Positions 1 through 64,000 of a DNA stretch of 64,000 nucleotides are shown here, piece after piece. Numbering within the stretch: position 1 is the first letter of the stretch; each line of letters opens with the position of its first letter. The notes under the pieces were generated by a model, which was not told where the DNA came from, made no database searches, and was given only the letters and a program-made list of their open reading frames with translations. Location of the stretch: positions 2,232,001-2,296,000 of the forward strand of contig NZ_CP044218.1 of NCBI RefSeq assembly GCF_008727715.1. The letters run 5' to 3'. The stretch is from Mesorhizobium terrae (GTDB taxonomy: Bacteria; Pseudomonadota; Alphaproteobacteria; Rhizobiales; Rhizobiaceae). The position numbers and the translations under genes are program-made.

Positions 1-171
1 GGCGACGTCGGCCATGGTGGTGTCGGCATAACCGCGCTTGGCCAGCGAATCGATCGTTGCCTCGATCAGCTGCAGCCGGCGCACTTCCTTCGAGGCCTTG
101 CGGCCGCGCTTTTCAGGCCCGCCCCGCTGCTCGGGCTCGGCGGGTTGTTCTTCCAGGTCGATGGTCTTCAT
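1..171 (-). CDS. TetR/BetI-like transcriptional regulator (N-terminal part, runs off the window)
   Basis: The first 57 residues of a TetR-family repressor are read on the minus strand; the rest lies left of base 1. After a charged, proline-containing leader comes a helix-turn-helix start with RRLQLIEATIDSLAKRGY followed by DTTMADVA, which resembles the BetI (choline-responsive) branch. An in-frame ATG at 192 would add seven residues (MQETVSP); the ATG at 171 has GGAG upstream but with long spacing, so the start is uncertain. The gene begins a few bases after the stop of the methyltransferase gene on the same strand, so the two are probably one operon. An inverted repeat of the TetR type sits in front of that operon at 1097-1112. 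The family call is solid; the BetI-like specificity is an inference from similarity and from the neighbouring choline-type enzyme. Confidence 0.85.
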   Translation of the reverse strand, partial: MKTIDLEEQPAEPEQRGGPEKRGRKASKEVRRLQLIEATIDSLAKRGYADTTMADVA

Positions 172-198
172 CGGCGAAACGGTCTCCTGCATACCCGG

Positions 199-1014
199 CT
201 ATCCAATCTCGCCGGGCTTCCAGCCGCGCAGATGAGTGGGGCGGTGCTCGCCCGAGTCAAGCACCTTCTGCATCGCCTCCCAGGTGCGGATGTTCTTGTC
301 GACATAGGCGGCGCCGACCGCCCTGGCGGCAACCGCGTAGAGCGGGCCTTTCAGGCGTTCCAGTTCCGCCCGCGCCACCTCGCGATACCACGGGTTGCGG
401 TCGCGGGTGGCGACGCCGACGAAGCCGGCCTCGCGCATCGCCTCGGCATAACGCATCGGCGAGGCCATGGCGAAGGACAGGCCCTCGGCGGCGACATAGT
501 TCTTCATCGCCGGGGACGGCTCGTCGTCATGGCCGATCAGCCAGTCGCTGGCGGCAAAGACGCCGCCTGGCTTCAGCACCCGGAAGATCTCGGCAAACAG
601 CGCCTCCTTGTCGGGCACATGCAGCAGCGCGTCCTTGGAAAAGACGACGTCGAAGGAGGCGTCGGCGAAGGGCAGCGGGCCCGGCGGGGCCTGGACGAAG
701 ACGGCGCGTCCTTTTATCTCAGCCGCCTTCGCCCGCCCGCGCGCCGCCTCTACGACCGGCAGTTCCACGTCGAAACCCGTCACCTTGGCCAAGCCATGCC
801 TAACAAGCAGGTGCAGCGTGATGCCGCCGGCGCCGCAGCCGATATCGAGCAGGCTCTTGCCCTCAAGGGCGAGGCCCTCGACGATGCGGTCGACCTCGTC
901 GGGGCCGCCGGGCGACAGATAACCTTCGCCCCAGAGCGCGGCCAGGAAGCGGATCGCGGCATCGTCATATTCCGGGCCGGCATCCGGTGCGCCCGCATGC
1001 GTCGTCCTGCTCAT
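199..1014 (-). CDS. SAM-dependent methyltransferase, phosphoethanolamine N-methyltransferase-like
   Basis: A 271-residue class I methyltransferase. The SAM-binding motif I is [10 protein letters not shown], followed by [13 protein letters not shown] (motif II/post II) and RVLKPGGVF (motif III). Upstream of motif I is [10 protein letters not shown], which parallels the FGENYISSGG segment of Plasmodium phosphoethanolamine methyltransferase; the FSKDALLH segment also matches that family. The expected reaction is stepwise SAM-dependent methylation of phosphoethanolamine toward phosphocholine, but substrate is an inference. I chose ATG 1014 because the 30 codons upstream read non-conserved sequence. 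It is followed closely by the TetR gene. A generic small-molecule methyltransferase is the alternative. Confidence 0.78.
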
Positions 1015-1096
1015 CGGGTATCGACCCCAAGTGCTGACTGACTGTTTCCGATGCCACAAAGCGTAGCGCGTCGGCGGGAAAACGCAAGATAATTTG

Positions 1097-1112
1097 CTGA
1101 ACATTCATTCAA
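1097..1112. promoter_or_regulatory. TetR-type operator, site A
   Basis: CTGAACATTCATTCAA is an imperfect inverted repeat of form YTGAA-N6-TTCAA, about 83 bases upstream of the methyltransferase start. The same pattern with the same spacing occurs at 28528-28543 and 36669-36684. Its position in front of the operon that carries the TetR gene suggests autoregulation. Binding is inferred, not shown. Confidence 0.55.
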
Positions 1113-1143
1113 TATGAACAGGGCGGGTCGGGCCGTGGCATCT

Positions 1144-1178
1144 TCGGCAGTCGGCAGTCGGCAGTCGGCAGTCGGCAG
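1144..1178. repeat. Five tandem copies of a 7-bp unit (TCGGCAG)
   Basis: Five perfect head-to-tail copies of TCGGCAG lie between the divergent methyltransferase operon and the small gene at 1244. They are non-coding in the chosen annotation. Such a short perfect array is prone to slippage and could alter the spacing of promoter elements for the downstream gene. Confidence 0.9.
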
Positions 1179-1243
1179 CGCCGTGTCGTTCTGGCATGAT
1201 GCCGGCGCCGGTCGGTGGGGCGGGCGCTCGCGAGGTGGATCTG

Positions 1244-1483
1244 ATGACGGAAGCCGAGGACGCCGAGGCGCTGGAACAATGGGCGCTGGTCAACACGCCG
1301 CTCGGCGAAGCCTGGTCGGGCCGCGCCCGCTACGCGGCGGCGATGTATTTCTACAAGCGCGGCGAGATGGATGCCGAGACGCTCGAAGTCTACCGCATCT
1401 GCTCCCGGCTCGACGCCGAGGACCCGCTGGCGATCATCCGCGATCGTAAGGTGGGCAAGGCGTGGCTGGAGCGGATGGGTTGA
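1244..1483 (+). CDS. Small conserved hypothetical protein (79 aa)
   Basis: A short acidic and tyrosine-rich protein beginning MTEAEDAEALEQWALV. I chose ATG 1244 because GAGG lies 8 bases upstream; an earlier ATG at 1196 would add 16 residues of low-complexity sequence with no ribosome site. The codon usage is typical of the window and the frame is cleanly closed. There are no membrane segments or recognisable catalytic motifs. The function is unknown to me. A 216-bp repeat element follows directly after its stop. Confidence 0.6.
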   Translation: MTEAEDAEALEQWALVNTPLGEAWSGRARYAAAMYFYKRGEMDAETLEVYRICSRLDAEDPLAIIRDRKVGKAWLERMG

Positions 1484-1490
1484 GGGGGGT

Positions 1491-1706
1491 CTTCCTTCTC
1501 CCCTTGCGGGAGAAGGTGGATCGGCGCGTAGCGCCGAGACGGATGAGGGGTGTTGGCCGGAGCGCAGCTTTGCAGGATGAGGTGTCGTTGAATTGAGGCG
1601 CTGGTTCTGAAGCGCCTCGTTTCTTCCAGCACCCCTCATCCGACCTCGCCCGCGGCGGCTTTGCCGCCGGGGCTCGGCCACCTTCTCCCACAAGGGGAGA
1701 AGGAAG
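1491..1706. repeat. Intergenic palindromic element E1 (RIME/MITE-like, 216 bp)
   Basis: The element starts CTTCCTTCTCCCC and ends with the inverse, GGGGAGAAGGAAG, so it has long terminal inverted repeats. Each end folds on its own into a hairpin followed by a second GC-rich hairpin and the motif GGATGAGGGGTGTTGG or its inverse. The central 80 bases are not palindromic. That centre matches, in reverse orientation, the centre of the element at 7694-7901. It lies between two convergent genes, as such elements usually do. It resembles rhizobial intergenic mosaic elements (RIME); it encodes nothing. Confidence 0.88.
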
Positions 1707-1713
1707 CGGCGCA

Positions 1714-2781
1714 TCACCCGATCGACTTTTCCAGCACGCGCAGCCAGTTGCGGTAGGCGATCTTTTCGATGAGGGCGCGGCCATAGCCGTGCTTGGCCAG
1801 CGCGTCGGTGAGCCTGGGCAGGCCGGCGGCGTCGCCGATGGTGGCCGGGATCATGGCGCCGTCGAAATCCGAACCCAGGCCGACGCGATCCTCGCCCAGC
1901 GCCTTCAACAGCGCATCGATGTGGCGCACCATCACCTCCAGCGGCGTGTCGGCATTCATGCGGCCGTCCTCGCGCAGGAAGCCGGTGGCGTAGTTCAGGC
2001 CGACCATGCCGTCGCTGTCCTTGATGGCGCCGAGCTGCCACTCGGTCAGGTTGCGCGAATGCGGACACAACGCGTGCACGTTGGAATGGGTGGCGACCAG
2101 CGGCGCATCGGAAAGCCTGGCGACGTCGCGGAAGCCTTTTTCGTTGAGGTGGGACAGGTCGATCATGATCTTCAGCCTGTTGCAGGCCTTGACCAGCGCC
2201 TTGCCGGCATCGGTCAGCCCGTCGCCGGTGTCGGGCGAGGACGGGAAGCGGAACGGCACGCCATGACCGAAGGCGTTCGGGCGGCTCCAGACGATGCCCA
2301 GCGAGCGCAGGCCGGCGGCGTGCAGCACGTCGAGCATGACGAGGTCGGTGTCGATCGCCTCGACGCCCTCGATGTGGAAGACCGCGGCCATCGTGTTCCT
2401 GGCCATCGCTGCGCGGATGTCGGCGGCGCTGCGGCAGATGGCGAGGGCGCCGGCCCGTTCGAGCCGGAGCAGGATCGAGGCCATGGCGAGCGTGCTTTCC
2501 TGCGCGACCGAACGCGGCAGTTCCGGCGGCAGCGGCTCGTTGTCGCTTGGCAACGAGATGACGCCGTCGTCCTTGGCCTTGCGCTCTTCCTGCGGCGGCG
2601 GGAAGATGGCGAACATGCCGCCGATCAGGCCGCCCTTCCTGGCGCGCGGCAGGTCGATGTGCCAGCTGGCCGGCGACCCTTCGATGAACAGCTTTTCGAC
2701 ATCGGACTGGCCGGACTGGTAGAGCTTGAGCAGCGTGTCATTGTGGCCGTCGAAGACGGGGATCAGGTCGGTCTCGGTCAT
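1714..2781 (-). CDS. Membrane dipeptidase-family (M19) peptidase
   Basis: A 355-residue renal-dipeptidase-type metallohydrolase. The N-terminal zinc motif is FDGHNDTLLK (H-x-D); further metal ligands are expected in HIEGVEA, DLSHLNEKGF and ATHSNVHAL, and GLGSDFDGA is the conserved C-terminal motif. The family cleaves dipeptides or related amides, and some bacterial members act on D-amino-acid dipeptides or proline-containing compounds; the exact substrate is not visible. There is no signal peptide, so a cytoplasmic location is likely. It is divergent from matB across a 151-base gap holding a perfect 16-bp palindrome. Confidence 0.93.
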   Translation of the reverse strand: MTETDLIPVFDGHNDTLLKLYQSGQSDVEKLFIEGSPASWHIDLPRARKGGLIGGMFAIFPPPQEERKAKDDGVISLPSDNEPLPPELPRSVAQESTLAMASILLRLERAGALAICRSAADIRAAMARNTMAAVFHIEGVEAIDTDLVMLDVLHAAGLRSLGIVWSRPNAFGHGVPFRFPSSPDTGDGLTDAGKALVKACNRLKIMIDLSHLNEKGFRDVARLSDAPLVATHSNVHALCPHSRNLTEWQLGAIKDSDGMVGLNYATGFLREDGRMNADTPLEVMVRHIDALLKALGEDRVGLGSDFDGAMIPATIGDAAGLPRLTDALAKHGYGRALIEKIAYRNWLRVLEKSIG

Positions 2782-2815
2782 GATGGGCTTTCGATGTTGG
2801 GAAGCGGAGCTGACC

Positions 2816-2831
2816 CGCCCTAATTAGGGCG
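2816..2831. promoter_or_regulatory. Perfect 16-bp palindrome between divergent dipeptidase and matB genes
   Basis: CGCCCTAATTAGGGCG is fully self-complementary. It lies about 35 bases upstream of the dipeptidase start and about 100 bases upstream of matB, a position suited to a dimeric repressor. No regulator gene is adjacent, so the binding protein is unknown. Confidence 0.45.
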
Positions 2832-2932
2832 CGGCGCCGCGACAGGCAAATGCCAGAAGGCGACTTGCGCTTGTCACTGGACCCCGGCCATGCTGCAAGG
2901 GCCCGACCCGTTTCGCTTCGCTGGAGACCATC

Positions 2933-4447
2933 TTGGCCAACACGCTCTACGATGCCCTGTTCAAGCCGCATGAAGCGAGCGAGGCCACCTTCCTGCGGCT
3001 GAAGGACGGGTCGACGGTTTCTTATGCCGGCTTCCTCGCGCTGTCGGCGCGGTTTGCCCATGCCATGGCCGAGGCCGGCATTACGCCCGGCGACCGCGTG
3101 GCGCTGCAGGCCAGGAAATCGGTGGAAGCGCTGGCCGTCTACGCGGCGGCGGTGCGCATGGGCGCGGTGTTCCTGCCGCTGAACACCGCCTATACGGCCG
3201 CCGAGGTCGACTATTTCGTCAGCGATGCCGGCGCGAAACTGCTGATCTGCGACAGTGCAAGCGAAGCGGCGCTGCGGTCGGTGGCCGACAAAGCGGGTGC
3301 TGTGCTGATGACGCTTAGTGGCGACGGGTCCGGCACGCTGAAGGACAGGGCGCAAGGCAAGCCCGCGACCTTCGCCCCGGCTGAACGTGGGCCGGACGAT
3401 CTCGCCGCCTTCCTCTACACCTCCGGCACCACCGGGCGCTCCAAGGGCGCGATGCTGACGCACGACAATCTGCTCTCCAATGCCGAGGCGCTGGTCGATA
3501 CGTGGCGTTTCACCAAGGACGACGTGCTGTTGCACGCCTTGCCGATCTTCCACACGCACGGCTTGTTCGTGGCGACCAACGTCATTTTGCTCGCCGGCGG
3601 CTCGGCGGTCTTCCTGCCCGGCCTCGACCTGGACGACCTTGTCGCCAACATGCCGGTGGCGACGACGATGATGGGCGTGCCCACCTTCTATACGAGGTTG
3701 CTGGCCGACCCCCGGCTGACGCACGAGCTTGTCGCCCATATGCGCCTGTTCGTTTCCGGCAGCGCGCCGCTGCTTGCCGAGACGCACCGCGACTTCGAGG
3801 CGCGTACGGGCAAACGCATTCTCGAACGCTACGGCATGACCGAGACCAACATGAACACCTCGAACCCCTATGAGGGCGAGCGCCGCGCCGGCACTGTCGG
3901 CCAGCCGCTGCCGGGCGTCTCCGTCCGCATCGCCGACCCGGACACCGGCAAGCCCGTGGCTGCGGGCGGCATCGGCGTCATCGAGGTGAAGGGCCGCAAT
4001 GTCTTCAAGGGCTACTGGAACATGCCGGAAAAGACCGCGCAGGAGTTTCGGGTCGACGGCTATTTCATCACCGGCGATCTCGCCACGCAGGATGCTGACG
4101 GCTACGTCACCATCGTCGGCCGCGCCAAGGACCTGATCATCGCCGGCGGCTACAACATCTATCCGAAGGAAATCGAGCTTCTGCTGGACGAGATACCCGG
4201 CGTCGAGGAATCGGCGGTGGTCGGCGTGCCGCATCCCGACCTCGGCGAGGGCGTCGTCGGCATCGTCACCGCGCGCAAGGGCACGACGCTGGACGAGGCT
4301 ACCCTGCTTGCCGGATTGTCGACGAAGCTTGCCCGCTTCAAGCAGCCGCGCCGCATCTTCGTGGTCGACGAATTGCCGCGCAACACGATGGGCAAGGTGC
4401 AGAAGAATTTGTTGCGCGAACGGTTCGCCGGGACGTTCAAAGGATAG
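2933..4447 (+). CDS. matB: Malonyl-CoA synthetase (malonate-CoA ligase), ANL superfamily
   Basis: A 504-residue acyl-CoA ligase that activates malonate with ATP and CoA. The P-loop-like A3 motif YTSGTTGRSKGAML is at about residues 162-175, the A5 motif RYGMTETNM near residue 300, and the hinge/A8 region GRAKDLIIAGGYNIYPKEIE near residue 397; the catalytic lysine is in PRNTMGKVQKN near the C-terminus. Overall similarity, including the GAVFLPLNTAYT segment, is to rhizobial MatB. The start is TTG at 2933 with GGAG 6-7 bases upstream; no better ATG exists. No matA or matC neighbour is present, so it probably acts alone to supply malonyl-CoA. Confidence 0.9.
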   Translation: MANTLYDALFKPHEASEATFLRLKDGSTVSYAGFLALSARFAHAMAEAGITPGDRVALQARKSVEALAVYAAAVRMGAVFLPLNTAYTAAEVDYFVSDAGAKLLICDSASEAALRSVADKAGAVLMTLSGDGSGTLKDRAQGKPATFAPAERGPDDLAAFLYTSGTTGRSKGAMLTHDNLLSNAEALVDTWRFTKDDVLLHALPIFHTHGLFVATNVILLAGGSAVFLPGLDLDDLVANMPVATTMMGVPTFYTRLLADPRLTHELVAHMRLFVSGSAPLLAETHRDFEARTGKRILERYGMTETNMNTSNPYEGERRAGTVGQPLPGVSVRIADPDTGKPVAAGGIGVIEVKGRNVFKGYWNMPEKTAQEFRVDGYFITGDLATQDADGYVTIVGRAKDLIIAGGYNIYPKEIELLLDEIPGVEESAVVGVPHPDLGEGVVGIVTARKGTTLDEATLLAGLSTKLARFKQPRRIFVVDELPRNTMGKVQKNLLRERFAGTFKG

Positions 4448-4457
4448 ATCGGAAAAT

Positions 4458-4665
4458 CGTCATCCCGGAAGCCGGAGCGCAGCGAAGGCTATCCGGGATC
4501 CATTGGTCGCAAGCCGTCGGGCGCGGCCGGGTCCTCGCCTTGAACATTCGCGTCGCCGAACCCACGCTGCACGTTTCACGAAGGCTGACCCAAACCTAGA
4601 TCCCGGCCGCGCTGCTCAATAGGCTCCGGGTCTGCGCTCGCTTTGCTCGCTTGCCCGGAATGACG
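4458..4665. repeat. Intergenic repeat element F1 (208 bp, CGTCAT...ATGACG termini)
   Basis: The element is bounded by CGTCATCCCGG and CCCGGAATGACG, inverted relative to each other. Its interior matches the two copies at 17292-17469 and 17538-17739 in reverse orientation, including GGTTCCGGGTCTGCGCTCGC-like ends and the GCGCGGCCGGGTCCTCG-type centre. It fills the gap between convergent matB and phaR and contains no gene. Confidence 0.8.
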
Positions 4666-4726
4666 GAGCGAGAACTTCGCGCCATGCCATCCACATGGCA
4701 ATCGCGAACCTGCCCCGTCTCGTCAC

Positions 4727-5353
4727 CTACGAAAGCTTGTCCAGCTTGCGCTGCATGGCGGCGATCTGTTCCTTCAGTTCCTGCAGATCGTCGGTCTTTT
4801 CGGCCGGCTCCGCCTTGGCGGGTTCGGCTCTGGCCGGCTCGGCGGCCGTGCTCGAGGCACCGCCCGTCGCAGCCCCGGGGAAGGGCGTGAACATGCGCAT
4901 GGCGTTCTGGAACATTTCCATGTTGCGCCGTGTCTGTTCCTCCAGCGCCTTCATCGGCGTCGCCAACTTCATCATGTCCATCGGCGATTTGCCGAGCGAC
5001 GATTTCATCTGTTCGCGGAAGCGCTCCTGCTCCTTGGAGAAGGCGAGCATCGACTGTTCGAGGAATGACGGCACGATCATCTGCATCTGGTCGCCATAGA
5101 AGGCGATGAGCTGGCGCAGGAACGGAATGGGCAGCATGTTCTGCCCGTCCTTGTTCTCCAGCTCGAAGATGATCTGGGTGAGAACCGGGTGGGTGATGTC
5201 GTCGCCGGTCTTGGCGTCCTGCACGGTGAAGTCCTCGCCCTTCTTCACCATTTCGGCGAGGTCCTCGAGCGTCACATAGGTGCTGGTGCCCGTGTTGTAG
5301 AGCCGGCGGTTGGCATATTTCTTGATGACCACCGGTTCGTTTTTCGCCGCCAT
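4727..5353 (-). CDS. phaR: Polyhydroxyalkanoate synthesis repressor PhaR
   Basis: A 208-residue protein with the PHB/PHA-accumulation regulator DNA-binding domain at the N-terminus (VIKKYANRRLYNTGTSTYVTL) and the PHB-accumulation domain repeat around residues 60-110 (PFLRQLIAFYGDQMQ). The C-terminal part is a predicted coiled coil after an alanine-rich linker. PhaR represses PHB genes and phasins and is displaced by PHB granules. The GGGAGG ribosome site precedes ATG 5353. It is divergent from phbA, and the shared gap contains a TGC/GCA palindrome that fits a PhaR operator. Confidence 0.95.
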   Translation of the reverse strand: MAAKNEPVVIKKYANRRLYNTGTSTYVTLEDLAEMVKKGEDFTVQDAKTGDDITHPVLTQIIFELENKDGQNMLPIPFLRQLIAFYGDQMQMIVPSFLEQSMLAFSKEQERFREQMKSSLGKSPMDMMKLATPMKALEEQTRRNMEMFQNAMRMFTPFPGAATGGASSTAAEPARAEPAKAEPAEKTDDLQELKEQIAAMQRKLDKLS

Positions 5354-5493
5354 ACAGCATCCTCCCGCGGATACCGGCGGGCCCGTAAGCGGCCGGTAAC
5401 GATTGCTCCCAAGTCGAGGATATGCGCAAAACCGTCATAATTCCAAGCGGTTTGTGCAGTGCGGAAGCTTAGCGGGTTCTTTCGGCGCTGCAA

Positions 5494-5509
5494 TATGCTG
5501 CGCAGCATA
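5494..5509. promoter_or_regulatory. Perfect 16-bp palindrome, probable PhaR operator
   Basis: TATGCTGCGCAGCATA is exactly self-complementary and lies between phaR and phbA, with further TGC/GCA steps on both sides (CTGC at 5489, GCAG at 5516). PhaR of related bacteria is known to prefer TGC-rich inverted sequences, so this is a good candidate for auto- and phbAB regulation. Confidence 0.6.
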
Positions 5510-5632
5510 ACTTACGCAGCCGCCGGGTCGCCCAGTGGGTGCCGATTTCCAGTTTGACTCAAGGGCTGGAACCGGCAAGAAAAGTCGAACGCAAAGCTTG
5601 CAAACCGTTCAAATAGAAGTCTGGAGAACAAT

Positions 5633-6817
5633 ATGTCCGCTTCCAACGCCATCGTCGTCGCCAGTGCCGCGCGCACGGCCGTCGGCTCCTTCAACGGAGC
5701 TTTCGCCGCGACACCCGCCCATGATCTGGGCGCGGTGGTGATCCGCGAATTGCTGTCGCGGGCCGGCGTCGAGGCGGCGGAAGTCGACGAGGTGATCCTC
5801 GGCCAGGTGCTGACCGCGGCGCAGGGCCAGAACCCGGCGCGCCAGGCGTCGATCAATGCCGGCCTGCCGATCGAGACGACCGCCTGGGGCCTCAACCAGG
5901 TCTGCGGCTCGGGCCTGAGGGCGATCGCCATCGGCATGCAGCAGATCACCTCCGGCGACGCCAAGGTGATCGTGGCCGGCGGCCAGGAATCGATGTCGCT
6001 GTCGGCGCACGCCCAGCACCTGCGCGCCGGCGTGAAGATGGGCGACTACAAGATGATCGACACGATGATCAAGGACGGGCTGTGGGATGCCTTCAACGGC
6101 TATCACATGGGCATCACCGCCGAGAACGTCGCCAAGCAGTTCCAGATCACCCGCGACGACCAGGACGCTTTCGCGCTCGCCTCGCAGAACAAGGCCGAGG
6201 CCGCGCAGAAGGCCGGCCGGTTCAAGGACGAGATCGTCGCCTTCACCATCAAGGGTAAGAAGGGCGACACCATCGTCGACCAGGACGAATATATCCGCCA
6301 CGGCGCAACGATGGACGCGATGACCAAGCTGAAGCCGGCCTTCGACAAGGACGGCACGGTGACCGCCGCCAACGCCTCCGGCATCAATGACGGCGCCGCC
6401 GGCGCGCTTTTGATGACGGAAGCCGAAGCCGTGCGCCGCGGCATCACCCCGCTCGTGCGCATCGCCTCCTGGGCGACCGCCGGCGTCGATCCGTCGGTGA
6501 TGGGCACCGGCCCGATCCCGGCGTCGAAGCGCGCGCTGGAAAAGGCCGGCTGGAAAGTGTCGGACCTCGATCTGGTCGAGGCCAACGAGGCCTTCGCCGC
6601 GCAGGCCTGCGCGGTCAACAAGGGCCTCGGCTGGAACCCGGACATCGTCAACGTCAATGGCGGAGCGATCGCCATCGGCCACCCCATCGGCGCGTCGGGC
6701 GCGCGCATCTTCAACACGCTGGTCTACGAGATGCGGCGCCGGGGCGCCAAGAAGGGGCTCGCCACCCTATGCATCGGCGGCGGCATGGGCGTCGCCATGT
6801 GCGTCGAGGCACTTTGA
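5633..6817 (+). CDS. phbA: Acetyl-CoA C-acetyltransferase (beta-ketothiolase) for PHB synthesis
   Basis: A 394-residue thiolase condensing two acetyl-CoA into acetoacetyl-CoA. The nucleophilic cysteine is Cys91 in NQVCGSGLRAI; the C-terminal active-site histidine is in GHPIGASGAR near residue 350 and the second cysteine in CIGGGMGVAM near residue 380. GGAG precedes ATG 5633. It is followed by a terminator-like hairpin and then phbB, so the two genes form the acetoacetyl-CoA reductase pathway but may be only partly co-transcribed. Confidence 0.96.
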   Translation: MSASNAIVVASAARTAVGSFNGAFAATPAHDLGAVVIRELLSRAGVEAAEVDEVILGQVLTAAQGQNPARQASINAGLPIETTAWGLNQVCGSGLRAIAIGMQQITSGDAKVIVAGGQESMSLSAHAQHLRAGVKMGDYKMIDTMIKDGLWDAFNGYHMGITAENVAKQFQITRDDQDAFALASQNKAEAAQKAGRFKDEIVAFTIKGKKGDTIVDQDEYIRHGATMDAMTKLKPAFDKDGTVTAANASGINDGAAGALLMTEAEAVRRGITPLVRIASWATAGVDPSVMGTGPIPASKRALEKAGWKVSDLDLVEANEAFAAQACAVNKGLGWNPDIVNVNGGAIAIGHPIGASGARIFNTLVYEMRRRGAKKGLATLCIGGGMGVAMCVEAL

Positions 6818-6823
6818 TCGAAA

Positions 6824-6858
6824 ACAAGACGGGCGGCCAAGGAGCCGCCCATTTTGTC
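6824..6858 (+). terminator. Hairpin terminator between phbA and phbB
   Basis: A 7-bp GGGCGGC/GCCGCCC stem (6831-6837 with 6844-6850) with loop CAAGGA is flanked by AAAACAAGAC and ATTTTGT, which extend the stem and give a short U-rich tail. It may attenuate rather than abolish read-through into phbB. Confidence 0.7.
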
Positions 6859-6954
6859 TGTGAAGGTTGTTTGTGAAGGCCCGGCATAAGGGTCGGTTTC
6901 AAAAGTCCGTCATACGGACCAGCCATTGAATGATGCAGCAAAAAGGGGAAACGC

Positions 6955-7680
6955 ATGACAAAGGTCGCACTCGTCACCGGAGGCTCGCGCGGCATCGGCG
7001 CCGCGATCTCGATCGGCTTGAAGAATGCCGGCTACACCGTCGCGGCGAACTATGCCGGCAACGACGAGGCGGCGGCGAAGTTCACGGCTGAAACCGGGAT
7101 CAAGACCTACAAATGGTCGGTGGCCGACTATGACGCCTGCGTCGCCGGCGTCAAACAGGTGGAGGCCGATCTCGGCGCGGTTTCGGTGCTCGTCAACAAT
7201 GCCGGCATCACCCGCGACGCCATGTTCCACAAGATGACGCCGCAGCAGTGGAAAGAGGTGATCGACACCAATCTGTCCGGCGTCTTCAACATGTCGCATC
7301 CGCTGTGGAGCGGCATGCGCGACCGCAAGTTCGGCCGCATCATCACCATCTCCTCCATCAACGGCCAGAAGGGCCAGGCCGGCCAGGCCAACTATTCGGC
7401 CTCCAAGGCCGGCGACATCGGCTTCACCAAGGCGCTGGCCCAGGAGGGCGCGCGCGCCGGCATCACCGTCAACGTGATCTGCCCGGGCTACATCGCCACC
7501 GAAATGGTCAAGGCGATCGACGAGAAGGTGCTCAACGAGCGCATCATCCCGCAGATCCCGGTCGGGCGGCTCGGCGAGCCGGAGGAAATCGCGCGCTGCG
7601 TGGTTTTCCTGGCCTCCGAGGAAGCGGGCTTCATCACCGGCTCGACCATCTCGGCCAATGGCGGGCAGTATTTCAGCTGA
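6955..7680 (+). CDS. phbB: Acetoacetyl-CoA reductase (SDR family)
   Basis: A 241-residue short-chain dehydrogenase that reduces acetoacetyl-CoA to (R)-3-hydroxybutyryl-CoA with NADPH. The cofactor motif is TGGSRGIGAAI at residues 8-18, NNAGI is present, and the catalytic pair is Tyr147/Lys151 in YSASKAG; the family-specific segment FGRIITISSINGQKGQAGQANYS matches PhbB rather than FabG. An AAGGGG ribosome site precedes ATG 6955. The PHB synthase gene phbC is not in this window, as is common in rhizobia. Confidence 0.95.
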   Translation: MTKVALVTGGSRGIGAAISIGLKNAGYTVAANYAGNDEAAAKFTAETGIKTYKWSVADYDACVAGVKQVEADLGAVSVLVNNAGITRDAMFHKMTPQQWKEVIDTNLSGVFNMSHPLWSGMRDRKFGRIITISSINGQKGQAGQANYSASKAGDIGFTKALAQEGARAGITVNVICPGYIATEMVKAIDEKVLNERIIPQIPVGRLGEPEEIARCVVFLASEEAGFITGSTISANGGQYFS

Positions 7681-7693
7681 GGGTAGAGCTTTA

Positions 7694-7901
7694 CCTTCTC
7701 CCCTTACGGGAGAAGGTGCCTGAGCCTGGCGGCACAGCCGCCATGGCGAAGGCGGATGAGGGGTGCTGGAAGAAATGGGGCGCATCAAAACGAACGCCTC
7801 AGTTCAACTTGATCCCACATTTTGCAGAGATGCGCTCCGTCCAACACCCCTCATCCGACCTCGCCTTCGGCTCGGCCACCTTCTCCCTCAAGGGGAGAAG
7901 G
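7694..7901. repeat. Intergenic palindromic element E2 (RIME/MITE-like, 208 bp)
   Basis: The same family as E1, with inverted ends CCTTCTCCCC and GGGGAGAAGG. Its 80-base centre (GGTGCTGGAAGAAA ... GCGCTCCGTCCAACACC) is the reverse complement counterpart of the E1 centre, so the two are full homologues in opposite orientation and not just chance hairpins. It lies just behind the phbB stop. Confidence 0.88.
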
Positions 7902-8055
7902 AGACGCGCGCCACCGTCCCATCCCGGCACACAAAAGTTAACGGCTGACGGGAGGCTTAAGAACATTCGCCCGGCCAAGTTGTGAATCGTCGGTGGACAA
8001 GCTGTGCACAACACAAGATGTTGGGGTGAACAAACCGGGAAACTTTCGCCATCGC

Positions 8056-8077
8056 TGATTCGTCGCCGATTCGTTCC
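8056..8077. repeat. 22-bp direct repeat, copy 1
   Basis: The sequence starting TGATTCGTCGCCG and ending GATTCGTTCC is repeated exactly at 8340-8361. Both copies contain two GANTC sites spaced 11 bases apart. Confidence 0.9.
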
Positions 8078-8339
8078 GGCTTTGAGCGGATTGTTAATGG
8101 AAATGGCTGTCGCGACCGCGAAATTGGTTAATTGCCGTTAAGAAAGACGTGCGATTTCAGGTGCTTGTTCCCTGTCTCCGGTTAGCCGGCATAGCGACGG
8201 GGCTCGCTTGCCGGCAAAAGTTAACGGCGATGTTCCGCGGCCGACATGCGAGGCGGTTAGCCGATTCAGCATGTGGTGCGATTGGCCGGTCACAGTCCCA
8301 CATATAGCCGTGAACGAAACATGAATCATCACGAGTCAG

Positions 8340-8361
8340 TGATTCGTCGCCGATTCGTTCC
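8340..8361. repeat. 22-bp direct repeat, copy 2
   Basis: An exact second copy of the repeat at 8056-8077, here followed directly by a third GANTC (GACTC at 8363) and preceded by GAATC and GAGTC. Confidence 0.9.
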
Positions 8362-8531
8362 AGACTCGTTCCGGACGTTAATGGCGCGGTGCAAAAACCG
8401 GCATGCCGAACCCGGCTGCGACGGTTTTGCGAACATTGTGCTTTCGCTTCGTCGCGTGAATGCCTATGTGTCGCCAGTCGCCGGGCTTGCCCGGTGCCGA
8501 TCACGGGAAAAAGGTCCCTGCTTCCGGGCTG

Positions 8532-11500
8532 ATGAACATCCATCCCAAATCGAATGAGCCGTTGATCCTGTCGGGCCGCGACGTCACGGCGGTGCTCGGC
8601 CCGACCAACACCGGCAAGACCCATCTCGCCATCGAGCGCATGGTGGCGCATGAGAGCGGCATCATCGGCCTGCCGCTGCGCCTTCTGGCGCGCGAGGTCT
8701 ACACACGTCTCTGCGAGAAGATCGGCGCCCACAAGGTTGCGCTGGTCACCGGCGAGGAAAAGATCCAGCCGGCCGGGGCGAAATATTCCGTGCATACGGT
8801 CGAGGCGCTGCCGCGCGAGACCGACGCCGCCTTCGTCGCCATCGACGAGGTGCAGCTGGCTGGCGATCTCGAGCGTGGCCATATCTTCACCGACCGCATC
8901 CTCAATCTGCGCGGTCGGCAGGAGACGCTGCTTCTGGGTGCGGCCACCATGCACGGCATCCTGCAGAAGCTGCTCAGGGGCGTTTCGGTGGTGACCAGGC
9001 CGCGCCTGTCGCATCTCGCCTACGCCGGCTCGAAGAAGCTCACCCGCCTGCCGCGGCGCTCGGCCATCGTCGCCTTCTCGGCCGACGAGGTCTATGGCAT
9101 CGCCGAGCTGATCCGCCGCCAGCAAGGCGGCGCCGCCGTCGTGCTCGGCGCGCTGTCGCCCCGCACCCGCAACGCCCAGGTGGCGCTCTACCAGTCAGGC
9201 GATGTCGACTATCTGATCGCCACCGACGCGATCGGCATGGGGCTCAACCTCGATGTCGACCACGTCGCCTTCGCCCAGAACCGCAAGTTCGACGGCTATC
9301 AGTACCGCAATCTCACCGCCGCTGAGCTCGGCCAGATCGCCGGCCGCGCCGGCCGCCATCTGCGCGACGGCACGTTCGGCGTCACCGGCCAGGTCGATCC
9401 GTTCGACGAAGACCTGGTGCAGAAGATCGAAGGCCATGACTTCGAGCCGGTGAAGGTGCTGCAATGGCGCACCGCCAGCTTCGACTACGCCAGCCTCGAC
9501 GCGCTGAAGCGCTCGATCGAGACCAATGCGCCGGTGGAAGGTCTGACCCGCGCGCTGCCGGCGGTGGACGCGCAGGCGCTGGAATTTTTGTCCAAGGACG
9601 GCGAGATCCGCAGCCTGGCGACGGGCCGCGAGCGCGTGGCGCTTCTGTGGGAAGCCTGCGCGCTGCCGGACTACCGCAAGATCGCGCCGGCCCAGCATGC
9701 CGACCTCGTCGCTTCCATTTATATGGACCTCGCCAGGCGCGGCCATGTCGACGAAGCCTACATGGCCGAACAGGTGCGCCGCGCCGACACGACCGAGGGC
9801 GACATCGACACGCTTTCGCACCGCATCGCGCAGATCAGGACGTGGACTTTTGTATCCAACCGTCCAGGTTGGCTTGCCGATCCGACACACTGGCAAGAAA
9901 AGACACGTGAAATCGAGGACAGATTGTCGGACGCGTTACATGAGCGGTTGACGAAACGCTTCGTTGATCGCAGGACTTCCGTCCTCATGCGGCGCCTTAG
10001 AGAAAATACCATGCCTGAAGCCGAAATCAGCCCTACCGGAACCGTCCTCGTCGAGGGCCATCATGTCGGCGAATTGCAAGGGTTCCGCTTCACGGCGGAC
10101 CAGGGCGCCGGCGGCGAAGACGCCAAGGCCGTGCGCGCGGCCGCGCAAAAGGCGCTGGCTTCCGAATTCGAAGCGCGCGCCGAACGCTTCGCCGCGTCCG
10201 GCAACAATGACATCGCACTTGGCTCCGACGGCGTGCTGCGCTGGATCGGTGCGCCGATCGGCACGCTGGTGGCCGGCGAGGACGCGCTGAAGCCGCGCCT
10301 GGTGCTTCTGGCCGACGAACAACTGACCGGCCCGGCCCGCGACAAGGTGGCGGCGCGCGCCGAGCGCTTCGTCAATTTCCAGATCGAGCAGTTCCTGAAG
10401 CCGCTGGTGGACCTCAAGAACGCCGAGCAGCTGACCGGTATCGCGCGCGGCATCGCCTTCCAGCTGGTCGAGCATTTCGGCCTTATCAACCGGCGCGACA
10501 TCGCCGAGGAGATGCGCACGCTGGACCAGGAAGGCCGCGCGGCGCTGCGCCGGCTCGGCGTGCGCTTCGGCGCCTACCACGTGTTCGTGCCGTCGTTGAT
10601 CAAGCCGGCACCCGCCGGCCTGGTGACGCTGTTGTGGGCACTGAAGAACGACGGCAAGGAAAAGCCGGGCTTCGGCGACGTCGTGCATGCGCTGGCTTCC
10701 GGCCGCACCTCCGTCGTCATCGACCAGGCGTTCGACAAGGCGTTCTACCGGCTTGCCGGCTACCGCAATCTCGGCCGCCGTGCGGTGCGCGTCGACATTC
10801 TGGAGCGGCTGGCCGACCTGATCCGGCCGGCGACCAACTGGAAGCCGGGCCTCGGTCCGCGTCCGGACGGCGCCTATGACGGCCAGGCCTTCATGGTGAC
10901 GCCGCCGATGATGTCGATCCTCGGCGCCACCGCCGACGACATGGAAGAGATCCTCAAAGGTCTCGGCTATCGCGCCGAGCCGAAGCCGGCGGCCGAGGTG
11001 AAGGCGAAAACCGAAGCGCTCGACGCCGCCGTGCGCGAGGCAGCGGAAGCCAAGGCGGTGGCCGACGCGGCCGCGAAGGCGGCACGGCAGGCGGCCGATG
11101 CTGCCGCTGCGCAAGAGGCCGCGCCGAGCGCCGACGAAAGCACCGCCGAGGCGACGGACGAAGCAGCCGCCAGCGCGGAGCCGGCCGAACAGGTTTCCGA
11201 GCCGATCGCTTTGGCGGAAGAAACGGTCGACGCGCCGGATGCTGGCGACGAGGCTGTCGTGGAGACGGCCGAGCCAGTCGCTGAGGTTGCCGAGACAGCC
11301 GAGCCGGTCACCGATGAAGTCGAGTTGGCTGCGGAAACGGCCGAGCCGGCTGGCGAAGCCGAGAAAGCCGAGCCCGTCGTGGCGGAAGCTGCCGCGGCTG
11401 CTCCGGAAGCCGAAGAGAGCAAGGCCGACGCGACTGCCGCAGAAGCAGAGGAGCCGAAGCCGATTCTTCTGTGGCGGCAGGCGCGTTTCGAACACCGGCG

Positions 11501-11870
11501 CGACAACCGCCACCAGCGCGGCAATCGCGGCAACCAGCCGGGTGGCGAGCAGAACCGCCAGCCGGGCGGTCGCGAGGGCGCCGAGCAAGGCAATGGCCGC
11601 GAGCGCTTCTCCCGCGACCGCTCCAAGGAGCGCGCCAATGGCGATGGCGGCCGCCCGGGTCGTCCCGGCGGCAAGCCGCAGGGCGACCGCCAGGATCGGC
11701 GCGAGGGGCGCGGCGACTGGAAGGGCGGCAAACCCGACGGTCGCCGGCCGGAGGGCAAGGGCGGCAAGCCGGCTTTCCAGCCGAAGCCGCGCGAGGAGCG
11801 CCCGGTGCGCTTCGATCCCGATTCGCCATTCGCCAAGCTGGCCGCCTTGCGCGACCAGTTGAAGAAGTAG
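8532..11870 (+). CDS. SUV3-like DExH/D RNA helicase with long disordered C-terminal tail
   Basis: A 1112-residue helicase. Motif I is GPTNTGKT at residues 23-30, the Walker B variant is IDEVQLA (DEVQ), and motif VI is QIAGRAGR, the pattern of the mitochondrial SUV3 degradosome helicase family. The middle region carries the family's C-terminal domains. From about residue 816 to 976 the chain becomes an alanine/glutamate-rich low-complexity segment and then an Arg/Gly/Asn/Gln-rich tail (about 985-1090), typical of RNA-binding, condensate-prone regions. I chose ATG 8532 because the motif spacing fits; an in-frame ATG at 8460 would add 24 unlikely residues. The ribosome site is weak. A role in RNA decay or RNP remodelling is inferred. 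Confidence 0.9.
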   Translation: MNIHPKSNEPLILSGRDVTAVLGPTNTGKTHLAIERMVAHESGIIGLPLRLLAREVYTRLCEKIGAHKVALVTGEEKIQPAGAKYSVHTVEALPRETDAAFVAIDEVQLAGDLERGHIFTDRILNLRGRQETLLLGAATMHGILQKLLRGVSVVTRPRLSHLAYAGSKKLTRLPRRSAIVAFSADEVYGIAELIRRQQGGAAVVLGALSPRTRNAQVALYQSGDVDYLIATDAIGMGLNLDVDHVAFAQNRKFDGYQYRNLTAAELGQIAGRAGRHLRDGTFGVTGQVDPFDEDLVQKIEGHDFEPVKVLQWRTASFDYASLDALKRSIETNAPVEGLTRALPAVDAQALEFLSKDGEIRSLATGRERVALLWEACALPDYRKIAPAQHADLVASIYMDLARRGHVDEAYMAEQVRRADTTEGDIDTLSHRIAQIRTWTFVSNRPGWLADPTHWQEKTREIEDRLSDALHERLTKRFVDRRTSVLMRRLRENTMPEAEISPTGTVLVEGHHVGELQGFRFTADQGAGGEDAKAVRAAAQKALASEFEARAERFAASGNNDIALGSDGVLRWIGAPIGTLVAGEDALKPRLVLLADEQLTGPARDKVAARAERFVNFQIEQFLKPLVDLKNAEQLTGIARGIAFQLVEHFGLINRRDIAEEMRTLDQEGRAALRRLGVRFGAYHVFVPSLIKPAPAGLVTLLWALKNDGKEKPGFGDVVHALASGRTSVVIDQAFDKAFYRLAGYRNLGRRAVRVDILERLADLIRPATNWKPGLGPRPDGAYDGQAFMVTPPMMSILGATADDMEEILKGLGYRAEPKPAAEVKAKTEALDAAVREAAEAKAVADAAAKAARQAADAAAAQEAAPSADESTAEATDEAAASAEPAEQVSEPIALAEETVDAPDAGDEAVVETAEPVAEVAETAEPVTDEVELAAETAEPAGEAEKAEPVVAEAAAAAPEAEESKADATAAEAEEPKPILLWRQARFEHRRDNRHQRGNRGNQPGGEQNRQPGGREGAEQGNGRERFSRDRSKERANGDGGRPGRPGGKPQGDRQDRREGRGDWKGGKPDGRRPEGKGGKPAFQPKPREERPVRFDPDSPFAKLAALRDQLKK

Positions 11871-11916
11871 ATGTCGCGGCCAGGCCTTTCGGCGCGCCGC
11901 CTCGGGTTTTGAACCG

Positions 11917-12303
11917 ATGGCCGCCGAGGGTCGCCAGCGCATCGACAAGTGGCTGTTCTTCGCCCGCGCGGTGAAATCGCGCTCGCTGGCTGCGAAACTG
12001 GCGGTGGCGGGCCGCGTTCGCATCAACCGCGACAAAGCAACGCAGGCGTCCGATCTGGTCAAGATCGGCGACGTGCTGACCATCACGCTCGACGGCCGCA
12101 TCCTGGTGTGGAAGGTGTTGGCACCCGGCATCCGCCGTGGCCCGGCGGAGGAGGCGCGCACGCTTTACGAGGACATGTCGCCGGCGCCAACGCCGAAGGC
12201 CGAGACTGTGCCCGACGCGATCGCGCCGCTGCGCGATGCGGGCAGCGGCCGGCCGACCAAGCGGGAACGGCGGCAAACCGATCGTCTCAGGGACGAAAAC
12301 TGA
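11917..12303 (+). CDS. S4-domain RNA-binding protein, Hsp15-like
   Basis: A 128-residue protein beginning with an S4 RNA-binding fold (RIDKWLFFARAVKSRSLAAKL, then GRVRINRDKATQASDLVKIGDVL). The arrangement matches heat-shock protein 15 (HslR), which binds stalled 50S subunits carrying nascent chains. The C-terminal 40 residues are basic and probably disordered. It follows the helicase on the same strand after 46 bases and may be co-transcribed, which would place two RNA-handling proteins in one operon. Confidence 0.9.
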   Translation: MAAEGRQRIDKWLFFARAVKSRSLAAKLAVAGRVRINRDKATQASDLVKIGDVLTITLDGRILVWKVLAPGIRRGPAEEARTLYEDMSPAPTPKAETVPDAIAPLRDAGSGRPTKRERRQTDRLRDEN

Positions 12304-12453
12304 GGACGCGCGTGCCGTCGCGCATCGTGCCGTGGAAAGCTATTCCGACCTGGGCCAATTCCTTGGCATGCGCCGGCCTTGCAAGCGCGCGGCAAAGACG
12401 TTACCTGACCGGCAACAATAGAAAAGAGAACGGGACCTTCCCGGAGCCGCCTG

Positions 12454-12792
12454 ATGACCTACCTCGTCACCGATAATTGCATCAAATGCAAGTACATGGA
12501 TTGCGTCGAGGTGTGTCCGGTCGACTGTTTCTACGAAGGCGAGAACATGCTCGTCATCCACCCGGATGAGTGCATCGACTGCGGCGTGTGCGAGCCGGAG
12601 TGCCCTGCCGACGCGATCAAGCCGGACACCGAGCCGGGGCTCGACAAGTGGCTGCAGATCAACACCGAATACGCCGAGAAGTGGCCTAACATCACCACCA
12701 AGAAGGACGCGCCGGCCGACGCCAAGCAGTTCGACGGCGAGACCGAGAAGTTCGAAAAGTACTTTTCAGCGGAGCCGGGCGGCGGCGATTGA
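12454..12792 (+). CDS. fdxA: Seven-iron ferredoxin FdxA
   Basis: A 112-residue ferredoxin. The N-terminal cluster segment [18 protein letters not shown] lacks one of the usual four equally spaced cysteines and so holds the [3Fe-4S] centre together with a cysteine from the second set, while [12 protein letters not shown] provides the [4Fe-4S] centre. The remaining C-terminal 60 residues are the typical FdxA extension. It is preceded by GGAG at a good distance. It is a soluble electron carrier; partners are not visible. Confidence 0.96.
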
Positions 12793-13155
12793 CGCCTTCC
12801 AGGCGCGGGGCTGCGACAACAGGATTGTGCTAACCACCTTGACATAGGTGGTTGCGTGTATCCTTCGCGCGTGCAGCAAAATCTTGATTCTTGCGGCTTT
12901 TTGTGTTACACGGAAAAAACATGCCGATGACACAACGTCGATTTATGGCGCAGACGCCCCTAATCATCGAAAGGTGAATTCCATATCCGGACCAGAGCAC
13001 TCTGGGTCAGGCGGACGCAGTCTTGCGGCCGGCCGGCGCAGGACTTTTCCGGTGGGTTTCGCTTGTTGTGTGGCATTCCGGGCCGGATCTGATCCGGCGG
13101 CCCCAGTTCTGCCGGCAGAGACCTGCCGGCACCACAACAAGGAGTTCAGGGCGTA
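12793..13155. other. Intergenic region between fdxA and carD
   Basis: This stretch of 363 bases has no gene. It starts with a hairpin at 12832-12853 (AACCACCT/AGGTGGTT with a TGACAT loop) that lacks a T-run, so it could be an fdxA 3' end processing structure; the same bases spell TTGACA at 12839. An AT-rich patch at 12880-12930 (CTTGATTCTTGCGGC followed by TTTTTGTGTTACA) is the likely carD promoter zone. The long leader suggests an untranslated region of about 200 bases. Confidence 0.4.
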
Positions 13156-13740
13156 ATGGCAACGACAACCCCGCAGAAGAAGTCCGTATCCGCAGCACGT
13201 CACGGTTTCAAGACCGGCGAGTTCATCGTCTATCCGGCGCACGGCGTCGGCCAGATCGTCTCGATCGACGAGCAGGAAGTGGCGGGCCACAAGCTGGAGC
13301 TGTTCGTCATTGATTTCCAGAAGGACAAGATGCGCCTGAAGGTGCCGGTCGCCAAGGCGACCTCGATCGGCATGCGCAAGCTTTCCGAAACCGACTATGT
13401 CGACCGCGCGCTGAAGGTGGTGCAGGGTCGTGCCCGCGTGAAGCGCACCATGTGGTCGCGCCGCGCCCAGGAATATGATGCGAAGATCAATTCCGGCGAC
13501 CTGATCTCGATCTCGGAAGTGGTGCGCGATCTCTACCGCGCCGAAAACCAGCCGGAGCAGTCCTATTCCGAGCGCCAGCTTTATGAAGCCGCGCTCGACC
13601 GCATGGCCCGCGAGATCGCCGCCGTCAACCGCATGTCGGAAACCGAAGCCGTGCGCCTGATCGAGGTCAACCTCAACAAGGGCCCCAAGCGCGGCACCAA
13701 GGCCGACAATGAAGAGACCGAGCAGGAAGAAGCTGCCTGA
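13156..13740 (+). CDS. carD: CarD-family transcriptional regulator
   Basis: A 194-residue protein. The N-terminal RNA polymerase interaction (Tudor-like) domain reads FKTGEFIVYPAHGVGQIVSIDEQEVAGHKLELFVIDF in segments across residues 15-55, and the C-terminal helical domain begins around residue 85 with RARVKRTMWSRRAQEYDAKI. CarD/CdnL proteins bind the polymerase beta subunit and stabilise open complexes at housekeeping promoters. The acidic C-terminal tail is disordered. A strong terminator follows, so it is probably monocistronic. Confidence 0.95.
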   Translation: MATTTPQKKSVSAARHGFKTGEFIVYPAHGVGQIVSIDEQEVAGHKLELFVIDFQKDKMRLKVPVAKATSIGMRKLSETDYVDRALKVVQGRARVKRTMWSRRAQEYDAKINSGDLISISEVVRDLYRAENQPEQSYSERQLYEAALDRMAREIAAVNRMSETEAVRLIEVNLNKGPKRGTKADNEETEQEEAA

Positions 13741-13767
13741 ATAGCTCCTTCCGATTGAGTTCACGAA

Positions 13768-13795
13768 AACCCGGCCGAAATGGCCGGGTTTTTTG
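13768..13795 (+). terminator. Rho-independent terminator of carD
   Basis: AACCCGGCC (13768-13776) pairs with GGCCGGGTT (13782-13790) across a GAAAT loop and is followed by TTTTTT. A textbook intrinsic terminator 28 bases past the stop. Confidence 0.95.
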
Positions 13796-13813
13796 TTTTG
13801 GAGGCAATCTCGA

Positions 13814-13974
13814 CCTTCCCTTGTGGGGCTCGGCGGCGTGGCCGCTGAAGCGAAAGCGATCAGGGGTGCTGGACGGAGTTTGAGCGGTCGCGCTCCGTCC
13901 AGCACCCCTCATCCGCCCTCGCTTACGGCGGCTTCGCCGCCTGCTCAGGCACCTTCTCCCCCAAAAGGAGAAGG
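13814..13974. repeat. Intergenic palindromic element E3 (short form, 161 bp)
   Basis: A degenerate, shorter member of the E family. The right end (ACCTTCTCCCCC...GGAGAAGG) is intact while the left end is eroded, and the centre is reduced to CAGGGGTGCTGGACGGAG ... CTCCGTCCAGCACCCCTC, itself an inverted repeat. It sits between the carD terminator and the 3' end of the vWA gene. Confidence 0.75.
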
Positions 13975-13989
13975 GGAGCGATGCGCCGT

Positions 13990-15180
13990 TCAATGCTTGC
14001 GCGACAATTGCCGGGTTGCGGTTTCGAGGCCGGCCAGCGTCAGCGGGTACATGCGGCCGCCGAAGATGTCGTGGATCATGCTGATGGAATGCGTGTAGCC
14101 CCAGTGCTGCTCGCGCGTCGGGTTGAGCCAGACCGCGTTCGGCCATTGGTGGAGCACGCGCTGCAGCCAAATCGTGCCGGCTTCCTTGTTCCAGTGCTCG
14201 ACCGCGCCGCCGGGTGAGACGATCTCATAAGGGCTCATCGCGGCGTCGCCGACGAAGATCACCTTATAGTCGTGGCCATATTTGTGCAGCACGTCGAAGG
14301 TCGGGATCTTCTCGGTGTAGCGGCGGCGGTTGTCCTTCCAGACGTCCTCGTAAAGGCAGTTGTGGAAGTAGAAATATTCGAGCTGCCGGAACTCGGTTTT
14401 GGCTGCCGAAAACAGCTCCTCGACAACCTTGATGTGGTCGTCCATCGAGCCGCCGACATCGAAGAACATCAGGAGCTTGACCGCATTGCGCCGCTCGGGA
14501 CGGGTCTGGACGTCGAGATAGCCATGCTCGGCGGTGGCATGGATGGTGCCCGGCAGGTCCAGTTCCTCCTCGGCGCCTTCGCGCACCCAGCGGCGCAGGC
14601 GTTTCAGCGCGACTTTGATGTTGCGGGTGCCGAGCTCGACGCTGTCGTCGAAGTTCCTGAACTCGCGCTTGTCCCAGACCTTCACCGCGCGGCGGTGGCG
14701 GCTTTCGTCCTGGCCGATGCGCACGCCCTCGGGATTGTAGCCATAGGCGCCGAAGGGTGAGGTGCCGGCGGTGCCGATCCATTTCGAGCCGCCCTGGTGG
14801 CGGCCCTTCTGTTCCTCCAGCCGCTGCTTCAGCGTCTCCATCAGCTTCTCAAAGCCGCCGAGCGCTTCGACCAGCTTCTTCTCCTCCTCGGTCAGCGTCT
14901 TTTCGGCCAGCCGGCGCAGCCAGTCTTCGGGGAGGGCGGCGACGTCGATGCCGCCTTCGCCCGAGATCGCCTCGACGCCCTTGAAATAATGCGAAAACAC
15001 CTGGTCGAAGCGGTCGATGTGGCGCTCGTCCTTCACCAGTGTGGCGCGGGCGAGATAATAGAAGCCCTCGACATCGTAGCTGACGAGATCGGCTTCCAGG
15101 CTTTCCAGCAGAGTGAGGTATTCCCGCAGCGAGACGGGAACCTTGGCGGCCTTCAGTTCGAGGAAGAAGGGGATGAACAT
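13990..15180 (-). CDS. vWA-domain protein, CoxE-like
   Basis: A 396-residue protein with an N-terminal helical domain (FIPFFLELKAAKVPVSLREYL) and a C-terminal von Willebrand A domain. The metal site is LLMFFDVGGSMDDH, a D-x-G-G-S variant of the usual D-x-S-x-S. No membrane segment is present. Such proteins act with MoxR-type AAA+ ATPases as chaperone or metal-insertion pairs, as CobT does with CobS. The matching MoxR gene is at 17824-18663 on the same strand, but the two are separated by two unrelated genes and repeats. The process served is unknown. Confidence 0.88.
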   Translation of the reverse strand: MFIPFFLELKAAKVPVSLREYLTLLESLEADLVSYDVEGFYYLARATLVKDERHIDRFDQVFSHYFKGVEAISGEGGIDVAALPEDWLRRLAEKTLTEEEKKLVEALGGFEKLMETLKQRLEEQKGRHQGGSKWIGTAGTSPFGAYGYNPEGVRIGQDESRHRRAVKVWDKREFRNFDDSVELGTRNIKVALKRLRRWVREGAEEELDLPGTIHATAEHGYLDVQTRPERRNAVKLLMFFDVGGSMDDHIKVVEELFSAAKTEFRQLEYFYFHNCLYEDVWKDNRRRYTEKIPTFDVLHKYGHDYKVIFVGDAAMSPYEIVSPGGAVEHWNKEAGTIWLQRVLHQWPNAVWLNPTREQHWGYTHSISMIHDIFGGRMYPLTLAGLETATRQLSRKH

Positions 15181-15229
15181 GCCGCCATTTTGCTTCGGCG
15201 GTGGCGGGGAGGCAAGGGCGGGAACTCGA

Positions 15230-15440
15230 CCTTCTCCCCTTGCGGGAGAAGGTGGCTCGGCGCGCAGCGCCGAGACGGATGAGGGGTGTTGGAAGAAACG
15301 AGACGATCAAGGAATTGGCGCTATCTTGTGATCATTCCAAGTTCGGAAAGGTCGCGCTCTGGCCAACACCCCTCATCCGACCTCGCCTACGGCGGCTATG
15401 CCGCCGGGGCTCGGCCACCTTCTCCCGCAAGGGGAGAAGG
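15230..15440. repeat. Intergenic palindromic element E4 (RIME/MITE-like, 211 bp)
   Basis: Inverted ends CCTTCTCCCC and GGGGAGAAGG, the same orientation of the centre as E2 (GGTGTTGGAAGAAACGAG ... CTCTGGCCAACACC) but with a more diverged interior. It lies between the vWA and GH25 genes, which are divergent here. Confidence 0.88.
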
Positions 15441-15575
15441 GAAGAGGGTAGGAACGCCACACTCTTGGTAAAAATAAGATTCAGCCTTTTTTGGTAATTT
15501 CCCGTTAGCAATTGGAACTGATGGGGCCGCGGTATCGGCTTCCGTCTCCGGTTCTTGTTTTGCGTACGGGTTCTC

Positions 15576-16637
15576 ATGCGTTTCACCACGGTGTCGGCTA
15601 TCCTGCTTGCCTGCGCGGCGCTTGCCAGCTGCGCTTCCCGTTCGGGCATGGACGAGATCCTGGCGCCGGGGCCGTCGTCGGAGACGACCAGCTCGATCGC
15701 CCGGCCGAACAGCCCGGTGCCGACCGCCGATATCAAGTCCGAACTGCGCGCGGCGCCGGCGCCGCAAATGGCGATGGCGGCGCCCATGCAGGAGCCGTCA
15801 TTCCCCGAGACGGAATCCTTTGCCGGTCCGCAGCCCAGCATGCCGGTCATGCCGATGCCTGCCGCGATGCCCACGGCGAAGCCCGCGATCATGACGCCGG
15901 CGGAAAAGCCGGTGATCCGCAAGGCGGCGATCGTGCGCGGCGAGGTTTTCGCCCGGCGCTTCCGCGACGCCAAGCCGATCAATTTCGGCCGCGCCACTTC
16001 GCCCAAGCAGCTCGCCGTGCACGGCGTCGATGTCTCGCGCTGGCAAGGCGACATCGACTGGGACAAGCTGCGCTCGCAGGGCGCCAACTTCGCCTATATC
16101 AAGGCCACCGACGGCGGCGACCACCTCGACCCGATGTTCAAGAAGAACTGGCGCGAGGCAAACGAGGCCGGCCTCAGGCGCGGCGCCTATCACTTCTTCT
16201 ACTGGTGCCGCACTGCCGGCGAACAGGCCGACTGGTTCATCCGCAACGTGCCGAAGGTGGCCGGCGCGCTGCCGCCGGTCATCGATGTCGAATATAATGG
16301 CGAGTCCAGCTGCACGCGCCGCCCGTCGCGCGAAAAGGTGCTGGAGAAGATGAAGGTGTTCATGGACAAGCTGGAGCGCCACTACGGCCAGCGTCCGGTC
16401 ATCTATACGGCGCCGGACTTCTACCGCGACAACCTCAAGGGCGAATTCCTGGACTATTCGTTCTGGCTGCGCGCGGTGGCACAGCATCCGGGCAAGGTCT
16501 ATCCCGGCCGCAAATGGGTGTTCTGGCAGTACTCCGGTTCCGGCCTGTCGCACGGCGTCGCCGGCCGCATCGACCTCAACGCCTTCCACGGCTCGGAAGA
16601 AGACTGGCACGACTGGGTGGCCGACAAGTCGAGCTGA
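15576..16637 (+). CDS. GH25 lysozyme-like lipoprotein
   Basis: A 353-residue protein with an N-terminal lipoprotein signal (hydrophobic stretch then LASCAS lipobox, Cys about residue 19), a proline/methionine-rich linker, and a C-terminal GH25 muramidase domain from about residue 145. Catalytic acidic residues lie in HGVDVSRWQGDIDW and PPVIDVEY; FAYIKATDGGD and VFWQYSGSG are conserved. GH25 enzymes cleave the MurNAc-GlcNAc bond. The lipid anchor implies a periplasmic face of a membrane. I chose ATG 15576 over 15555 because it gives a clean signal peptide. Its insertion between the vWA and MoxR genes is probably incidental. Confidence 0.92.
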   Translation: MRFTTVSAILLACAALASCASRSGMDEILAPGPSSETTSSIARPNSPVPTADIKSELRAAPAPQMAMAAPMQEPSFPETESFAGPQPSMPVMPMPAAMPTAKPAIMTPAEKPVIRKAAIVRGEVFARRFRDAKPINFGRATSPKQLAVHGVDVSRWQGDIDWDKLRSQGANFAYIKATDGGDHLDPMFKKNWREANEAGLRRGAYHFFYWCRTAGEQADWFIRNVPKVAGALPPVIDVEYNGESSCTRRPSREKVLEKMKVFMDKLERHYGQRPVIYTAPDFYRDNLKGEFLDYSFWLRAVAQHPGKVYPGRKWVFWQYSGSGLSHGVAGRIDLNAFHGSEEDWHDWVADKSS

Positions 16638-16663
16638 TGCGCAAATTCAAAGTGTTGGAACGA

Positions 16664-16695
16664 CCTTTGCGCGTCCGAATGGACGCGCGGCGCCC
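16664..16695. repeat. Short palindromic repeat G1 (hairpin)
   Basis: GCGCGTCC (16669-16676) and GGACGCGC (16681-16688) form a perfect 8-bp stem with a 4-base loop. The flanks CCTTT and GGCGC-CCTA are shared with a second copy at 41479-41512. It sits just after the GH25 gene and may serve as a transcript end. Confidence 0.75.
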
Positions 16696-16738
16696 TAATA
16701 TCCCGGCGGCCCCGGGCAGGTACCACCGGAAGGCCTGA

Positions 16739-17185
16739 TTACAGCAGATCGTATTCGATGAAGCCGGTGCGCCGCGCGACACGGTCGTAGAGCTTGCGCG
16801 CGGTGGCGTTGGTCTCATGCGTCATCCAGTAGACATTGGTGACGCCGGCCGCCTTCGCCTCTTGCTTGACCGCGTCGATCAGCGCCGAACCCACGCCCTT
16901 GCCGCGGATGTCCGGGTCGGCGAACAAGTCCTGCAGATAGCAATTGTTGGCCTCCGCCCAGCAGGAGCGATGATACATGTAATGGGTCAGGCCGACGGGC
17001 TTGCTATCGAGAAGCGCGATGAAGCCGCGCGGCTCGTATTCGCCCGGCGTGAACAGCCGCTTCCAGGTGAGCTCAAAGGTCTCCGCCGGCAAAATGGTGT
17101 TGTAGAATTTGAGATAGGCGACCCACAACCGGCGCCATTCGGCATGGTCGGACTGTTCGAGAGGGCGGATGACGATGTCGGACAT
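16739..17185 (-). CDS. GNAT-family N-acetyltransferase
   Basis: A 148-residue acetyltransferase. The acetyl-CoA-binding motif A reads FADPDIRGKGVGSALIDAV, the R-x-x-G-x-G loop being RGKGVG. The N-terminal part (IVIRPLEQSDHAEWRRLW) is typical. The acceptor substrate cannot be read from the sequence. It is convergent with the GH25 gene. Confidence 0.9.
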   Translation of the reverse strand: MSDIVIRPLEQSDHAEWRRLWVAYLKFYNTILPAETFELTWKRLFTPGEYEPRGFIALLDSKPVGLTHYMYHRSCWAEANNCYLQDLFADPDIRGKGVGSALIDAVKQEAKAAGVTNVYWMTHETNATARKLYDRVARRTGFIEYDLL

Positions 17186-17291
17186 GGTGCGGTTCCCCTG
17201 AATTACGCCGATGTTCTAGCCCGGCACGCGCCGTCGGCGCGATGGCACAGGCGCGGGGTTTTTGTTGTTAGAGGCGCGTTTGCGCCGTGTT

Positions 17292-17469
17292 CGTCATTCC
17301 GGGCAAGCGAGCAAGGCGAGGGTAGATCTGGACCCATAAAGCGGTACGGCCGGGACCTGGGTTCGCGCAAACGTTAGTGACTCGAACGGTGCAGGGCGAG
17401 GACCGGGCCGGGCTCGACGATGTTGCGGCCAATGGGTTCCGGCTCTCGCTCCGCTCGGCCGGAATGACG
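17292..17469. repeat. Intergenic repeat element F2
   Basis: It starts CGTCATTCCGGGCAAGCGAG and ends GGCCGGAATGACG, with inverted ends. The interior shares GCACGGCCGGGACCTGGG-like and CGGCCAATGGGTTCCGG segments with F3. The following 68 bases (GCGGCGTAT...GCGCCG) are also duplicated behind F3. Confidence 0.85.
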
Positions 17470-17537
17470 GCGGCGTATGCTGGCGACATCGCAAAAATCG
17501 CAGATCGTGCCGGCAAACGGCATCGTGGCGCCGCGTT

Positions 17538-17739
17538 CGTCATTCCGGGCAAGCGAGCAAGGCGAGCGCAGACCCGGAACCCATTGAGCAGCACGGCCGG
17601 GACCTGGGTTCGCGTTGACGGGAATGAAGCGCACAGCACCGGTTCAGCCGCATGAACGGTTGAAGACGAGGATCGGGCCGGGCTCGACGATAGGGCGGCC
17701 AATGGGTTCCGGCTCTCGCTGCGCTCGGCCGGAATGACG
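17538..17739. repeat. Intergenic repeat element F3
   Basis: A second copy, 246 bases downstream of F2 and in the same orientation, with the same inverted ends and about 24 extra interior bases (a stretch around 17610-17650 absent from F2). The downstream flank GCGGCGTATTTGGCGACACCGC parallels that after F2, indicating tandem duplication of element plus flank. Confidence 0.85.
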
Positions 17740-17823
17740 GCGGCGTATTTGGCGACACCGCAAAAATTGCAAGGAGCGCCGGCCAGCGGCACCGTGCCTG
17801 GGATCGCTATCGCGGACCGCTTC

Positions 17824-18663
17824 TCACCCCTGCCGTCTGGCCATGAACGCCAGCCGCTCGAAAAGGTGAACATCCTGTTCGTTCTTCAAGAGCGCGCCGT
17901 GCAGCTTGGGTAGCGCGTTCTTGGGGTCGGCGCGCAGGTCTTCCGGCGAGACGTCGTCGGCGACCAGAAGGCGAATCCAGTCGAGCGCCTCCGAGGTCGA
18001 GGGTTTTTTCTTCAGGCCCGGCACTTCGCGGATCTCGTAGAACTGGGTGAGTGCTGCACGCACCAGGCTCTGCTTGATGCCGGGATAATGCACGTCGACG
18101 ATGCGATGCAGCGTGTCGACGTCGGGGAAGCGGATGTAGTGGAAGAAGCAGCGGCGCAGGAAGGCGTCGGGCAATTCCTTCTCGTTGTTGGAGGTGATGA
18201 TGACGATGGGGCGCACCGCGGCGCGGATCGTCTCGCCGGTCTCGTAGACAAAGAACTCCATGCGGTCGAGTTCCTGCAACAGGTCGTTGGGGAACTCGAT
18301 GTCGGCCTTGTCGATCTCGTCGATCAGAAGCACGATCTTCTTGCCGGCGGCGAAGGCATCCCACAGCTTGCCGCGCTTGATGTAGTTGGCGATGTCGTTG
18401 AAGCGGGCATCGCCCAGCTGGCTGTCGCGCAGGCGCGAGACGGCATCGTATTCGTAGAGGCCCTGCTGCGCCTTGGTGGTGGACTTCACGTTCCATTCGA
18501 TCAGCTCGAGGTCGAGGCCCGCCGCCACCTGGCGGGCAAGCTCGGTCTTGCCGGTGCCTGGCTCGCCCTTGACCAACAGCGGCCGCTCGAGCGCGATCGC
18601 CGCGTTGACCGCCACCATCAGGTCCTTGTCGGCGACATAGGCCGAGGTTCCTTCAAAACGCAT
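17824..18663 (-). CDS. MoxR-family AAA+ ATPase
   Basis: A 279-residue AAA+ ATPase. Walker A is GEPGTGKT (residues 33-40), Walker B is VLLIDEIDKAD, and sensor 1 is IVIITSNNEKELPDAFLRRC in part. MoxR ATPases work with vWA proteins to remodel or load cofactors into target enzymes. The likely partner is the CoxE-like gene at 13990-15180, 2.6 kb away on the same strand. ATG 18663 was chosen because the domain starts at MRFEGTSAYVAD; upstream codons are the promoter region. Confidence 0.93.
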   Translation of the reverse strand: MRFEGTSAYVADKDLMVAVNAAIALERPLLVKGEPGTGKTELARQVAAGLDLELIEWNVKSTTKAQQGLYEYDAVSRLRDSQLGDARFNDIANYIKRGKLWDAFAAGKKIVLLIDEIDKADIEFPNDLLQELDRMEFFVYETGETIRAAVRPIVIITSNNEKELPDAFLRRCFFHYIRFPDVDTLHRIVDVHYPGIKQSLVRAALTQFYEIREVPGLKKKPSTSEALDWIRLLVADDVSPEDLRADPKNALPKLHGALLKNEQDVHLFERLAFMARRQG

Positions 18664-18794
18664 CAAAAACTCCAGTTCCGTCGCGACGAGCCTAGAGGCG
18701 GGTTGCGGCAGGGGCAAGCGTCCGGTTTCGTCGCTTCTCCACAAGGGGAGCGGCTAATGTTCGATCGCCTCTGGCAAGGCGGTCGGCATCGCTC

Positions 18795-18800
18795 TATATT
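18795..18800 (+). promoter_or_regulatory. Probable -10 box of the 6S RNA
   Basis: TATATT lies 2-8 bases before the predicted 5' end of the 6S RNA stem. No clear -35 element was seen, so the assignment is tentative. Confidence 0.4.
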
Positions 18801-18801
18801 T

Positions 18802-18950
18802 GCCGGTGACGGTCTGCGCCTCGCGGCAGGAGAGACATTTCCCCGGGGCCTTATTGATCTCGAAGGGAGCTGTCCCTGACCGGACCCGTGGGTTCGGACA
18901 TATGGCGCCCACCTACTTTGTAGGTTCCCGGGATCAACTTCTCCACCGGT
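18802..18950 (+). ncRNA. ssrS: 6S RNA (SsrS)
   Basis: A gene-free stretch of about 150 bases whose ends pair (CCGGTG at 18803-18808 with CACCGG at 18944-18949), giving the long rod shape of 6S RNA. It contains CCCCGGGGCCTTATTGATC, GGGAGCTGTCCCTGACCGG and the 3' hairpin CCACCTACTTTGTAGGTT, which look like alphaproteobacterial 6S RNAs. In many proteobacteria 6S lies next to the 5-formyl-THF cyclo-ligase gene, which is found here 550 bases downstream with one acetyltransferase gene in between. 6S binds sigma70 polymerase in stationary phase. The ends are approximate. Confidence 0.72.
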
Positions 18951-18961
18951 CGCGTGGATCG

Positions 18962-19453
18962 TCACTCACCTCCCCGACCGGCAGGCAAAAGCTTGCGCAT
19001 GACGATGGCGGCGCCGAAACGCATCTGCTGTTCGCCGATGCGGGTGAAGCCGCAGGCTTCGTAGAAGCTGAGCGCATCGGGATTGGCGAGAACGCGCAGC
19101 CATGTCGCGCCAGCGTCGATCGCGACCCGTTCCAGATGCGCCACGAGCAGCCTGCCGATTCCCTGCTTCCAGTTGTCCGGCTCGACGAAGAGGCCGTCGA
19201 GTTCGGCTTCGTCTTCCGATTGCGGCAGCATCACGCCAAATCCCACTATCCGCCCCTGCCGCTCCGCGACATAGACCAGTCCGGCCGCGATCTGTTCGGC
19301 CGGCAGCTCGATTGCATCGGGATGGGCAAGCAACTGTGCCTGATCGCTTGGCGAGGCCAGGGAAGCCCGGCGCTGCAGGTCTTCCAGCAACAAGCGTTCG
19401 GCGATGCCGGCCTGCCTGATGACGATTGGCAACGATTGCGAACGATCTGGCAT
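18962..19453 (-). CDS. GNAT-family N-acetyltransferase
   Basis: A 163-residue acetyltransferase with LDGLFVEPDNWKQGIGRLLV as motif A (Q-x-x-G-I-G) and ALSFYEACGFTRIGE as motif B. The start at ATG 19453 is preferred; an open frame continues upstream but only as an antisense shadow of the cyclo-ligase gene. It is oriented against the cyclo-ligase gene and interrupts the usual 6S RNA/cyclo-ligase adjacency. Confidence 0.9.
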   Translation of the reverse strand: MPDRSQSLPIVIRQAGIAERLLLEDLQRRASLASPSDQAQLLAHPDAIELPAEQIAAGLVYVAERQGRIVGFGVMLPQSEDEAELDGLFVEPDNWKQGIGRLLVAHLERVAIDAGATWLRVLANPDALSFYEACGFTRIGEQQMRFGAAIVMRKLLPAGRGGE

Positions 19454-19500
19454 GATGGCGGCTCTGGCGTTTGGTCGCGCGACCCTTCTATAAAGATCGC

Positions 19501-20088
19501 ATGATGACGCAATCCAGAACCCTGAAGAAAGAACTGCGCAAGGAGGCGCTGGCCCGCCGCGACGCGCTCGACCCGTTCTGGCGCATCGAGGCCTCGCTGG
19601 AAATGGCCGAGACCGCGCGGGATCGGATTGCCTTCGAACCAGGCGCGATCGTCTCCGGCTTCTGGCCGATGCGCTCGGAGGTCGACGTGCGGCCGATGAT
19701 GTTCGCACTGCGCGAGCACGGGGCAAGGCTGTGCCTGCCGGCGATCCTCGACAAGACCACCATCGTCTTTCGCGAACTGGTGCGCGGGGCGCCGATGGTT
19801 GACATGGGGTTCGGCACGGTCGGCCCGCACGAAGAGGCCGAGGTTCTCGACCCGGCGATCATGCTCATCCCGCTTGCCGCCTTCGACGCGCGCGGCCACC
19901 GCATCGGCTATGGCGCCGGCTATTACGACCGGGCGATCGCCAGGCTGCAGGACGCCGGCAAGGAACCCCGGCTGATCGGCATCGCCTTCAATTGCCAGGA
20001 GGTCGCAAAGGTGCCGGACGAAGCGCACGACGTGATCGTCCCGGAAATTTTGACCGAAAGCGGGTTGCGGCGGTTCGAAGCGCCGTAG
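19501..20088 (+). CDS. 5-formyltetrahydrofolate cyclo-ligase
   Basis: A 195-residue enzyme that uses ATP to convert 5-formyl-THF to 5,10-methenyl-THF. The N-terminal KKELRKEALARRDAL and the C-terminal signature GHRIGYGAGYYDRAI are diagnostic; PLAAFD precedes the signature. The start is one of two consecutive ATG codons (19501/19504). In proteobacteria this gene (ygfA) often follows 6S RNA. Confidence 0.95.
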   Translation: MMTQSRTLKKELRKEALARRDALDPFWRIEASLEMAETARDRIAFEPGAIVSGFWPMRSEVDVRPMMFALREHGARLCLPAILDKTTIVFRELVRGAPMVDMGFGTVGPHEEAEVLDPAIMLIPLAAFDARGHRIGYGAGYYDRAIARLQDAGKEPRLIGIAFNCQEVAKVPDEAHDVIVPEILTESGLRRFEAP

Positions 20089-20099
20089 GCTGAACAACG

Positions 20100-20483
20100 C
20101 TAGGGTTGGATCCCGCCGCGTGCTGGCCAGAGCCAACGAATGAGCATTCTCAAAGCGGTCATGGCAAGGGTCATGATCGCGAACACGCCGATCAAATGGA
20201 CGGCGCTTTCCGTCTTGTCGGGCAAAATCAGGATCAGGGCAGCCGAGAGGAGAGCGGAGTCCAGCAGCAGGAACTCCACCCATGTGGTCGTGCTGCGTGT
20301 GGCGTCGTTGTCTCGGGTGAAATGCTGTCTCAGTCCAAGGCTGGCCAGAATGTACATCGGCCCAATCAGCGACTTCAGAAATACGGTCTTGGCGGGATCG
20401 CCGTTGAGATACGCGCCGAGCGCAAACAGAAGCCCGAGCGAAATTGGCTCGAAATAGGCAAGCAGAATTGCCTTCCTTGTCAT
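20100..20483 (-). CDS. Hypothetical four-helix membrane protein (127 aa)
   Basis: A small hydrophobic protein with about four predicted membrane helices (around residues 5-25, 35-52, 70-90, 95-115), ending in WLWPARGGIQP. ATG 20483 has GAGAGG 8 bases upstream and is preferred over the GTG at 20492, which overlaps that site. It is somewhat lower in GC than its neighbours. I do not recognise the family. It is inserted between two plus-strand folate/phosphoesterase genes that are often adjacent. Confidence 0.7.
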   Translation of the reverse strand: MTRKAILLAYFEPISLGLLFALGAYLNGDPAKTVFLKSLIGPMYILASLGLRQHFTRDNDATRSTTTWVEFLLLDSALLSAALILILPDKTESAVHLIGVFAIMTLAMTALRMLIRWLWPARGGIQP

Positions 20484-20622
20484 CACTGACACCTCTCAGT
20501 GTGCGCGTGTCGCAAGTCTATCGCAGTTCCACAGTCGAGCAAGCACGGGTTGCTGTGGGATTGAGCCTGGTGTGCCGCGCCTCCACTTGCATGATTTCGC
20601 TACAGCCCTGTAGAAGCGTCTC

Positions 20623-21447
20623 ATGAGACTTCTTTTCCTCGGCGACATGGTGGGCAAGACGGGCCGTACGGCGGTGTGGGAGCAGCTGCCCGGGCTGATC
20701 TCCGATTTCCGGCTGGATTTCGTCATCGTCAATGGCGAGAACGCCGCCGGCGGCTTCGGCATCACCGAAGAGATTTTCCGCGAGACGATCGCCGCAGGCG
20801 CCGACGTGGTGACCACCGGCAATCATGTCTGGGACCAGCGCGAGGCGCTTGCCTTCGCGCCGCGCGAGCAGCGGTTTCTCAGGCCCGCGAATTTTCCAAA
20901 GGGCACGCCAGGGCGCGGCTCCGGCGTCTATATCGCCAAGAACGGCGCGCGCGTGCTGGTCTCCAACATCATGGGCCGGGTGTTCATGCATCCCGAGCTC
21001 GACGATCCGTTCCAGGCGGGCGAGCGCGAGCTGGCCGCCTGTCCGCTCGGCGAACAGGCCGACGCGGTGGTGATCGATTTCCACGCCGAGGCGACGAGCG
21101 AAAAGATGTGCTTCGCGCATTTCGTCGACGGCCGCGCCTCGCTGGTGGTGGGCACGCACACGCACCAGCCAACGGGCGACCATCAGATCCTCAATGGCGG
21201 CACCGCCTACATGACCGACGCCGGCATGTGCGGCGACTACGATTCCTCGCTTGGCATGGACAAGGAGGAGCCGCTCAACCGGTTCCTCTCCAAAGTGCCG
21301 AAGGGCCGCTTCGAGGCGGCCAACGGACCGGCAACGCTGTGCGGCGTCGGTGTCGATATTTCGGACCGCACCGGCCTTGCCGAGCGCATTGCGCCGTTTC
21401 GCCGCGGACCGAGACTGGAAGAAACCGCGCCGTCCTTCTGGTCATGA
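20623..21447 (+). CDS. YmdB-type metallophosphoesterase
   Basis: A 274-residue phosphoesterase of the TIGR00282/YmdB type. Metal ligands are expected in FLGDMVGKTGR (Asp), VNGENAAGG (Asn/Glu), TTGNHVWDQ (Asn/His) and GTHTHQPTGDHQI (His). The Bacillus homologue hydrolyses 2',3'-cyclic nucleotides, so a role in RNA turnover or signalling is plausible. A GGCGGCAG/CTGCCGCC hairpin follows its stop. Confidence 0.9.
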   Translation: MRLLFLGDMVGKTGRTAVWEQLPGLISDFRLDFVIVNGENAAGGFGITEEIFRETIAAGADVVTTGNHVWDQREALAFAPREQRFLRPANFPKGTPGRGSGVYIAKNGARVLVSNIMGRVFMHPELDDPFQAGERELAACPLGEQADAVVIDFHAEATSEKMCFAHFVDGRASLVVGTHTHQPTGDHQILNGGTAYMTDAGMCGDYDSSLGMDKEEPLNRFLSKVPKGRFEAANGPATLCGVGVDISDRTGLAERIAPFRRGPRLEETAPSFWS

Positions 21448-21457
21448 CATTGAAGAC

Positions 21458-21483
21458 GGCGGCAGCCATACCTAACTGCCGCC
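21458..21483 (+). terminator. Hairpin after the phosphoesterase gene
   Basis: GGCGGCAG (21458-21465) pairs with CTGCCGCC (21476-21483) over a 10-base loop. No T-run follows, so it may be a factor-dependent terminator or an mRNA-stabilising structure rather than an intrinsic terminator. Confidence 0.5.
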
Positions 21484-21530
21484 GGACATGACACGCCTGC
21501 TTCAGATCGTTTGAGGGGAGAACGACCTCC

Positions 21531-22289
21531 ATGCAGCTCATAGAGTTTCTTGCGCCGCATTTCGCCTTCGTCAATGACCCGACCGCCTGGGCGGCGCTGA
21601 TCACGCTGGTCGTGCTCGAGATCGTGCTCGGCATCGACAATCTGATCTTCATCTCGATCCTGACCAACAAGCTGCCGGAAGCGCAGCGCGCGCAGGCGCG
21701 CCGGCTGGGCATCGGCGCGGCGCTGATCATGCGGCTTTTGCTGCTGGCGACGATCTCGATCATCGTGCAGCTGACGACGCCGGTCTTCACCGTCTTTGGT
21801 CAGGGCTTCTCATGGCGCGACCTCATCCTGATCGCCGGCGGCCTGTTCCTGGTGTGGAAGGCGACCAAGGAAATCCACCACACCGTCGATCCCGAGGACC
21901 ATCAGGACACGATGATCGGCGGCACGCTGCAGATGAGCCTGGGCGCAGCGATCTTCCAGATCCTGCTGCTCGACCTGGTGTTCTCGATCGATTCCATCAT
22001 CACCGCCGTCGGCATGACCGACGAGATCGCCATCATGTATATCGCGGTGATCGTCACTGTCGGCGTGATGCTGGTGGCGGCGACACCGCTGGCCAATTTC
22101 ATCGCCAAGAACCCGACCATCGTCATGCTGGCGCTGGGCTTCCTGTTGATGATCGGCATGACGCTGATCGCCGACGGCATGGGCTACCATGTGCCCAAGG
22201 GCTACATCTATGCCGCCATGGGCTTCTCGGCGCTGGTCGAGGGTTTGAACATGCTGGCCCGGCGCAAGAAGAAGAGCGGGGGGAAGTAA
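21531..22289 (+). CDS. TerC-family integral membrane protein
   Basis: A 252-residue protein with about seven membrane segments. The family signatures [15 protein letters not shown] near residue 30 and [16 protein letters not shown] near residue 150 carry the conserved aspartates thought to bind metal. TerC proteins are linked to Mn2+ export during protein secretion or to tellurite resistance. No manganese riboswitch is evident upstream. The C-terminus is a short lysine-rich tail. Confidence 0.92.
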
Positions 22290-22299
22290 AAGGGCGCTT

Positions 22300-22322
22300 C
22301 CTTCTCCCCTTGTGGGAGAAGG
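22300..22322. repeat. Solo end of an E-family element (E5)
   Basis: CCTTCTCCCC followed by TTGTG and GGAGAAGG, a single terminal hairpin of the E family without the rest of the element. It sits 11 bases past the terC stop and may act as its transcript end. Confidence 0.75.
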
Positions 22323-22336
22323 TGAGGCGCCTGGTC

Positions 22337-22807
22337 TTATGCTCCAGGCACGCCTTGCGGATGCCGGTCGACGATTAGGCCGATGGCGATGCCTTGCTCC
22401 AGCCATGCCTTGGCGCCGGCGAGAACCAGTGCGAAGCCGTCGGTGGAATCCAGCGCGCTTTTGACCTGTGCGTCGAGGCTGCCCTGGAAGCCCGAATTGC
22501 GGATGGCGACGAAGGTGGCGGCGCCGTCCAGCATCGGGGTGAAGGTCCATTCCACCGTAGTGGCGGGATCGCCCCAGCCGACGACGATCTTCTTGTCCTT
22601 CACCAGTTCCCTGACCTCGACCGGCGACTTGAAGGCGTACATGCGCCATTCCCATTCGACGGGACGGCCGGCATCGAGCCGGGCGCTGCCATGGGTGAAC
22701 CAGAATTTCGACGTGACCGCCGGATCGACGAAGGCTTCGTAGACGGTCGCGACGGGTTTGCGGATCAGCATTCCGACCGAGGCGACGGGGGCTTCATGCA
22801 ATTCCAT
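22337..22807 (-). CDS. SRPBCC (AHSA1-like) domain protein
   Basis: A 156-residue START-like protein with the AHSA1 pattern PVATVYEAFVDPAVTSKFWF near the N-terminus and a C-terminal helix (FALVLAGAKAWLEQGIAIGL). Such proteins bind hydrophobic ligands. It is the last gene of an operon with a VOC protein and a second SRPBCC protein, probably controlled by the divergent ArsR gene. Confidence 0.88.
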   Translation of the reverse strand: MELHEAPVASVGMLIRKPVATVYEAFVDPAVTSKFWFTHGSARLDAGRPVEWEWRMYAFKSPVEVRELVKDKKIVVGWGDPATTVEWTFTPMLDGAATFVAIRNSGFQGSLDAQVKSALDSTDGFALVLAGAKAWLEQGIAIGLIVDRHPQGVPGA

Positions 22808-22853
22808 CTCGCTGCTCCTTCAGGCCAGCATTTCGGTTGGGGTTCACGTGGCG

Positions 22854-23216
22854 TCACCACGCGTCCGGTTCGCGCACCATATGGACGATGTTGGCGGGGT
22901 TCATGACCCAGCCGCCGCGAAAGCCATCGCCGAGCGGTTCGATCGGATCGCAGCGCACCACGCCGGCATCGGCCAATTGGCGCAGCGCGCCGGTGGAATC
23001 GGGCGTGAACAGCTCCAGCCAGACCTCGGCCTGGCTCATCGTCGCGCCCTCGTCGATCCAGAGTTGGTTGGGGCCGAGCTTGAAGCCGACCGCCGGCGCT
23101 TTCTCTGTGATCGGCTCAAGGCCGACGGTGTCGCGGTAGAAGGCGATGGTCGTTTCATACTGGTGGCTCGGCACCTTCATGGCGATGTTGATGCCGCCTT
23201 CGAGTTTTACGGTCAT
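22854..23216 (-). CDS. VOC-superfamily (glyoxalase/dioxygenase-fold) protein
   Basis: A 120-residue single VOC module: KLEGGINIAMKVPSHQYETT then FYRDTVGLEPI. Metal ligands are not obvious, so it could bind a small ligand or antibiotic rather than catalyse a reaction. It is the middle gene of the ArsR-linked operon. Confidence 0.85.
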   Translation of the reverse strand: MTVKLEGGINIAMKVPSHQYETTIAFYRDTVGLEPITEKAPAVGFKLGPNQLWIDEGATMSQAEVWLELFTPDSTGALRQLADAGVVRCDPIEPLGDGFRGGWVMNPANIVHMVREPDAW

Positions 23217-23237
23217 GGGGTCTCCGTTCGATGTGGT

Positions 23238-23720
23238 TCAGATGTTGTCGGGATTGGCCGGCTCGCCCCTCATCTCGGAGCGGTAGTAGCCGTCGCGCAG
23301 ATTGATGCCGTGTTCGACATAGGCCTTCATGCAGGCGAGCATCTGCGACCAGCCTTCGCAGTTGATGTAGGAGCGCTTGCGCCCGGTCTCGGTCTCGCGC
23401 CAGCCCTCCTCGGCGATGGTGACGAAGGTGCCGCCGTCGTCCAGGGGTTCGAAGTTCATCTCGATACGGGTCTTGTAAGCCGGCTTCTCGTCCGGCCCGC
23501 TGCCGTCCCAACGCAAAACGATCCGGCGCTCGGGCACCACTTCGTCGACCTCGACCGGGATTTCCCCCCACCAGGTGACGGTGGTGCCGGCGACCAGCGG
23601 CGCCGAGGCGCCGCGGACAGTGGTGAAATAGCCGCTTAGCTTGGTTGGATTGACGACGGCGTCGAACACTTCGGCCACGGGCCTGCCGATGCGGCCCGAA
23701 ATCCTGAATGCGATGGACAT
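23238..23720 (-). CDS. SRPBCC (AHSA1-like) domain protein
   Basis: A 160-residue START-like protein, first gene of the operon. The core reads GRPVAEVFDAVVNPTKLSGYF. ATG 23720 has GGAG at 10 bases and is preferred over the upstream GTG 23726. Genes of this type next to an ArsR regulator are common and form small ligand-responsive modules. Confidence 0.88.
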   Translation of the reverse strand: MSIAFRISGRIGRPVAEVFDAVVNPTKLSGYFTTVRGASAPLVAGTTVTWWGEIPVEVDEVVPERRIVLRWDGSGPDEKPAYKTRIEMNFEPLDDGGTFVTIAEEGWRETETGRKRSYINCEGWSQMLACMKAYVEHGINLRDGYYRSEMRGEPANPDNI

Positions 23721-23754
23721 GTCCACAGGCTCCTGCTTGAAATTTCGCCCATTG

Positions 23755-23772
23755 TGTTATAAAAACATAACA
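23755..23772. promoter_or_regulatory. ArsR operator in the divergent promoter
   Basis: TGTTAT (23755-23760) and ATAACA (23767-23772) are perfect inverted arms around AAAAAC. The right arm ends on the A of the ArsR start codon, and the site lies 35 bases from the SRPBCC start. A winged-helix ArsR dimer bound here would block both directions. Confidence 0.75.
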
Positions 23773-24092
23773 TGTCAAGTGAAGTCAAAGACGACCATGT
23801 TTTCAAGGCCTTGGCGCATCCGCGCCGCCGCATGATCCTGGACGAACTGAAGGACGGGCCGAAAACGACCGGCACCTTGTGCGAAATTCACGCCGACATG
23901 GACCGCTGCACGGTGATGATGCACCTGAAGGTGCTGGAAGACGCCGGCCTGGTGGTGGCGCGCCGCGAAGGGCGCGAACGCTGGAACCATCTCGACGCGC
24001 TGCCGATCAAGCGCATCCACGACCGCTGGATCAGCGAATACGCCACGCATGCGGTTTCGATCCTCGACCGGCTGAAGGCCGATCTCGTTTGA
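23772..24092 (+). CDS. ArsR-family winged-helix regulator
   Basis: A 106-residue regulator. The winged helix runs from FKALAHPRRRMILDEL to VLEDAGLVVARREGRERWNHL. No cysteine metal-binding motif such as CVC is present (the cysteines are in LCEIHADMDRC), so it is more likely to sense an organic ligand or partner state than arsenic. It is divergent from the SRPBCC-VOC-SRPBCC operon, its likely target. Confidence 0.93.
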   Translation: MSSEVKDDHVFKALAHPRRRMILDELKDGPKTTGTLCEIHADMDRCTVMMHLKVLEDAGLVVARREGRERWNHLDALPIKRIHDRWISEYATHAVSILDRLKADLV

Positions 24093-24155
24093 GATCGGCT
24101 CGACATCGGGAAACGTCGGGAACCGGTTCGCGCAAACGACGCGTGAAAATCAGGC

Positions 24156-24557
24156 CTACGGGGCGACGACGTCCGGGCCGTCGACATTGACGACCGTTTC
24201 GCCACGCCCGACGCGGACGAAAACGTAGTGAACATCGTCGCCGCCCTCGACAATCTGGCAGCGATGGATCGCGCGGCGTGGAAAATACGCGTAATCGCCC
24301 TTGCCGATCTCGAATGATTCAGCGCCGTTTTCGCCGTAATCCACGCGAATACGACCGGACAGCATGAACATCACGCTGTCGAACTCCTGATGGTGATGCC
24401 ACTGGCTTGGTTCGGCGAGCGCGGTCACGTGGCACTGGCCGACCCAAAGGTCGCCGGCTTCCAACGCCTTTCGCCGGTTCTGGCCCGGCGTGATGGGACC
24501 ATCGACCAGCTGGTCCGACTTTACGTATCCAATCTTTTGAAAAAGGCCGTCGCTCAT
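24156..24557 (-). CDS. Cupin-domain protein
   Basis: A 133-residue single cupin. Metal ligands fit QWHHHQEFDSVMFML (HxH with Glu) and the second motif IHRCQIV. The start ATG 24557 is preceded by GGAG at 8 bases. It is divergent from an AraC-type gene (74-base gap), which suggests local regulation. The substrate is unknown. Confidence 0.88.
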   Translation of the reverse strand: MSDGLFQKIGYVKSDQLVDGPITPGQNRRKALEAGDLWVGQCHVTALAEPSQWHHHQEFDSVMFMLSGRIRVDYGENGAESFEIGKGDYAYFPRRAIHRCQIVEGGDDVHYVFVRVGRGETVVNVDGPDVVAP

Positions 24558-24631
24558 TGCCGTGTCTCCATGAAAGGTTCGCGATCTCGCGCCTGTCTTG
24601 AAAAGCGCGACCAGCAGGCTACGCTTGTCGA

Positions 24632-25438
24632 ATGGAGACAACCGGCCATTTTCTGTCGCCAACAAGACAGGCCGAAATCCTGCCTTTCGAGACGGCGCCG
24701 CGATCGGTCGTGGGATATGCCCGCGACTATCCGTCGGGGCTCTCGACAGGGTTCCACAGCCATCCGCGCGCCCAGTTGCTGCATGCGGTGTCGGGCCTGA
24801 TGCGCGTCGAAACGCGGGGTTCGAGTTATCTCGTTCCGCCGACCACGGCATTGTTCCTGCCGACAGATGTACCGCACGCCGTCAGCATGGACGGCCCCGT
24901 CGCCATGCGCGAGCTTTTCCTCAGGGAAGACGCGGCAAGGCGGGTGGGAGACCAGCCGAAGGTCATAACCGTATCGGGCCTGCTGCGTGAGATTGTCATC
25001 GCTGTCTGCGCCGAGCCGATCGAATGGGAAACACAGGGCAGGGGTTATCATCTGGCGGAACTGATCCTCGACGAAATAGCCAGATCGACGCCGTTGCCGA
25101 TGCGGTTGCCGCTGCCGCGCGATGCCCGTCTTCTTCGCGTGGTCTCGGGCCTTCGCGATCGTCCGGACGACAAAAGGAACCTGGAACAATGGGGCGAGGT
25201 GGCGAATGCATCCAGCCGCACCCTGGCCAGGTTGTTCCGCGTGGAAACCGGCCTCAGTTTTCGTCAATGGCGGCAGCAGACGCGTCTGACCGAGGCGCTG
25301 AGTGCCCTGACGATGGGCATGCAACCGACCAGGGCCGCCGCCATCGCCGGCTTCGATAGCGTTCCGGCCTTCGGATTGGCGTTCCGGCAATTTTTCGGAA
25401 TGACACCCGGGCAAGCCCGGCGTTTGCGGGACGGTTGA
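24632..25438 (+). CDS. AraC-family regulator with N-terminal cupin sensor
   Basis: A 268-residue regulator. The N-terminal half is an AraC-type cupin (FHSHPRAQLLHAVSG, VPPTTALFLPTDVPHAV). The C-terminal 100 residues hold the two helix-turn-helix motifs (NASSRTLARLFRVETGLSF and AAIAGFDSVPAFGLAFRQFF followed by GMTPGQAR). It probably controls the divergent cupin gene. The family and domain order are clear; the effector is unknown. Confidence 0.92.
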   Translation: METTGHFLSPTRQAEILPFETAPRSVVGYARDYPSGLSTGFHSHPRAQLLHAVSGLMRVETRGSSYLVPPTTALFLPTDVPHAVSMDGPVAMRELFLREDAARRVGDQPKVITVSGLLREIVIAVCAEPIEWETQGRGYHLAELILDEIARSTPLPMRLPLPRDARLLRVVSGLRDRPDDKRNLEQWGEVANASSRTLARLFRVETGLSFRQWRQQTRLTEALSALTMGMQPTRAAAIAGFDSVPAFGLAFRQFFGMTPGQARRLRDG

Positions 25439-25448
25439 TCCCTCGAAA

Positions 25449-26567
25449 CTAATCCGCCATCGCCACCAGCGCGTCGCGGTCGTAGCCGAGGCGGATGGTG
25501 GCGCCGACCGGAATGTCGTCGGCGCCGAAATCATTGGTCTCGGTCACCGACAGCGGCTTTTCCAGTCCGGGGATGTCGACGATCAGGTGGGTGATCTCGC
25601 CGAAATAGTGCCGCTCCACCACGCTGCCCGACACTTCGTATTTGGCGGTTGCCTGGTCCCACAGAACGCGCAGCCGTTCCGGCCGGATGCCGAGCGTGGC
25701 GGCGGCGCCGTTGCGCACGAAAGCCTTCGGCTTTTCGGTGGTGACGCGGCCGAAGCCCAGCGTGTCGACGGTGATGGAAGAGCCGTTTTCCTCGACGATC
25801 TCGGCCTTGACGAAATTCATGCCGCCAAGGAAGTCGGCGACCTGGCGGTTCACCGGCCGCTGGTAGATTTCCTTCGGCGAGGCGACCTGGGCGATGCGGC
25901 CGCCGAACATGACGGCAATGCGGTCCGACATGGCGAGCGCCTCGTACTGGTCGTGGGTGACCAGGATGAAGGTGATGCCGACTGCCTGCTGCAGCCGGCG
26001 CAGTTCCACCTGCATCTGTTCGCGCAGCTTCTTGTCGAGCGCCGACAGCGGCTCGTCGAGCAAGAGAACCTTGGGCCGCATCACCAGGGCGCGGGCGAGC
26101 GCCACGCGCTGGCGCTGGCCACCGGACAATTCATGCGCGCCGCGTTTGCCGAGGCCAGTCAGCGAGACCATGGCCAGTGCTTCGTCGACCCGCCGCTTCT
26201 CCTCGCCCTGGTCGAGCTTCAGCCGCTTCAGCCCGTAGCCGACATTCTGCTCGACATTGAGATGCGGGAAGATGGCGTAGCTCTGGAACACCATGTTGGT
26301 GGGGCGCCGGTTGGCCGGCACGCCGACCATCTCCTGGCCATCGACGACGATGGTGCCTGAGGTCGGGTTGTCGAAACCGGCGATCATTCTGAGCAGGGTG
26401 GTCTTGCCGCAGCCGGAAGGCCCGAGCAGGGAAAAGAACTCGCCCTCGCGAATGGTCACGGTGGCGTCGTCCAGAGCCTTGAAGGCCCCGTAGTTGCGGG
26501 TGACGCCCCTGATCTCGATCATCGGCCGCTCGGAGGCGCTGCGTTCGGATTGCGGCCGGTCAAGCAT
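25449..26567 (-). CDS. ABC transporter ATP-binding subunit, PotA/spermidine-putrescine type
   Basis: A 372-residue ATPase. Walker A is GPSGCGKTT, the signature is LSGGQRQRVALARAL, and Walker B is LLLDEPLSALD. A TOBE domain occupies the C-terminal 100 residues, as in PotA and other CUT1/polyamine/opine importers. The start overlaps the end of the upstream permease gene by 8 bases. It is the last gene of a three-gene operon with two permeases; no binding protein is in the operon. Confidence 0.95.
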   Translation of the reverse strand: MLDRPQSERSASERPMIEIRGVTRNYGAFKALDDATVTIREGEFFSLLGPSGCGKTTLLRMIAGFDNPTSGTIVVDGQEMVGVPANRRPTNMVFQSYAIFPHLNVEQNVGYGLKRLKLDQGEEKRRVDEALAMVSLTGLGKRGAHELSGGQRQRVALARALVMRPKVLLLDEPLSALDKKLREQMQVELRRLQQAVGITFILVTHDQYEALAMSDRIAVMFGGRIAQVASPKEIYQRPVNRQVADFLGGMNFVKAEIVEENGSSITVDTLGFGRVTTEKPKAFVRNGAAATLGIRPERLRVLWDQATAKYEVSGSVVERHYFGEITHLIVDIPGLEKPLSVTETNDFGADDIPVGATIRLGYDRDALVAMAD

Positions 26568-27390
26568 GCAGGAGACCCTCGGACTGGGTGCGCCGGGCGG
26601 CGCGGCGGCGCAGGATTTCGGCGATGGAAAGAAGCACGAAGGAACCGACCAGAAGCAGCGTGCCGAGCGCCAGCACGCCGGGCAGCTTGGCGGCGAAGCG
26701 CAACTGGCCCCAGATGTAGATCGGCAGCGTCGCGTCGGTTCCGGTGAGGAAGAAGGCGATGATGAACTCGTCGAGCGAAATGGTGAAGGAAACCAGCAGG
26801 CTGGAGATGATGGCCGGCGTCACCATCGGCAAGGTCACGCGCCGGAAGGTGCCGAAGGCGCTCTCGCCGAGATCGGCCGAGGCTTCCTCCAGGCTGCGGT
26901 CGAAGCCTTCGAAGCCGGATGTCAGCACGGTCATCGAATAGGGGATGCAGACCAGCACGTGGCCGAGCACGACGGTGAACAGCGACAGGCTGAGGCCGAG
27001 CTGCAGCATCACCAAAAGCATGGAGATGGCGACGATCACTTCGGGCAGCACCAGCGGCGCCATGATCAGGCCATGGATGGGCCGGCGGGCGGGGAAACGA
27101 TAGCGGGTGATGGCGCGCGCGGCGAGGATGCCGAGAACGGTGGACAGCACCGCGGCCGAGACACCGACGATCAGGCTGTTCCAGGCCGCATCGATGAGGG
27201 CCGGCGTCTTCGGCAGATCGCGATACCATTGCAGCGTATAGCCGGAGAGCGGGAATTTGGGCGAGGCCGAGATGTTGATCGAGAAGATCGGCAGGAACAG
27301 CACCGGCAGGTACAGGAAGCCGACATAGAGCACGGCATAGGCCGTAAGCCAGGAGCTGCCGCTGGGCAGGAAGCGCTTGAGGGTACTCAT
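26560..27390 (-). CDS. ABC transporter permease, PotC-like
   Basis: A 276-residue membrane protein with six predicted helices. The cytoplasmic EAA loop is EEASADLGESAFGTFRRVTLP, the contact to the ATPase. LSGYTLQWYRDL near the N-terminus is typical of PotC-type permeases. The start codon overlaps the upstream permease stop by 4 bases, indicating translational coupling. Confidence 0.93.
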   Translation of the reverse strand: MSTLKRFLPSGSSWLTAYAVLYVGFLYLPVLFLPIFSINISASPKFPLSGYTLQWYRDLPKTPALIDAAWNSLIVGVSAAVLSTVLGILAARAITRYRFPARRPIHGLIMAPLVLPEVIVAISMLLVMLQLGLSLSLFTVVLGHVLVCIPYSMTVLTSGFEGFDRSLEEASADLGESAFGTFRRVTLPMVTPAIISSLLVSFTISLDEFIIAFFLTGTDATLPIYIWGQLRFAAKLPGVLALGTLLLVGSFVLLSIAEILRRRAARRTQSEGLLHA

Positions 27391-28304
27391 CGCGCCAACC
27401 TCGCGGCGGTGCGGATCAGGAAGACGGCAGCGCCCGCCATCAGGCTGACCACGACCATGGTGGTGACGGAAAGCGCGGCGCCCAGCGGCCAGTTCGCCGC
27501 TTTGCCGAACTGCGCCTGGATGGCGTTGGCGATCATGACGCCGTCCTTGCCGCCGACCAGCTTCGGAGTGACGTAGTCGCCAACCGTCGGGATCATGACG
27601 ATGAGCAGCGCCGAGATGACACCGGGCGCCGACAGCGGCAGCGTCACGCGCAGGAAGGAGCGCAGCGGCCCGTCGCCGAGATCCTTGGCCGCCTCGATCA
27701 GCGTGCGGTCGACTTTTTCGAGCGACACGAAGATGGGCAGGATGGCGAAGGCCGCCCAGGCGTGGGTCAGCGTGATGACGACGGCGCTGGTGTTGTAGAG
27801 CAGGGCGGTGGATGGCTCGCTGATCAGGCCGAGCCCCATCAGGCCGGAATTGAGGACGCCGTTGTAGCCGAGGATGACCTTCCACGACATCACCCGCAGC
27901 AGGTAGCTGGTCCAGAACGGGATGGTGATGAGGAACAGCCATAGGCCCTTGTGGCGGCCGCCGTGGAAGGAAATGAAATAGGCGATCGGATAGGCGAGCA
28001 CGACGGTGAACAGCGACACCATCAATGAGACGTAGAGCGAGCGCCACAACAGGTCGAGATAGATCGGCTCGGTCAGCGCGATGCGGTAATTCTCGAGCGT
28101 GAAGGTGTGGTCGATGGTGAGGTAGTGCTGCGTCCAGAAGGAATGGGCGAACACCACCAGGATCGGCACAACCAGAAGGATGAGGGCGTAAAGAAAAGTC
28201 GGGCTGATCAGGGCAAGGCCCTGGGCGGATTCGGATTGCAGAAGCGTCTTTCGTCTGATGCCGCCCGCGACCAGCGGCGGCGACCCTTCCGCGGCTGCCG
28301 TCAT
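27387..28304 (-). CDS. ABC transporter permease, PotB-like
   Basis: A 305-residue permease, first gene of the operon. About six helices; the EAA loop is IEAAKDLGDGPLRSFLRVTLP. The segment LWLFLITIPFWTSYLLRVMSW is characteristic of PotB-type proteins. ATG 28304 was chosen because the sequence upstream is not conserved in type. Only transport genes follow; the substrate-binding protein must be encoded elsewhere. Confidence 0.93.
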   Translation of the reverse strand: MTAAAEGSPPLVAGGIRRKTLLQSESAQGLALISPTFLYALILLVVPILVVFAHSFWTQHYLTIDHTFTLENYRIALTEPIYLDLLWRSLYVSLMVSLFTVVLAYPIAYFISFHGGRHKGLWLFLITIPFWTSYLLRVMSWKVILGYNGVLNSGLMGLGLISEPSTALLYNTSAVVITLTHAWAAFAILPIFVSLEKVDRTLIEAAKDLGDGPLRSFLRVTLPLSAPGVISALLIVMIPTVGDYVTPKLVGGKDGVMIANAIQAQFGKAANWPLGAALSVTTMVVVSLMAGAAVFLIRTAARLAR

Positions 28305-28629
28305 TGCGGCGCTCCGGGCAGCGCTCCAAGCGCATATGCGGTCGCTGGCCTGGATTGTCCCGCCATGCTGCCTTCCCATCAAGCGCCGGCTTGTTCCCAA
28401 TCTTCTGTTTCGAGCCGCTCCGTGCCTGCGTTTTCACGCACAGGAGCGAGCGGCTCTCGTCTTGCCGGCTTCCTTCATCATGAGCGCATCCACCGATTGA
28501 AATCAAGCGGTATTTCTGCGATATTGATTGAACGACCATTCAAAATCATGTGAAGAAATCCGGATTTTCCAATGGTTTGAGTGTCTTGTTGAGGCGAACG
28601 TCACTTTGAGGATCGAAAGCGAGGCGAAG
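28305..28629. other. Divergent promoter region, ABC operon / aminotransferase
   Basis: These 325 bases have no gene. An AT-rich patch (28495-28560) holds the TetR-type operator at 28528-28543. The region probably carries both promoters. Confidence 0.5.
28528..28543. promoter_or_regulatory. TetR-type operator, site B
   Basis: TTGAACGACCATTCAA, arms TTGAA/TTCAA with a 6-base spacer, about 100 bases upstream of the aminotransferase start. It matches sites A (1097-1112) and C (36669-36684) in arms, spacing and in the CATTCAA half. Confidence 0.6.
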
Positions 28630-30048
28630 ATGGCTGCGGTGCGGCAAGCAAGAACGGGCGGAGGGGATGCCGAGGCCGGGCAGGATGCGGTGGAGACGGC
28701 GCGGCGCCATCTCGTGCAGCCGTGGCCGATGGCGGGTTCGGTCGGCGCCGAGGCGCGGGCGCTGATCGGCGAAGGCGACGGCATCTACATCACCGACGGC
28801 AACGGCAAGCGGCTGATCGACGGGCCGGCCGGCATGTGGTGCATCAATGTCGGCCATCGCCGCGAGGAACTGGCCAAGGTGATGTACGACCAGGCGATGC
28901 AGCTCTCCTACAACACGCCCTGGTACACGATGAACGCGCCTTCGGCCGAACTCGCGCGGCGTATCGCGGACCATGCGCCGGGCGATCTCAGCCACGTCTT
29001 CTACACCACCGGCGGCTCCTCGGCGGTGGAGACGGCGCTGCGCTTCATGCAGTTCTACAACAATGTGCGCGGCCGGCCGGAGAAGAAGCTCATCCTGTCG
29101 CGCGGCGGCGCCTATCACGGGTCGACCTACCTGGCGGCCTCGCTCAACGGCCGGCCGCGCGACCGCGACTGGATGGACGGCGCCGACGATCTGGTGGTGA
29201 AGCTGTCGTCGCCCGATCCGTTCCGCCGGCCGAAGGGCATGGATGTCGCGGCCTTCGCCGACATGCTGGTCGCGGAATTCCGCGACAGGATCGCGGAGAT
29301 CGGCGCCGAAAGGATCGGCGCCTTTGTCGGCGAGCCGGTGCAGGCCTCGGGCGGCGTCATCCTGCCGCCGGACGGCTACCTGAAACGCATCCGCGCCATC
29401 TGCCGCGACAACGACATTCTCTTCATTTCCGACGAGGTGGTGACCGCCTTTGGCCGGCTCGGCCATGTCTTTGCCTCGGGTGAGGTGTTCGGCATCGACC
29501 CCGACATGATCACCTTCGCCAAGGGCGTCACCTCGGGTTATTTCCCGCTGGGCGGCGTCGTCATCTCGGAGCGTTTGCTGGAGGAATTGCGCCGCTCCAA
29601 CCATCCCGACGCGATGTTCGCGCATGGGCTGACCTATACCAGTCACCCGGTCGGCTGCGCGGTGGCGCTCAAAAACCTCGACATATTGGAAGACGAGGTG
29701 CTGGCGCATGCGCGTGCGGTCGCGCCTTATTTCCAGGCGCGCCTGAAGACGCTGGAGGAACTGCCGCTGGTGGGCGAAGTGCGCGGCTTAGGGCTGATGG
29801 CCTGCGTGGAATGCGTGGCCGACCGCGAAAGCAAAAACCCGCTGCAGCTCGACCGGGCGGTCGGTGTGCGCATCGACGCGCATTGCCATGAGCTCGGCCT
29901 TCTGGTGCGGCCGCTGATCAATATGTGCGTGATGTCGCCGCCGCTCACCATCAGCCGCGAGCAGATCGACGACATGGTGGCGATTCTGCGCGAGGGCATT
30001 TCGCGGACGATGGAGGATCTGCGCCGGGAAGGGCTGTGGCAAGGCTGA
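28630..30048 (+). CDS. Class III aminotransferase (PLP-dependent)
   Basis: A 472-residue omega-amino acid/polyamine-type aminotransferase. The PLP site is in FAKGVTSGYFPLG (catalytic Lys); the metal/PLP contact FISDEVVTAFGRLG and HGLTYTSHPVGCA are conserved. Candidates are putrescine-pyruvate, beta-alanine or related amine substrates; the divergent Pot-type importer favours an amine. ATG 28630 has GAGG 6 bases upstream; an in-frame ATG at 28528 falls inside the operator and is rejected. Confidence 0.92.
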   Translation: MAAVRQARTGGGDAEAGQDAVETARRHLVQPWPMAGSVGAEARALIGEGDGIYITDGNGKRLIDGPAGMWCINVGHRREELAKVMYDQAMQLSYNTPWYTMNAPSAELARRIADHAPGDLSHVFYTTGGSSAVETALRFMQFYNNVRGRPEKKLILSRGGAYHGSTYLAASLNGRPRDRDWMDGADDLVVKLSSPDPFRRPKGMDVAAFADMLVAEFRDRIAEIGAERIGAFVGEPVQASGGVILPPDGYLKRIRAICRDNDILFISDEVVTAFGRLGHVFASGEVFGIDPDMITFAKGVTSGYFPLGGVVISERLLEELRRSNHPDAMFAHGLTYTSHPVGCAVALKNLDILEDEVLAHARAVAPYFQARLKTLEELPLVGEVRGLGLMACVECVADRESKNPLQLDRAVGVRIDAHCHELGLLVRPLINMCVMSPPLTISREQIDDMVAILREGISRTMEDLRREGLWQG

Positions 30049-30208
30049 CGGGAGCTGTTGCGATCATCCTGGCGGATAAAAATGCTGGCTCCGGTTTCGG
30101 CATCCGACTATGCCTGATCGGGCGTCCGCGCGATCACGGCGCCGCCGACAAGGCGGCCCGTTTCGTCGCCGCGGAAACCCGTCTTAACCGCCAGCACAGG
30201 ACATTCGC

Positions 30209-30979
30209 ATGAAACTCGGCTTCATCGGCACAGGCGCGCTTACGGCCGCGATCGTCGCCGGGCTGAAATCGGTCGCCGACAATTCGGTGTCGGTCGTGCT
30301 GTCGCCGCGCAATGAGGAAATCGCGGCCGGGCTGGCGGCCCGCTATGCCGACGTGCGCATCGCGGCCGACAATCAGGCGGTGCTCGACGATTGCGATACC
30401 GTCATGCTGGCGGTGCGGCCGCAGATCGCGCATGAAGTGCTGCCGGCGCTGCGGTTTCGTTCCGACCATCGCGTCGTCAGCCTGATCGCGACGCTGTCGG
30501 TCGAAGAGGTGGCCGGCCTGATCGGGCCGGTGGCAACGGTGACGAAGGCGCTTCCGATGCCGATGATCGCGCACAGGCAAGGCGCGACCATCCTGTTTCC
30601 GCCGGATCCCGCCATGGCGGCTTTTTTCGGCCGGCTGGGCAAGGCGATCGAGGTTACCGACGCTGACGAGTTCAACGCGCTGAGCGTCGTCACCGCGACC
30701 TATGCCAGCTACTTCAAATATCTCGATACGATCCACAGCTGGCTGGAGGGCCATCAGGTGTCGGGCGAGAAGGCGCGCGATTATATCGCCACGCTGTTCA
30801 AGGCGCTGGCCAACGCGCCGGACAGGGCCCCGGACGCCGGTTTCATGCATCTGGCGCAGGAATACGCGACCCGCGGCGGCATCAACGAACAGGTCCTGCG
30901 CGAACTGACGGAGCGGGACATGTTCGGCGCCTTCGCGCAAAGCCTGGAAGGTATCTACCGGCGCATCTCAAAGTCATAA
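30209..30979 (+). CDS. Pyrroline-5-carboxylate reductase-like (ProC family) oxidoreductase
   Basis: A 256-residue Rossmann enzyme. The cofactor motif is KLGFIGTGALTAAI; VMLAVRPQIAHEVL and PMPMIAHRQGATILFPP correspond to ProC motifs. Divergence from housekeeping ProC in the C-terminal dimer domain suggests a catabolic paralogue acting on a cyclic imine. It follows the aminotransferase on the same strand after 160 bases, so an amine to aldehyde/imine to cyclic amino acid route is possible. Confidence 0.8.
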   Translation: MKLGFIGTGALTAAIVAGLKSVADNSVSVVLSPRNEEIAAGLAARYADVRIAADNQAVLDDCDTVMLAVRPQIAHEVLPALRFRSDHRVVSLIATLSVEEVAGLIGPVATVTKALPMPMIAHRQGATILFPPDPAMAAFFGRLGKAIEVTDADEFNALSVVTATYASYFKYLDTIHSWLEGHQVSGEKARDYIATLFKALANAPDRAPDAGFMHLAQEYATRGGINEQVLRELTERDMFGAFAQSLEGIYRRISKS

Positions 30980-31007
30980 GCCGGCAAGCGAGGACGCGCC
31001 CGGCCGG

Positions 31008-31898
31008 TCAGGCCGCCGGTTCCTCGACGGTGGCACTCTTGTTGTGCCACAGCAGGATAAGCCCGGCGAAGACGATCAGGCTGGCGCCGGCGATGGTGGC
31101 AGGGCCGGGCACTTCGTGGAAGGCGAGATAGCCGATGAGCGCGGCGCCGACCAGTTCGAGATAGACCAATGGTGCCAGCACCGAGGTTTCGGCGAGGCGG
31201 AAGGCGATGATCAGCATCAGATGGCCAATCAGCGAGAAGATGCCGAGCCCGGCGAAGAAGACGAGATCGCCCCAGGCCGGCGTCGACCAGGTGAGCAGCG
31301 CCTGCGGCATCAACAGCACGGCGCCCAACGCGCATTGAAAGGCGAGCGTCTTGACCGGGTCGCTTTCCAGCGCCGCCTTGCGGGTGACGATCATGTAGCA
31401 GGCGAAGGCAAGGCCGGAAGCCAGCGCCAGCAGGATGCCGGGTTCCATCGTGCCAACGCCCGGCCGCAGGATGACCATGGCGCCGGCGAAACCGAGCGCC
31501 AGGCTGATGCCCTTGCGCGTCGTCATGCGTTCGCCCAGCACGACGACCGACAGCACCATGGCGACGACCGGGGCGACGAAATAGGCGCTGATGGCGGTAG
31601 CCAGCGGGATGTGGGAGATGGCGACGAAATATAGCGACATCGCCGTCACCAGAAGCACGGTGCGCAAGATATGCGCGCCGAGGCGCTCGGCCGGAAACAG
31701 ATGCCGGCCATGGCGTGCGAAGGCATAAGGCAGGACGATGATCGAAGCCGCTGCATAACGCGCCCAGCCGATGAACAGCGGCGAATAGTCAGCGCTCAGA
31801 TATTTCGCCAGCCCGTCGACGATCTGGATGGCGAACGCCACCGCGGCCATCAGGATGATGCCTCGGGTCTGCGGGGAAAGGCCGGTGGGTGCCGTCAT
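31008..31898 (-). CDS. EamA-family (DMT) transporter
   Basis: A 296-residue protein with ten predicted membrane helices in two EamA repeats. The first repeat has SADYSPLFIGWARYAAASIIVLPYA in part, the second ends HEVPGPATIAGASLIVFAGL. It is probably a metabolite exporter. It is convergent with the reductase gene. Confidence 0.9.
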   Translation of the reverse strand: MTAPTGLSPQTRGIILMAAVAFAIQIVDGLAKYLSADYSPLFIGWARYAAASIIVLPYAFARHGRHLFPAERLGAHILRTVLLVTAMSLYFVAISHIPLATAISAYFVAPVVAMVLSVVVLGERMTTRKGISLALGFAGAMVILRPGVGTMEPGILLALASGLAFACYMIVTRKAALESDPVKTLAFQCALGAVLLMPQALLTWSTPAWGDLVFFAGLGIFSLIGHLMLIIAFRLAETSVLAPLVYLELVGAALIGYLAFHEVPGPATIAGASLIVFAGLILLWHNKSATVEEPAA

Positions 31899-31980
31899 GG
31901 CGGGCTTCTAGCGCGAAGCCCTGCTCCGATACAGCCAAACAGGTTGATCCAGTCGGTCGCGATTTGCGACAGCAGGTCGG

Positions 31981-32017
31981 GCGCCAAACTTCTCCCGCGA
32001 GGAGAGAAGATTGGCGC
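31981..32017 (-). terminator. Long hairpin at the 3' end of the PhyH gene
   Basis: GCGCCAAACTTCTC (31981-31994) pairs with GAGAAGATTGGCGC (32004-32017), 14 base pairs with one mismatch, just past the dioxygenase stop. The centre resembles an E-element end. No clear T-run exists. Confidence 0.55.
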
Positions 32018-32023
32018 TTGATT

Positions 32024-32956
32024 TCACCACTGCGCCAGCCCCAGCAGCTTTTCGCCGAGCGGGGTCAGCTTTGCCGTGGCGGCGTTGTGCTTTTCCCAGT
32101 CGCGCGGATCGCCCGGGAAGGCGTCGCGTCGCGGATGGTCGAGTTCGCGCCACAAGCGGATGCGTTCCTGGCGCTCGGTTTCGTTGGTCCATTCGGCCGG
32201 GTGCATGGAGATGTATTGCGCCATGCGGACCCGGTTGTCGGAATGGTTGGGGCGCACGCCATGGGCCAACAGCGAGTTGAAGATCATCAAGTCACCGGCT
32301 TCCATCTCGATGTTGACGGTCGCCTGGCCGGTCATGTCGGGATGCATCGGGTCGCGGTCGGGCGCTTGCGTTTTCTCCCAGGCATCGAAACCGGAGAAGA
32401 GCGAAGGCACGCACTGGAAGCCGCCGACGTCGCCGTCCTGCTTCTGCAAGCTGAGCACGCCCTGCACGCCGATCGGCAGGGGACGGATCGAGGTATCGAC
32501 ATCCCAATGGATGAAGCCGTTGGGATTGCCCTTGACCTTCCTGGGCGGGTTGAGATTGGCGCGGTCGATCGTCACCCACAAATCCTCGCGGTCCCAGATG
32601 TCGACGAAGGCGTCGTAGATGCGCCGCTCCATGCGATTGTCCCAGAGATACTGGTGATTGTAGATTTCCAGCATGCCGGTGTTGTTGAGTTCCTTCATCT
32701 TGTGCTCGCGCCGCTGCGGCGCATACCAGGTGGAAGGATCTGCGGGGTCCTTCTCGTCGAAGCGCCAGAGCAGATCGACGAGGTTGTCGACATTCTCAGG
32801 TGGCACCGCCTGGCGCACGATGACATAGCCATTGCTGATCCAGTGCTGCCAGTCGTCCTCGGAGAGGACGCGCAGCGGCAGTGTCTTCCGGATGTCTCGC
32901 AATTGCGTCGTCATGCCAGTGGTGGGGTGGTGGTCTCTGACAGTCGCTGCTTGCAT
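32024..32956 (-). CDS. PhyH-type Fe(II)/2-oxoglutarate dioxygenase
   Basis: A 310-residue phytanoyl-CoA dioxygenase-family enzyme. The iron triad fits GFIHWDVDTS (H-x-D) and LLAHGVRPNHSDNRVR (distal His, with Arg for 2-oxoglutarate). GGGAG precedes ATG 32956 at 6 bases. It is divergent from an AraC gene by 130 bases. The family hydroxylates small molecules; the substrate is unknown. Confidence 0.88.
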   Translation of the reverse strand: MQAATVRDHHPTTGMTTQLRDIRKTLPLRVLSEDDWQHWISNGYVIVRQAVPPENVDNLVDLLWRFDEKDPADPSTWYAPQRREHKMKELNNTGMLEIYNHQYLWDNRMERRIYDAFVDIWDREDLWVTIDRANLNPPRKVKGNPNGFIHWDVDTSIRPLPIGVQGVLSLQKQDGDVGGFQCVPSLFSGFDAWEKTQAPDRDPMHPDMTGQATVNIEMEAGDLMIFNSLLAHGVRPNHSDNRVRMAQYISMHPAEWTNETERQERIRLWRELDHPRRDAFPGDPRDWEKHNAATAKLTPLGEKLLGLAQW

Positions 32957-33086
32957 GATGATCTCCCTGGATGATGCCGCGCGACGCGGTGCATGCAGCC
33001 AAGAATAGGGACCGTGCGGCCACGATGTTGTCGCGCTTCGGCCAATTCTGGTACTATTGCAGCGTTTCTGGAATCAACGACGCCAT

Positions 33087-33947
33087 ATGAAGCCCTATCT
33101 TGAACGCGTGCCAGCCAGTCCGGATAGTTCCTGGAGTATGCTGAACCGGCGGCTCGACGACGGCATTCCGTTCCAGTGGCACCATCACCCCGAGCTCGAA
33201 CTGACGCTGACGCTGAACTCGCGCGGCCACCGCTTCATCGGCGACCATGTCGGCAGTTTCGACGGCATCGACCTGGTGCTTGTCGGCCCCAACCTGCCCC
33301 ACACATGGTCGTCGTCGGAGAGGCTCGATCCGGCCCTCCCGCATGTCGCGCTGGTTATCTGGTTCCGGCAGGAGTGGATTGAGACGATCACCCGTTCGTC
33401 GGTGGAATTCGGCGCGGTGGCGGCGCTCGTCGCCAGGGCCGGCGCCGGCTTGCGCTTTTCGACAGCCGCCGCGATGGCGCTGGCCGACGATTTCGGCCGG
33501 CTGTTCGATCTGCCGGCGCCGCAACGGCTGCTGGCCATGCTGGGCATCCTCGGCCAACTGGCGGAAGACGCGGATGCCGTCGCGTTGTCCAGCGAAGCCT
33601 TCGCGCCCGTGGAACGGGATGCGGGCGCGGAACGCATCGACCGTGTGTTGACCCATATTCACCAGTTCTATGCCGAGGAAATCCGGCTGGACGATCTTGC
33701 CGATGTCGCCGCCCTCAGCGTGTCGGGAACCCACCGGCTGTTCAGCCGGCACATGCGTACGACGATTTCGGAATACATCATCCGCCTGCGCATCGGCGAT
33801 GCCTGCGCGCGGCTGTCGGCAACCGGCCAGCCGATCCAGCATATCGCGAGTGCGGTCGGCTATGGCTCGCTCGCCAACTTCAACCGCCAGTTCCGGCGGC
33901 TGCGGGGCATGTCTCCGCGGGACTACCGGGCGCGGTTCCGGCTTTAG
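33087..33947 (+). CDS. AraC-family regulator
   Basis: A 286-residue regulator with an N-terminal cupin (FQWHHHPELELTLTLNSRG) and C-terminal AraC DNA-binding domain (EIRLDDLADVAALSVSGTHRLF; AVGYGSLANFNRQFRRLRGMSPRDYR). The start at ATG 33087 (MKPYLERVP) removes 10 unlikely residues. It probably activates the divergent dioxygenase gene. Confidence 0.92.
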   Translation: MKPYLERVPASPDSSWSMLNRRLDDGIPFQWHHHPELELTLTLNSRGHRFIGDHVGSFDGIDLVLVGPNLPHTWSSSERLDPALPHVALVIWFRQEWIETITRSSVEFGAVAALVARAGAGLRFSTAAAMALADDFGRLFDLPAPQRLLAMLGILGQLAEDADAVALSSEAFAPVERDAGAERIDRVLTHIHQFYAEEIRLDDLADVAALSVSGTHRLFSRHMRTTISEYIIRLRIGDACARLSATGQPIQHIASAVGYGSLANFNRQFRRLRGMSPRDYRARFRL

Positions 33948-33982
33948 CGGCCGTCACGCGGGAGCCGGCCGGGCAGAGCGCC

Positions 33983-34846
33983 TCAGTGCACCGTCGTGCC
34001 CACATGCCTGAGCTTATCAGGGTTCCTGACGACGTAGATCGCGTGGATGCAGCCGTCGTCGATTTCCAGTGCAGTGGTCTGGAGGATGTTGCCGCGCTCG
34101 ATGGTGACGAAGCCCGGTAGGCCGTTGATCACACCATAACGAAGCAGGCGCGACGGTTCCTCGGCAAAAACAGGCGCGAACCGCGCGAAGAAATGCAGGA
34201 CGTTGTCGAGGCCGGTGAGCGGTTTCTTGCCGGCCGGCGCCTTGCCGCCGCCATCGGCGTATAGCGTCACATCCGCCGCGAGCAAGGTGCGCAGCCTCTC
34301 CATTTCGCCATCTCGGGATGCGGCGAGGAAAGCTCGCGCGATCTCGAAGCCATGTTGCTTCGGCACGAGGTAGCGCGGGCGGTCGGCGCGAACATGGATG
34401 CGCGCCCGGCGCGCCAGCTGGCGACAAGCCGTGGGCTCGCGGCCGATCGTCGCCGCGACCTCCTCATAGCCGAGGCCGAACACATCGTGCAGCAGGAAGG
34501 CTGCACGCTCGAGCGGCGACAGCCGCTCCAACGCCATCAAAAGCGGCAAGGTGACGGTGTCGACCTCCTGGTCGACCTCCTCCACCACCGGTTCCGGCAG
34601 CCAGGGACCGACATAGGTCTCGCGCCGGCGCCGGATGGCCTTGAGCCGGTCCAGGCACAGACGCATGACGACCCGACGCAGGAAGGCCTCAGGTTCGTTA
34701 ACTTCCCGGCGTTCGGTGCCCAGCCAGCGCACGAATGCATCCTGGACGGCGTCTTCGGCATCGGCGACGGAACCCAACATGCGGTAGGCGACACGAAAGA
34801 GAACCGGCCGCAGCGGATCGAAGATGGCGGTGGCGTCCTTGTCCAT
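33983..34846 (-). CDS. ECF41-type (SigJ-like) sigma factor
   Basis: A 287-residue ECF sigma factor. Region 2 is LFRVAYRMLGSVADAEDAVQDAFVRW, region 4 LSPLERAAFLLHDVFGLGYEEVA, followed by a SnoaL-like C-terminal domain with the family signature YADGGGKAPA. In ECF41 the C-terminal domain takes the place of an anti-sigma factor. It follows an AhpD-like gene by 10 bases; the promoter upstream of that gene carries the ECF41 recognition pattern, so the pair is probably self-activated. Confidence 0.93.
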   Translation of the reverse strand: MDKDATAIFDPLRPVLFRVAYRMLGSVADAEDAVQDAFVRWLGTERREVNEPEAFLRRVVMRLCLDRLKAIRRRRETYVGPWLPEPVVEEVDQEVDTVTLPLLMALERLSPLERAAFLLHDVFGLGYEEVAATIGREPTACRQLARRARIHVRADRPRYLVPKQHGFEIARAFLAASRDGEMERLRTLLAADVTLYADGGGKAPAGKKPLTGLDNVLHFFARFAPVFAEEPSRLLRYGVINGLPGFVTIERGNILQTTALEIDDGCIHAIYVVRNPDKLRHVGTTVH

Positions 34847-34856
34847 GCCGGTATCG

Positions 34857-35315
34857 TCAGGCAGCCTTTTTCGCTTCGGCCGGGTGAACGCGGCGGAAGC
34901 CGATGTTGATGCGGTTCCACGCGTTGGTCAACGCAATCAGCAGCGACAGTTTCACCTGCTCGGCCTCGTTGAACTGTGCTTGCAGGGTTTTGTAGGCGTC
35001 GTTCGGCGCATGGGTCTGGGACACAAGTGTCAGGGCTTCGGTCCATTCCAGCGCTGCCCGCTCGCGGGCGGAATAGAGCGTGGATTCGCGCCAGGCACTC
35101 AGAAGATGAAGGCGGTCCTCCGATTCACCCTGTTTGCGCGCGTCTTCAACGTGATGGTGGATGCAGAAGGTGCAGCCATTGATCTGTGCCGCCCGCGTCA
35201 TCACCAGTTCCTTCAGCAAGGGTTCCAGCTCGTCATCCTGGATGGTTTTGCCAATCTCGATCCAGGGCTTCATAGCCGCGGGGTTGGCGGTAAAGGGGTT
35301 CGGCCTTTGTGCCAT
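34857..35315 (-). CDS. AhpD-like carboxymuconolactone decarboxylase-family protein
   Basis: A 152-residue AhpD-fold protein with the redox motif INGCTFCIHHHVEDAR (C-x-x-C-x-x-x-H) after a conserved Glu. Such proteins are peroxide-reducing or thiol-disulfide partners. It is the typical target gene of ECF41 sigma factors (carboxymuconolactone decarboxylase / oxidoreductase / epimerase). ATG 35315 (MAQRPNPF) is chosen because it follows the promoter found at 35346-35372. Confidence 0.92.
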   Translation of the reverse strand: MAQRPNPFTANPAAMKPWIEIGKTIQDDELEPLLKELVMTRAAQINGCTFCIHHHVEDARKQGESEDRLHLLSAWRESTLYSARERAALEWTEALTLVSQTHAPNDAYKTLQAQFNEAEQVKLSLLIALTNAWNRINIGFRRVHPAEAKKAA

Positions 35316-35345
35316 AGTCGTCTCCTGTCGCAATCGTACAGACAT

Positions 35346-35372
35346 GACGACCGGCTGCCGCGTTTTGTGACA
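35346..35372 (-). promoter_or_regulatory. ECF41-dependent promoter
   Basis: Read on the minus strand: TGTCACA (35372-35366), 16 bases, CGTC (35349-35346). This is the -35/-10 pattern known for ECF41 sigma factors, 31 bases upstream of the AhpD-like start. Confidence 0.85.
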
Positions 35373-35449
35373 TGCGGCGTGACCTTTTTCGCCCAAGGGA
35401 CGCTTATCGACGACAGGCCGCGGCACTGGAAGATGGCACGGCCGGGCGG

Positions 35450-36652
35450 CTATGCCTGGCTGAGCAGCGCGTCGTTGAGGGCTGCCATGTCCTTCTCGTC
35501 CGGCTGGATTTTCAGGGACAGCACCGGCAGGCGCGCCCGCATATGGTCGTGATGGGTGCGCACGCCATATTCGAGGTCGGACAGGTAGAAGCCGGCGAAG
35601 GCTTCCGACTGCATGGATTCGTTCGACCAGACGGAAAGCTGCACGTCCTCGGCCATGGTGTCGCGGTCGATGCGGAAGGCGAGATAACGCGCCGCCGCCT
35701 GTTCGCGGCTTTCCTCGGCGTGGCGGTAGATGGCGCCGCGCAGCAGGGTCTCGCCGGTCGAGAGCGGGAACTCCTGGTAGAACTGCACGGATTCCGGCGT
35801 CACCGCGATCACCGCATTGGGGAAGATGCCGTAATAGATCCAGGCCTTCTTCAGCATGTCGGGCAGATGCGCCGGCTCGGGTGCGATGGCGACGTAGTTC
35901 TTCACGCTCCAGCGGCGGCCGGCATGCGGATTGTAGGTGGCGAAGGAGCGCGAGACGCCATTGACGAAGGGTTCGTCGTAGTAGGTCGAGCCGTAGAGGT
36001 CCTGCAGCGCCGGATGCGCCATGGCGACGTGATAGCCTTCATTGTCGACGTCGCGTACCGACTTCCAGTTGACCGGGCTTTTCTGGGTCCAGATGCCCCA
36101 GGACGGCACCATGTCGGCAGCACAATAGGGCGCGATCTCGGCCTCGATCGGCTTCAAGAGTTCCGCCACCGAAGGCTGCGGTCCACCGTCGCGGAAGCGG
36201 ATGAAGATAAAACCCATCCAGATTTCGAGGTCGAGCGGCCTCAGCCCGAACTCGGTCTTGTCGAGTTCGGGGAAGGAGCGCGGGCGGGCGGCGCCGCGCA
36301 GGGTGCCGTCGAGATTGTAGACCCAGCCATGGAAAGGGCAGACCAGCGCGTTGGCGCAATGGCCCTGGCTGTCGGCCACCACGCGGCTGCCGCGATGCCG
36401 GCACAGATTGTGGAAACCGCGCACGACGCCGTCCTTGCCGCGCACGATGAGCGCGCGCTCGCCGATGACATCCATGGTCAGATAGTCGCCGGGGTTTGGC
36501 ATGTCGGAGACATGGCCGGCGATCTGCCAGTGGGTGCGGAACAGATGCTGCTTTTCCAGTTCCAGAAACGCATCCGAGTGATAGCTCCAGCCGGGCAGGC
36601 CCTTGCGATCCCAGTCATTGGGGACGGCTACGTCGCGGATATGCGGGTTCAT
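35450..36652 (-). CDS. Rieske non-haem iron oxygenase, large subunit
   Basis: A 400-residue ring-hydroxylating-type oxygenase. The Rieske [2Fe-2S] motif is CRHRG ... CPFHGW. The iron site fits NEGYHVAMAH, with the downstream Asp in the helical domain. Related enzymes demethylate glycine betaine, stachydrine or carnitine, but the substrate cannot be read directly. No reductase gene is adjacent. A TetR-type operator lies between base 14 and 35 upstream of the ATG; no good ribosome site is seen. Confidence 0.92.
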   Translation of the reverse strand: MNPHIRDVAVPNDWDRKGLPGWSYHSDAFLELEKQHLFRTHWQIAGHVSDMPNPGDYLTMDVIGERALIVRGKDGVVRGFHNLCRHRGSRVVADSQGHCANALVCPFHGWVYNLDGTLRGAARPRSFPELDKTEFGLRPLDLEIWMGFIFIRFRDGGPQPSVAELLKPIEAEIAPYCAADMVPSWGIWTQKSPVNWKSVRDVDNEGYHVAMAHPALQDLYGSTYYDEPFVNGVSRSFATYNPHAGRRWSVKNYVAIAPEPAHLPDMLKKAWIYYGIFPNAVIAVTPESVQFYQEFPLSTGETLLRGAIYRHAEESREQAAARYLAFRIDRDTMAEDVQLSVWSNESMQSEAFAGFYLSDLEYGVRTHHDHMRARLPVLSLKIQPDEKDMAALNDALLSQA

Positions 36653-36665
36653 GGAGAGAGCTTTC

Positions 36666-36687
36666 TTATTGAATATTCATTCAATAA
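36666..36687. promoter_or_regulatory. TetR-type operator, site C
   Basis: Perfect 9-base arms TTATTGAAT and ATTCAATAA around ATTC. The core TTGAATATTCATTCAA (36669-36684) aligns with sites A and B. Position directly upstream of the Rieske ATG indicates repression by promoter occlusion. Confidence 0.65.
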
Positions 36688-36761
36688 AAGCATATTTTAC
36701 ATTGAAATGCAATGAGTTGTGAGATTTCGAATTCAAGTCACGTGAAATGTGAATGGCGGCC

Positions 36762-36780
36762 GACGGGAATTTTTCCCGTC
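36762..36780 (-). terminator. Hairpin, possible terminator of the DUF2934 gene
   Basis: GACGGGAA and TTCCCGTC pair over a TTT loop, about 200 bases past the stop on the minus strand. It reads A/T-rich in the loop only, so it is a weak candidate. Confidence 0.4.
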
Positions 36781-36982
36781 TTTCCCGGCACTTAATCGCC
36801 ATCCGGCGCGCGTGGATTTTTGTTGGAACGGCGACGGGAAAAGGCCGACATGACGCGCCTTCCGCGCCCGCCATCCCGGGCGCGTGCGACCGCGCGGCGC
36901 GCCCATGCCGAAGCCAGCCGACCGCCAAAGGCCGCCGGCCTCCAAAGTGCGTCGAAGGCGAACGGATGCAGCGTTGCGGAGA

Positions 36983-37336
36983 TTATCCGGCCTTGGCGGG
37001 AACCTTCGGCTTAGCGGCCTTCTTGGGTGCCGGCTTGGCGGCCTTGACCGCTGCCGCCGGCGCCTTTGCCACCTTGGCTGGGGCAGCCTTCGCAAGCGCG
37101 GCGGGCGCCTTTGCAGCCTTGGCCGCTGTGGCCTTGGCAGGAGCCTTCGCCGGTTTCGCGGCAGCCGCCTTGGCGGGTTTCGCGCTGGCGGCGCGCTTCC
37201 CGGGCTTCTTGTCTTCCGCCTCGATTTCACCCGCGGCCTGATGCCAATGCCGCTCGTCGGCGCCGTGCGGCCTGCCTTCGCGTTCCCAGATCGCATGGGC
37301 TCGTTGCCGGATGCGTTCTTGTCTTTCATCTGCCAT
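36983..37336 (-). CDS. DUF2934 protein with histone H1-like Lys/Ala/Pro tail
   Basis: A 117-residue basic protein. The N-terminal 35 residues are a DUF2934 motif (QERIRQRAHAIWEREGRPHG then HWHQA). The remaining 75 residues are AKPAKAAAAKPAKAP-like repeats, typical of H1-like nucleoid proteins. ATG 37336 has GGGAG 8 bases upstream. A DNA-binding role is inferred from the tail. Confidence 0.8.
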   Translation of the reverse strand: MADERQERIRQRAHAIWEREGRPHGADERHWHQAAGEIEAEDKKPGKRAASAKPAKAAAAKPAKAPAKATAAKAAKAPAALAKAAPAKVAKAPAAAVKAAKPAPKKAAKPKVPAKAG

Positions 37337-37485
37337 TAGGAAGTCTCCCGAGCTCGATCGACGCCCGCGCGACATGGCCGGAAACCATGCGCAGCCGCAG
37401 GTTGAACGCCGTCATATTCACGCAAGGCGATGATCGTGGCAAGCCCGGCGCGAAACCGGGAAATGACGGGTGGGAGGCACCTGAT

Positions 37486-37562
37486 TGGTGATCCCGACAG
37501 GAATCGAACCTGTGACCTACAGATTAGGAATCTGCCGCTCTATCCTACTGAGCTACGGGACC
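37486..37562 (-). tRNA. tRNA-Arg (CCT anticodon)
   Basis: A full cloverleaf on the minus strand: acceptor GGTCCCG/CGGGATC with discriminator A, D-arm AGCTCAGTAGGATAGAGC, anticodon arm CAGATTCCTAATCTG with loop TTCCTAA (anticodon CCT, reads AGG), T-arm ACAGGTTCGATTCCTGT. CCA is encoded. Confidence 0.97.
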
Positions 37563-37752
37563 ACGCGGGCGAACACATAGCCGTTTCAGGCCGCTTCGCC
37601 AAGGGCCGAGCGAAGGGAACGCCCGTGCCGCCTTGAAGCAGGGGAAGAGATGCTGCAACGCTGGGAGTTGCGGCACCATCGATGACGGCGAGACAATCGC
37701 CGTGTTGTCTGCCCCTCTCCGCCATTTCTTGGGGTGAAGAACGGCGCCAAGC

Positions 37753-38916
37753 TCAGGCGGCGAGTGCCGTCTCGGCTAGTTTCACCCAATAGCTGACGCC
37801 ATGTGGGATGACTTCGTCATTGAAGTCGTAGGCCGGGTGGTGCAGGCCGGCGCTGTCGCCATTGCCGATGAAGATGAAGGCGCCGGGACGGGCCTCGAGC
37901 ATGTAGGAAAAATCCTCGCCGCCCATCACCGGCGGGATCGCGCGCAGCACCTTGGCGTCGCCGGCGACCTTGGCCGCGACATCGCCGGAGAAGACGGCTT
38001 CCTCAGGATGGTTGAAGGTGACGGGATAATTCGCCTCGTAGTCGACCTCGATGACCGCGCCATGGGCGGCGGCGAGGCCGGCGCTGATCTGGCGCATGCG
38101 TTCCTCGGCTTTCCTGGCCACCTCCGTCTTCAGCGAGCGGATGGTACCGGCGATCTCGGCGGTCTCGGGAATAACGTTATAGGCGTCGCCGGCATGGAAT
38201 TTGGTGACCGAAACGACGACCGATTCGACCGGGTCGGTGCTGCGCGAGGCAATGGTCTGCAGCGCGCCGACCAGCTGGCTGGCGATGACGACGGGGTCGA
38301 TGGTGCCGTGCGGCATCGCGGCATGGCCACCGCGACCCTTGACGGTGATGGTGAACTCGGCGGTCGCCGCCATGATCGGACCCGGACGGATGGCGAACTG
38401 GCCGACGGGAAGGCCTGGCATGTTATGCATGCCGAACACCCGGGCGATGCCGAAGCGGTCCATCATGCCTTCCTTGACCATCTCGTTGCCGCCGCCGCCG
38501 CCTTCCTCGGCCGGCTGGAAGATGACGGCGACGGAGCCGGCGAAATTGCGCGTCTCGGCGAGATATTTCGCCGCGCCCAACAGCATGGCGGTATGGCCGT
38601 CATGGCCGCAGGCGTGCATCTTGCCCTGCGTTTGCGAGGCGTAGGGCTTGCCGGTGATCTCGGTGATGGGCAGCGCGTCCATGTCGGCGCGCAGGCCGAC
38701 CGTCGAGCCGTTGCCCTTCGCGCCGCGGATGACGCCGACCACGCCGGTCTTGCCGATGCCGGTCACCACCTCGTCGCAGCCGAATTCCTTCAGCTTTTCA
38801 GTGACGAAGGCGGCGGTCTCGAACACATCGAAATTCAGCTCCGGCCGCTGGTGGATGTGACGTCGCCAGCCGGCGATCTCTTCCTGCAGTTCGGCGGCGC
38901 GGTTCAAAATGGGCAT
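37753..38916 (-). CDS. M20 family amidohydrolase (hippurate hydrolase/IAA-amino acid hydrolase-like)
   Basis: A 387-residue di-metal amidohydrolase. Metal ligands are in HACGHDGHTAM and QPAEEGGGGG, and GGEDFSYM carries the C-terminal ligand. The dimerisation domain is in the middle. It hydrolyses N-acyl amino acids; the exact substrate is unknown. It stands alone on the minus strand between the tRNA and a divergent carboxypeptidase. Confidence 0.94.
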   Translation of the reverse strand: MPILNRAAELQEEIAGWRRHIHQRPELNFDVFETAAFVTEKLKEFGCDEVVTGIGKTGVVGVIRGAKGNGSTVGLRADMDALPITEITGKPYASQTQGKMHACGHDGHTAMLLGAAKYLAETRNFAGSVAVIFQPAEEGGGGGNEMVKEGMMDRFGIARVFGMHNMPGLPVGQFAIRPGPIMAATAEFTITVKGRGGHAAMPHGTIDPVVIASQLVGALQTIASRSTDPVESVVVSVTKFHAGDAYNVIPETAEIAGTIRSLKTEVARKAEERMRQISAGLAAAHGAVIEVDYEANYPVTFNHPEEAVFSGDVAAKVAGDAKVLRAIPPVMGGEDFSYMLEARPGAFIFIGNGDSAGLHHPAYDFNDEVIPHGVSYWVKLAETALAA

Positions 38917-39084
38917 AGGTCACAAACTCGCTGTTGGTCGGCTTGGCCGGCTTGGTCTCAATTGTGATCAGCCAACGCTTTGCCTTGCTCCCGTCACATA
39001 GGCTAAATAGCGCAACGTCACCATGCGCAAGAGGGCGGGTGGCGAGATTGGCGATCCCGTGGGACAAATCTTACGGAGGCCAGG

Positions 39085-40290
39085 GTGACTGCGGCAAGAG
39101 CGATTTCGGAATTGATGATGAGGCCAGGGTATTTGCTGAAATTTCTTGTGGCCGGCGCGGCCGCCTTGCCGATGTTCGCCGCCCAACCGGCCGCGGCCAA
39201 TCCGGTCGTTTTGTTCGATCTCGACAATGGTCGCGTGCTTGAGCATCAGGACGCCTTCAAGCGCTGGTATCCGGCCTCGCTGACCAAGCTGATGACCGCC
39301 TATGTCGCCTTCAGGGCGGTTGCGGCTGGCGAGGTGGCGCTGAATTCGCCCATCCGCATGAGCAAGCTGGCGGTCAAGCAGCCGCCGAGCAAGATGGGCC
39401 TGAAGCCCGGTTCGGTGCTCAGGCTGGACAGCGCCATCAAGATCATGGTCACCAAGTCGGCCAACGACGTCGCCATGGCGATCGGCGAGAATGTCGGCGG
39501 CTCGCAGGAAGCCTTCGCCGAGCGCATGAACGCGGAAGCGGCGCGGCTTGGCATGACCGGGACGCATTTCGTCAACCCCAACGGCCTGTTCGAGCCCGAC
39601 CAGTACACCACGGCGCGCGACATGAGCCTGCTGGTGACGGCGCTGCGTCGCGATTTTCCGCAATACACGGGCTGGTTTTCCATCGAAGGCCTGGCCTTTG
39701 GCAAGAAGAAGATCCCCAACTACAATCTGCTGGTGGGCCGTTATCCCGGCGCCGACGGCATGAAGACGGGCTTCGTCTGCCCGGCCGGCTTCAACATGAT
39801 CGGCACGGCCACCCGCAATGGCCGCACGCTTGTGGCCGTGGTGCTGGGCGAAAAGTCGGCCATCGCGCGCGCTGATGCTGCTGCCGCGCTACTCAACCAG
39901 GGCTTCGACATGCCGGCCGCAAGCGCGACTAGCCTTGCCGGCCTGAAACCCTATGGCGATACGCTGACCCCGACCGACATGCAGGAAGAAGTCTGCAAGA
40001 AGCAGCCGAAGGAAGCGCAGTCGGAAGAAGCGGCACCCGCGCCGGTCAGTGCGCCGAAATCGCCCTGGCGCGAGAAAATCGTCAATCCGAAGTTGGTGAC
40101 GGTCGGCCTGGGCGGCGCCACCGGCCCGGTGCCGAAGGCCATGCAGGGACGCGTCGAGGTTGCCGATACGGCCACCGGCGGCAAGCCGGCCAATGTGCCG
40201 GTGCCGGCTTGGCGGCCGGACCGGCCGGAGCCGGTCATGGTGATGCCATTGGCGGTGCAGGGCGACCAGCCGGCGAAATCGGCCAACTGA
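39085..40290 (+). CDS. D-alanyl-D-alanine carboxypeptidase (DacF/PBP5-like)
   Basis: A 401-residue low-molecular-mass penicillin-binding protein. Signal peptide to about residue 39 (LLKFLVAGAAALPMFAAQPAAAN). Active-site motifs: SLTK (nucleophile Ser about residue 66), SAN (about 129) and KTG (about 228). It removes the terminal D-Ala of peptidoglycan pentapeptides in the periplasm. GTG 39085 has a CGGAGG ribosome site; ATG 39115 would be the alternative. The C-terminal 100 residues are proline-rich and variable. Confidence 0.94.
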   Translation: MTAARAISELMMRPGYLLKFLVAGAAALPMFAAQPAAANPVVLFDLDNGRVLEHQDAFKRWYPASLTKLMTAYVAFRAVAAGEVALNSPIRMSKLAVKQPPSKMGLKPGSVLRLDSAIKIMVTKSANDVAMAIGENVGGSQEAFAERMNAEAARLGMTGTHFVNPNGLFEPDQYTTARDMSLLVTALRRDFPQYTGWFSIEGLAFGKKKIPNYNLLVGRYPGADGMKTGFVCPAGFNMIGTATRNGRTLVAVVLGEKSAIARADAAAALLNQGFDMPAASATSLAGLKPYGDTLTPTDMQEEVCKKQPKEAQSEEAAPAPVSAPKSPWREKIVNPKLVTVGLGGATGPVPKAMQGRVEVADTATGGKPANVPVPAWRPDRPEPVMVMPLAVQGDQPAKSAN

Positions 40291-40309
40291 CGACAGGGGT
40301 ATCTGCACG

Positions 40310-41434
40310 ATGGCTGCCGTCTTCCCCATTCCGGTCACCGTGCTGACCGGCTTCCTCGGCGCCGGCAAGACGACGCTGCTCAACCGGCTCCTGAAAGATC
40401 CGGCGCTGACCGACACCGCCGTCATCATCAACGAATATGGCGACGTGGCGATCGACCATCTTCTGGTCGAACAGGCCTCGGATGGCATCATCCAGCTTTC
40501 CGACGGTTGCCTGTGCTGCACGGTGCGCGGCGAACTGGTCGACACACTGGCCGATCTCGTCGACCGGTTGCAGACCGGCCGCATCGCCACCCTGGCGCGG
40601 GTGGTCATCGAAACCACCGGCCTGGCCGACCCGGCCCCGGTGCTGCAGTCGATCATGGCGCACCCGGCGCTGGTGCAGGCCTTCCGCCTCGACGGCGTGG
40701 TCACGCTGGTCGATGCGGTCAATGCGGAAGCGACGCTCGACAGCCATGTCGAGGCGGTGAAGCAGGTTGCGATGGCAGATCGTTTGGTGCTCAGCAAGAC
40801 CGATCTCGCGGCAGCCGGACAGGTCGCGTCGCTGACCGCGCGGCTGAAGGCGATCAATCCCGGTGCGCGGCTTTTGGATGCCGGCGAGGCGAATGCCACG
40901 GCGCTGCTCGACAGCGGACTCTACAACCCGGCCACCAAAAGCGCCGACGTGCGGCGCTGGCTGGGCGAGGCGGCCGACGAGGAACACCACCATCACGATC
41001 ATGATCACGACCATCACCACGATCATGATCATGATCATGACGGGCATGGTCACGCACACCGCCACGATGCGCGCGTGAAAACCTTTTCGCTGGTACATGA
41101 CGGGCCGGTCGCCTTCTCGGCGATCGACATGTTCTTCGACCTGTTGCGCTCGACCCATGGCGACAAGCTCTTGCGCATGAAGGGGGTCATCGAGCTGAAG
41201 GAAGACCCCACGCGCCCGCTGGTGGTGCATGGGGTGCAGAAGCTGCTGCATCCGCCGGTGCGCCTGCCGGCCTGGCCGGACGCGCAACGCGGCACCCGGC
41301 TGGTGCTGATCACGCTCGATATGCCGGAAGATTATGTGCGGCGGCTGTTTTCGGCGCTCACCGATCGTCCGGCCATCGATACGCCCGACCGCGCAGCACT
41401 CGAGAACAACCCGCTGGCCATCGCCGGGCGGTAG
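40310..41434 (+). CDS. CobW/ZNG1-type GTP-binding metallochaperone with His-rich loop
   Basis: A 374-residue G3E GTPase. P-loop GFLGAGKTT (residues 14-22), metal site GCLCCTVRG (CxCC), SKTD guanine motif. Between residues about 224 and 250 is a run of His/Asp (HHHHDHDHDHHHDHDH) for metal binding. CobW C-terminal domain follows. It probably delivers zinc or cobalt to client enzymes. There is no zinc-uptake box visible. Confidence 0.93.
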   Translation: MAAVFPIPVTVLTGFLGAGKTTLLNRLLKDPALTDTAVIINEYGDVAIDHLLVEQASDGIIQLSDGCLCCTVRGELVDTLADLVDRLQTGRIATLARVVIETTGLADPAPVLQSIMAHPALVQAFRLDGVVTLVDAVNAEATLDSHVEAVKQVAMADRLVLSKTDLAAAGQVASLTARLKAINPGARLLDAGEANATALLDSGLYNPATKSADVRRWLGEAADEEHHHHDHDHDHHHDHDHDHDGHGHAHRHDARVKTFSLVHDGPVAFSAIDMFFDLLRSTHGDKLLRMKGVIELKEDPTRPLVVHGVQKLLHPPVRLPAWPDAQRGTRLVLITLDMPEDYVRRLFSALTDRPAIDTPDRAALENNPLAIAGR

Positions 41435-41478
41435 AGGGCGCCTCTAACTTGCGGTGCTCCCAATCAAAACTAGAGCGT

Positions 41479-41512
41479 CCTTTGCGCGTCCAAAAGGACG
41501 CGCGGCGCTCTA
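41479..41512. repeat. Short palindromic repeat G2 (hairpin)
   Basis: GCGCGTCC (41484-41491) pairs with GGACGCGC (41496-41503), with outer AGAGCG/CGCTCT pairing. It is homologous to the copy at 16664-16695. It lies between the convergent CobW-like and TusA genes and may terminate both. Confidence 0.75.
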
Positions 41513-41743
41513 GGCGCCGCGTTCCACCAAAAAACGGTGGCCGCCTGTCATGGCGGCGGTCTCGACCAGCCGGTGGCCGCTGTCGGCGCAGAAGGCCGGA
41601 ATGTCGATGACGGCGAGCGGGTCGGTGGTTTCCAGCCAAAGCTGGCCGCCGGGTTTCATGCCGGCCAGGCGCTTGCGCGCCTTCAGCACCGGCAGCGGGC
41701 AGTTCAGCCCCTTCAGATCATAGACGGCGGGTGCCTTGGTCAC
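41510..41743 (-). CDS. TusA-family sulfurtransferase
   Basis: A 77-residue SirA/TusA-fold protein. The active-site cysteine is in LKGLNCPLPVLKARKRL (Cys15). It carries persulfide sulfur in tRNA thiolation or cofactor synthesis. It is convergent with the CobW-like gene. Confidence 0.92.
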   Translation of the reverse strand: MTKAPAVYDLKGLNCPLPVLKARKRLAGMKPGGQLWLETTDPLAVIDIPAFCADSGHRLVETAAMTGGHRFLVERGA

Positions 41744-41784
41744 GGTGCGGGCTCGGCGGGAACGATGGTGGCGGTGTCCGGCGG

Positions 41785-43092
41785 TCAGCCGCCGAACATG
41801 CCGAAGAGCTTCTTCTTGATCTGCGACAGGCGGCTGCCGTCGCCATTGTCGGCGGTCTGCGCGTCGGTGGCCGGAGCGGTGGCGTCCGCCGCCACGGTCG
41901 CGGTGGTCTCGACCGGCTGAGCAGCCTTGTTCTTGGCGGCTTCCTTGGCGGCCAGAGCCTCGGCCTTGGCGCGTTCCTTCTCGGCCTTGGCAGCGGCAAT
42001 CATCGCCAGTTTCTGTTCCTCGGCCCGCTTCTTGGCGGCCTTCTCGGCGTCGAGCGCCGCCATCTTGCGGCCAAGCGGCGAATCGATGCGGCCCATCCGT
42101 TCGGTGTTTTCGGTGACCGTTCCGTCATGGTTCATCGACGGCGGCTCGATGGTGACACGTTCGCCGCGGGCGCGGCGCTTCGACCAGTCGGAGACGACGC
42201 TGGCTTCCTTGACGCCGGCGATGGAAGCCTTGGGCGCCGGCGTGGACGTGTTGATGGCGCTGGCGAAGGCGGCGTCATAGGTCTTCTGATAGGCGCCGTA
42301 GGCCACCTTCAGCGGGTCCGGCGTGGTGCTCATCGGGCAGGCGCCGGTCGGGTTGAAGCTCTGCCCGTCGGGCGCGACCTGATTGAAAACGTAGCGCTTC
42401 TCGCAGACGTCGACCTTCGGCGGCACCTTGGTGATCTCGAAATTGTCGTAACCGACCTTCAGCATCTTCCAGAAGTCGTAGTTCGGGTCGTTGCGGTAGC
42501 GCGCCATGTTGGCGGCGGTCATGCGGAAGGGGAAGGCCTGGATCTGGAACTCGGTCTGGCCGCCCTTGAAGGCGTCGCGCGCGAAGGCGTAGATTTCCTC
42601 GATCTGCGGGTCGTTCATCGAATAGCAGCCCGACGACGAGCAGGCGCCGTGCACCATCAGGTTCGAGCCGGTGCGGCCGTTGGCGCGGTCATAGGCGTTG
42701 GGGTAGCCGATGTTGAACGACAGGTGGTATCCCGACTTCGGGTTCATCTGCCCGGGGCGCACCGTGTAGAAACCTTCCGGCGCCTGGCGGTCGCCCTCGG
42801 TGTATTTCGGACCGAGCTTTCCGGAATAGCGGCAGATCGGATAGGTGGCGATCACCTCGTAGCGGCCATTGGTCTTCTGCTTCCAGACCTCGACGACGTT
42901 CTCTTCCTTGAAGATGCGGCCGACGATCGGGGCATTGCGGTTCATGCCCTTGGCGCGCATCTCGGCCAGGACCTTTTCCGGCAGCTGCTTGTTGGCGCCT
43001 TCCGGGACGAAGTCGGTCATCGATTTCTGGTTACAGCCGGCGACGCCGAGAACGGCGATCAGGAAACCGGTGCGTGCGAGTTTCGCGAACAT
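41785..43092 (-). CDS. L,D-transpeptidase (YkuD) lipoprotein
   Basis: A 435-residue protein. Signal peptide with lipobox GVAGC near residue 20, a YkuD catalytic domain (HGACSSSGCYSM holding the nucleophile Cys), and a C-terminal alanine/lysine/glutamate-rich coiled-coil region (about residues 335-395). It forms 3-3 cross-links or attaches proteins in the peptidoglycan. The YkuD family is expanded in Rhizobiales. Confidence 0.92.
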   Translation of the reverse strand: MFAKLARTGFLIAVLGVAGCNQKSMTDFVPEGANKQLPEKVLAEMRAKGMNRNAPIVGRIFKEENVVEVWKQKTNGRYEVIATYPICRYSGKLGPKYTEGDRQAPEGFYTVRPGQMNPKSGYHLSFNIGYPNAYDRANGRTGSNLMVHGACSSSGCYSMNDPQIEEIYAFARDAFKGGQTEFQIQAFPFRMTAANMARYRNDPNYDFWKMLKVGYDNFEITKVPPKVDVCEKRYVFNQVAPDGQSFNPTGACPMSTTPDPLKVAYGAYQKTYDAAFASAINTSTPAPKASIAGVKEASVVSDWSKRRARGERVTIEPPSMNHDGTVTENTERMGRIDSPLGRKMAALDAEKAAKKRAEEQKLAMIAAAKAEKERAKAEALAAKEAAKNKAAQPVETTATVAADATAPATDAQTADNGDGSRLSQIKKKLFGMFGG

Positions 43093-43331
43093 GGATGCGC
43101 TGTCGTCTTCCGTTTATGCGCCATAGGCTTCAGTGCCCGAGCGCTATATCGAACATCGGCGGACCTTAAGCCCGTTAACCTTGAAAATTCCTTACCGCAA
43201 GCGGTCCGCACCGTCTTCGCGACATTGTCACAGAACCCAGGGCGGCGGCAATTTTGTGGCGAAAATCCGGCGATCCCGTCACATTTGCCGCCTCCGGGGC
43301 GGCAACGGCCTGTCGTCGACCCCAGGCGGAG

Positions 43332-44282
43332 CTAGAGGGTGCGGCCCATCGCGAGATATTTCTCGCGGCGCTGCTCGCGGAAATCGGCGTTGGAGCCGGC
43401 AAACTCCTTCATCGTCTTGGCGATGAGGTCGCCGGTCGCGGCAATCACCTTTTCCGGCTCGCGATGGGCGCCGCCGAGCGGTTCGGGGACGATGGCGTCG
43501 ATGATCTTGAGCTCGAGCAGGTCCTGCGCGGTGATCTTCATGTTGGTCGCCGCGTCGCGAGAGCGCGTGGTGTCGCGCCACAGGATGGAGGCGGCGCCCT
43601 CGGGCGAGATCACCGAATAGATGGCGTGTTCCAGCATATAGACGCGGTTGGCGGTGGCGATGGCGATGGCGCCACCGGAGCCGCCTTCGCCGATGACGAT
43701 CGAGATCGACGGCACCTTGAGCCCCAGACCCGCCGAGATCGAGCGGGCGATGGCCTCGGCCTGGCCGCGTTCCTCGGCATCGACGCCGGGGAAGGCGCCG
43801 GCGGTGTCGACGAGCGTGACCAGCGGCACCTTGAAACGGTCGGCAAGTTCCATCAGGCGCACCGCCTTGCGGTAGCCCTCGGGCCGCACGGAACCGAAAT
43901 TGTGCTTGAGGCGGCTCGCGGTGTCGGAACCCTTTTCCTGGCCGAGGATAGCGACCGATTCCCCGCGGAAACGGGCGAAGCCGCCGATCATGGCCTGATC
44001 CTCGCCAAAGGCGCGGTCGCCGGCTAGCGGCGTGAAGTCGGTGAACAGGCCGTCGATGTAGTTCAGGCAGTGCGGACGATCAGGATGACGGGCCACCTGC
44101 ACCTTCTGCCAGGGGGTCAAGGCCTTGTAGGCGTCGCGCAGCGCATCGCGCGAGCGCTTCTCGAGCCGGGCGATCTCGTCGGCGACGTCGACCGCTTCGC
44201 CGTTCTCGGCGAGTTTCTTGAGTTCGAGGATCTTGCCCTCAAGATCCTGAACCGGTTTTTCGAAATCGAGATAATTGTACAT
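43332..44282 (-). CDS. accA: Acetyl-CoA carboxylase carboxyltransferase subunit alpha
   Basis: A 316-residue protein with the carboxyltransferase core (LVDTAGAFPGVDAEERGQAEAIA; EGGSGGAIAIATANRV). It transfers CO2 from biotin to acetyl-CoA in fatty-acid synthesis. Full length for the family. It lies downstream of xerD on the same strand. Confidence 0.97.
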   Translation of the reverse strand: MYNYLDFEKPVQDLEGKILELKKLAENGEAVDVADEIARLEKRSRDALRDAYKALTPWQKVQVARHPDRPHCLNYIDGLFTDFTPLAGDRAFGEDQAMIGGFARFRGESVAILGQEKGSDTASRLKHNFGSVRPEGYRKAVRLMELADRFKVPLVTLVDTAGAFPGVDAEERGQAEAIARSISAGLGLKVPSISIVIGEGGSGGAIAIATANRVYMLEHAIYSVISPEGAASILWRDTTRSRDAATNMKITAQDLLELKIIDAIVPEPLGGAHREPEKVIAATGDLIAKTMKEFAGSNADFREQRREKYLAMGRTL

Positions 44283-44379
44283 TCGTGAGCGGACCGCTGC
44301 GCCGGAAAACAGAAGGACGGGAAGCCGTGACGGCAGTTCCGAGCTATGGAAACGTCGCCCTCACATAGCGACACCGGGC

Positions 44380-45294
44380 CTAGTCGGCAAGCGGATGGTG
44401 ATCGTTCACCAGTCTGACCAGCCTTTCCTCCAGCACATGGGTGTAAATTTGCGTGGTGGAGATGTCGGCGTGGCCGAGCAATTGCTGCACGGCGCGCAGG
44501 TCGGCGCCGTTCTGCAAAAGGTGGCTGGCAAAGGCGTGGCGCAGCACGTGCGGCGATATCTTCGTGGCGGCAATGCCGGCCCGCGCGGCCAGCCCCTTCA
44601 GTTCGCGCGCGAAAACCTGGCGCGGCAGGTGGCCGCTGTCGGAGGCTGAAGGGAACAGGAACGGGCTTTCGGCATAGGCTGGCAGCTTGGCCCGCGCGGC
44701 AAGCCAGGTTTTCATGGCGATGCGCGCCTTGGCGGACAGGGGCACCATGCGCTCCTTGTTGCCTTTGCCGCGCACCATGAAAAAACGGTCGTCGCGCTGC
44801 GCCACCGTCACCGGCAGGCCGACCAGCTCGGAAACGCGCAGGCCGGTGGCGTAAAGCACCTCGACCAGCGCATGCAGCCGCAACGCGGCAAGCTGGTCGC
44901 CGCCCGGCGGCGGTTCGACCGCCTCTGTCGCGGCACGGTCGAGCAGGCGACCGGCCTCGGCCTCGCCCATGGTCTTGGGCAAGGGGCGGCCCTTTTTCGG
45001 GCTGTCCAGCGTGCCGGTCGGGTCATCCTGGCGCAGGCCCTCGGCATAGAGGAACTTGAAGAACTGCCGGAGCGCCGAAAGCTTGCGCGCCTGCGAGGTT
45101 GGCGCGAAGCCCTGCGCGGCGATGCCGTCTAGATAGGTGCGGATGTCGGCGGGCGCCGCGTTGGCGAGGTCGCCCTTGATGGTGGCGGCGGCGTCCTCAA
45201 GGTCGCGGCGATAGCTCGCCAGCGTGTTTTCGGCAGCACCCCGCTCCGCGCTCATCATTTCGAGGAAGGCTTCGATGCGGGCGGCGCTGCTCAT
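44380..45294 (-). CDS. xerD: Tyrosine recombinase XerD
   Basis: A 304-residue chromosome-dimer resolvase. Catalytic residues: Arg in [13 protein letters not shown], Lys in [23 protein letters not shown] (H-x-x-R), GHADIS (His) and the Tyr in TTQIYTHV. The N-terminal SAM-like domain is present. It acts with XerC and FtsK at dif. Its accA neighbour is the usual rhizobial order. Confidence 0.97.
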
Positions 45295-45313
45295 CGCGCT
45301 TGGGCTTCCAGGC

Positions 45314-45466
45314 CTAGTTCTTCTTCGGATTGAGTTTTTCAGGCGGGATGCGCACGGAAAGCTCGGCCTGTTTCGGCGACACGAACATCACCAGCGCGAA
45401 CATGGCGCCATAAGCGAGGCCGGCCAGGATCGCCAGGGTCACGACGAAGCGGAACAGGGTCGGCAT
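45314..45466 (-). CDS. Small membrane protein (50 aa), conserved type
   Basis: One membrane helix ([24 protein letters not shown]) and a short C-terminal tail ending in [12 protein letters not shown] 45466 sits in the gap divergent from aroK. The function is unknown. Confidence 0.65.
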
Positions 45467-45612
45467 GGGTCTGGTGGGCGCCTTGATTCGTCGGGGTTGC
45501 CGGGACCGTGCCGTTATGGGACGGCGATTCCGCCATTTCAAGGGCGCGCATGCGCGCCGCGGGCGGGCGCTGCGCTTGACGCAAGGGGGCTTTTGATGTC
45601 GATACGCCGGCA

Positions 45613-46224
45613 ATGAATGCGCAAACAACCCCTTCGCAGGACGAGAACCACGCGCCGCTGATCGAACAGCTCGGCCACCGCTCCATCGTCTTTGTCGGAT
45701 TGATGGGGGCGGGCAAGACGGCGATCGGCCGCAAGGCGGCTTCCGCGCTCGGCCTGTCCTTCATCGACAGCGACCAGGAGATCGAGGATGTGTCGCGCAT
45801 GACCGTTCCCGACCTGTTCGAACGGTATGGTGAGACCGAGTTCCGCGCGCTCGAACAGCGCGTCATCCTGAGACTGCTGGAACATGGCCCGCAGGTGCTG
45901 TCGACCGGCGGCGGTGCCTTCATGAACGCGCAGACCCGCGAGGCGATCGCCGCACACGGCGTCTCGGTGTGGCTGAAGGCCGATCTCGATCTCCTGATGG
46001 ACAGGGTATCCAAGAAACAGAACCGGCCGCTCCTGAAGACGCCGGACCCGCGCGCCACGCTGCAAAAGCTGATGGACGACCGCTATCCCGTCTATGCGGG
46101 TGCCGACGTGACCGTGCCGACCCGCGACGAGCGCAAGGAAGTGATCGCGGCCGAGGTGATTGCGGCGCTCTACAATCATTTCGGCATCCAGGCGACCATG
46201 CCTGCCGGCGGGGAGCACGCATGA
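45613..46224 (+). CDS. aroK: Shikimate kinase
   Basis: A 203-residue kinase. P-loop [11 protein letters not shown] near residue 33, shikimate-binding FIDSDQEIE and STGGGAF. It phosphorylates shikimate with ATP. Its stop codon overlaps the start of aroB (ATGA). Confidence 0.97.
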
Positions 46225-47342
46225 ACGACAAGACCGTTACCGTCGAGGTGGGGCTTGGCGACCGCGCCTATGACATCCTGATCGGGCCGGGCCTGATCGC
46301 ACGGGCCGGCGAGACGCTGTCGGCCAGGTTGCCGGGCACACGCGTTGCCATCGTCACCGACGAGAATGTTGCGGCACATCATCTCGAAACGCTGAGGGAC
46401 GGGCTGGAGCGCGGCGGTGTGGCGGTGGCGGCTGTCGTTACCCTGCCGGCCGGCGAGAAGACCAAGAGTTTCAGCCATCTTCAGGATGTGGTCGACGCGA
46501 TCCTCGCCGCCAAGCTGGAGCGCCGCGACGCGGTGGTGGCGCTGGGCGGTGGCGTCATCGGCGATCTGGCCGGTTTCGCCTCGGGCATCGTGCGGCGCGG
46601 CATGGATTTCGTGCAGGTGCCGACGTCGCTCCTGGCACAGGTCGATTCCTCGGTCGGCGGCAAGACCGGTATCAACAGCGCGCGCGGCAAGAACCTGATC
46701 GGCGTCTTCCATCAGCCGAAGCTGGTGCTGGCCGACAGCGGCGTATTGGACACGCTGCCGATCCGCGAATTCCGCGCCGGCTATGCCGAGCTTGCCAAAT
46801 ACGGGTTGATCGACCGGCCGCATTTCTTCGCCTGGCTGGAAAAGAACTGGCAGGACGTGTTCGCCGGCGGCGATGCCCGCATCGAGGCGATCGCCGAAGC
46901 CTGCCGCGCCAAGGCCGACGTGGTGGCGCGCGACGAATTCGAGACCGGCGACAGGGCGCTGCTCAATCTCGGCCACACATTCGGCCATGCGCTGGAGGCG
47001 GCGACCGCCTATGACAGCGAAAGGCTGGTGCATGGCGAGGGCGTGGCGATCGGCATGGCGCTGGCGCACCGCTTCTCCGCCCGGCTGAACCTCGCCAGCC
47101 CAGACGATGCCGCCCGAGTCGAGACGCATTTGCGGGCCGTCGGCCTGCCGTGGCGCCTCGCCGATATTCCGGGCGACCTGCCGGGCGCCGAAAAGCTGTT
47201 CGACTACATCACCCAGGACAAGAAGGTGTCGCGCGGCGCGCTGACCTTCATCCTGACGCGCGGCATCGGCCAGTCCTTCATTGCCAAGGACGTGCCGGCT
47301 TCCGAGGTGCTGGCCTTCCTGAAAGAGGCACTCGCGGGATGA
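46221..47342 (+). CDS. aroB: 3-dehydroquinate synthase
   Basis: A 373-residue enzyme converting DAHP to 3-dehydroquinate with NAD+ and zinc. Conserved [48 protein letters not shown] and HGEGVAIGM are present. ATG 46221 overlaps the aroK stop. It is the usual rhizobial aroKB pair. Confidence 0.97.
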
Positions 47343-48256
47343 ACGCCGGCTGGATCGTCGCTAGCCTGTTGTGCGCCGCGATCCTCTTCGCCATCGTGCT
47401 GCGCAAGCCGTTGCTGGCGATGTTCGACCTGGAGCTTGCCAACCGCAAGCGCCGGCGTCTGTCGCAGCAGGAGACGCGCGCCATCATCCAGCGGCTGCGC
47501 AGCGAAACCCAGGCCATGAAGGACGACCGCAGCCGGGTCGAGGCGTTATTGGCGCTGAGCGAGCTGGAAGTCTCCGACGTCATGGTCCACCGCACCAACA
47601 TGCGTTCGATCAACGCCGACAATGCGCCCGATATGATCGTGCGCGAGGTGTTGCAAAGCCCGCATACGCGGCTGCCGCTGTGGAAGGGTTCGCTCGACAA
47701 CATCGTCGGCATCCTGCACGCCAAGGACCTGCTGCGCGCGCTCAACGAGGCCGATCACGACTTTTCCTGCATCGACATCCTGAAGATCGCCGCGAAGCCG
47801 TGGTTCGTGCCCGACACGACCAGCCTCGACGATCAGCTCAACGCTTTCCTGCGCCGCAAGGCCCACATCGCCATCGTCGTCGACGAATATGGCGAGGTGG
47901 AGGGCCTGGTGACGCTGGAAGACATCATCGAGGAGATCGTCGGCGATATCGCCGACGAGCACGACGTCGAGATGCAGGGCGTGAAGCAGGAGGCCGACGG
48001 CTCTGTCGTGGTGGAAGGCACGGTGCCGATCCGCGATCTCAACCGCGCACTCGGCTGGGCCTTGCCGGACGAGGAAGCGACGACCATCGCCGGCCTCGTC
48101 ATTCACGAGGCGCAGTCGATACCGGAAGAAAAGCAGGCGTTCACGTTCCACGGCAAGCGCTTCGTGGTGATGAAGCGCGACAAGAACCGCATCGCCCGTC
48201 TGCGGATCAGGCCGGCGTCTGTCGAGGGTCCACCGCAGCCCGCAGCGAAGCCGTAA
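47339..48256 (+). CDS. CBS/CorC-domain transporter-like protein (CNNM domain absent)
   Basis: A 305-residue protein with one N-terminal hydrophobic segment, a CBS pair ([14 protein letters not shown] to about residue 200, [28 protein letters not shown]) and a C-terminal CorC_HlyC domain. Homologues after aroB are generally about 430 residues with a three-helix CNNM (DUF21) domain, which is missing here. It may be a natural short form or a 5' deletion. It overlaps aroB by 4 bases and convergently overlaps the aquaporin gene by 50 bases. Confidence 0.85.
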
Positions 48257-48917
48257 CCGGCTTCGGCCAGAAGAAACGGCCCGCCGCGATCGCTATCGCC
48301 GCGCCGGCGAACTGGGCGATGACATATCCAGGGACATGCTGGGGCATAATGCCGGCCGCCGTTCCGGTGAAGGCGCGGATGATGGTCATCGCCGGGTTGG
48401 CGAAGGATGTCGAGGCGGTGAACCAGTAGGCGGCGCCGATGTAGAGGCCGACGGCGGCCGGCACCACCGTTGGTCGCCTGGCCGTGCAGCCGGTGATGAC
48501 GAGGATCAGCCCGAAAGTGGCGATGCCTTCGGCGAACCAGAGCCCGGGCCCGCTGCGGGCTGTCGCGGACAATTGCAACAGTGGCAGTTCGAACATGGCG
48601 TGTGCGGCCCAGGTGCCGGCCAGGAAGCCGGCGAGCTGTGCGGCTACATAGGGGACAAAGTCACGCCATTTGAGCTCACCGTCGGCGGCGAAGGCCAGGC
48701 TGACGACGGGATTGAGATGCGCGCCCGAAACCGGACCGAAGGTCCAGATCAAAACGACCAGCATGGCCCCGGTCGACATCGAGGTGACAAGCAGCGCGAG
48801 TGCGGCTGACGCCTCCGCCAGCTTCGCCCCCATGATGCTCGACCCCACGACGGTGGCGAGCAGGAAGGCCGATCCGAGCGCTTCGGCGGCCAACCGTCTG
48901 GAAAGAGGTGTGTCCAT
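48207..48917 (-). CDS. MIP-family channel (aquaporin-like)
   Basis: A 236-residue channel with two half-repeats, each carrying an NPx motif: SGAHLNPVVSLAF and FANPAMTIIR. About six helices. Rhizobial members of this type can pass arsenite or small neutral solutes. ATG 48917 is preferred over the ATG at 48965. Confidence 0.9.
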   Translation of the reverse strand: MDTPLSRRLAAEALGSAFLLATVVGSSIMGAKLAEASAALALLVTSMSTGAMLVVLIWTFGPVSGAHLNPVVSLAFAADGELKWRDFVPYVAAQLAGFLAGTWAAHAMFELPLLQLSATARSGPGLWFAEGIATFGLILVITGCTARRPTVVPAAVGLYIGAAYWFTASTSFANPAMTIIRAFTGTAAGIMPQHVPGYVIAQFAGAAIAIAAGRFFWPKPVTASLRAAVDPRQTPA

Positions 48918-49047
48918 GTCCCCGACCCCATCTGGGAGTTTCCGTCCGCGCGTGAAAGCGGTCACCGGCGGCTTCTTAGGCGTTTCTCTCCGACGCTGTT
49001 CAGATCGTCTAGCCGTCTGGCCGGAGGAAGTGTTTCAAAGCGGGTGC

Positions 49048-49356
49048 CTACCAGCGCGTCTTTTCGCCGGGGGCGGCGGGTTCGATCGCCAAGGCGTGCA
49101 GGCCGGCCTTCAATTCGTCGGCGAGAGCCAGGTTGACGGCGCGGTGACGGTCGATGCGGCTCATGCCGGCAAAGGCCGGAGAGACGATGCGGATGCGGAA
49201 ATGCGTCTCGCCGGTGCCGTCGAAGGTGGCGTGATGGCCGGATTCGACATGATGGTGGCCGGCATGGAGGTGGCTTTCGTTGACGACGGCCAATCGTTCG
49301 GGCGCAAAAGCATCGCTCAGCTTCTTTTCCATCGCCGTCTGCATGGACATTGCCAT
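49048..49356 (-). CDS. BolA-family protein
   Basis: A 102-residue BolA fold (MEKKLSDAFAPERLAVVNESHLHAGH; HFRIRIVSPAFAGMSRIDRHR). It probably pairs with a monothiol glutaredoxin in Fe-S or iron homeostasis. Several Met codons near the N-terminus make the exact start uncertain. It is divergent from the J-domain gene. Confidence 0.93.
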   Translation of the reverse strand: MAMSMQTAMEKKLSDAFAPERLAVVNESHLHAGHHHVESGHHATFDGTGETHFRIRIVSPAFAGMSRIDRHRAVNLALADELKAGLHALAIEPAAPGEKTRW

Positions 49357-49507
49357 TCTCCTTCACCACATAGGCGTCATCGCCACTATTTTTGTCGCGG
49401 CGCTGGCCGTCAACGTCTCGTTTAAGCCGCGATTCAGCGGTTAGGGCGATCATCGCTGAAATGTCAATTCTTGTATCGCCGGGCGAACAGCCCATAAATG
49501 GGGTCAG

Positions 49508-50125
49508 ATGAAGCCCTATCCAAAATATTTCGAGAAACTCCGCATTCGTCCGGAAAAGGACGCGGAGCTGAAGTCGCGCGCGCCGCTGTGCCAGTGGGAC
49601 GGCTGCAAGGAGCCCGGCACGCATCGCGCGCCGGTGGGGCGCATGGCCGAGGGGCAGTATTTCAAGTTCTGCTTCGAGCATGTGCGCGAATACAACAAGG
49701 GTTTCAATTACTTCTCTGGTGTCTCCGATTCCGAGATCGCACGTTTCCAGAAGGAGGCGATGACCGGTCATCGGCCCACCTGGACCATCGGCACGAATGG
49801 CGGGACGCACACCGCGCCGGATTTCGCAAAGCAGCGCTCGGGCCGCGCCGGCTACCACAACCGCATGCGCGACCCCTTCAACCTGTTCAACGAGCCGCGC
49901 GACCGCGGCGCCCCGCGCGAGCGCAAGGCCAAGCCGCTTGAGGCCAAGGCGCTGGAAACGCTTGGTCTTGACGCAAAGGCGACTGGCCAAGACATCAAGG
50001 CGCGTTATAAGGAATTGGTGAAGCGCCACCATCCCGACGCGAATGGTGGCGACAGAGGTTCGGAAGACCGGTTCCGCGATGTGCTGCAAGCCTATCGCGT
50101 GCTCAAGCAGGCGGGCCTGTGTTGA
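49508..50125 (+). CDS. J-domain (DnaJ-like) protein with N-terminal Cys motif
   Basis: A 205-residue protein whose J domain is at the C-terminus (HHPDANGGDRGSEDRF; HPD intact). The N-terminal third has CQWDGCKEPGTHRAP and FKFCFEHVREYNKGFNYF, a possible zinc ribbon. It may recruit Hsp70 to a specific client. It precedes the cob genes with no sign of shared transcription. Confidence 0.9.
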   Translation: MKPYPKYFEKLRIRPEKDAELKSRAPLCQWDGCKEPGTHRAPVGRMAEGQYFKFCFEHVREYNKGFNYFSGVSDSEIARFQKEAMTGHRPTWTIGTNGGTHTAPDFAKQRSGRAGYHNRMRDPFNLFNEPRDRGAPRERKAKPLEAKALETLGLDAKATGQDIKARYKELVKRHHPDANGGDRGSEDRFRDVLQAYRVLKQAGLC

Positions 50126-50252
50126 GCTCAAGCTGAGCTGAGGTCGTGCCTTTTTCCAACTATCATCGGGTTGGAAAAGGTTTTATGACCGCCCCGAACA
50201 ATTTGGGTTGCCGGCGAAGCGCGTCGCTTCGCCCGTGGAGACGTTGAGACGC

Positions 50253-51239
50253 ATGAACAAGGTCGATCGCGATATCGCCAATCTGCCGGACACGACTGTG
50301 TCGGTGAAGGAAAAATTCGGCTTCGAGTCCAAGATGGTCGTGCCGGCCTATTCGGTGGCCACCGAACATGTGCCGGACATCGATCCCGACTATCTGTTCG
50401 ACCAGCACACCACCATGGCGATCCTGGCGGGCTTTGCCTACAACCGCCGCGTCATGGTGTCGGGCTATCACGGCACCGGCAAGTCGACCCATATCGAGCA
50501 GGTCGCGGCCCGGCTCAACTGGCCCTGCGTGCGCGTCAACCTCGACAGCCATGTCAGCCGTATCGACCTCGTCGGCAAGGACGCCATCGTCGTCAAGGAA
50601 GGCATGCAGGTCACCGAATTCCGCGACGGCATCCTGCCCTGGGCCTACCAGCACAATGTCGCGCTCTGCTTCGACGAATACGATGCCGGCCGCCCGGACG
50701 TGATGTTCGTCATCCAGCGCGTGCTGGAATCGTCGGGTCGCTTGACCCTGCTCGACCAGAGCCGCGTCATCCGCCCGCATCCGGCCTTCCGCCTGTTCGC
50801 CACCGCCAACACGGTCGGCCTCGGCGACACCACCGGCCTCTATCACGGCACCCAGCAGATCAACCAGGCGCAGATGGACCGCTGGTCGATCGTGACGACG
50901 CTGAACTATCTGCCGCACGACAACGAGGTGGCGATCGTTCTGGCCAAGGCCAAGCACTACAAGAACGAGAAGGGCAAGGACATCGTCAACAAGATGGTGC
51001 GCGTCGCCGACATGACGCGCTCCGCCTTCATCAACGGCGATCTGTCGACTGTCATGAGCCCGCGCACGGTGATCACCTGGGCCGAAAACGCCGAAATCTT
51101 CGGCAATGTCGGCATGGCGTTCCGGTTGACCTTCCTCAACAAGTGCGACGAGCTGGAACGTTCGGTGGTGGCCGAGTTCTATCAGCGCGCCTTCGGCGAG
51201 GATCTGCCGGAAAGCGCTGCCAATGTGGTGCTTGGCTAA
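50253..51239 (+). CDS. cobS: Cobaltochelatase subunit CobS
   Basis: A 328-residue AAA+ ATPase of the aerobic cobalamin pathway. Walker [10 protein letters not shown] near residue 70, Walker [11 protein letters not shown]. With CobT and CobN it inserts cobalt into hydrogenobyrinic acid a,c-diamide. ATG 50253 ([10 protein letters not shown]) is chosen; the open frame goes to TTG 50208. CobN is not in this window. Confidence 0.96.
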
Positions 51240-51251
51240 ACGGGAAATTCC

Positions 51252-53147
51252 ATGGCCGGCCCCGGCGACAACACGCGCAACAAGCCGAAGAACGGCTCGG
51301 ATACGGATGCCTTCAAGCGCGCCGTGACGGTGTGCATGCGGGCCATCTCTGGCGACAAGGAGATGGAGGTCGGCTTCGCCAAGGAGCGGCCGGCGCTCGC
51401 GGGCAGCCGCGCCCGGCTGCCGGATCTGCCGAAGAAGGCGTCGGCGACCGACATCGCCGTGACCCGCGGCCTGGGCGATTCCATGGCGCTGAAACGCGCC
51501 TGCCACGATAGCCGTATCCACACCCGACTGGCGCCGGAAGGCAAGCAAGCGCGCTCCATCTTCGACGCGGTCGAGCAGGCTCGCGTCGAGGCGATCGGCT
51601 CGCGCATGATGGCCGGCGTCGCCGATAATATCGGCACGATGCTGGAGGACAAATACGCCAAGGCCAATCTGGCCGATGTGCGCGACCGCGCCGACGCTCC
51701 GCTCGAGGAGGCGCTGGCGCTGATGGTACGCGAGAAGCTGACCGGCCGCGCCGTGCCGAAGAGCGGCGAGCGCATGGTCGACCTGTGGCGGCCCTGGGTC
51801 GAGGACAAGGCCGGCGCCGACCTCGACGGGCTTGCTGGCAAGCTGGAAGACCAGCAGGCCTTCGCCCGCGTCGTGCGCGATATGCTGGCTTCCATGGAAA
51901 TGGCCGAGGAACTCGGCGACGACCAGGAAACGGAAGACACCGAGGACGACCAGGACGACCAGCCGCAAGGCGAGGAACAGAGCGAGGAAGGCGGCGAGGA
52001 CGATTCCGGCTCCGACCAGTCGCAGTCCGAGGATGCCGACGCCTCCGACGACGAGGAATCGGCCGAGGCCGAGGCCACCGACGCCACCTCGCAGGATTTG
52101 TCCGACGAGGACGATGCCGACGCGGAGACGCCGGGCGAAGCCAAGCGCAACGACAATCCCTTCGCCACCATCTCCAAGGATGTCGACTACAAGGTCTTCT
52201 CGACCGCCTTCGACGAGACGGTGGGTGCCGAGGAACTGTGCGACGAAGAAGAGCTCGACCGGCTGCGCGCCTTCCTCGACAAGCAGCTCGCCAATCTGTC
52301 GGGCGTGGTCGGCCGGCTGGCCAATCGCCTGCAGCGCCGCCTGATGGCGCAGCAGAACCGTTCCTGGGATTTTGATCTCGAGGAAGGGTATCTCGACCCG
52401 GCCCGGCTGGTGCGCGTCGTCATCGATCCGATGCAGCCGCTTTCCTTCAAGCAGGAACGCGACACCAAGTTCCGCGATACGGTGGTGTCTCTGGTGCTCG
52501 ACAATTCCGGTTCGATGCGCGGCCGCCCGATCACGGTGGCGGCGACCTGCGCCGACATCCTGGCGCGCACGCTGGAGCGCTGCGGCGTTTCGGTCGAGAT
52601 CCTCGGCTTCACCACCCGCGCCTGGAAGGGCGGGCAGGCGCGCGAGAAGTGGCTGAAGGACGGCAAGCCGCCGAACCCCGGCCGCCTCAACGATCTGCGC
52701 CACATCATCTACAAGAGCGCCGACATGCCGTGGCGCCGCGCCCGACGCAATCTCGGCCTGATGATGCGTGAGGGCCTATTGAAGGAAAACATCGACGGTG
52801 AAGCGCTGTTGTGGGCGCATCAGCGCCTGATCGCGCGGCCTGAACAGCGCAAGATCCTGATGATGATTTCGGACGGCGCGCCGGTCGACGATTCGACGCT
52901 GTCGGTCAATCCGGGCAACTATCTGGAGCGCCATCTGCGCGCCGTCATCGATCTGATCGAGACACGTTCGCCGGTCGAGCTGCTCGCCATCGGCATCGGC
53001 CATGACGTGACGCGTTATTATCGCCGCGCCGTCACCATCGTCGACGCCGAAGAACTGGCCGGCGCCATGACCGAGCAACTCGCCTCGCTGTTTGGCGAGG
53101 AGACCGCGCGCGACGTGCGCCGTGGCGGTTTCCGGCGCGCTTCGTGA
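51252..53147 (+). CDS. cobT: Cobaltochelatase subunit CobT
   Basis: A 631-residue subunit. A highly acidic disordered segment (about residues 223-298) separates the N-terminal domain from the vWA domain. MIDAS is [13 protein letters not shown] near residue 414. It follows cobS by 12 bases and overlaps the phytase-like gene by 4 bases, so the three are one operon. Confidence 0.97.
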
Positions 53148-54178
53148 GCCTTTCAAACGGCGTGCGGGCGACGGGGTGGCGTGGCTGGCTTTGCGTTCTA
53201 GCGGCCGGTCTGCTCACCTCCACATCGGCTTTCGCCGCCGAACGCCAGCCGGTCGAGCCGGTCGACATCAGCGTGCGGGGGATCACCGAGTTTCATATCG
53301 GCCGGGATGAAAGGATGTTCGGACCGCTGGAATTCGTCGGCGGGCTGGAGATGACCGGCTCCTCGCGCGATTTCGGTGCCTTGTCGGCCTTCCGGTTCAT
53401 CCACGCGGGCAGCGATTTCATCGGCGTCACCGACACCGGCTTCTGGTATTTCGGTTCGATCGCGCGCATGGCGCAGGGGCGACCCTTCGCCATCTTCAAC
53501 TTCACCATGCAGCAGATGGTCGACGAGGCCGGCAAGCCGATCGACAAGAAATGGGATGTCGATGCCGAGGGCCTCGACGTCAAGGACGGCATCGCCACCG
53601 TCGGCTTCGAGCGGAAGCATCGTATCGCGCAGTTCAAGATCGATGCCGCCGGCATGAAGGCGCCGTTCAAGCTGCTCGATTTCCTGGTGCCGGTGCGCGA
53701 GCTGCGCCAGAACCGCGGCTTCGAGACGGTGACGCGCGCGCCGGCCGAAGGGCCGCTGAAAGGCGCCCTGGTGGTGGTGTCTGAAAAGAGCCTCGACAAG
53801 GACGGCAACATCTATGCCGCCATCATCGAAGGGCCGGGCAAGGGCATCTTCACCGTTCGCCGCAAAGGCGAGTTCGACATCACCGACGGCGCGTTTCTGC
53901 CCAATGGCGACCTGTTGCTGCTGGAACGCTCGTTCTCGATGGCCAGCGGCGTCAAGATGCGGCTGCGGCGCATTGCCGGCGCCGAGATCGCCAAGGGCAA
54001 GGTCGCCGACGGATCGGTGCTGCTGGAGGCCGACATGGCCTACCAGATCGACAATATGGAAGGCATGGATGTCTGGCGGCGGGACGACGGCAAGCTGATC
54101 GTGTCGCTTGTCTCCGACGACAATCACTCCATCCTGCAGCGCAATCTCTATCTGGAATTCATCCTGCACGAGGATTGA
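53144..54178 (+). CDS. Phytase-like / esterase-like secreted protein
   Basis: A 344-residue protein of the phytase-like (PF13449 type) family. Signal peptide to about residue 32 ([20 protein letters not shown]). The body reads as a beta-propeller ([31 protein letters not shown]). Start is GTG 53144, overlapping the cobT stop (GTGA). The link with cobalamin synthesis is unexplained. Confidence 0.88.
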
Positions 54179-54278
54179 GCGCAGCGATGGCACCGGTTCC
54201 GAGGCTCCATTGAGAGCGGGAAGCATGTTGGAAGGGGCGTTCTCCTGCCGGGAAACACCCCTTCATCGCTACAATGTT

Positions 54279-54746
54279 CTAGTCTGCCCTTGCGAGCTCC
54301 AGCCGCATGACGACCTCGTCGCCCAATATCTGGCCGGTCTCGCGAAACCCTTCCTGACGGTACAGGTTGGCGGCCGTCTCGTTCTCGGGATAAACGCCGA
54401 GATAGACGGCGTCGCAGCCTGGAATGGCCGACATGCGTTCGACCACGGCGCGCAGGGCGGCGCGACCGAAGCCGCGTTTCTGGAAGCGCTTGTCGATCAT
54501 CAGGCGATAGATCCACCAATTGCCGTCGTCGCCGTCCAGCGCATACATGGCGAAACCGACCAGGTCGTCAATGACGACCGGCTCGTCGCCCGAAAAGACG
54601 CCAAGCGGCACACAGGCGGGGTTCTCGTCGGCTTCCTCCAGGGATTCAGCATTGGTGGCGACGAAGTCGTCCTGATCATCGCCTACATCGAGGGCAATAA
54701 CAGCCTCGCGCTCGGCCTCGCCGAGCGATTTCAAAACAACAGTCAT
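54279..54746 (-). CDS. GNAT-family N-acetyltransferase, spermidine/diamine type
   Basis: A 155-residue acetyltransferase. Motif A is LMIDKRFQKRGFGRAALRAV (Q-K-R-G-F-G), motif B is ENETAANLYRQEGFRETGQ. The pattern resembles diamine/spermidine acetyltransferases, but the acceptor is inferred. It is the last gene before the phytase-like gene on the opposite strand. Confidence 0.88.
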   Translation of the reverse strand: MTVVLKSLGEAEREAVIALDVGDDQDDFVATNAESLEEADENPACVPLGVFSGDEPVVIDDLVGFAMYALDGDDGNWWIYRLMIDKRFQKRGFGRAALRAVVERMSAIPGCDAVYLGVYPENETAANLYRQEGFRETGQILGDEVVMRLELARAD

Positions 54747-54760
54747 TTTTGCTTGGTTCC

Positions 54761-54822
54761 GTCAGTTGAAGGCTTCGTCGGTCGAAAGCTTTGTCAGTTG
54801 AAAGCTTTGTTAGTCGAAGACC
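54761..54822. repeat. 16-bp tandem repeat, about four copies
   Basis: Unit GTCAGTTGAAGGCTTC and variants at 54761, 54777, 54793 and 54809 (the fourth 14 bases). The fourth copy contains the stop codon of the NIPSNAP gene (54810-54812), so the array appears to have grown by duplication of the end of that gene. Confidence 0.85.
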
Positions 54823-55115
54823 GGGCGGAAGAAAGAACGCTCGTAGCTGAGGAAACACTGGGTTTCCTCGTAGTAGCGCATGGCGGCCTGGCATTCAGGG
54901 TCCGATGCGGCCTTTGTCCTGTATTCTTCGTAGGCTGCCAGGCTCGGGAAGGTGAACAAGGCAAGGGCCACATTGCTCGCGCCTTCCGAGGGCATGAAAT
55001 AGCCGTGGTGGTTGCCGCCGAATTTTTCGACAAGCGGAATCCAGAGCCTGCCGTAGTGTTCGAACTCCTTCAGTCGCGCGGGATTGAGGATGTAGCGCAG
55101 GTAACAGGTGACCAT
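54810..55115 (-). CDS. NIPSNAP-family protein
   Basis: A 101-residue ferredoxin-like fold protein (MVTCYLRYILNPARLKEFEHYG; SERSFFRPVFD-type end). NIPSNAP proteins are small dimeric proteins of unclear function. It ends inside the 16-bp repeat array. Confidence 0.88.
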   Translation of the reverse strand: MVTCYLRYILNPARLKEFEHYGRLWIPLVEKFGGNHHGYFMPSEGASNVALALFTFPSLAAYEEYRTKAASDPECQAAMRYYEETQCFLSYERSFFRPVFD

Positions 55116-55210
55116 GATTGCTCCGGCGGTCTGTTGAGAGCGGAGAAAAACATGATGCATCGTCCGGCGGTAGAGCCAGCCGAAACGAGTTCGTTGCGAT
55201 GTGATTGTTG

Positions 55211-55885
55211 TTAGCTCGGTTTGAGCGCCAGCCAGATGGTGTGCTTGGCGCCGCGCTTGCCATGGGCGCGCACGGTGACCGCCTCGGCGGCGAAGCCGCA
55301 TTGCTGGAGGCGGCGGGTGAAGCCGCGATCCGGTCCCGATGACCACACCGCGAGCACGCCACCGGGACGCAGGGCATTGCGGGCGGCCTTGAGCCCGGCG
55401 AAGCCATAGAGGTCGTCATTGCCTTCCTGCGTCAGCCCCTCGGGGCCATTGTCGACATCGAGCAGGATGGCGTCATAGTCGCTGCGGGCGGCATCGATCA
55501 GCCGGCCGACGTCGGCCTCGCGCACGATGACGCGCGGGTCGTCGAGGCAGCCGTCGAAAATGGTTGCCATCGGACCACGTGCCCAGGTGACCACCGCTGG
55601 CACCAGTTCGGCAACGGTAACGCGGCTGTCAGCGCCAAGCTCGGCAAGTGCGGCGCGCAGCGTGAAACCCATGCCGAGACCACCGATCAGGACGTGAATG
55701 CGGTCGCTTTTGTCGATCTTGTCGAGGGAGAGCCTGGCCAGCGCTTCTTCCGAACCGCTGAGGCGGCTGTTCATCAGCTCGTTGGAGCCGAGCATGATGG
55801 AGAATTCGGTGCCGCGCCGTTTCAGCCGCAGTTCCTGCTTGCCGTCAGGTGTCCTGGCGGCGTCGAGCTGTTCCCAGGGGATCAA
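55211..55885 (-). CDS. Spermidine synthase-like methyltransferase-fold protein
   Basis: A 224-residue protein. GGLGMGFTLRAAL is the SAM/dcSAM-binding loop and LLDVDNGPEGL the second motif. It is shorter than SpeE and lacks clear polyamine-specific residues, so an orphan SpeE-like methyltransferase role is likely. Its start overlaps the end of the transporter gene by 4 bases. Confidence 0.82.
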   Translation of the reverse strand: MIPWEQLDAARTPDGKQELRLKRRGTEFSIMLGSNELMNSRLSGSEEALARLSLDKIDKSDRIHVLIGGLGMGFTLRAALAELGADSRVTVAELVPAVVTWARGPMATIFDGCLDDPRVIVREADVGRLIDAARSDYDAILLDVDNGPEGLTQEGNDDLYGFAGLKAARNALRPGGVLAVWSSGPDRGFTRRLQQCGFAAEAVTVRAHGKRGAKHTIWLALKPS

Positions 55886-56565
55886 GGCTGGACCGGCGCC
55901 GGCTGGCTCCAGCGCGCCGCGATCAGCCTGTAGGGGATCAGCGCGAAGACGGCGATGATCAACTTGACCGACAGGTCGCCAAGCGCCCAGGACAGCCAGC
56001 GCATCGTTTCCACCGGCAGAGCGCCGAGCAGCGGCGCATTTTCCAGCGCGAAGGCGTCATTGGGGCCGGCGAAGGCGAAAGCCGCTGAAAAGGCGATCGA
56101 GAAAAACACCAGCGTATCGAACACCGAACCGACCAGTGTGCCGAAGATCGGCGCGCGCCACCAGCTTTGCCGGCGCAGCCAGTTGAAGACGGTGACGTCG
56201 AGCAATTGCGCGGTGAGGAAGGCCGCACCCGAGGCGCAGGCGATGCGCACCAGACGGGCGGCGGCGGTGTCGAACTCGATCAGCCCGGCGCGGAAAAGCA
56301 GCGGCGGGATGACGATGGAGCACACAACAGCCGTCATGAAGCCGACGAAGACGATGCGGCGCGCTACGGCCGGGCCGTAGCGGCGATTGGCGAGATCGGT
56401 CACCAGGAAGGAGAAGGGATAGGTGAAGGCGCCCCAGGTCAGGATGTCGGCCAGCGACAGCGTGCCGACCTGTCCCTGCATGGGGAACTGCACGAGAATG
56501 TTCGACGCCACCACGACGAGCGCCATGGCGAGCACGAAAGGCAGATATCTGGAAAGAAACTGCAT
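55882..56565 (-). CDS. yhhQ: Queuosine-precursor transporter (YhhQ/VUT family)
   Basis: A 227-residue membrane protein with about six helices (FVLAMALVVVASNILVQFP; ADILTWGAFTYPFSFLVTDLANRRYG). YhhQ takes up queuosine precursors such as preQ0/preQ1. A preQ1-I riboswitch occupies its leader, which supports the call. ATG 56565 directly follows the riboswitch tail. Confidence 0.95.
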   Translation of the reverse strand: MQFLSRYLPFVLAMALVVVASNILVQFPMQGQVGTLSLADILTWGAFTYPFSFLVTDLANRRYGPAVARRIVFVGFMTAVVCSIVIPPLLFRAGLIEFDTAAARLVRIACASGAAFLTAQLLDVTVFNWLRRQSWWRAPIFGTLVGSVFDTLVFFSIAFSAAFAFAGPNDAFALENAPLLGALPVETMRWLSWALGDLSVKLIIAVFALIPYRLIAARWSQPAPVQP

Positions 56566-56591
56566 TTTTTTATCCTGGGTAATGGAACCAG
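56563..56591 (-). promoter_or_regulatory. preQ1-I riboswitch
   Basis: Minus strand: GCTGGTTCCATTACCCAG then GATAAAAAAATG. It has the GGTTC-ACCC core, a P1 stem CTGG/CCAG and the A-rich tail. Loop CATT can pair with AATG, so the pseudoknot P2 would include the start codon; AGGA in the 3' strand of P1 is the ribosome site. This fits translational repression when preQ1 is abundant. Confidence 0.9.
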
Positions 56592-56702
56592 CGGAGCGCC
56601 TGGCCGGGACGGGCGGCGCATCCTTCATTCGAGCATCGGATAGGTGGGTTCAGGAAACCTGCCGTTCCGATGCCCAGGCGGTCGTCCCCCGCCTGAAAGC
56701 GA

Positions 56703-56999
56703 TCAGGCGGCGATCTGGCCGGCCGTCTTCTTGGCGATCTGCTTCTTCAGCAGACGAGCGCGCTGCGACAGTTCCTTCTCGTCGGCCTTGGCCAGGAAGG
56801 CGTCGAGGCCACCGCGATGCTCGACCGAACGCAGGGCGTTGGCCGAAATGCGCAGGCGAACGTTCTGGTTCAGCGCTTCCGAGATGAGCGTGACATTGAC
56901 CAGGTTCGGCAGGAAGCGACGCTTGGTCTTGTTGTTGGCGTGGCTCACATTGTTGCCGGTCATGACGGCTTTGCCGGTGAGTTCGCAAGCGCGGGACAT
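56703..56999 (-). CDS. rpmB: 50S ribosomal protein bL28
   Basis: A 98-residue bL28 ([29 protein letters not shown] in parts; [22 protein letters not shown]). The cysteine count is low, as in the zinc-independent form. ATG 56999 is chosen over the in-frame ATG at 57029. It is followed by the riboswitch leader of yhhQ. Confidence 0.97.
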
Positions 57000-57189
57000 T
57001 TTTGCTACCTTCAGTTCGTATCCGGCCAAACCTTCGACCGCGCCATATGGCGCGCGGTGCTGTCGGCGGCCTCAAGGAAAAAGTTGGCGTTCCATAGTTG
57101 CATTTAGCCGGGGCGTCAAGCGTTGTTCGGCCCGAGTGCCGGGTAATCGCCTCCCGGACCGGGCTTTCTTCCCTGTCGACGCCCGCCGA

Positions 57190-58176
57190 TCACGACGCTT
57201 CAATCGGCCGGCGCGCGGCTGTCGCCGCCAGGAAAACCAGTATGACCGCACCAGCACCGAAGACGACATTGCCGGCCAGCGCGATGAATGGAGAGATACC
57301 CAGATATTGAGCGTGCTGGAACCCGGCCCAGACATAGGTCATCAGGGCGCCGCTGGCGAGGGCGACACCATGAGCTCGGTTCCATTGCGGCGAGCGCGAC
57401 CATCGCCAGACAAGCGCTATGCCAAGCAGCACGACGACACACCACAGGCCGGCGACAACCCATTTGGACAAAAGCTCCGCAAGCACGTCGCGAAGCATCA
57501 GCAGGCTGGTGAGGAGAAAGCCGGCCAGGCCAACGTTTCGTGGCGAAGGCGTTGTCGCCTCCGCCACGCTTGGCGGTGAGGGCATCCAGAAGGCGGCAAT
57601 GACCAGAACGAGGATGGCGAGGCCCGAGGCGACGAACTGGCCGGGCGAGGCAATGAATTTTTCCGATTCGATCTGGCCATAAGTCAGCAAGGCGGACCCG
57701 ACAACAAAGACAATCGCGGTGACGCCGAGACCGAGCGGTTTGAGCCAGGGCCGCTGCGGTGTCGGGTCGAAGGCCTCGATCAGGGCGATCGGCACGGCGA
57801 TGCTCCAGATGGTGTGCAGCGTCAGCACATCCTGGATCAACCCCATGCTGGTGCCGAGGGCTTCGACGCGCGTGTCGGCATAGGCGGCGGCCATGTCGAA
57901 GCCGTTGTAGTGCGGGTTCCACAGCATCTGGTCGATCGGACCCTCTTCCAGCAGCGCATAGGCTGCCGCCAAGAGAAGGATCGTCGGCCAACCGCGGCCG
58001 CTGCGGCGCGCGACCTCGCGGATCAGAAGGGCACCGCAGCCATACATGGGCGCGAGCAGAACGATCCACCCGAGACCGGTTATCGGCTGATTGCCGAGCA
58101 GCCACTCGCCAACCAGGGGCGCCAGGAGCACCAGAGATATCGCCAGGACAATGGGGCGGCGCTTGACGGACGACAT
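57190..58176 (-). CDS. Hypothetical polytopic membrane protein (328 aa)
   Basis: About nine to ten predicted membrane helices. NPHYNGFDMAAAYADTRVEALGTS lies in a loop near residue 88. There is no transport or enzyme signature I recognise. A perfect 12-bp inverted repeat lies 30 bases upstream, so it is likely under tight local control. Confidence 0.75.
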   Translation of the reverse strand: MSSVKRRPIVLAISLVLLAPLVGEWLLGNQPITGLGWIVLLAPMYGCGALLIREVARRSGRGWPTILLLAAAYALLEEGPIDQMLWNPHYNGFDMAAAYADTRVEALGTSMGLIQDVLTLHTIWSIAVPIALIEAFDPTPQRPWLKPLGLGVTAIVFVVGSALLTYGQIESEKFIASPGQFVASGLAILVLVIAAFWMPSPPSVAEATTPSPRNVGLAGFLLTSLLMLRDVLAELLSKWVVAGLWCVVVLLGIALVWRWSRSPQWNRAHGVALASGALMTYVWAGFQHAQYLGISPFIALAGNVVFGAGAVILVFLAATAARRPIEAS

Positions 58177-58205
58177 CGTCGGGTGCCTTCAGCAGGGGTA
58201 TCTCC

Positions 58206-58235
58206 GCAATAATAGAGTATGTGCTCTATTATTGC
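58206..58235. promoter_or_regulatory. Perfect 12-bp inverted repeat, orphan operator
   Basis: GCAATAATAGAG (58206-58217) and CTCTATTATTGC (58224-58235) around TATGTG. It is the most AT-rich point of the local sequence and lies 30 bases upstream of the 57190-58176 gene. A dimeric repressor is expected; no regulator gene is adjacent. Confidence 0.65.
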
Positions 58236-58341
58236 AATTCCCGGAGAAGGAGGCGAGAGACAGCAGCGAGCAGGAGCCCGTTCCGAAGACTGGAACAGGT
58301 CACTCCTCCGCACGCGGAGCCTGGTCGTGTGGGATCGATGG

Positions 58342-58773
58342 CTAGGAGGAAGAGCGGTTAAGACGCACGTCCTGGAAACCGGAAGCGGCGATCGTGCTGC
58401 ACAGGTCGAACCATTCGCAGCCCTGGCAGGCCTGCCGCGTGGTGCCGGCGCGGAAAGCCTGGCGCATGCGCTCGATTGTCGGACCGTCCAGGGAAAATCG
58501 CTCGCCTTCGCGGACCGGACGGCCGATCAGGGTCTCGACCGCATCGGCCGCCAATCGGTCGCGCTCGGACACGCTGTCCTGGAAACAGTGGTGATCGGTT
58601 TCGGTGAGCCTTGGCTGGCAGATGTCGTCTGGACCGGCGACGAGGAGCATGTCCTCGCCGCCGCTCAAACGTTCCACCACCCGGTCATAGCCTTGCGTGA
58701 AGGCCTCGCTGTAGCCCTTGCCGACATAGGTCAGCATGCACAGCAGGTGATGGGCGCGGATGCGGACGGTCAC
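58342..58773 (-). CDS. DUF1284 protein
   Basis: A 143-residue protein (RAHHLLCMLTYVGKGYSEAF; QACQGCEWFDLC). The cysteine/histidine pattern could hold a metal or Fe-S centre. It follows bioY by 25 bases and is probably in its operon. Confidence 0.85.
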   Translation of the reverse strand: MTVRIRAHHLLCMLTYVGKGYSEAFTQGYDRVVERLSGGEDMLLVAGPDDICQPRLTETDHHCFQDSVSERDRLAADAVETLIGRPVREGERFSLDGPTIERMRQAFRAGTTRQACQGCEWFDLCSTIAASGFQDVRLNRSSS

Positions 58774-58798
58774 GTCAGCCCCGCGAAGTCGGATGATC

Positions 58799-59380
58799 TC
58801 AGAGCGAGATCTTGGCGCGACGCACCGCTTCGATGGTGGCGGTAGCCAGCACGGCCTTCAGGATGCCGCCGAGCACGAAGGGGGCGAAGCCGAAAGTGTA
58901 GGCCTTTTCCGCGCCAATCATGCCGGCAAGCACGATGGTGCCGAACACCAGGATGAAAGCGTTGCCGGCCAGCATGGCGACGACGTTGCGGACCAGGCGG
59001 CCCTCGGCGGTCCAGCCGCGCTCGGCCAGCCAGCCGACAAGAGCGGCGGCGATCGGGAAGGCGGCGAGATAACCGGCGGTCGGGCCGGCGAAGTGGGCGA
59101 GGCCACCGGCGCCGCCTGCGAGGACCGGAGCGCCGAGCGCAGCTTCACCCAGCCAAGCGAGAACCGTGGCAAGGCCGAGGCGCCAGCCATAGAGTGCGCC
59201 GACCAGCGTGACGGCGAAGGTCTGCATGGTCATCGGCACCGGGAACATCGGCACCTCGATCCAGGACGAGGCGGCGAGGAACAACGAGCCCAGGAAGACC
59301 GCGGCGACTTTGACCGCCAGCGGGCGGCCGGCAAGGCGCAACGGGACAAAAGTGGTGGAAGTCATGGCGGGAGCGTTCAT
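58799..59380 (-). CDS. bioY: Biotin transporter BioY
   Basis: A 193-residue ECF-type S component with about six helices (EVPMFPVPMTMQTFAVTLVGALYGW; GPTAGYLAAFPIAAALVGWL). It takes up biotin, with or without a shared energising module. ATG 59380 is preferred; 59365 is an alternative. I see no clear BioR/BirA box upstream. Confidence 0.95.
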   Translation of the reverse strand: MNAPAMTSTTFVPLRLAGRPLAVKVAAVFLGSLFLAASSWIEVPMFPVPMTMQTFAVTLVGALYGWRLGLATVLAWLGEAALGAPVLAGGAGGLAHFAGPTAGYLAAFPIAAALVGWLAERGWTAEGRLVRNVVAMLAGNAFILVFGTIVLAGMIGAEKAYTFGFAPFVLGGILKAVLATATIEAVRRAKISL

Positions 59381-59519
59381 CGGGCCTCTCCGGGTCAATT
59401 ATGGTTCGCGCCGACGTTTGTTGCCGGCTTGTCGCGCATATTTCACAGCTGCATGGTGCAACGCAACTAAAGAACGCGACAAGCGGATTGCCATGTCCGA
59501 CCCGTGAGCACGAACAAGG

Positions 59520-60413
59520 CTAGCTTTGGCTCGATGCCGTTCCGACCGCGCTGGTTGCAACGACGAGCGCCACGCCGATGAGTTGCAGGGCCGCCATTGC
59601 CTGACCGAGGACGATGAAGCCGGCGCTGGCGCCGATTGCCGGCTCCAGGCTCATCAGCAGCCCGAACGCCGACGCGTTCATGCGGCGAAGCGCCATGAGC
59701 TCGAGCGCGTAGGGAAACAAGGGAACAAGCACCGCGAGCAGCCCTGTCGTCACGAGTGCTTCCGGGGAAAGTCCCAGCTGTGCCTGGTGAAAGCCGAAGG
59801 GCGTTGCGACAAGGGCGGCAAACAGCAAGGAAAGGCACAGGCCTTCCAGACCTTCGAACTGCTGGCCGGCATATTTCGTCAGCACGATATAGCCGCCCCA
59901 GCCAACCGCCGCGCCGAGCGCGAACAGCACGCCGATCGTGTCGGCCACCCATGCGCTGCCGTCCCAGGAAATACAAAGGACACCGAGCGCCGCGATGACC
60001 GGGCATAAGAGACGCCAGCCTCGCCCGCCGAAGATCGTGGCGACGGTCAGAGGTCCCAGAAACTCGATCGCCACGGCGAGCCCGAGCGGAATGCGTTCGA
60101 TCGCGGCGAAGAAGCAGAGCGTCATCATCGCCATGACCGCACCCAGCGCCGCGGCCGTCGCCCATTGCCGCCTTGAAAAACTGAGCAGCGGCGGGCGCAC
60201 GACTATCATCAGCACGATTGCCGCCCAGCAAAGCCGCAGCCAGGTCGTGCCGAACGGTCCCAGTTCCTGCATGGCTGGTCGGGAGAATGCCGCGCCGAAT
60301 TGCACGCTGGACATTGAAAGCAGGCAGAAGGCGATTGCGAGATAGAAGCCCCCGCGAGAATGTTGCCTGACAGGCGCATTCCATTGCGGATCGGCGGTTT
60401 CAGCTTCGGCCAT
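59520..60413 (-). CDS. EamA-family (DMT) exporter, RhtA-like
   Basis: A 297-residue protein with ten predicted helices. FGTTWLRLCWAAIVLM and LEPAIGASAGFIVLGQAMAALQ are typical of RhtA/threonine-homoserine exporters. It lies 91 bases behind a LysR gene on the same strand, its probable regulator. Confidence 0.88.
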   Translation of the reverse strand: MAEAETADPQWNAPVRQHSRGGFYLAIAFCLLSMSSVQFGAAFSRPAMQELGPFGTTWLRLCWAAIVLMIVVRPPLLSFSRRQWATAAALGAVMAMMTLCFFAAIERIPLGLAVAIEFLGPLTVATIFGGRGWRLLCPVIAALGVLCISWDGSAWVADTIGVLFALGAAVGWGGYIVLTKYAGQQFEGLEGLCLSLLFAALVATPFGFHQAQLGLSPEALVTTGLLAVLVPLFPYALELMALRRMNASAFGLLMSLEPAIGASAGFIVLGQAMAALQLIGVALVVATSAVGTASSQS

Positions 60414-60504
60414 GACAAAACGTTCCCTTACCTGTCAGGGCCAGCAATAGATGAATTGGCAAATTCAGGAATGGTGATAATTCTGATGCTCGTATCAGGA
60501 ATTT

Positions 60505-61374
60505 TTATGTTTTGTCGATCGAGCGATCGGCGAACCCCTCGCGCAGAAACGATGCCAGCTCGTTGACCAGCGGGGGCGAGTTCGCGCCAACAAAGATGCC
60601 GAACTCGGCGATCGGGGCGGGCGGCAAGCGCAGGCGACCTTGCACATTCTCGCAATCCGGCGGCAGGCTTTCGGGAAGCATAAGGCCGATGCCGAAGCCC
60701 GCCCTCAATCCCGACACCAGGGCCGCGAATGTCGAGACGCGGCAGCCGACACGCCAGGGCAGCCCGGCCTCCGCGAGCGATGCCAGCATCCGGTCCTGCC
60801 AGGAGCAGGCGCTTTCGAAGAGGACGAGCGGAAGCTCCGCTTCAGCGTCGATCTCGATGATGCGGCTCGCACCCCAGACCAGAGGTCGCGACATATAGCC
60901 GGATGGCGCCGAGGCGAAACGGACCGGATCGGCGATCACGATGTCGCTGCGGCCCTCGTCGATCGCCTTGGCGAGATCCGCGCCGCTCGCCGATGTCAGG
61001 GCGATCTCGACCGAAGGATGCCGGCGACGAAAATCGGCGATGATGGAAGGAAGCCTCGTCATCGCGAGATCCTCGATGATGCCGAGCCTTACCCGTCCGA
61101 TCAGCATGCGCCCGGCGATCTGGCGGCGGACATCTTCGCCAAGGGCGATGGTCTTGCGGGCATAAGCGAGAACGATTTCGCCGGCCTCGGTGAGGATCAT
61201 GCCGCGCGAGGAACGCAGCAAAAGCTGGCTGCCGAACTCGGCTTCCAGGCGCTGAAGCTGCATGGAGACCGCGGCCTGGGTGCGGGAGAGACGCAAGGCT
61301 GCCTTGCTGACCGTGCCTGCTTCGGCAACGGCAACGAAGGCACGCAGCAGGCGGATATCGAGATCTGCTTCCAT
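60505..61374 (-). CDS. LysR-family transcriptional regulator
   Basis: A 289-residue regulator. The N-terminal winged helix is LRAFVAVAEAGTVSKAALRLSRTQAAVSMQLQRLE; the effector domain follows from residue 90. Its orientation toward the exporter suggests control of that gene or of its own expression. Confidence 0.93.
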   Translation of the reverse strand: MEADLDIRLLRAFVAVAEAGTVSKAALRLSRTQAAVSMQLQRLEAEFGSQLLLRSSRGMILTEAGEIVLAYARKTIALGEDVRRQIAGRMLIGRVRLGIIEDLAMTRLPSIIADFRRRHPSVEIALTSASGADLAKAIDEGRSDIVIADPVRFASAPSGYMSRPLVWGASRIIEIDAEAELPLVLFESACSWQDRMLASLAEAGLPWRVGCRVSTFAALVSGLRAGFGIGLMLPESLPPDCENVQGRLRLPPAPIAEFGIFVGANSPPLVNELASFLREGFADRSIDKT

Positions 61375-61604
61375 CAGCAGGCCTTATTTCGTGGCAACCG
61401 GTATAAGGCTAGGCGCTGGTGCGGAGCGAGGCAACTCTCCAGAACGGGTGTGGTCGAACCGTGGGTGTCGCCTTCGATGGAAGGTCGCGGCGGGGATTGC
61501 CGTCATCCTCACACAAATGCCGGAATCGACCTGTTGAGAGACGCCTGGGGACATGCTGGATTAGCTTTCGATTGTTGCCGACCGTCAAAAGGATCGCAGT
61601 CTTG

Positions 61605-62378
61605 ATGCCGCGTCTTGTCGTTACCCTGCCCATGCTGTTTGCGCTGGCCGCGCCGGCCGCGGCCGCCGATTCCTTCCATGGCGAATACACGGTCTCTTTC
61701 TTTGGCATCACGGTGGCCCGATCGAGTTTCGACAGCCACTACGAAGGCGATAAATACACGATCGACGGCAGCGCCTCCGCCGCCGGGCTGGCGCGTATCT
61801 TCGACGATACGTCGGGCACGCTGACGGCAAGCGGGCGCTTTTCGCGCGAGGGCGTGCAGTCGCAGGGCTTCCGCGCCGACTACACGTCGGGCAAGAAGGT
61901 GTCGATGGTCGACATCCGCTTTACCGGCGGCAAGGTGTCTTACACCCAGGTGCTGCCGCCGCCAAAACCGCGCGGCGACGACTGGCTGCCGCTCGACGCC
62001 GGCGACTTGAAGGGGGTTGCCGATCCGATCGCCGCCACCGTCATCCGCGCCGGCAGCCTCGACAGCGTCTGCGGCCGGACGGTGAAGATGTATGACGGTG
62101 AGATGCGCGCCAATCTGGTGCTGACGCCGGTCAGCAAGGGCAAGATGGCGGTGAAGGGGTATCAGGGGCCGACGGTGACCTGCCGCATGAACCTGCAGCC
62201 GGTTTCGGGCTACGCCCAGCGGCGCAAGGCGCTCAAATTCCTGCGTGACCGCTCCAAGATCATGGTGACGTTTGCGCCGCTCGGCCAAACCGGGATATAT
62301 GCGCCGATCTATGCAACCGTAGGCACCGAGATCGGCACGATCACAGTCAAGGCACGGCGGTTCGAGGCAAAAAACTAG
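61605..62378 (+). CDS. DUF3108 secreted protein
   Basis: A 257-residue protein with a signal peptide (MPRLVVTLPMLFALAAPAAAAD) and a beta-rich DUF3108 domain (FFGITVARSSFDSHYEGDKYTIDGSA in parts). It is probably periplasmic. ATG 61605 is used; TTG 61602 is possible because an AAGGA site fits it better. It leads into the exporter gene on the same strand. Confidence 0.85.
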   Translation: MPRLVVTLPMLFALAAPAAAADSFHGEYTVSFFGITVARSSFDSHYEGDKYTIDGSASAAGLARIFDDTSGTLTASGRFSREGVQSQGFRADYTSGKKVSMVDIRFTGGKVSYTQVLPPPKPRGDDWLPLDAGDLKGVADPIAATVIRAGSLDSVCGRTVKMYDGEMRANLVLTPVSKGKMAVKGYQGPTVTCRMNLQPVSGYAQRRKALKFLRDRSKIMVTFAPLGQTGIYAPIYATVGTEIGTITVKARRFEAKN

Positions 62379-62409
62379 GCGCGCAAAGACGCGCCACCGG
62401 GAGGGGGAC

Positions 62410-63303
62410 ATGGGGCGCGCGACACTGATAGGCTTTTGCGCCGTGGCGATGTGGGCGCTTCTGGCGCTGCTCACCGACGCTTCCGGCACGATGCCGCCGT
62501 TCCAGCTTTCGGCCATCACCTTCGCCATCGGCACCTGTGTCGGCCTGGTGGCGCGGCTGTTCATGCCCGCCGCCGCCAAGCAGGAACCGGTCCCGGCCAT
62601 CGTGTGGGTGATCGGCATTGCCGGCCTGTTCGGCTATCACTTTTTCTACTTCACCGCGCTGCGCAACGCGCCTGCGGTGGAGGCCAGCCTCATCGCCTAT
62701 CTGTGGCCGCTGCTGATCGTGTTGGGCTCGGCCCTGATGCCGGGCGAGAAGCTGGCCTGGAACCATGTCGCCGGCGCTCTGCTCGGCCTCGCCGGCACGT
62801 TCCTGATCGTCACCAAGGGTGGCGGGCTGGCGTTCGACGCCCGCTACGGCTTCGGCTATGCCATGGCGGCGGTCTGCGCGGTCGTGTGGTCGTCCTATTC
62901 GCTGCTGTCGCGGCGCTTCCCGTCGGTGCCGACGACGATCGTCACATGGTTCTGCCTGGCGACCTCGGTGCTTTCGCTGGTCTGCCACCTGCTGCTTGAG
63001 CAGACTGTGTGGCCGCAGAATTCAGGCCAGTGGCTGGCGGTGCTGGCTCTCGGCCTGATGCCGGTCGGCGCGGCCTTCTATGCCTGGGACATCGGCGTCA
63101 AGCGCGGCAACATCCAGGTGCTGGGCGCCGCCAGCTATGCCGCGCCGCTTCTTTCCACGCTGGTGCTGATCGCGGCTGGTTTCGCGGAGCCCAGCTTGCG
63201 CATCCTCGCCGCCTGCGTGCTGATCACCGGCGGCGCCGTTCTGGCGGCGAAATCGCTTTTGTTCGGCAAGCGCGCGACGGTCGAGAATGGAGCGGGCGCA
63301 TGA
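62410..63303 (+). CDS. EamA-family (DMT) transporter, YddG-like
   Basis: A 297-residue ten-helix exporter. IAGLFGYHFFYFTALRNAPAVEASLIAYLWPLLIV parallels YddG-type aromatic amino-acid exporters. It is preceded by GGGAGGGGG. It overlaps the next gene by 4 bases. Confidence 0.9.
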   Translation: MGRATLIGFCAVAMWALLALLTDASGTMPPFQLSAITFAIGTCVGLVARLFMPAAAKQEPVPAIVWVIGIAGLFGYHFFYFTALRNAPAVEASLIAYLWPLLIVLGSALMPGEKLAWNHVAGALLGLAGTFLIVTKGGGLAFDARYGFGYAMAAVCAVVWSSYSLLSRRFPSVPTTIVTWFCLATSVLSLVCHLLLEQTVWPQNSGQWLAVLALGLMPVGAAFYAWDIGVKRGNIQVLGAASYAAPLLSTLVLIAAGFAEPSLRILAACVLITGGAVLAAKSLLFGKRATVENGAGA

Positions 63304-63974
63304 TGCCGTTTCCAGGTGGCATCGAGGCGACGCCGAACGGCACGCTGATCTTTTCCGTCGTGGCGGCGGTCGTCTACGGTTTCGCGATCAGTCAGCCGCC
63401 GTCGCTGTTGCGTTCGGCTGCCAAGACGCTTGCGGTCGCACTTCTAGCCGCGCTCGCCTTTCTTCTCGGCGGGCCGCTGTTGCTGGTCGCCGCACTCGTA
63501 CTCAGCGCACTGGGCGACGCGTTCCTGTCGCGCGACGGCGAAGTCGCTTTCCTCGGCGGGCTGGGCAGCTTCCTCGCCGCGCATCTGGCCTATGTCGTGC
63601 TGTTCGTGGCGATGGGCAGTGGCCTTGCGGCGCTCGGCGCCGCATCCTGGCGCGTTGTTGCCGCGCTTGTCATGGCGGTGTTCGCGGCCGGCATGTTGCG
63701 GCTTCTGTGGCCGCGCATCGGATCCGACCTGAAAGCGCCGGTCGCCGTCTACGTTGCCGCCATTTTCGCCATGGGCGTGACCGCGCTGACCACCGGCAAC
63801 GCGTTGGTCATTGCCGGGGCGGTGATGTTCATGGCTTCGGACGCGTTGCTGGCGACCGAGAAATTCTTGGCCGACACCGTGGAAGGGCATCGCGTCTGGA
63901 TGCGCTATGCGGTGTGGGTGCTCTATTACGTGGCGCAGATGGCCATCGCGATGGGCTTCCTGCGCCCGGTTTAG
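63300..63974 (+). CDS. YhhN-family (lysoplasmalogenase-like) membrane protein
   Basis: A 224-residue protein with about seven or eight helices. ALGDAFLSRDGEVAFLGGLGSFLAAHLAYVVLF is the YhhN/TMEM86 core with its conserved Asp. TMEM86 hydrolyses the vinyl-ether bond of lysoplasmalogen; bacterial roles are less clear. ATG 63300 overlaps the exporter stop. Confidence 0.9.
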   Translation: MMPFPGGIEATPNGTLIFSVVAAVVYGFAISQPPSLLRSAAKTLAVALLAALAFLLGGPLLLVAALVLSALGDAFLSRDGEVAFLGGLGSFLAAHLAYVVLFVAMGSGLAALGAASWRVVAALVMAVFAAGMLRLLWPRIGSDLKAPVAVYVAAIFAMGVTALTTGNALVIAGAVMFMASDALLATEKFLADTVEGHRVWMRYAVWVLYYVAQMAIAMGFLRPV

Positions 63975-64000
63975 GAAACCTTCGGCTGCCAGCCAGGTTC

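Follow-up and report, generated by a model that had tools for sequence, protein, structure and literature searches.

The described systems closest to the locus analysed here are the BetI family of choline repressors, the Rieske N-demethylating oxygenases of the carnitine monooxygenase (CntA) type and the spermidine/putrescine importer PotABCD. In Ruegeria pomeroyi, as far as the excerpt of the published report used here extends (PMC12442346), the BetI1 box reads ATTGACG*CGTCAAT, the bet cluster is split with a distant betB still under BetI1 control, and the boxes of BetI2 share AAACTTGAAC. Glycine betaine can be demethylated by a pfam06253 methyltransferase together with a separate cobalamin protein, according to the part of PMC12478193 on which this account draws. 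A search of an open literature library gave no paper recognised as describing the gene cluster considered below.

The window, i.e. the whole 64-kb stretch of DNA that was analysed (C2:2232001-2296000 of the 6.02-Mb genome), resembles the BetI family in having a BetI-type TetR regulator with the C-terminal domain TetR_C_6 and a palindromic box at the promoters of both its own and separate operons, and one half of this box is like that of BetI2 through AAACTTGAAC (PMC12442346, same excerpt). It differs from that family in that the regulator scores 125.5 bits on the BetI equivalog model TIGR03384, against a cut-off of 201.3, and in that the box is TTGA-N8-TCAA (TTGAAY-N4-RTTCAA) instead of ATTGACG*CGTCAAT. 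The neighbours also differ, being Pot, Rieske, FAD and aminotransferase genes. From sequence comparison, we consider it highly probable that the BetI-like TetR whose gene lies at the left edge of the window is a repressor with these sites as its operators, and that it controls the uptake, N-demethylation and transamination of a methylated amine.

Regulator and neighbouring genes

The gene context given in the first-pass annotation, with a Methyltransf_11 gene followed by tetR, PotABC opposite a class III aminotransferase, and a Rieske oxygenase, was found as stated (Table 1). The complete tetR frame, taken from the genome, spans L016:4473-5192 (C2:2231473-2232192), and translation likely starts at residue 8 of this frame, since the starts of relatives point there. 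The earlier description of the protein as BetI-like is correct as to type, but it is no canonical BetI: it misses the TIGR03384 cut-off, and a true BetI, scoring 250.4 bits on this model, is encoded elsewhere in the genome (C2:5519.8 kb). The cut-off of NF001978 (PRK00767) is only just reached (123.1 versus 118 bits), which is probably why many close relatives, among the best 120 of 2706, are called ‘transcriptional regulator BetI’ in the public records, a name that is likely wrong for their function.

The Rieske oxygenase contains both the Rieske motif and the iron-ligand motif. Among solved chains, those closest to it belong to carnitine monooxygenase (6y9c, 6y8j), the CntA type, and to a Rieske demethylase (4qup). 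Unlike GbcA, it remains below the cut-off of NF058607, the GbcA equivalog model (135.1 versus 670 bits), and the genes recognised in the cluster include none for a reductase. All four component types of a PotABCD importer are present, including a PotD-like binding protein, whereas the PotB, PotC and PotD equivalog models are matched below their cut-offs; the substrate of this importer probably differs from spermidine/putrescine. The other proteins of the cluster are FAD1 and FAD2, both CrtO-like, a GcvT-like protein and an amine oxidase.

Table 1. Features of the window, with positions counted from its first nucleotide
Feature	Position	Strand	Basis
BetI-like TetR regulator, N-terminal part	1..171	-	TetR_N and TetR_C_6; gene runs past the window edge (L016:4473-5171)
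SAM methyltransferase gene (Methyltransf_11), first in the tetR operon	199..1014	-	Domain; near-full homolog in 65/80 loci of relatives
Operator site 1 (site A, methyltransferase-tetR side)	1097..1112		Putative; pattern match; TTGAATGAATGTTCAG on the minus strand
79-aa conserved gene, remnant of a FAD1-FAD2-GcvT operon	1244..1483	+	Directly 3' of GcvT in 70/70 loci of relatives with both
PotA-like ABC ATPase	25449..26567	-	TIGR01187, 361.8 versus cut-off 355.6 bits
PotC-like permease	26560..27390	-	PotC equivalog model match, below cut-off
PotB-like permease	27387..28304	-	PotB equivalog model match, below cut-off
Promoter-like TTGAAA-17-GATATT before the aminotransferase	28497..28525	+	End 2 nt ahead of the operator; scan 1 found versus 0.1 expected
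Operator site 2 (site B)	28528..28543		Putative; pattern match and conserved in relatives
Class III aminotransferase	28630..30048	+	PF00202; NF005447, 725.6 versus cut-off 618 bits
Rieske oxygenase alpha subunit	35450..36652	-	Rieske and Ring_hydroxyl_A; nearest solved chain 6y9c, carnitine monooxygenase, E 1e-33
Operator site 3 (site C)	36666..36687 (core 36669-36684)		Putative; perfect 9-base arms and conserved in relatives
Weak promoter-like CTCACA-18-TAAAAT before the Rieske gene	36694..36723	-	Scan 1 found versus 0.3 expected

Putative operators in the window and the genome

Throughout the 64-kb window, YTGAA-N6-TTCAA occurs only at the three places reported earlier (sites 1 to 3, five strand matches), while 100 shuffled windows gave a mean of 0.12 and a largest count of 2. 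The CATTCAA half common to all three sites and the perfect 9-base arms of site 3 were likewise recovered. Hundreds of equal sites in the genome, which the first-pass annotation had named as an outcome speaking against a regulon, were not what a scan of the 6.02 Mb returned: the loose pattern lies at 15 places, and the stricter TTGAAY-N4-RTTCAA at three exact ones, namely sites 2 and 3 and C2:142926-142941, each before genes of this set. The latter sits 2.1 Mb away, before FAD1-FAD2-GcvT genes, and the count of three operator places thus holds for the window but becomes four in total. Site 1 differs from the strict pattern by one base and so belongs to the one-mismatch class, which is uninformative genome-wide (16 places, against 15 for a control pattern read backwards). 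As this control also has two exact matches in the genome, a pattern match alone is weak evidence, and conservation in relatives carries the case.

Promoter-like elements lie beside two of the sites (Table 1), with the TAAAAT before the Rieske gene ending 6 nt ahead of the extended arms and 9 nt ahead of the 16-base box. Both layouts fit steric repression, in which TetR bound 2-9 nt after the -10-like element would block initiation from the promoters of the aminotransferase and of the Rieske gene. The promoter scan found none at site 1, before the methyltransferase, where by inspection the box is 9 nt ahead of a -35-like TTGCGT; at the regulator’s own methyltransferase-tetR promoter, TetR would be placed just upstream of this -35-like element.

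Conservation of the sites and co-occurrence with the regulator

The 80 best loci with a relative of TetR, mostly from Mesorhizobium and totalling 1.6 Mb, were scanned with a slightly widened pattern. This gave 192 matches, of which 74 precede FAD1/methyltransferase-tetR, 69 the aminotransferase and 48 the Rieske gene, with a single one elsewhere, while the reversed control pattern gave none; as the loci are related, these counts are not independent events. The prospect that the sites might not be conserved in related strains, also raised in the first-pass annotation, is thereby removed, 191 of the 192 standing before the same genes. Footprints obtained without conditioning on the site, at most 220 nt from the start and in loci with a near-complete gene and enough upstream DNA, coincide with it in 68/70 upstream regions of FAD1, 68/68 of the aminotransferase and 45/46 of the Rieske gene. 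The site is the best-conserved of 213 16-mers before FAD1 and before the Rieske gene, and ranks only 50th of 213 before the aminotransferase, where it lies within a longer conserved block.

Upstream of tetR itself, a site is present within 1600 nt in 74 of the 80 loci. Among loci from other genomes of the bacterial family it was found in 26/29, the remainder consisting of one locus with a one-base variant, one without a site and one ended by a contig edge. Plasmids of Ensifer, Shinella and Rhizobium each carry three sites around the same genes. On the Fuscovulum plasmid (L145) no main-type box was found, and the best upstream match has three mismatches. One alternative is that the site matches reflect chance similarity, as might be suspected from the one-mismatch counts and from the exact boxes of genomes without TetR described below. 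However, their placement before the same genes is conserved over the 80 loci and in other genera, and chance was rejected on conservation at these positions, leaving it exceedingly improbable.

Across 199 genomes of the bacterial family, TetR was called (E <= 1e-40) in 50 and FAD1 (E <= 1e-180) in 45. All 45 genomes with FAD1 also have TetR, and none of the 149 without TetR has FAD1 (Fisher 2e-39). The exact box occurs in 48/50 genomes with TetR (mean 2.5) versus 76/149 without (mean 1.2), the corresponding means of the control pattern being 0.4 and 0.5. Given that about half of the TetR-less genomes hold an exact box, the box alone is therefore no marker of the regulon.

A group of loci (L083, L100, L102, L109, L112) has a cluster that looks decayed, with short aminotransferase, Rieske or FAD1 fragments; TetR, an M19 dipeptidase and the amine oxidase are kept there, and there is no operator near tetR.

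Recognition helix and candidate binding proteins

The TetR helix-turn-helix, combined with a palindrome that is conserved ahead of both the regulator's own operon and its targets, corresponds to what is expected of a local TetR-family repressor, for which binding and repression are predicted here. To this is added a comparison of recognition helices and boxes in 79 homologs, one of which (L053, at a contig end) was left out of the tally, with classes that were drawn up after the data had been seen. A perfect box of the TTGAAY-N4-RTTCAA type lies within 1100 nt in 34 of 52 homologs with a GIVNFHF-type helix and is absent from the other 18. Three of five GLV-type homologs have YTGAAYTGTCAATCAA, allowing for a single mismatch, and all four SPGIVNFYF homologs have TTAAAT-N3-CATTCAR within about 140 nt (rows read by eye). 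A further 21 homologs belong to neither the GIVNFHF-type nor the GLV-type class, and many distant homologs are without a box. The change of the box with the recognition helix favours the local TetR as the probable binder.

Canonical BetI is itself a BetI-type TetR, and both kinds of site hold TTGA/TCAA halves, so that the sites might instead be bound by the protein encoded at C2:5519.8 kb and the genes be part of a choline/glycine-betaine regulon. However, upstream of canonical betI inspection reveals ATTGA-TTAG-TCAAT (ATTGA-N4-TCAAT), whose half-sites are spaced as in the BetI1 box of R. pomeroyi (PMC12442346, in the excerpt used), while the sites analysed here have the other spacing, TTGA-N8-TCAA. 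They also travel with the local tetR gene and change with the recognition helix of its homologs. Box spacing and co-distribution thus both speak against canonical BetI as the binder, and we regard this explanation as improbable.

Another regulator, neither TetR nor BetI, could also bind the shared box, with tetR being merely one of its targets. The six of 80 tetR loci without a nearby box would agree with this, and TetR as the binder is a prediction from sequence. Yet tetR adjoins the box in most loci, and where the recognition helix of a TetR homolog differs, its box is related but altered, as would not be expected if a separate protein bound it; such a regulator is quite unlikely. The local TetR is consequently retained as the candidate binder, and the earlier proposal of one regulon under the TetR at the window edge gains support from the conserved placement, the unconditioned footprints, the co-occurrence of TetR with FAD1 and the joint change of operator and helix. 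That the regulon is real is very likely; it would represent a new regulator and a box of a familiar kind.

Break-up of the gene cluster

In the 13 loci of relatives that were drawn, the genes and boxes run GcvT-FAD2-FAD1, box, methyltransferase-tetR-SBP-amine oxidase, PotABC, box, aminotransferase, Rieske, box. All core genes stand together in a single complete cluster in 64 of the 80 loci, and in 54 together with the Rieske gene, some loci ending too early for these counts. The three linked loci of the first-pass annotation do share a putative operator, but they are pieces of this cluster that is contiguous in most relatives. In this strain the cluster is broken up, the pieces keeping their putative operators: FAD1-FAD2-GcvT is located 2.1 Mb away with a box of its own, and the 79-aa gene has stayed behind next to site 1. 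In an alignment with one relative, the DNA flanking site 1 towards the methyltransferase is similar to the methyltransferase side in that relative, and the FAD1 start next to the fourth site is similar to its FAD1 side. Most simply, a single divergent operator shared by both sides would have turned into two. The near relatives L062, L064 and L066 likewise have the 79-aa gene and no FAD1-FAD2-GcvT at tetR.

Four tandem copies of CAGTCGG are found at 1148-1175 of the window, between site 1 and the 79-aa gene, and occupy the place where the FAD1-FAD2-GcvT genes of relatives would be. Genes for an F420-type oxidoreductase, EamA, a PhyH-like and a SigJ-like protein (30209-34846) separate the aminotransferase from the Rieske gene in the window, unlike in the relatives drawn, in which the two are near each other.

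The GcvT-like frame of this strain (L017:1436-2653, C2 about 138.4-139.7 kb) contains an in-frame TGA beyond which the likeness continues. Since an internal stop is found in none of 70 GcvT genes of relatives, the pathway may be impaired in this strain, or the TGA may be a sequencing error.

Proposed regulation and pathway

A ligand-free TetR dimer would sit on TTGAAY-N4-RTTCAA and come off on binding its ligand, which is probably either the amine taken up or an intermediate that has lost some of its methyl groups. The regulon would comprise the Pot-type importer, the Rieske oxygenase, the two CrtO-like flavoproteins, the GcvT-like folate protein, the amine oxidase and the class III aminotransferase. 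The compound imported and degraded is probably an N-methylated amine, and the ‘methylated amine or betaine’ suggested in the first-pass annotation fits the predicted enzymes, i.e. a Rieske oxygenase nearest to carnitine monooxygenase, Pot-type uptake, a GcvT-like protein and an aminotransferase. The most economical reading is that the N-methyl groups would be removed successively, the methyl carbon passing to tetrahydrofolate, and that the freed amine would then be transaminated.

More tentatively, a possible though not favoured extension is that an undescribed pathway of many rhizobia takes every N-methyl group off a betaine-type amine and transaminates what is left, the Rieske oxygenase acting first and the two CrtO-like flavoproteins next with the GcvT-like folate protein, under a BetI-derived repressor with a DNA code of its own. 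The break-up of the cluster would then have left an operator on every fragment, doubled in one case where a divergent promoter was split, and one regulator would still join the scattered genes. The locus suggests that many rhizobia have a methylated-amine pathway that is uncharacterised so far. Its regulator goes under the name BetI in databases but probably responds to a different signal, and the DNA code and targets proposed for it here can be put to the test. The strain also illustrates clearly, in a natural case, how operators can persist through the break-up of a gene cluster.

In this strain (L016:404-1957 and L146:11175-12245), the gene next after the amine oxidase encodes an MTTB (pfam06253) methyltransferase and is itself followed by a second PotD-like binding protein. 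MTTB was left out as a core member, since none of the 80 loci of relatives has it. The second binding protein, by contrast, also occurs after the amine oxidase in L064 and L066. The only B12-binding_2 match in the genome (G000:C2:3912942-3913160) lies within a 253-aa open frame that may encode a separate corrinoid protein. In genomes of other families (G202, G234, G235, G283, G315), two TetR homologs are found about 4-11 kb apart on one contig.
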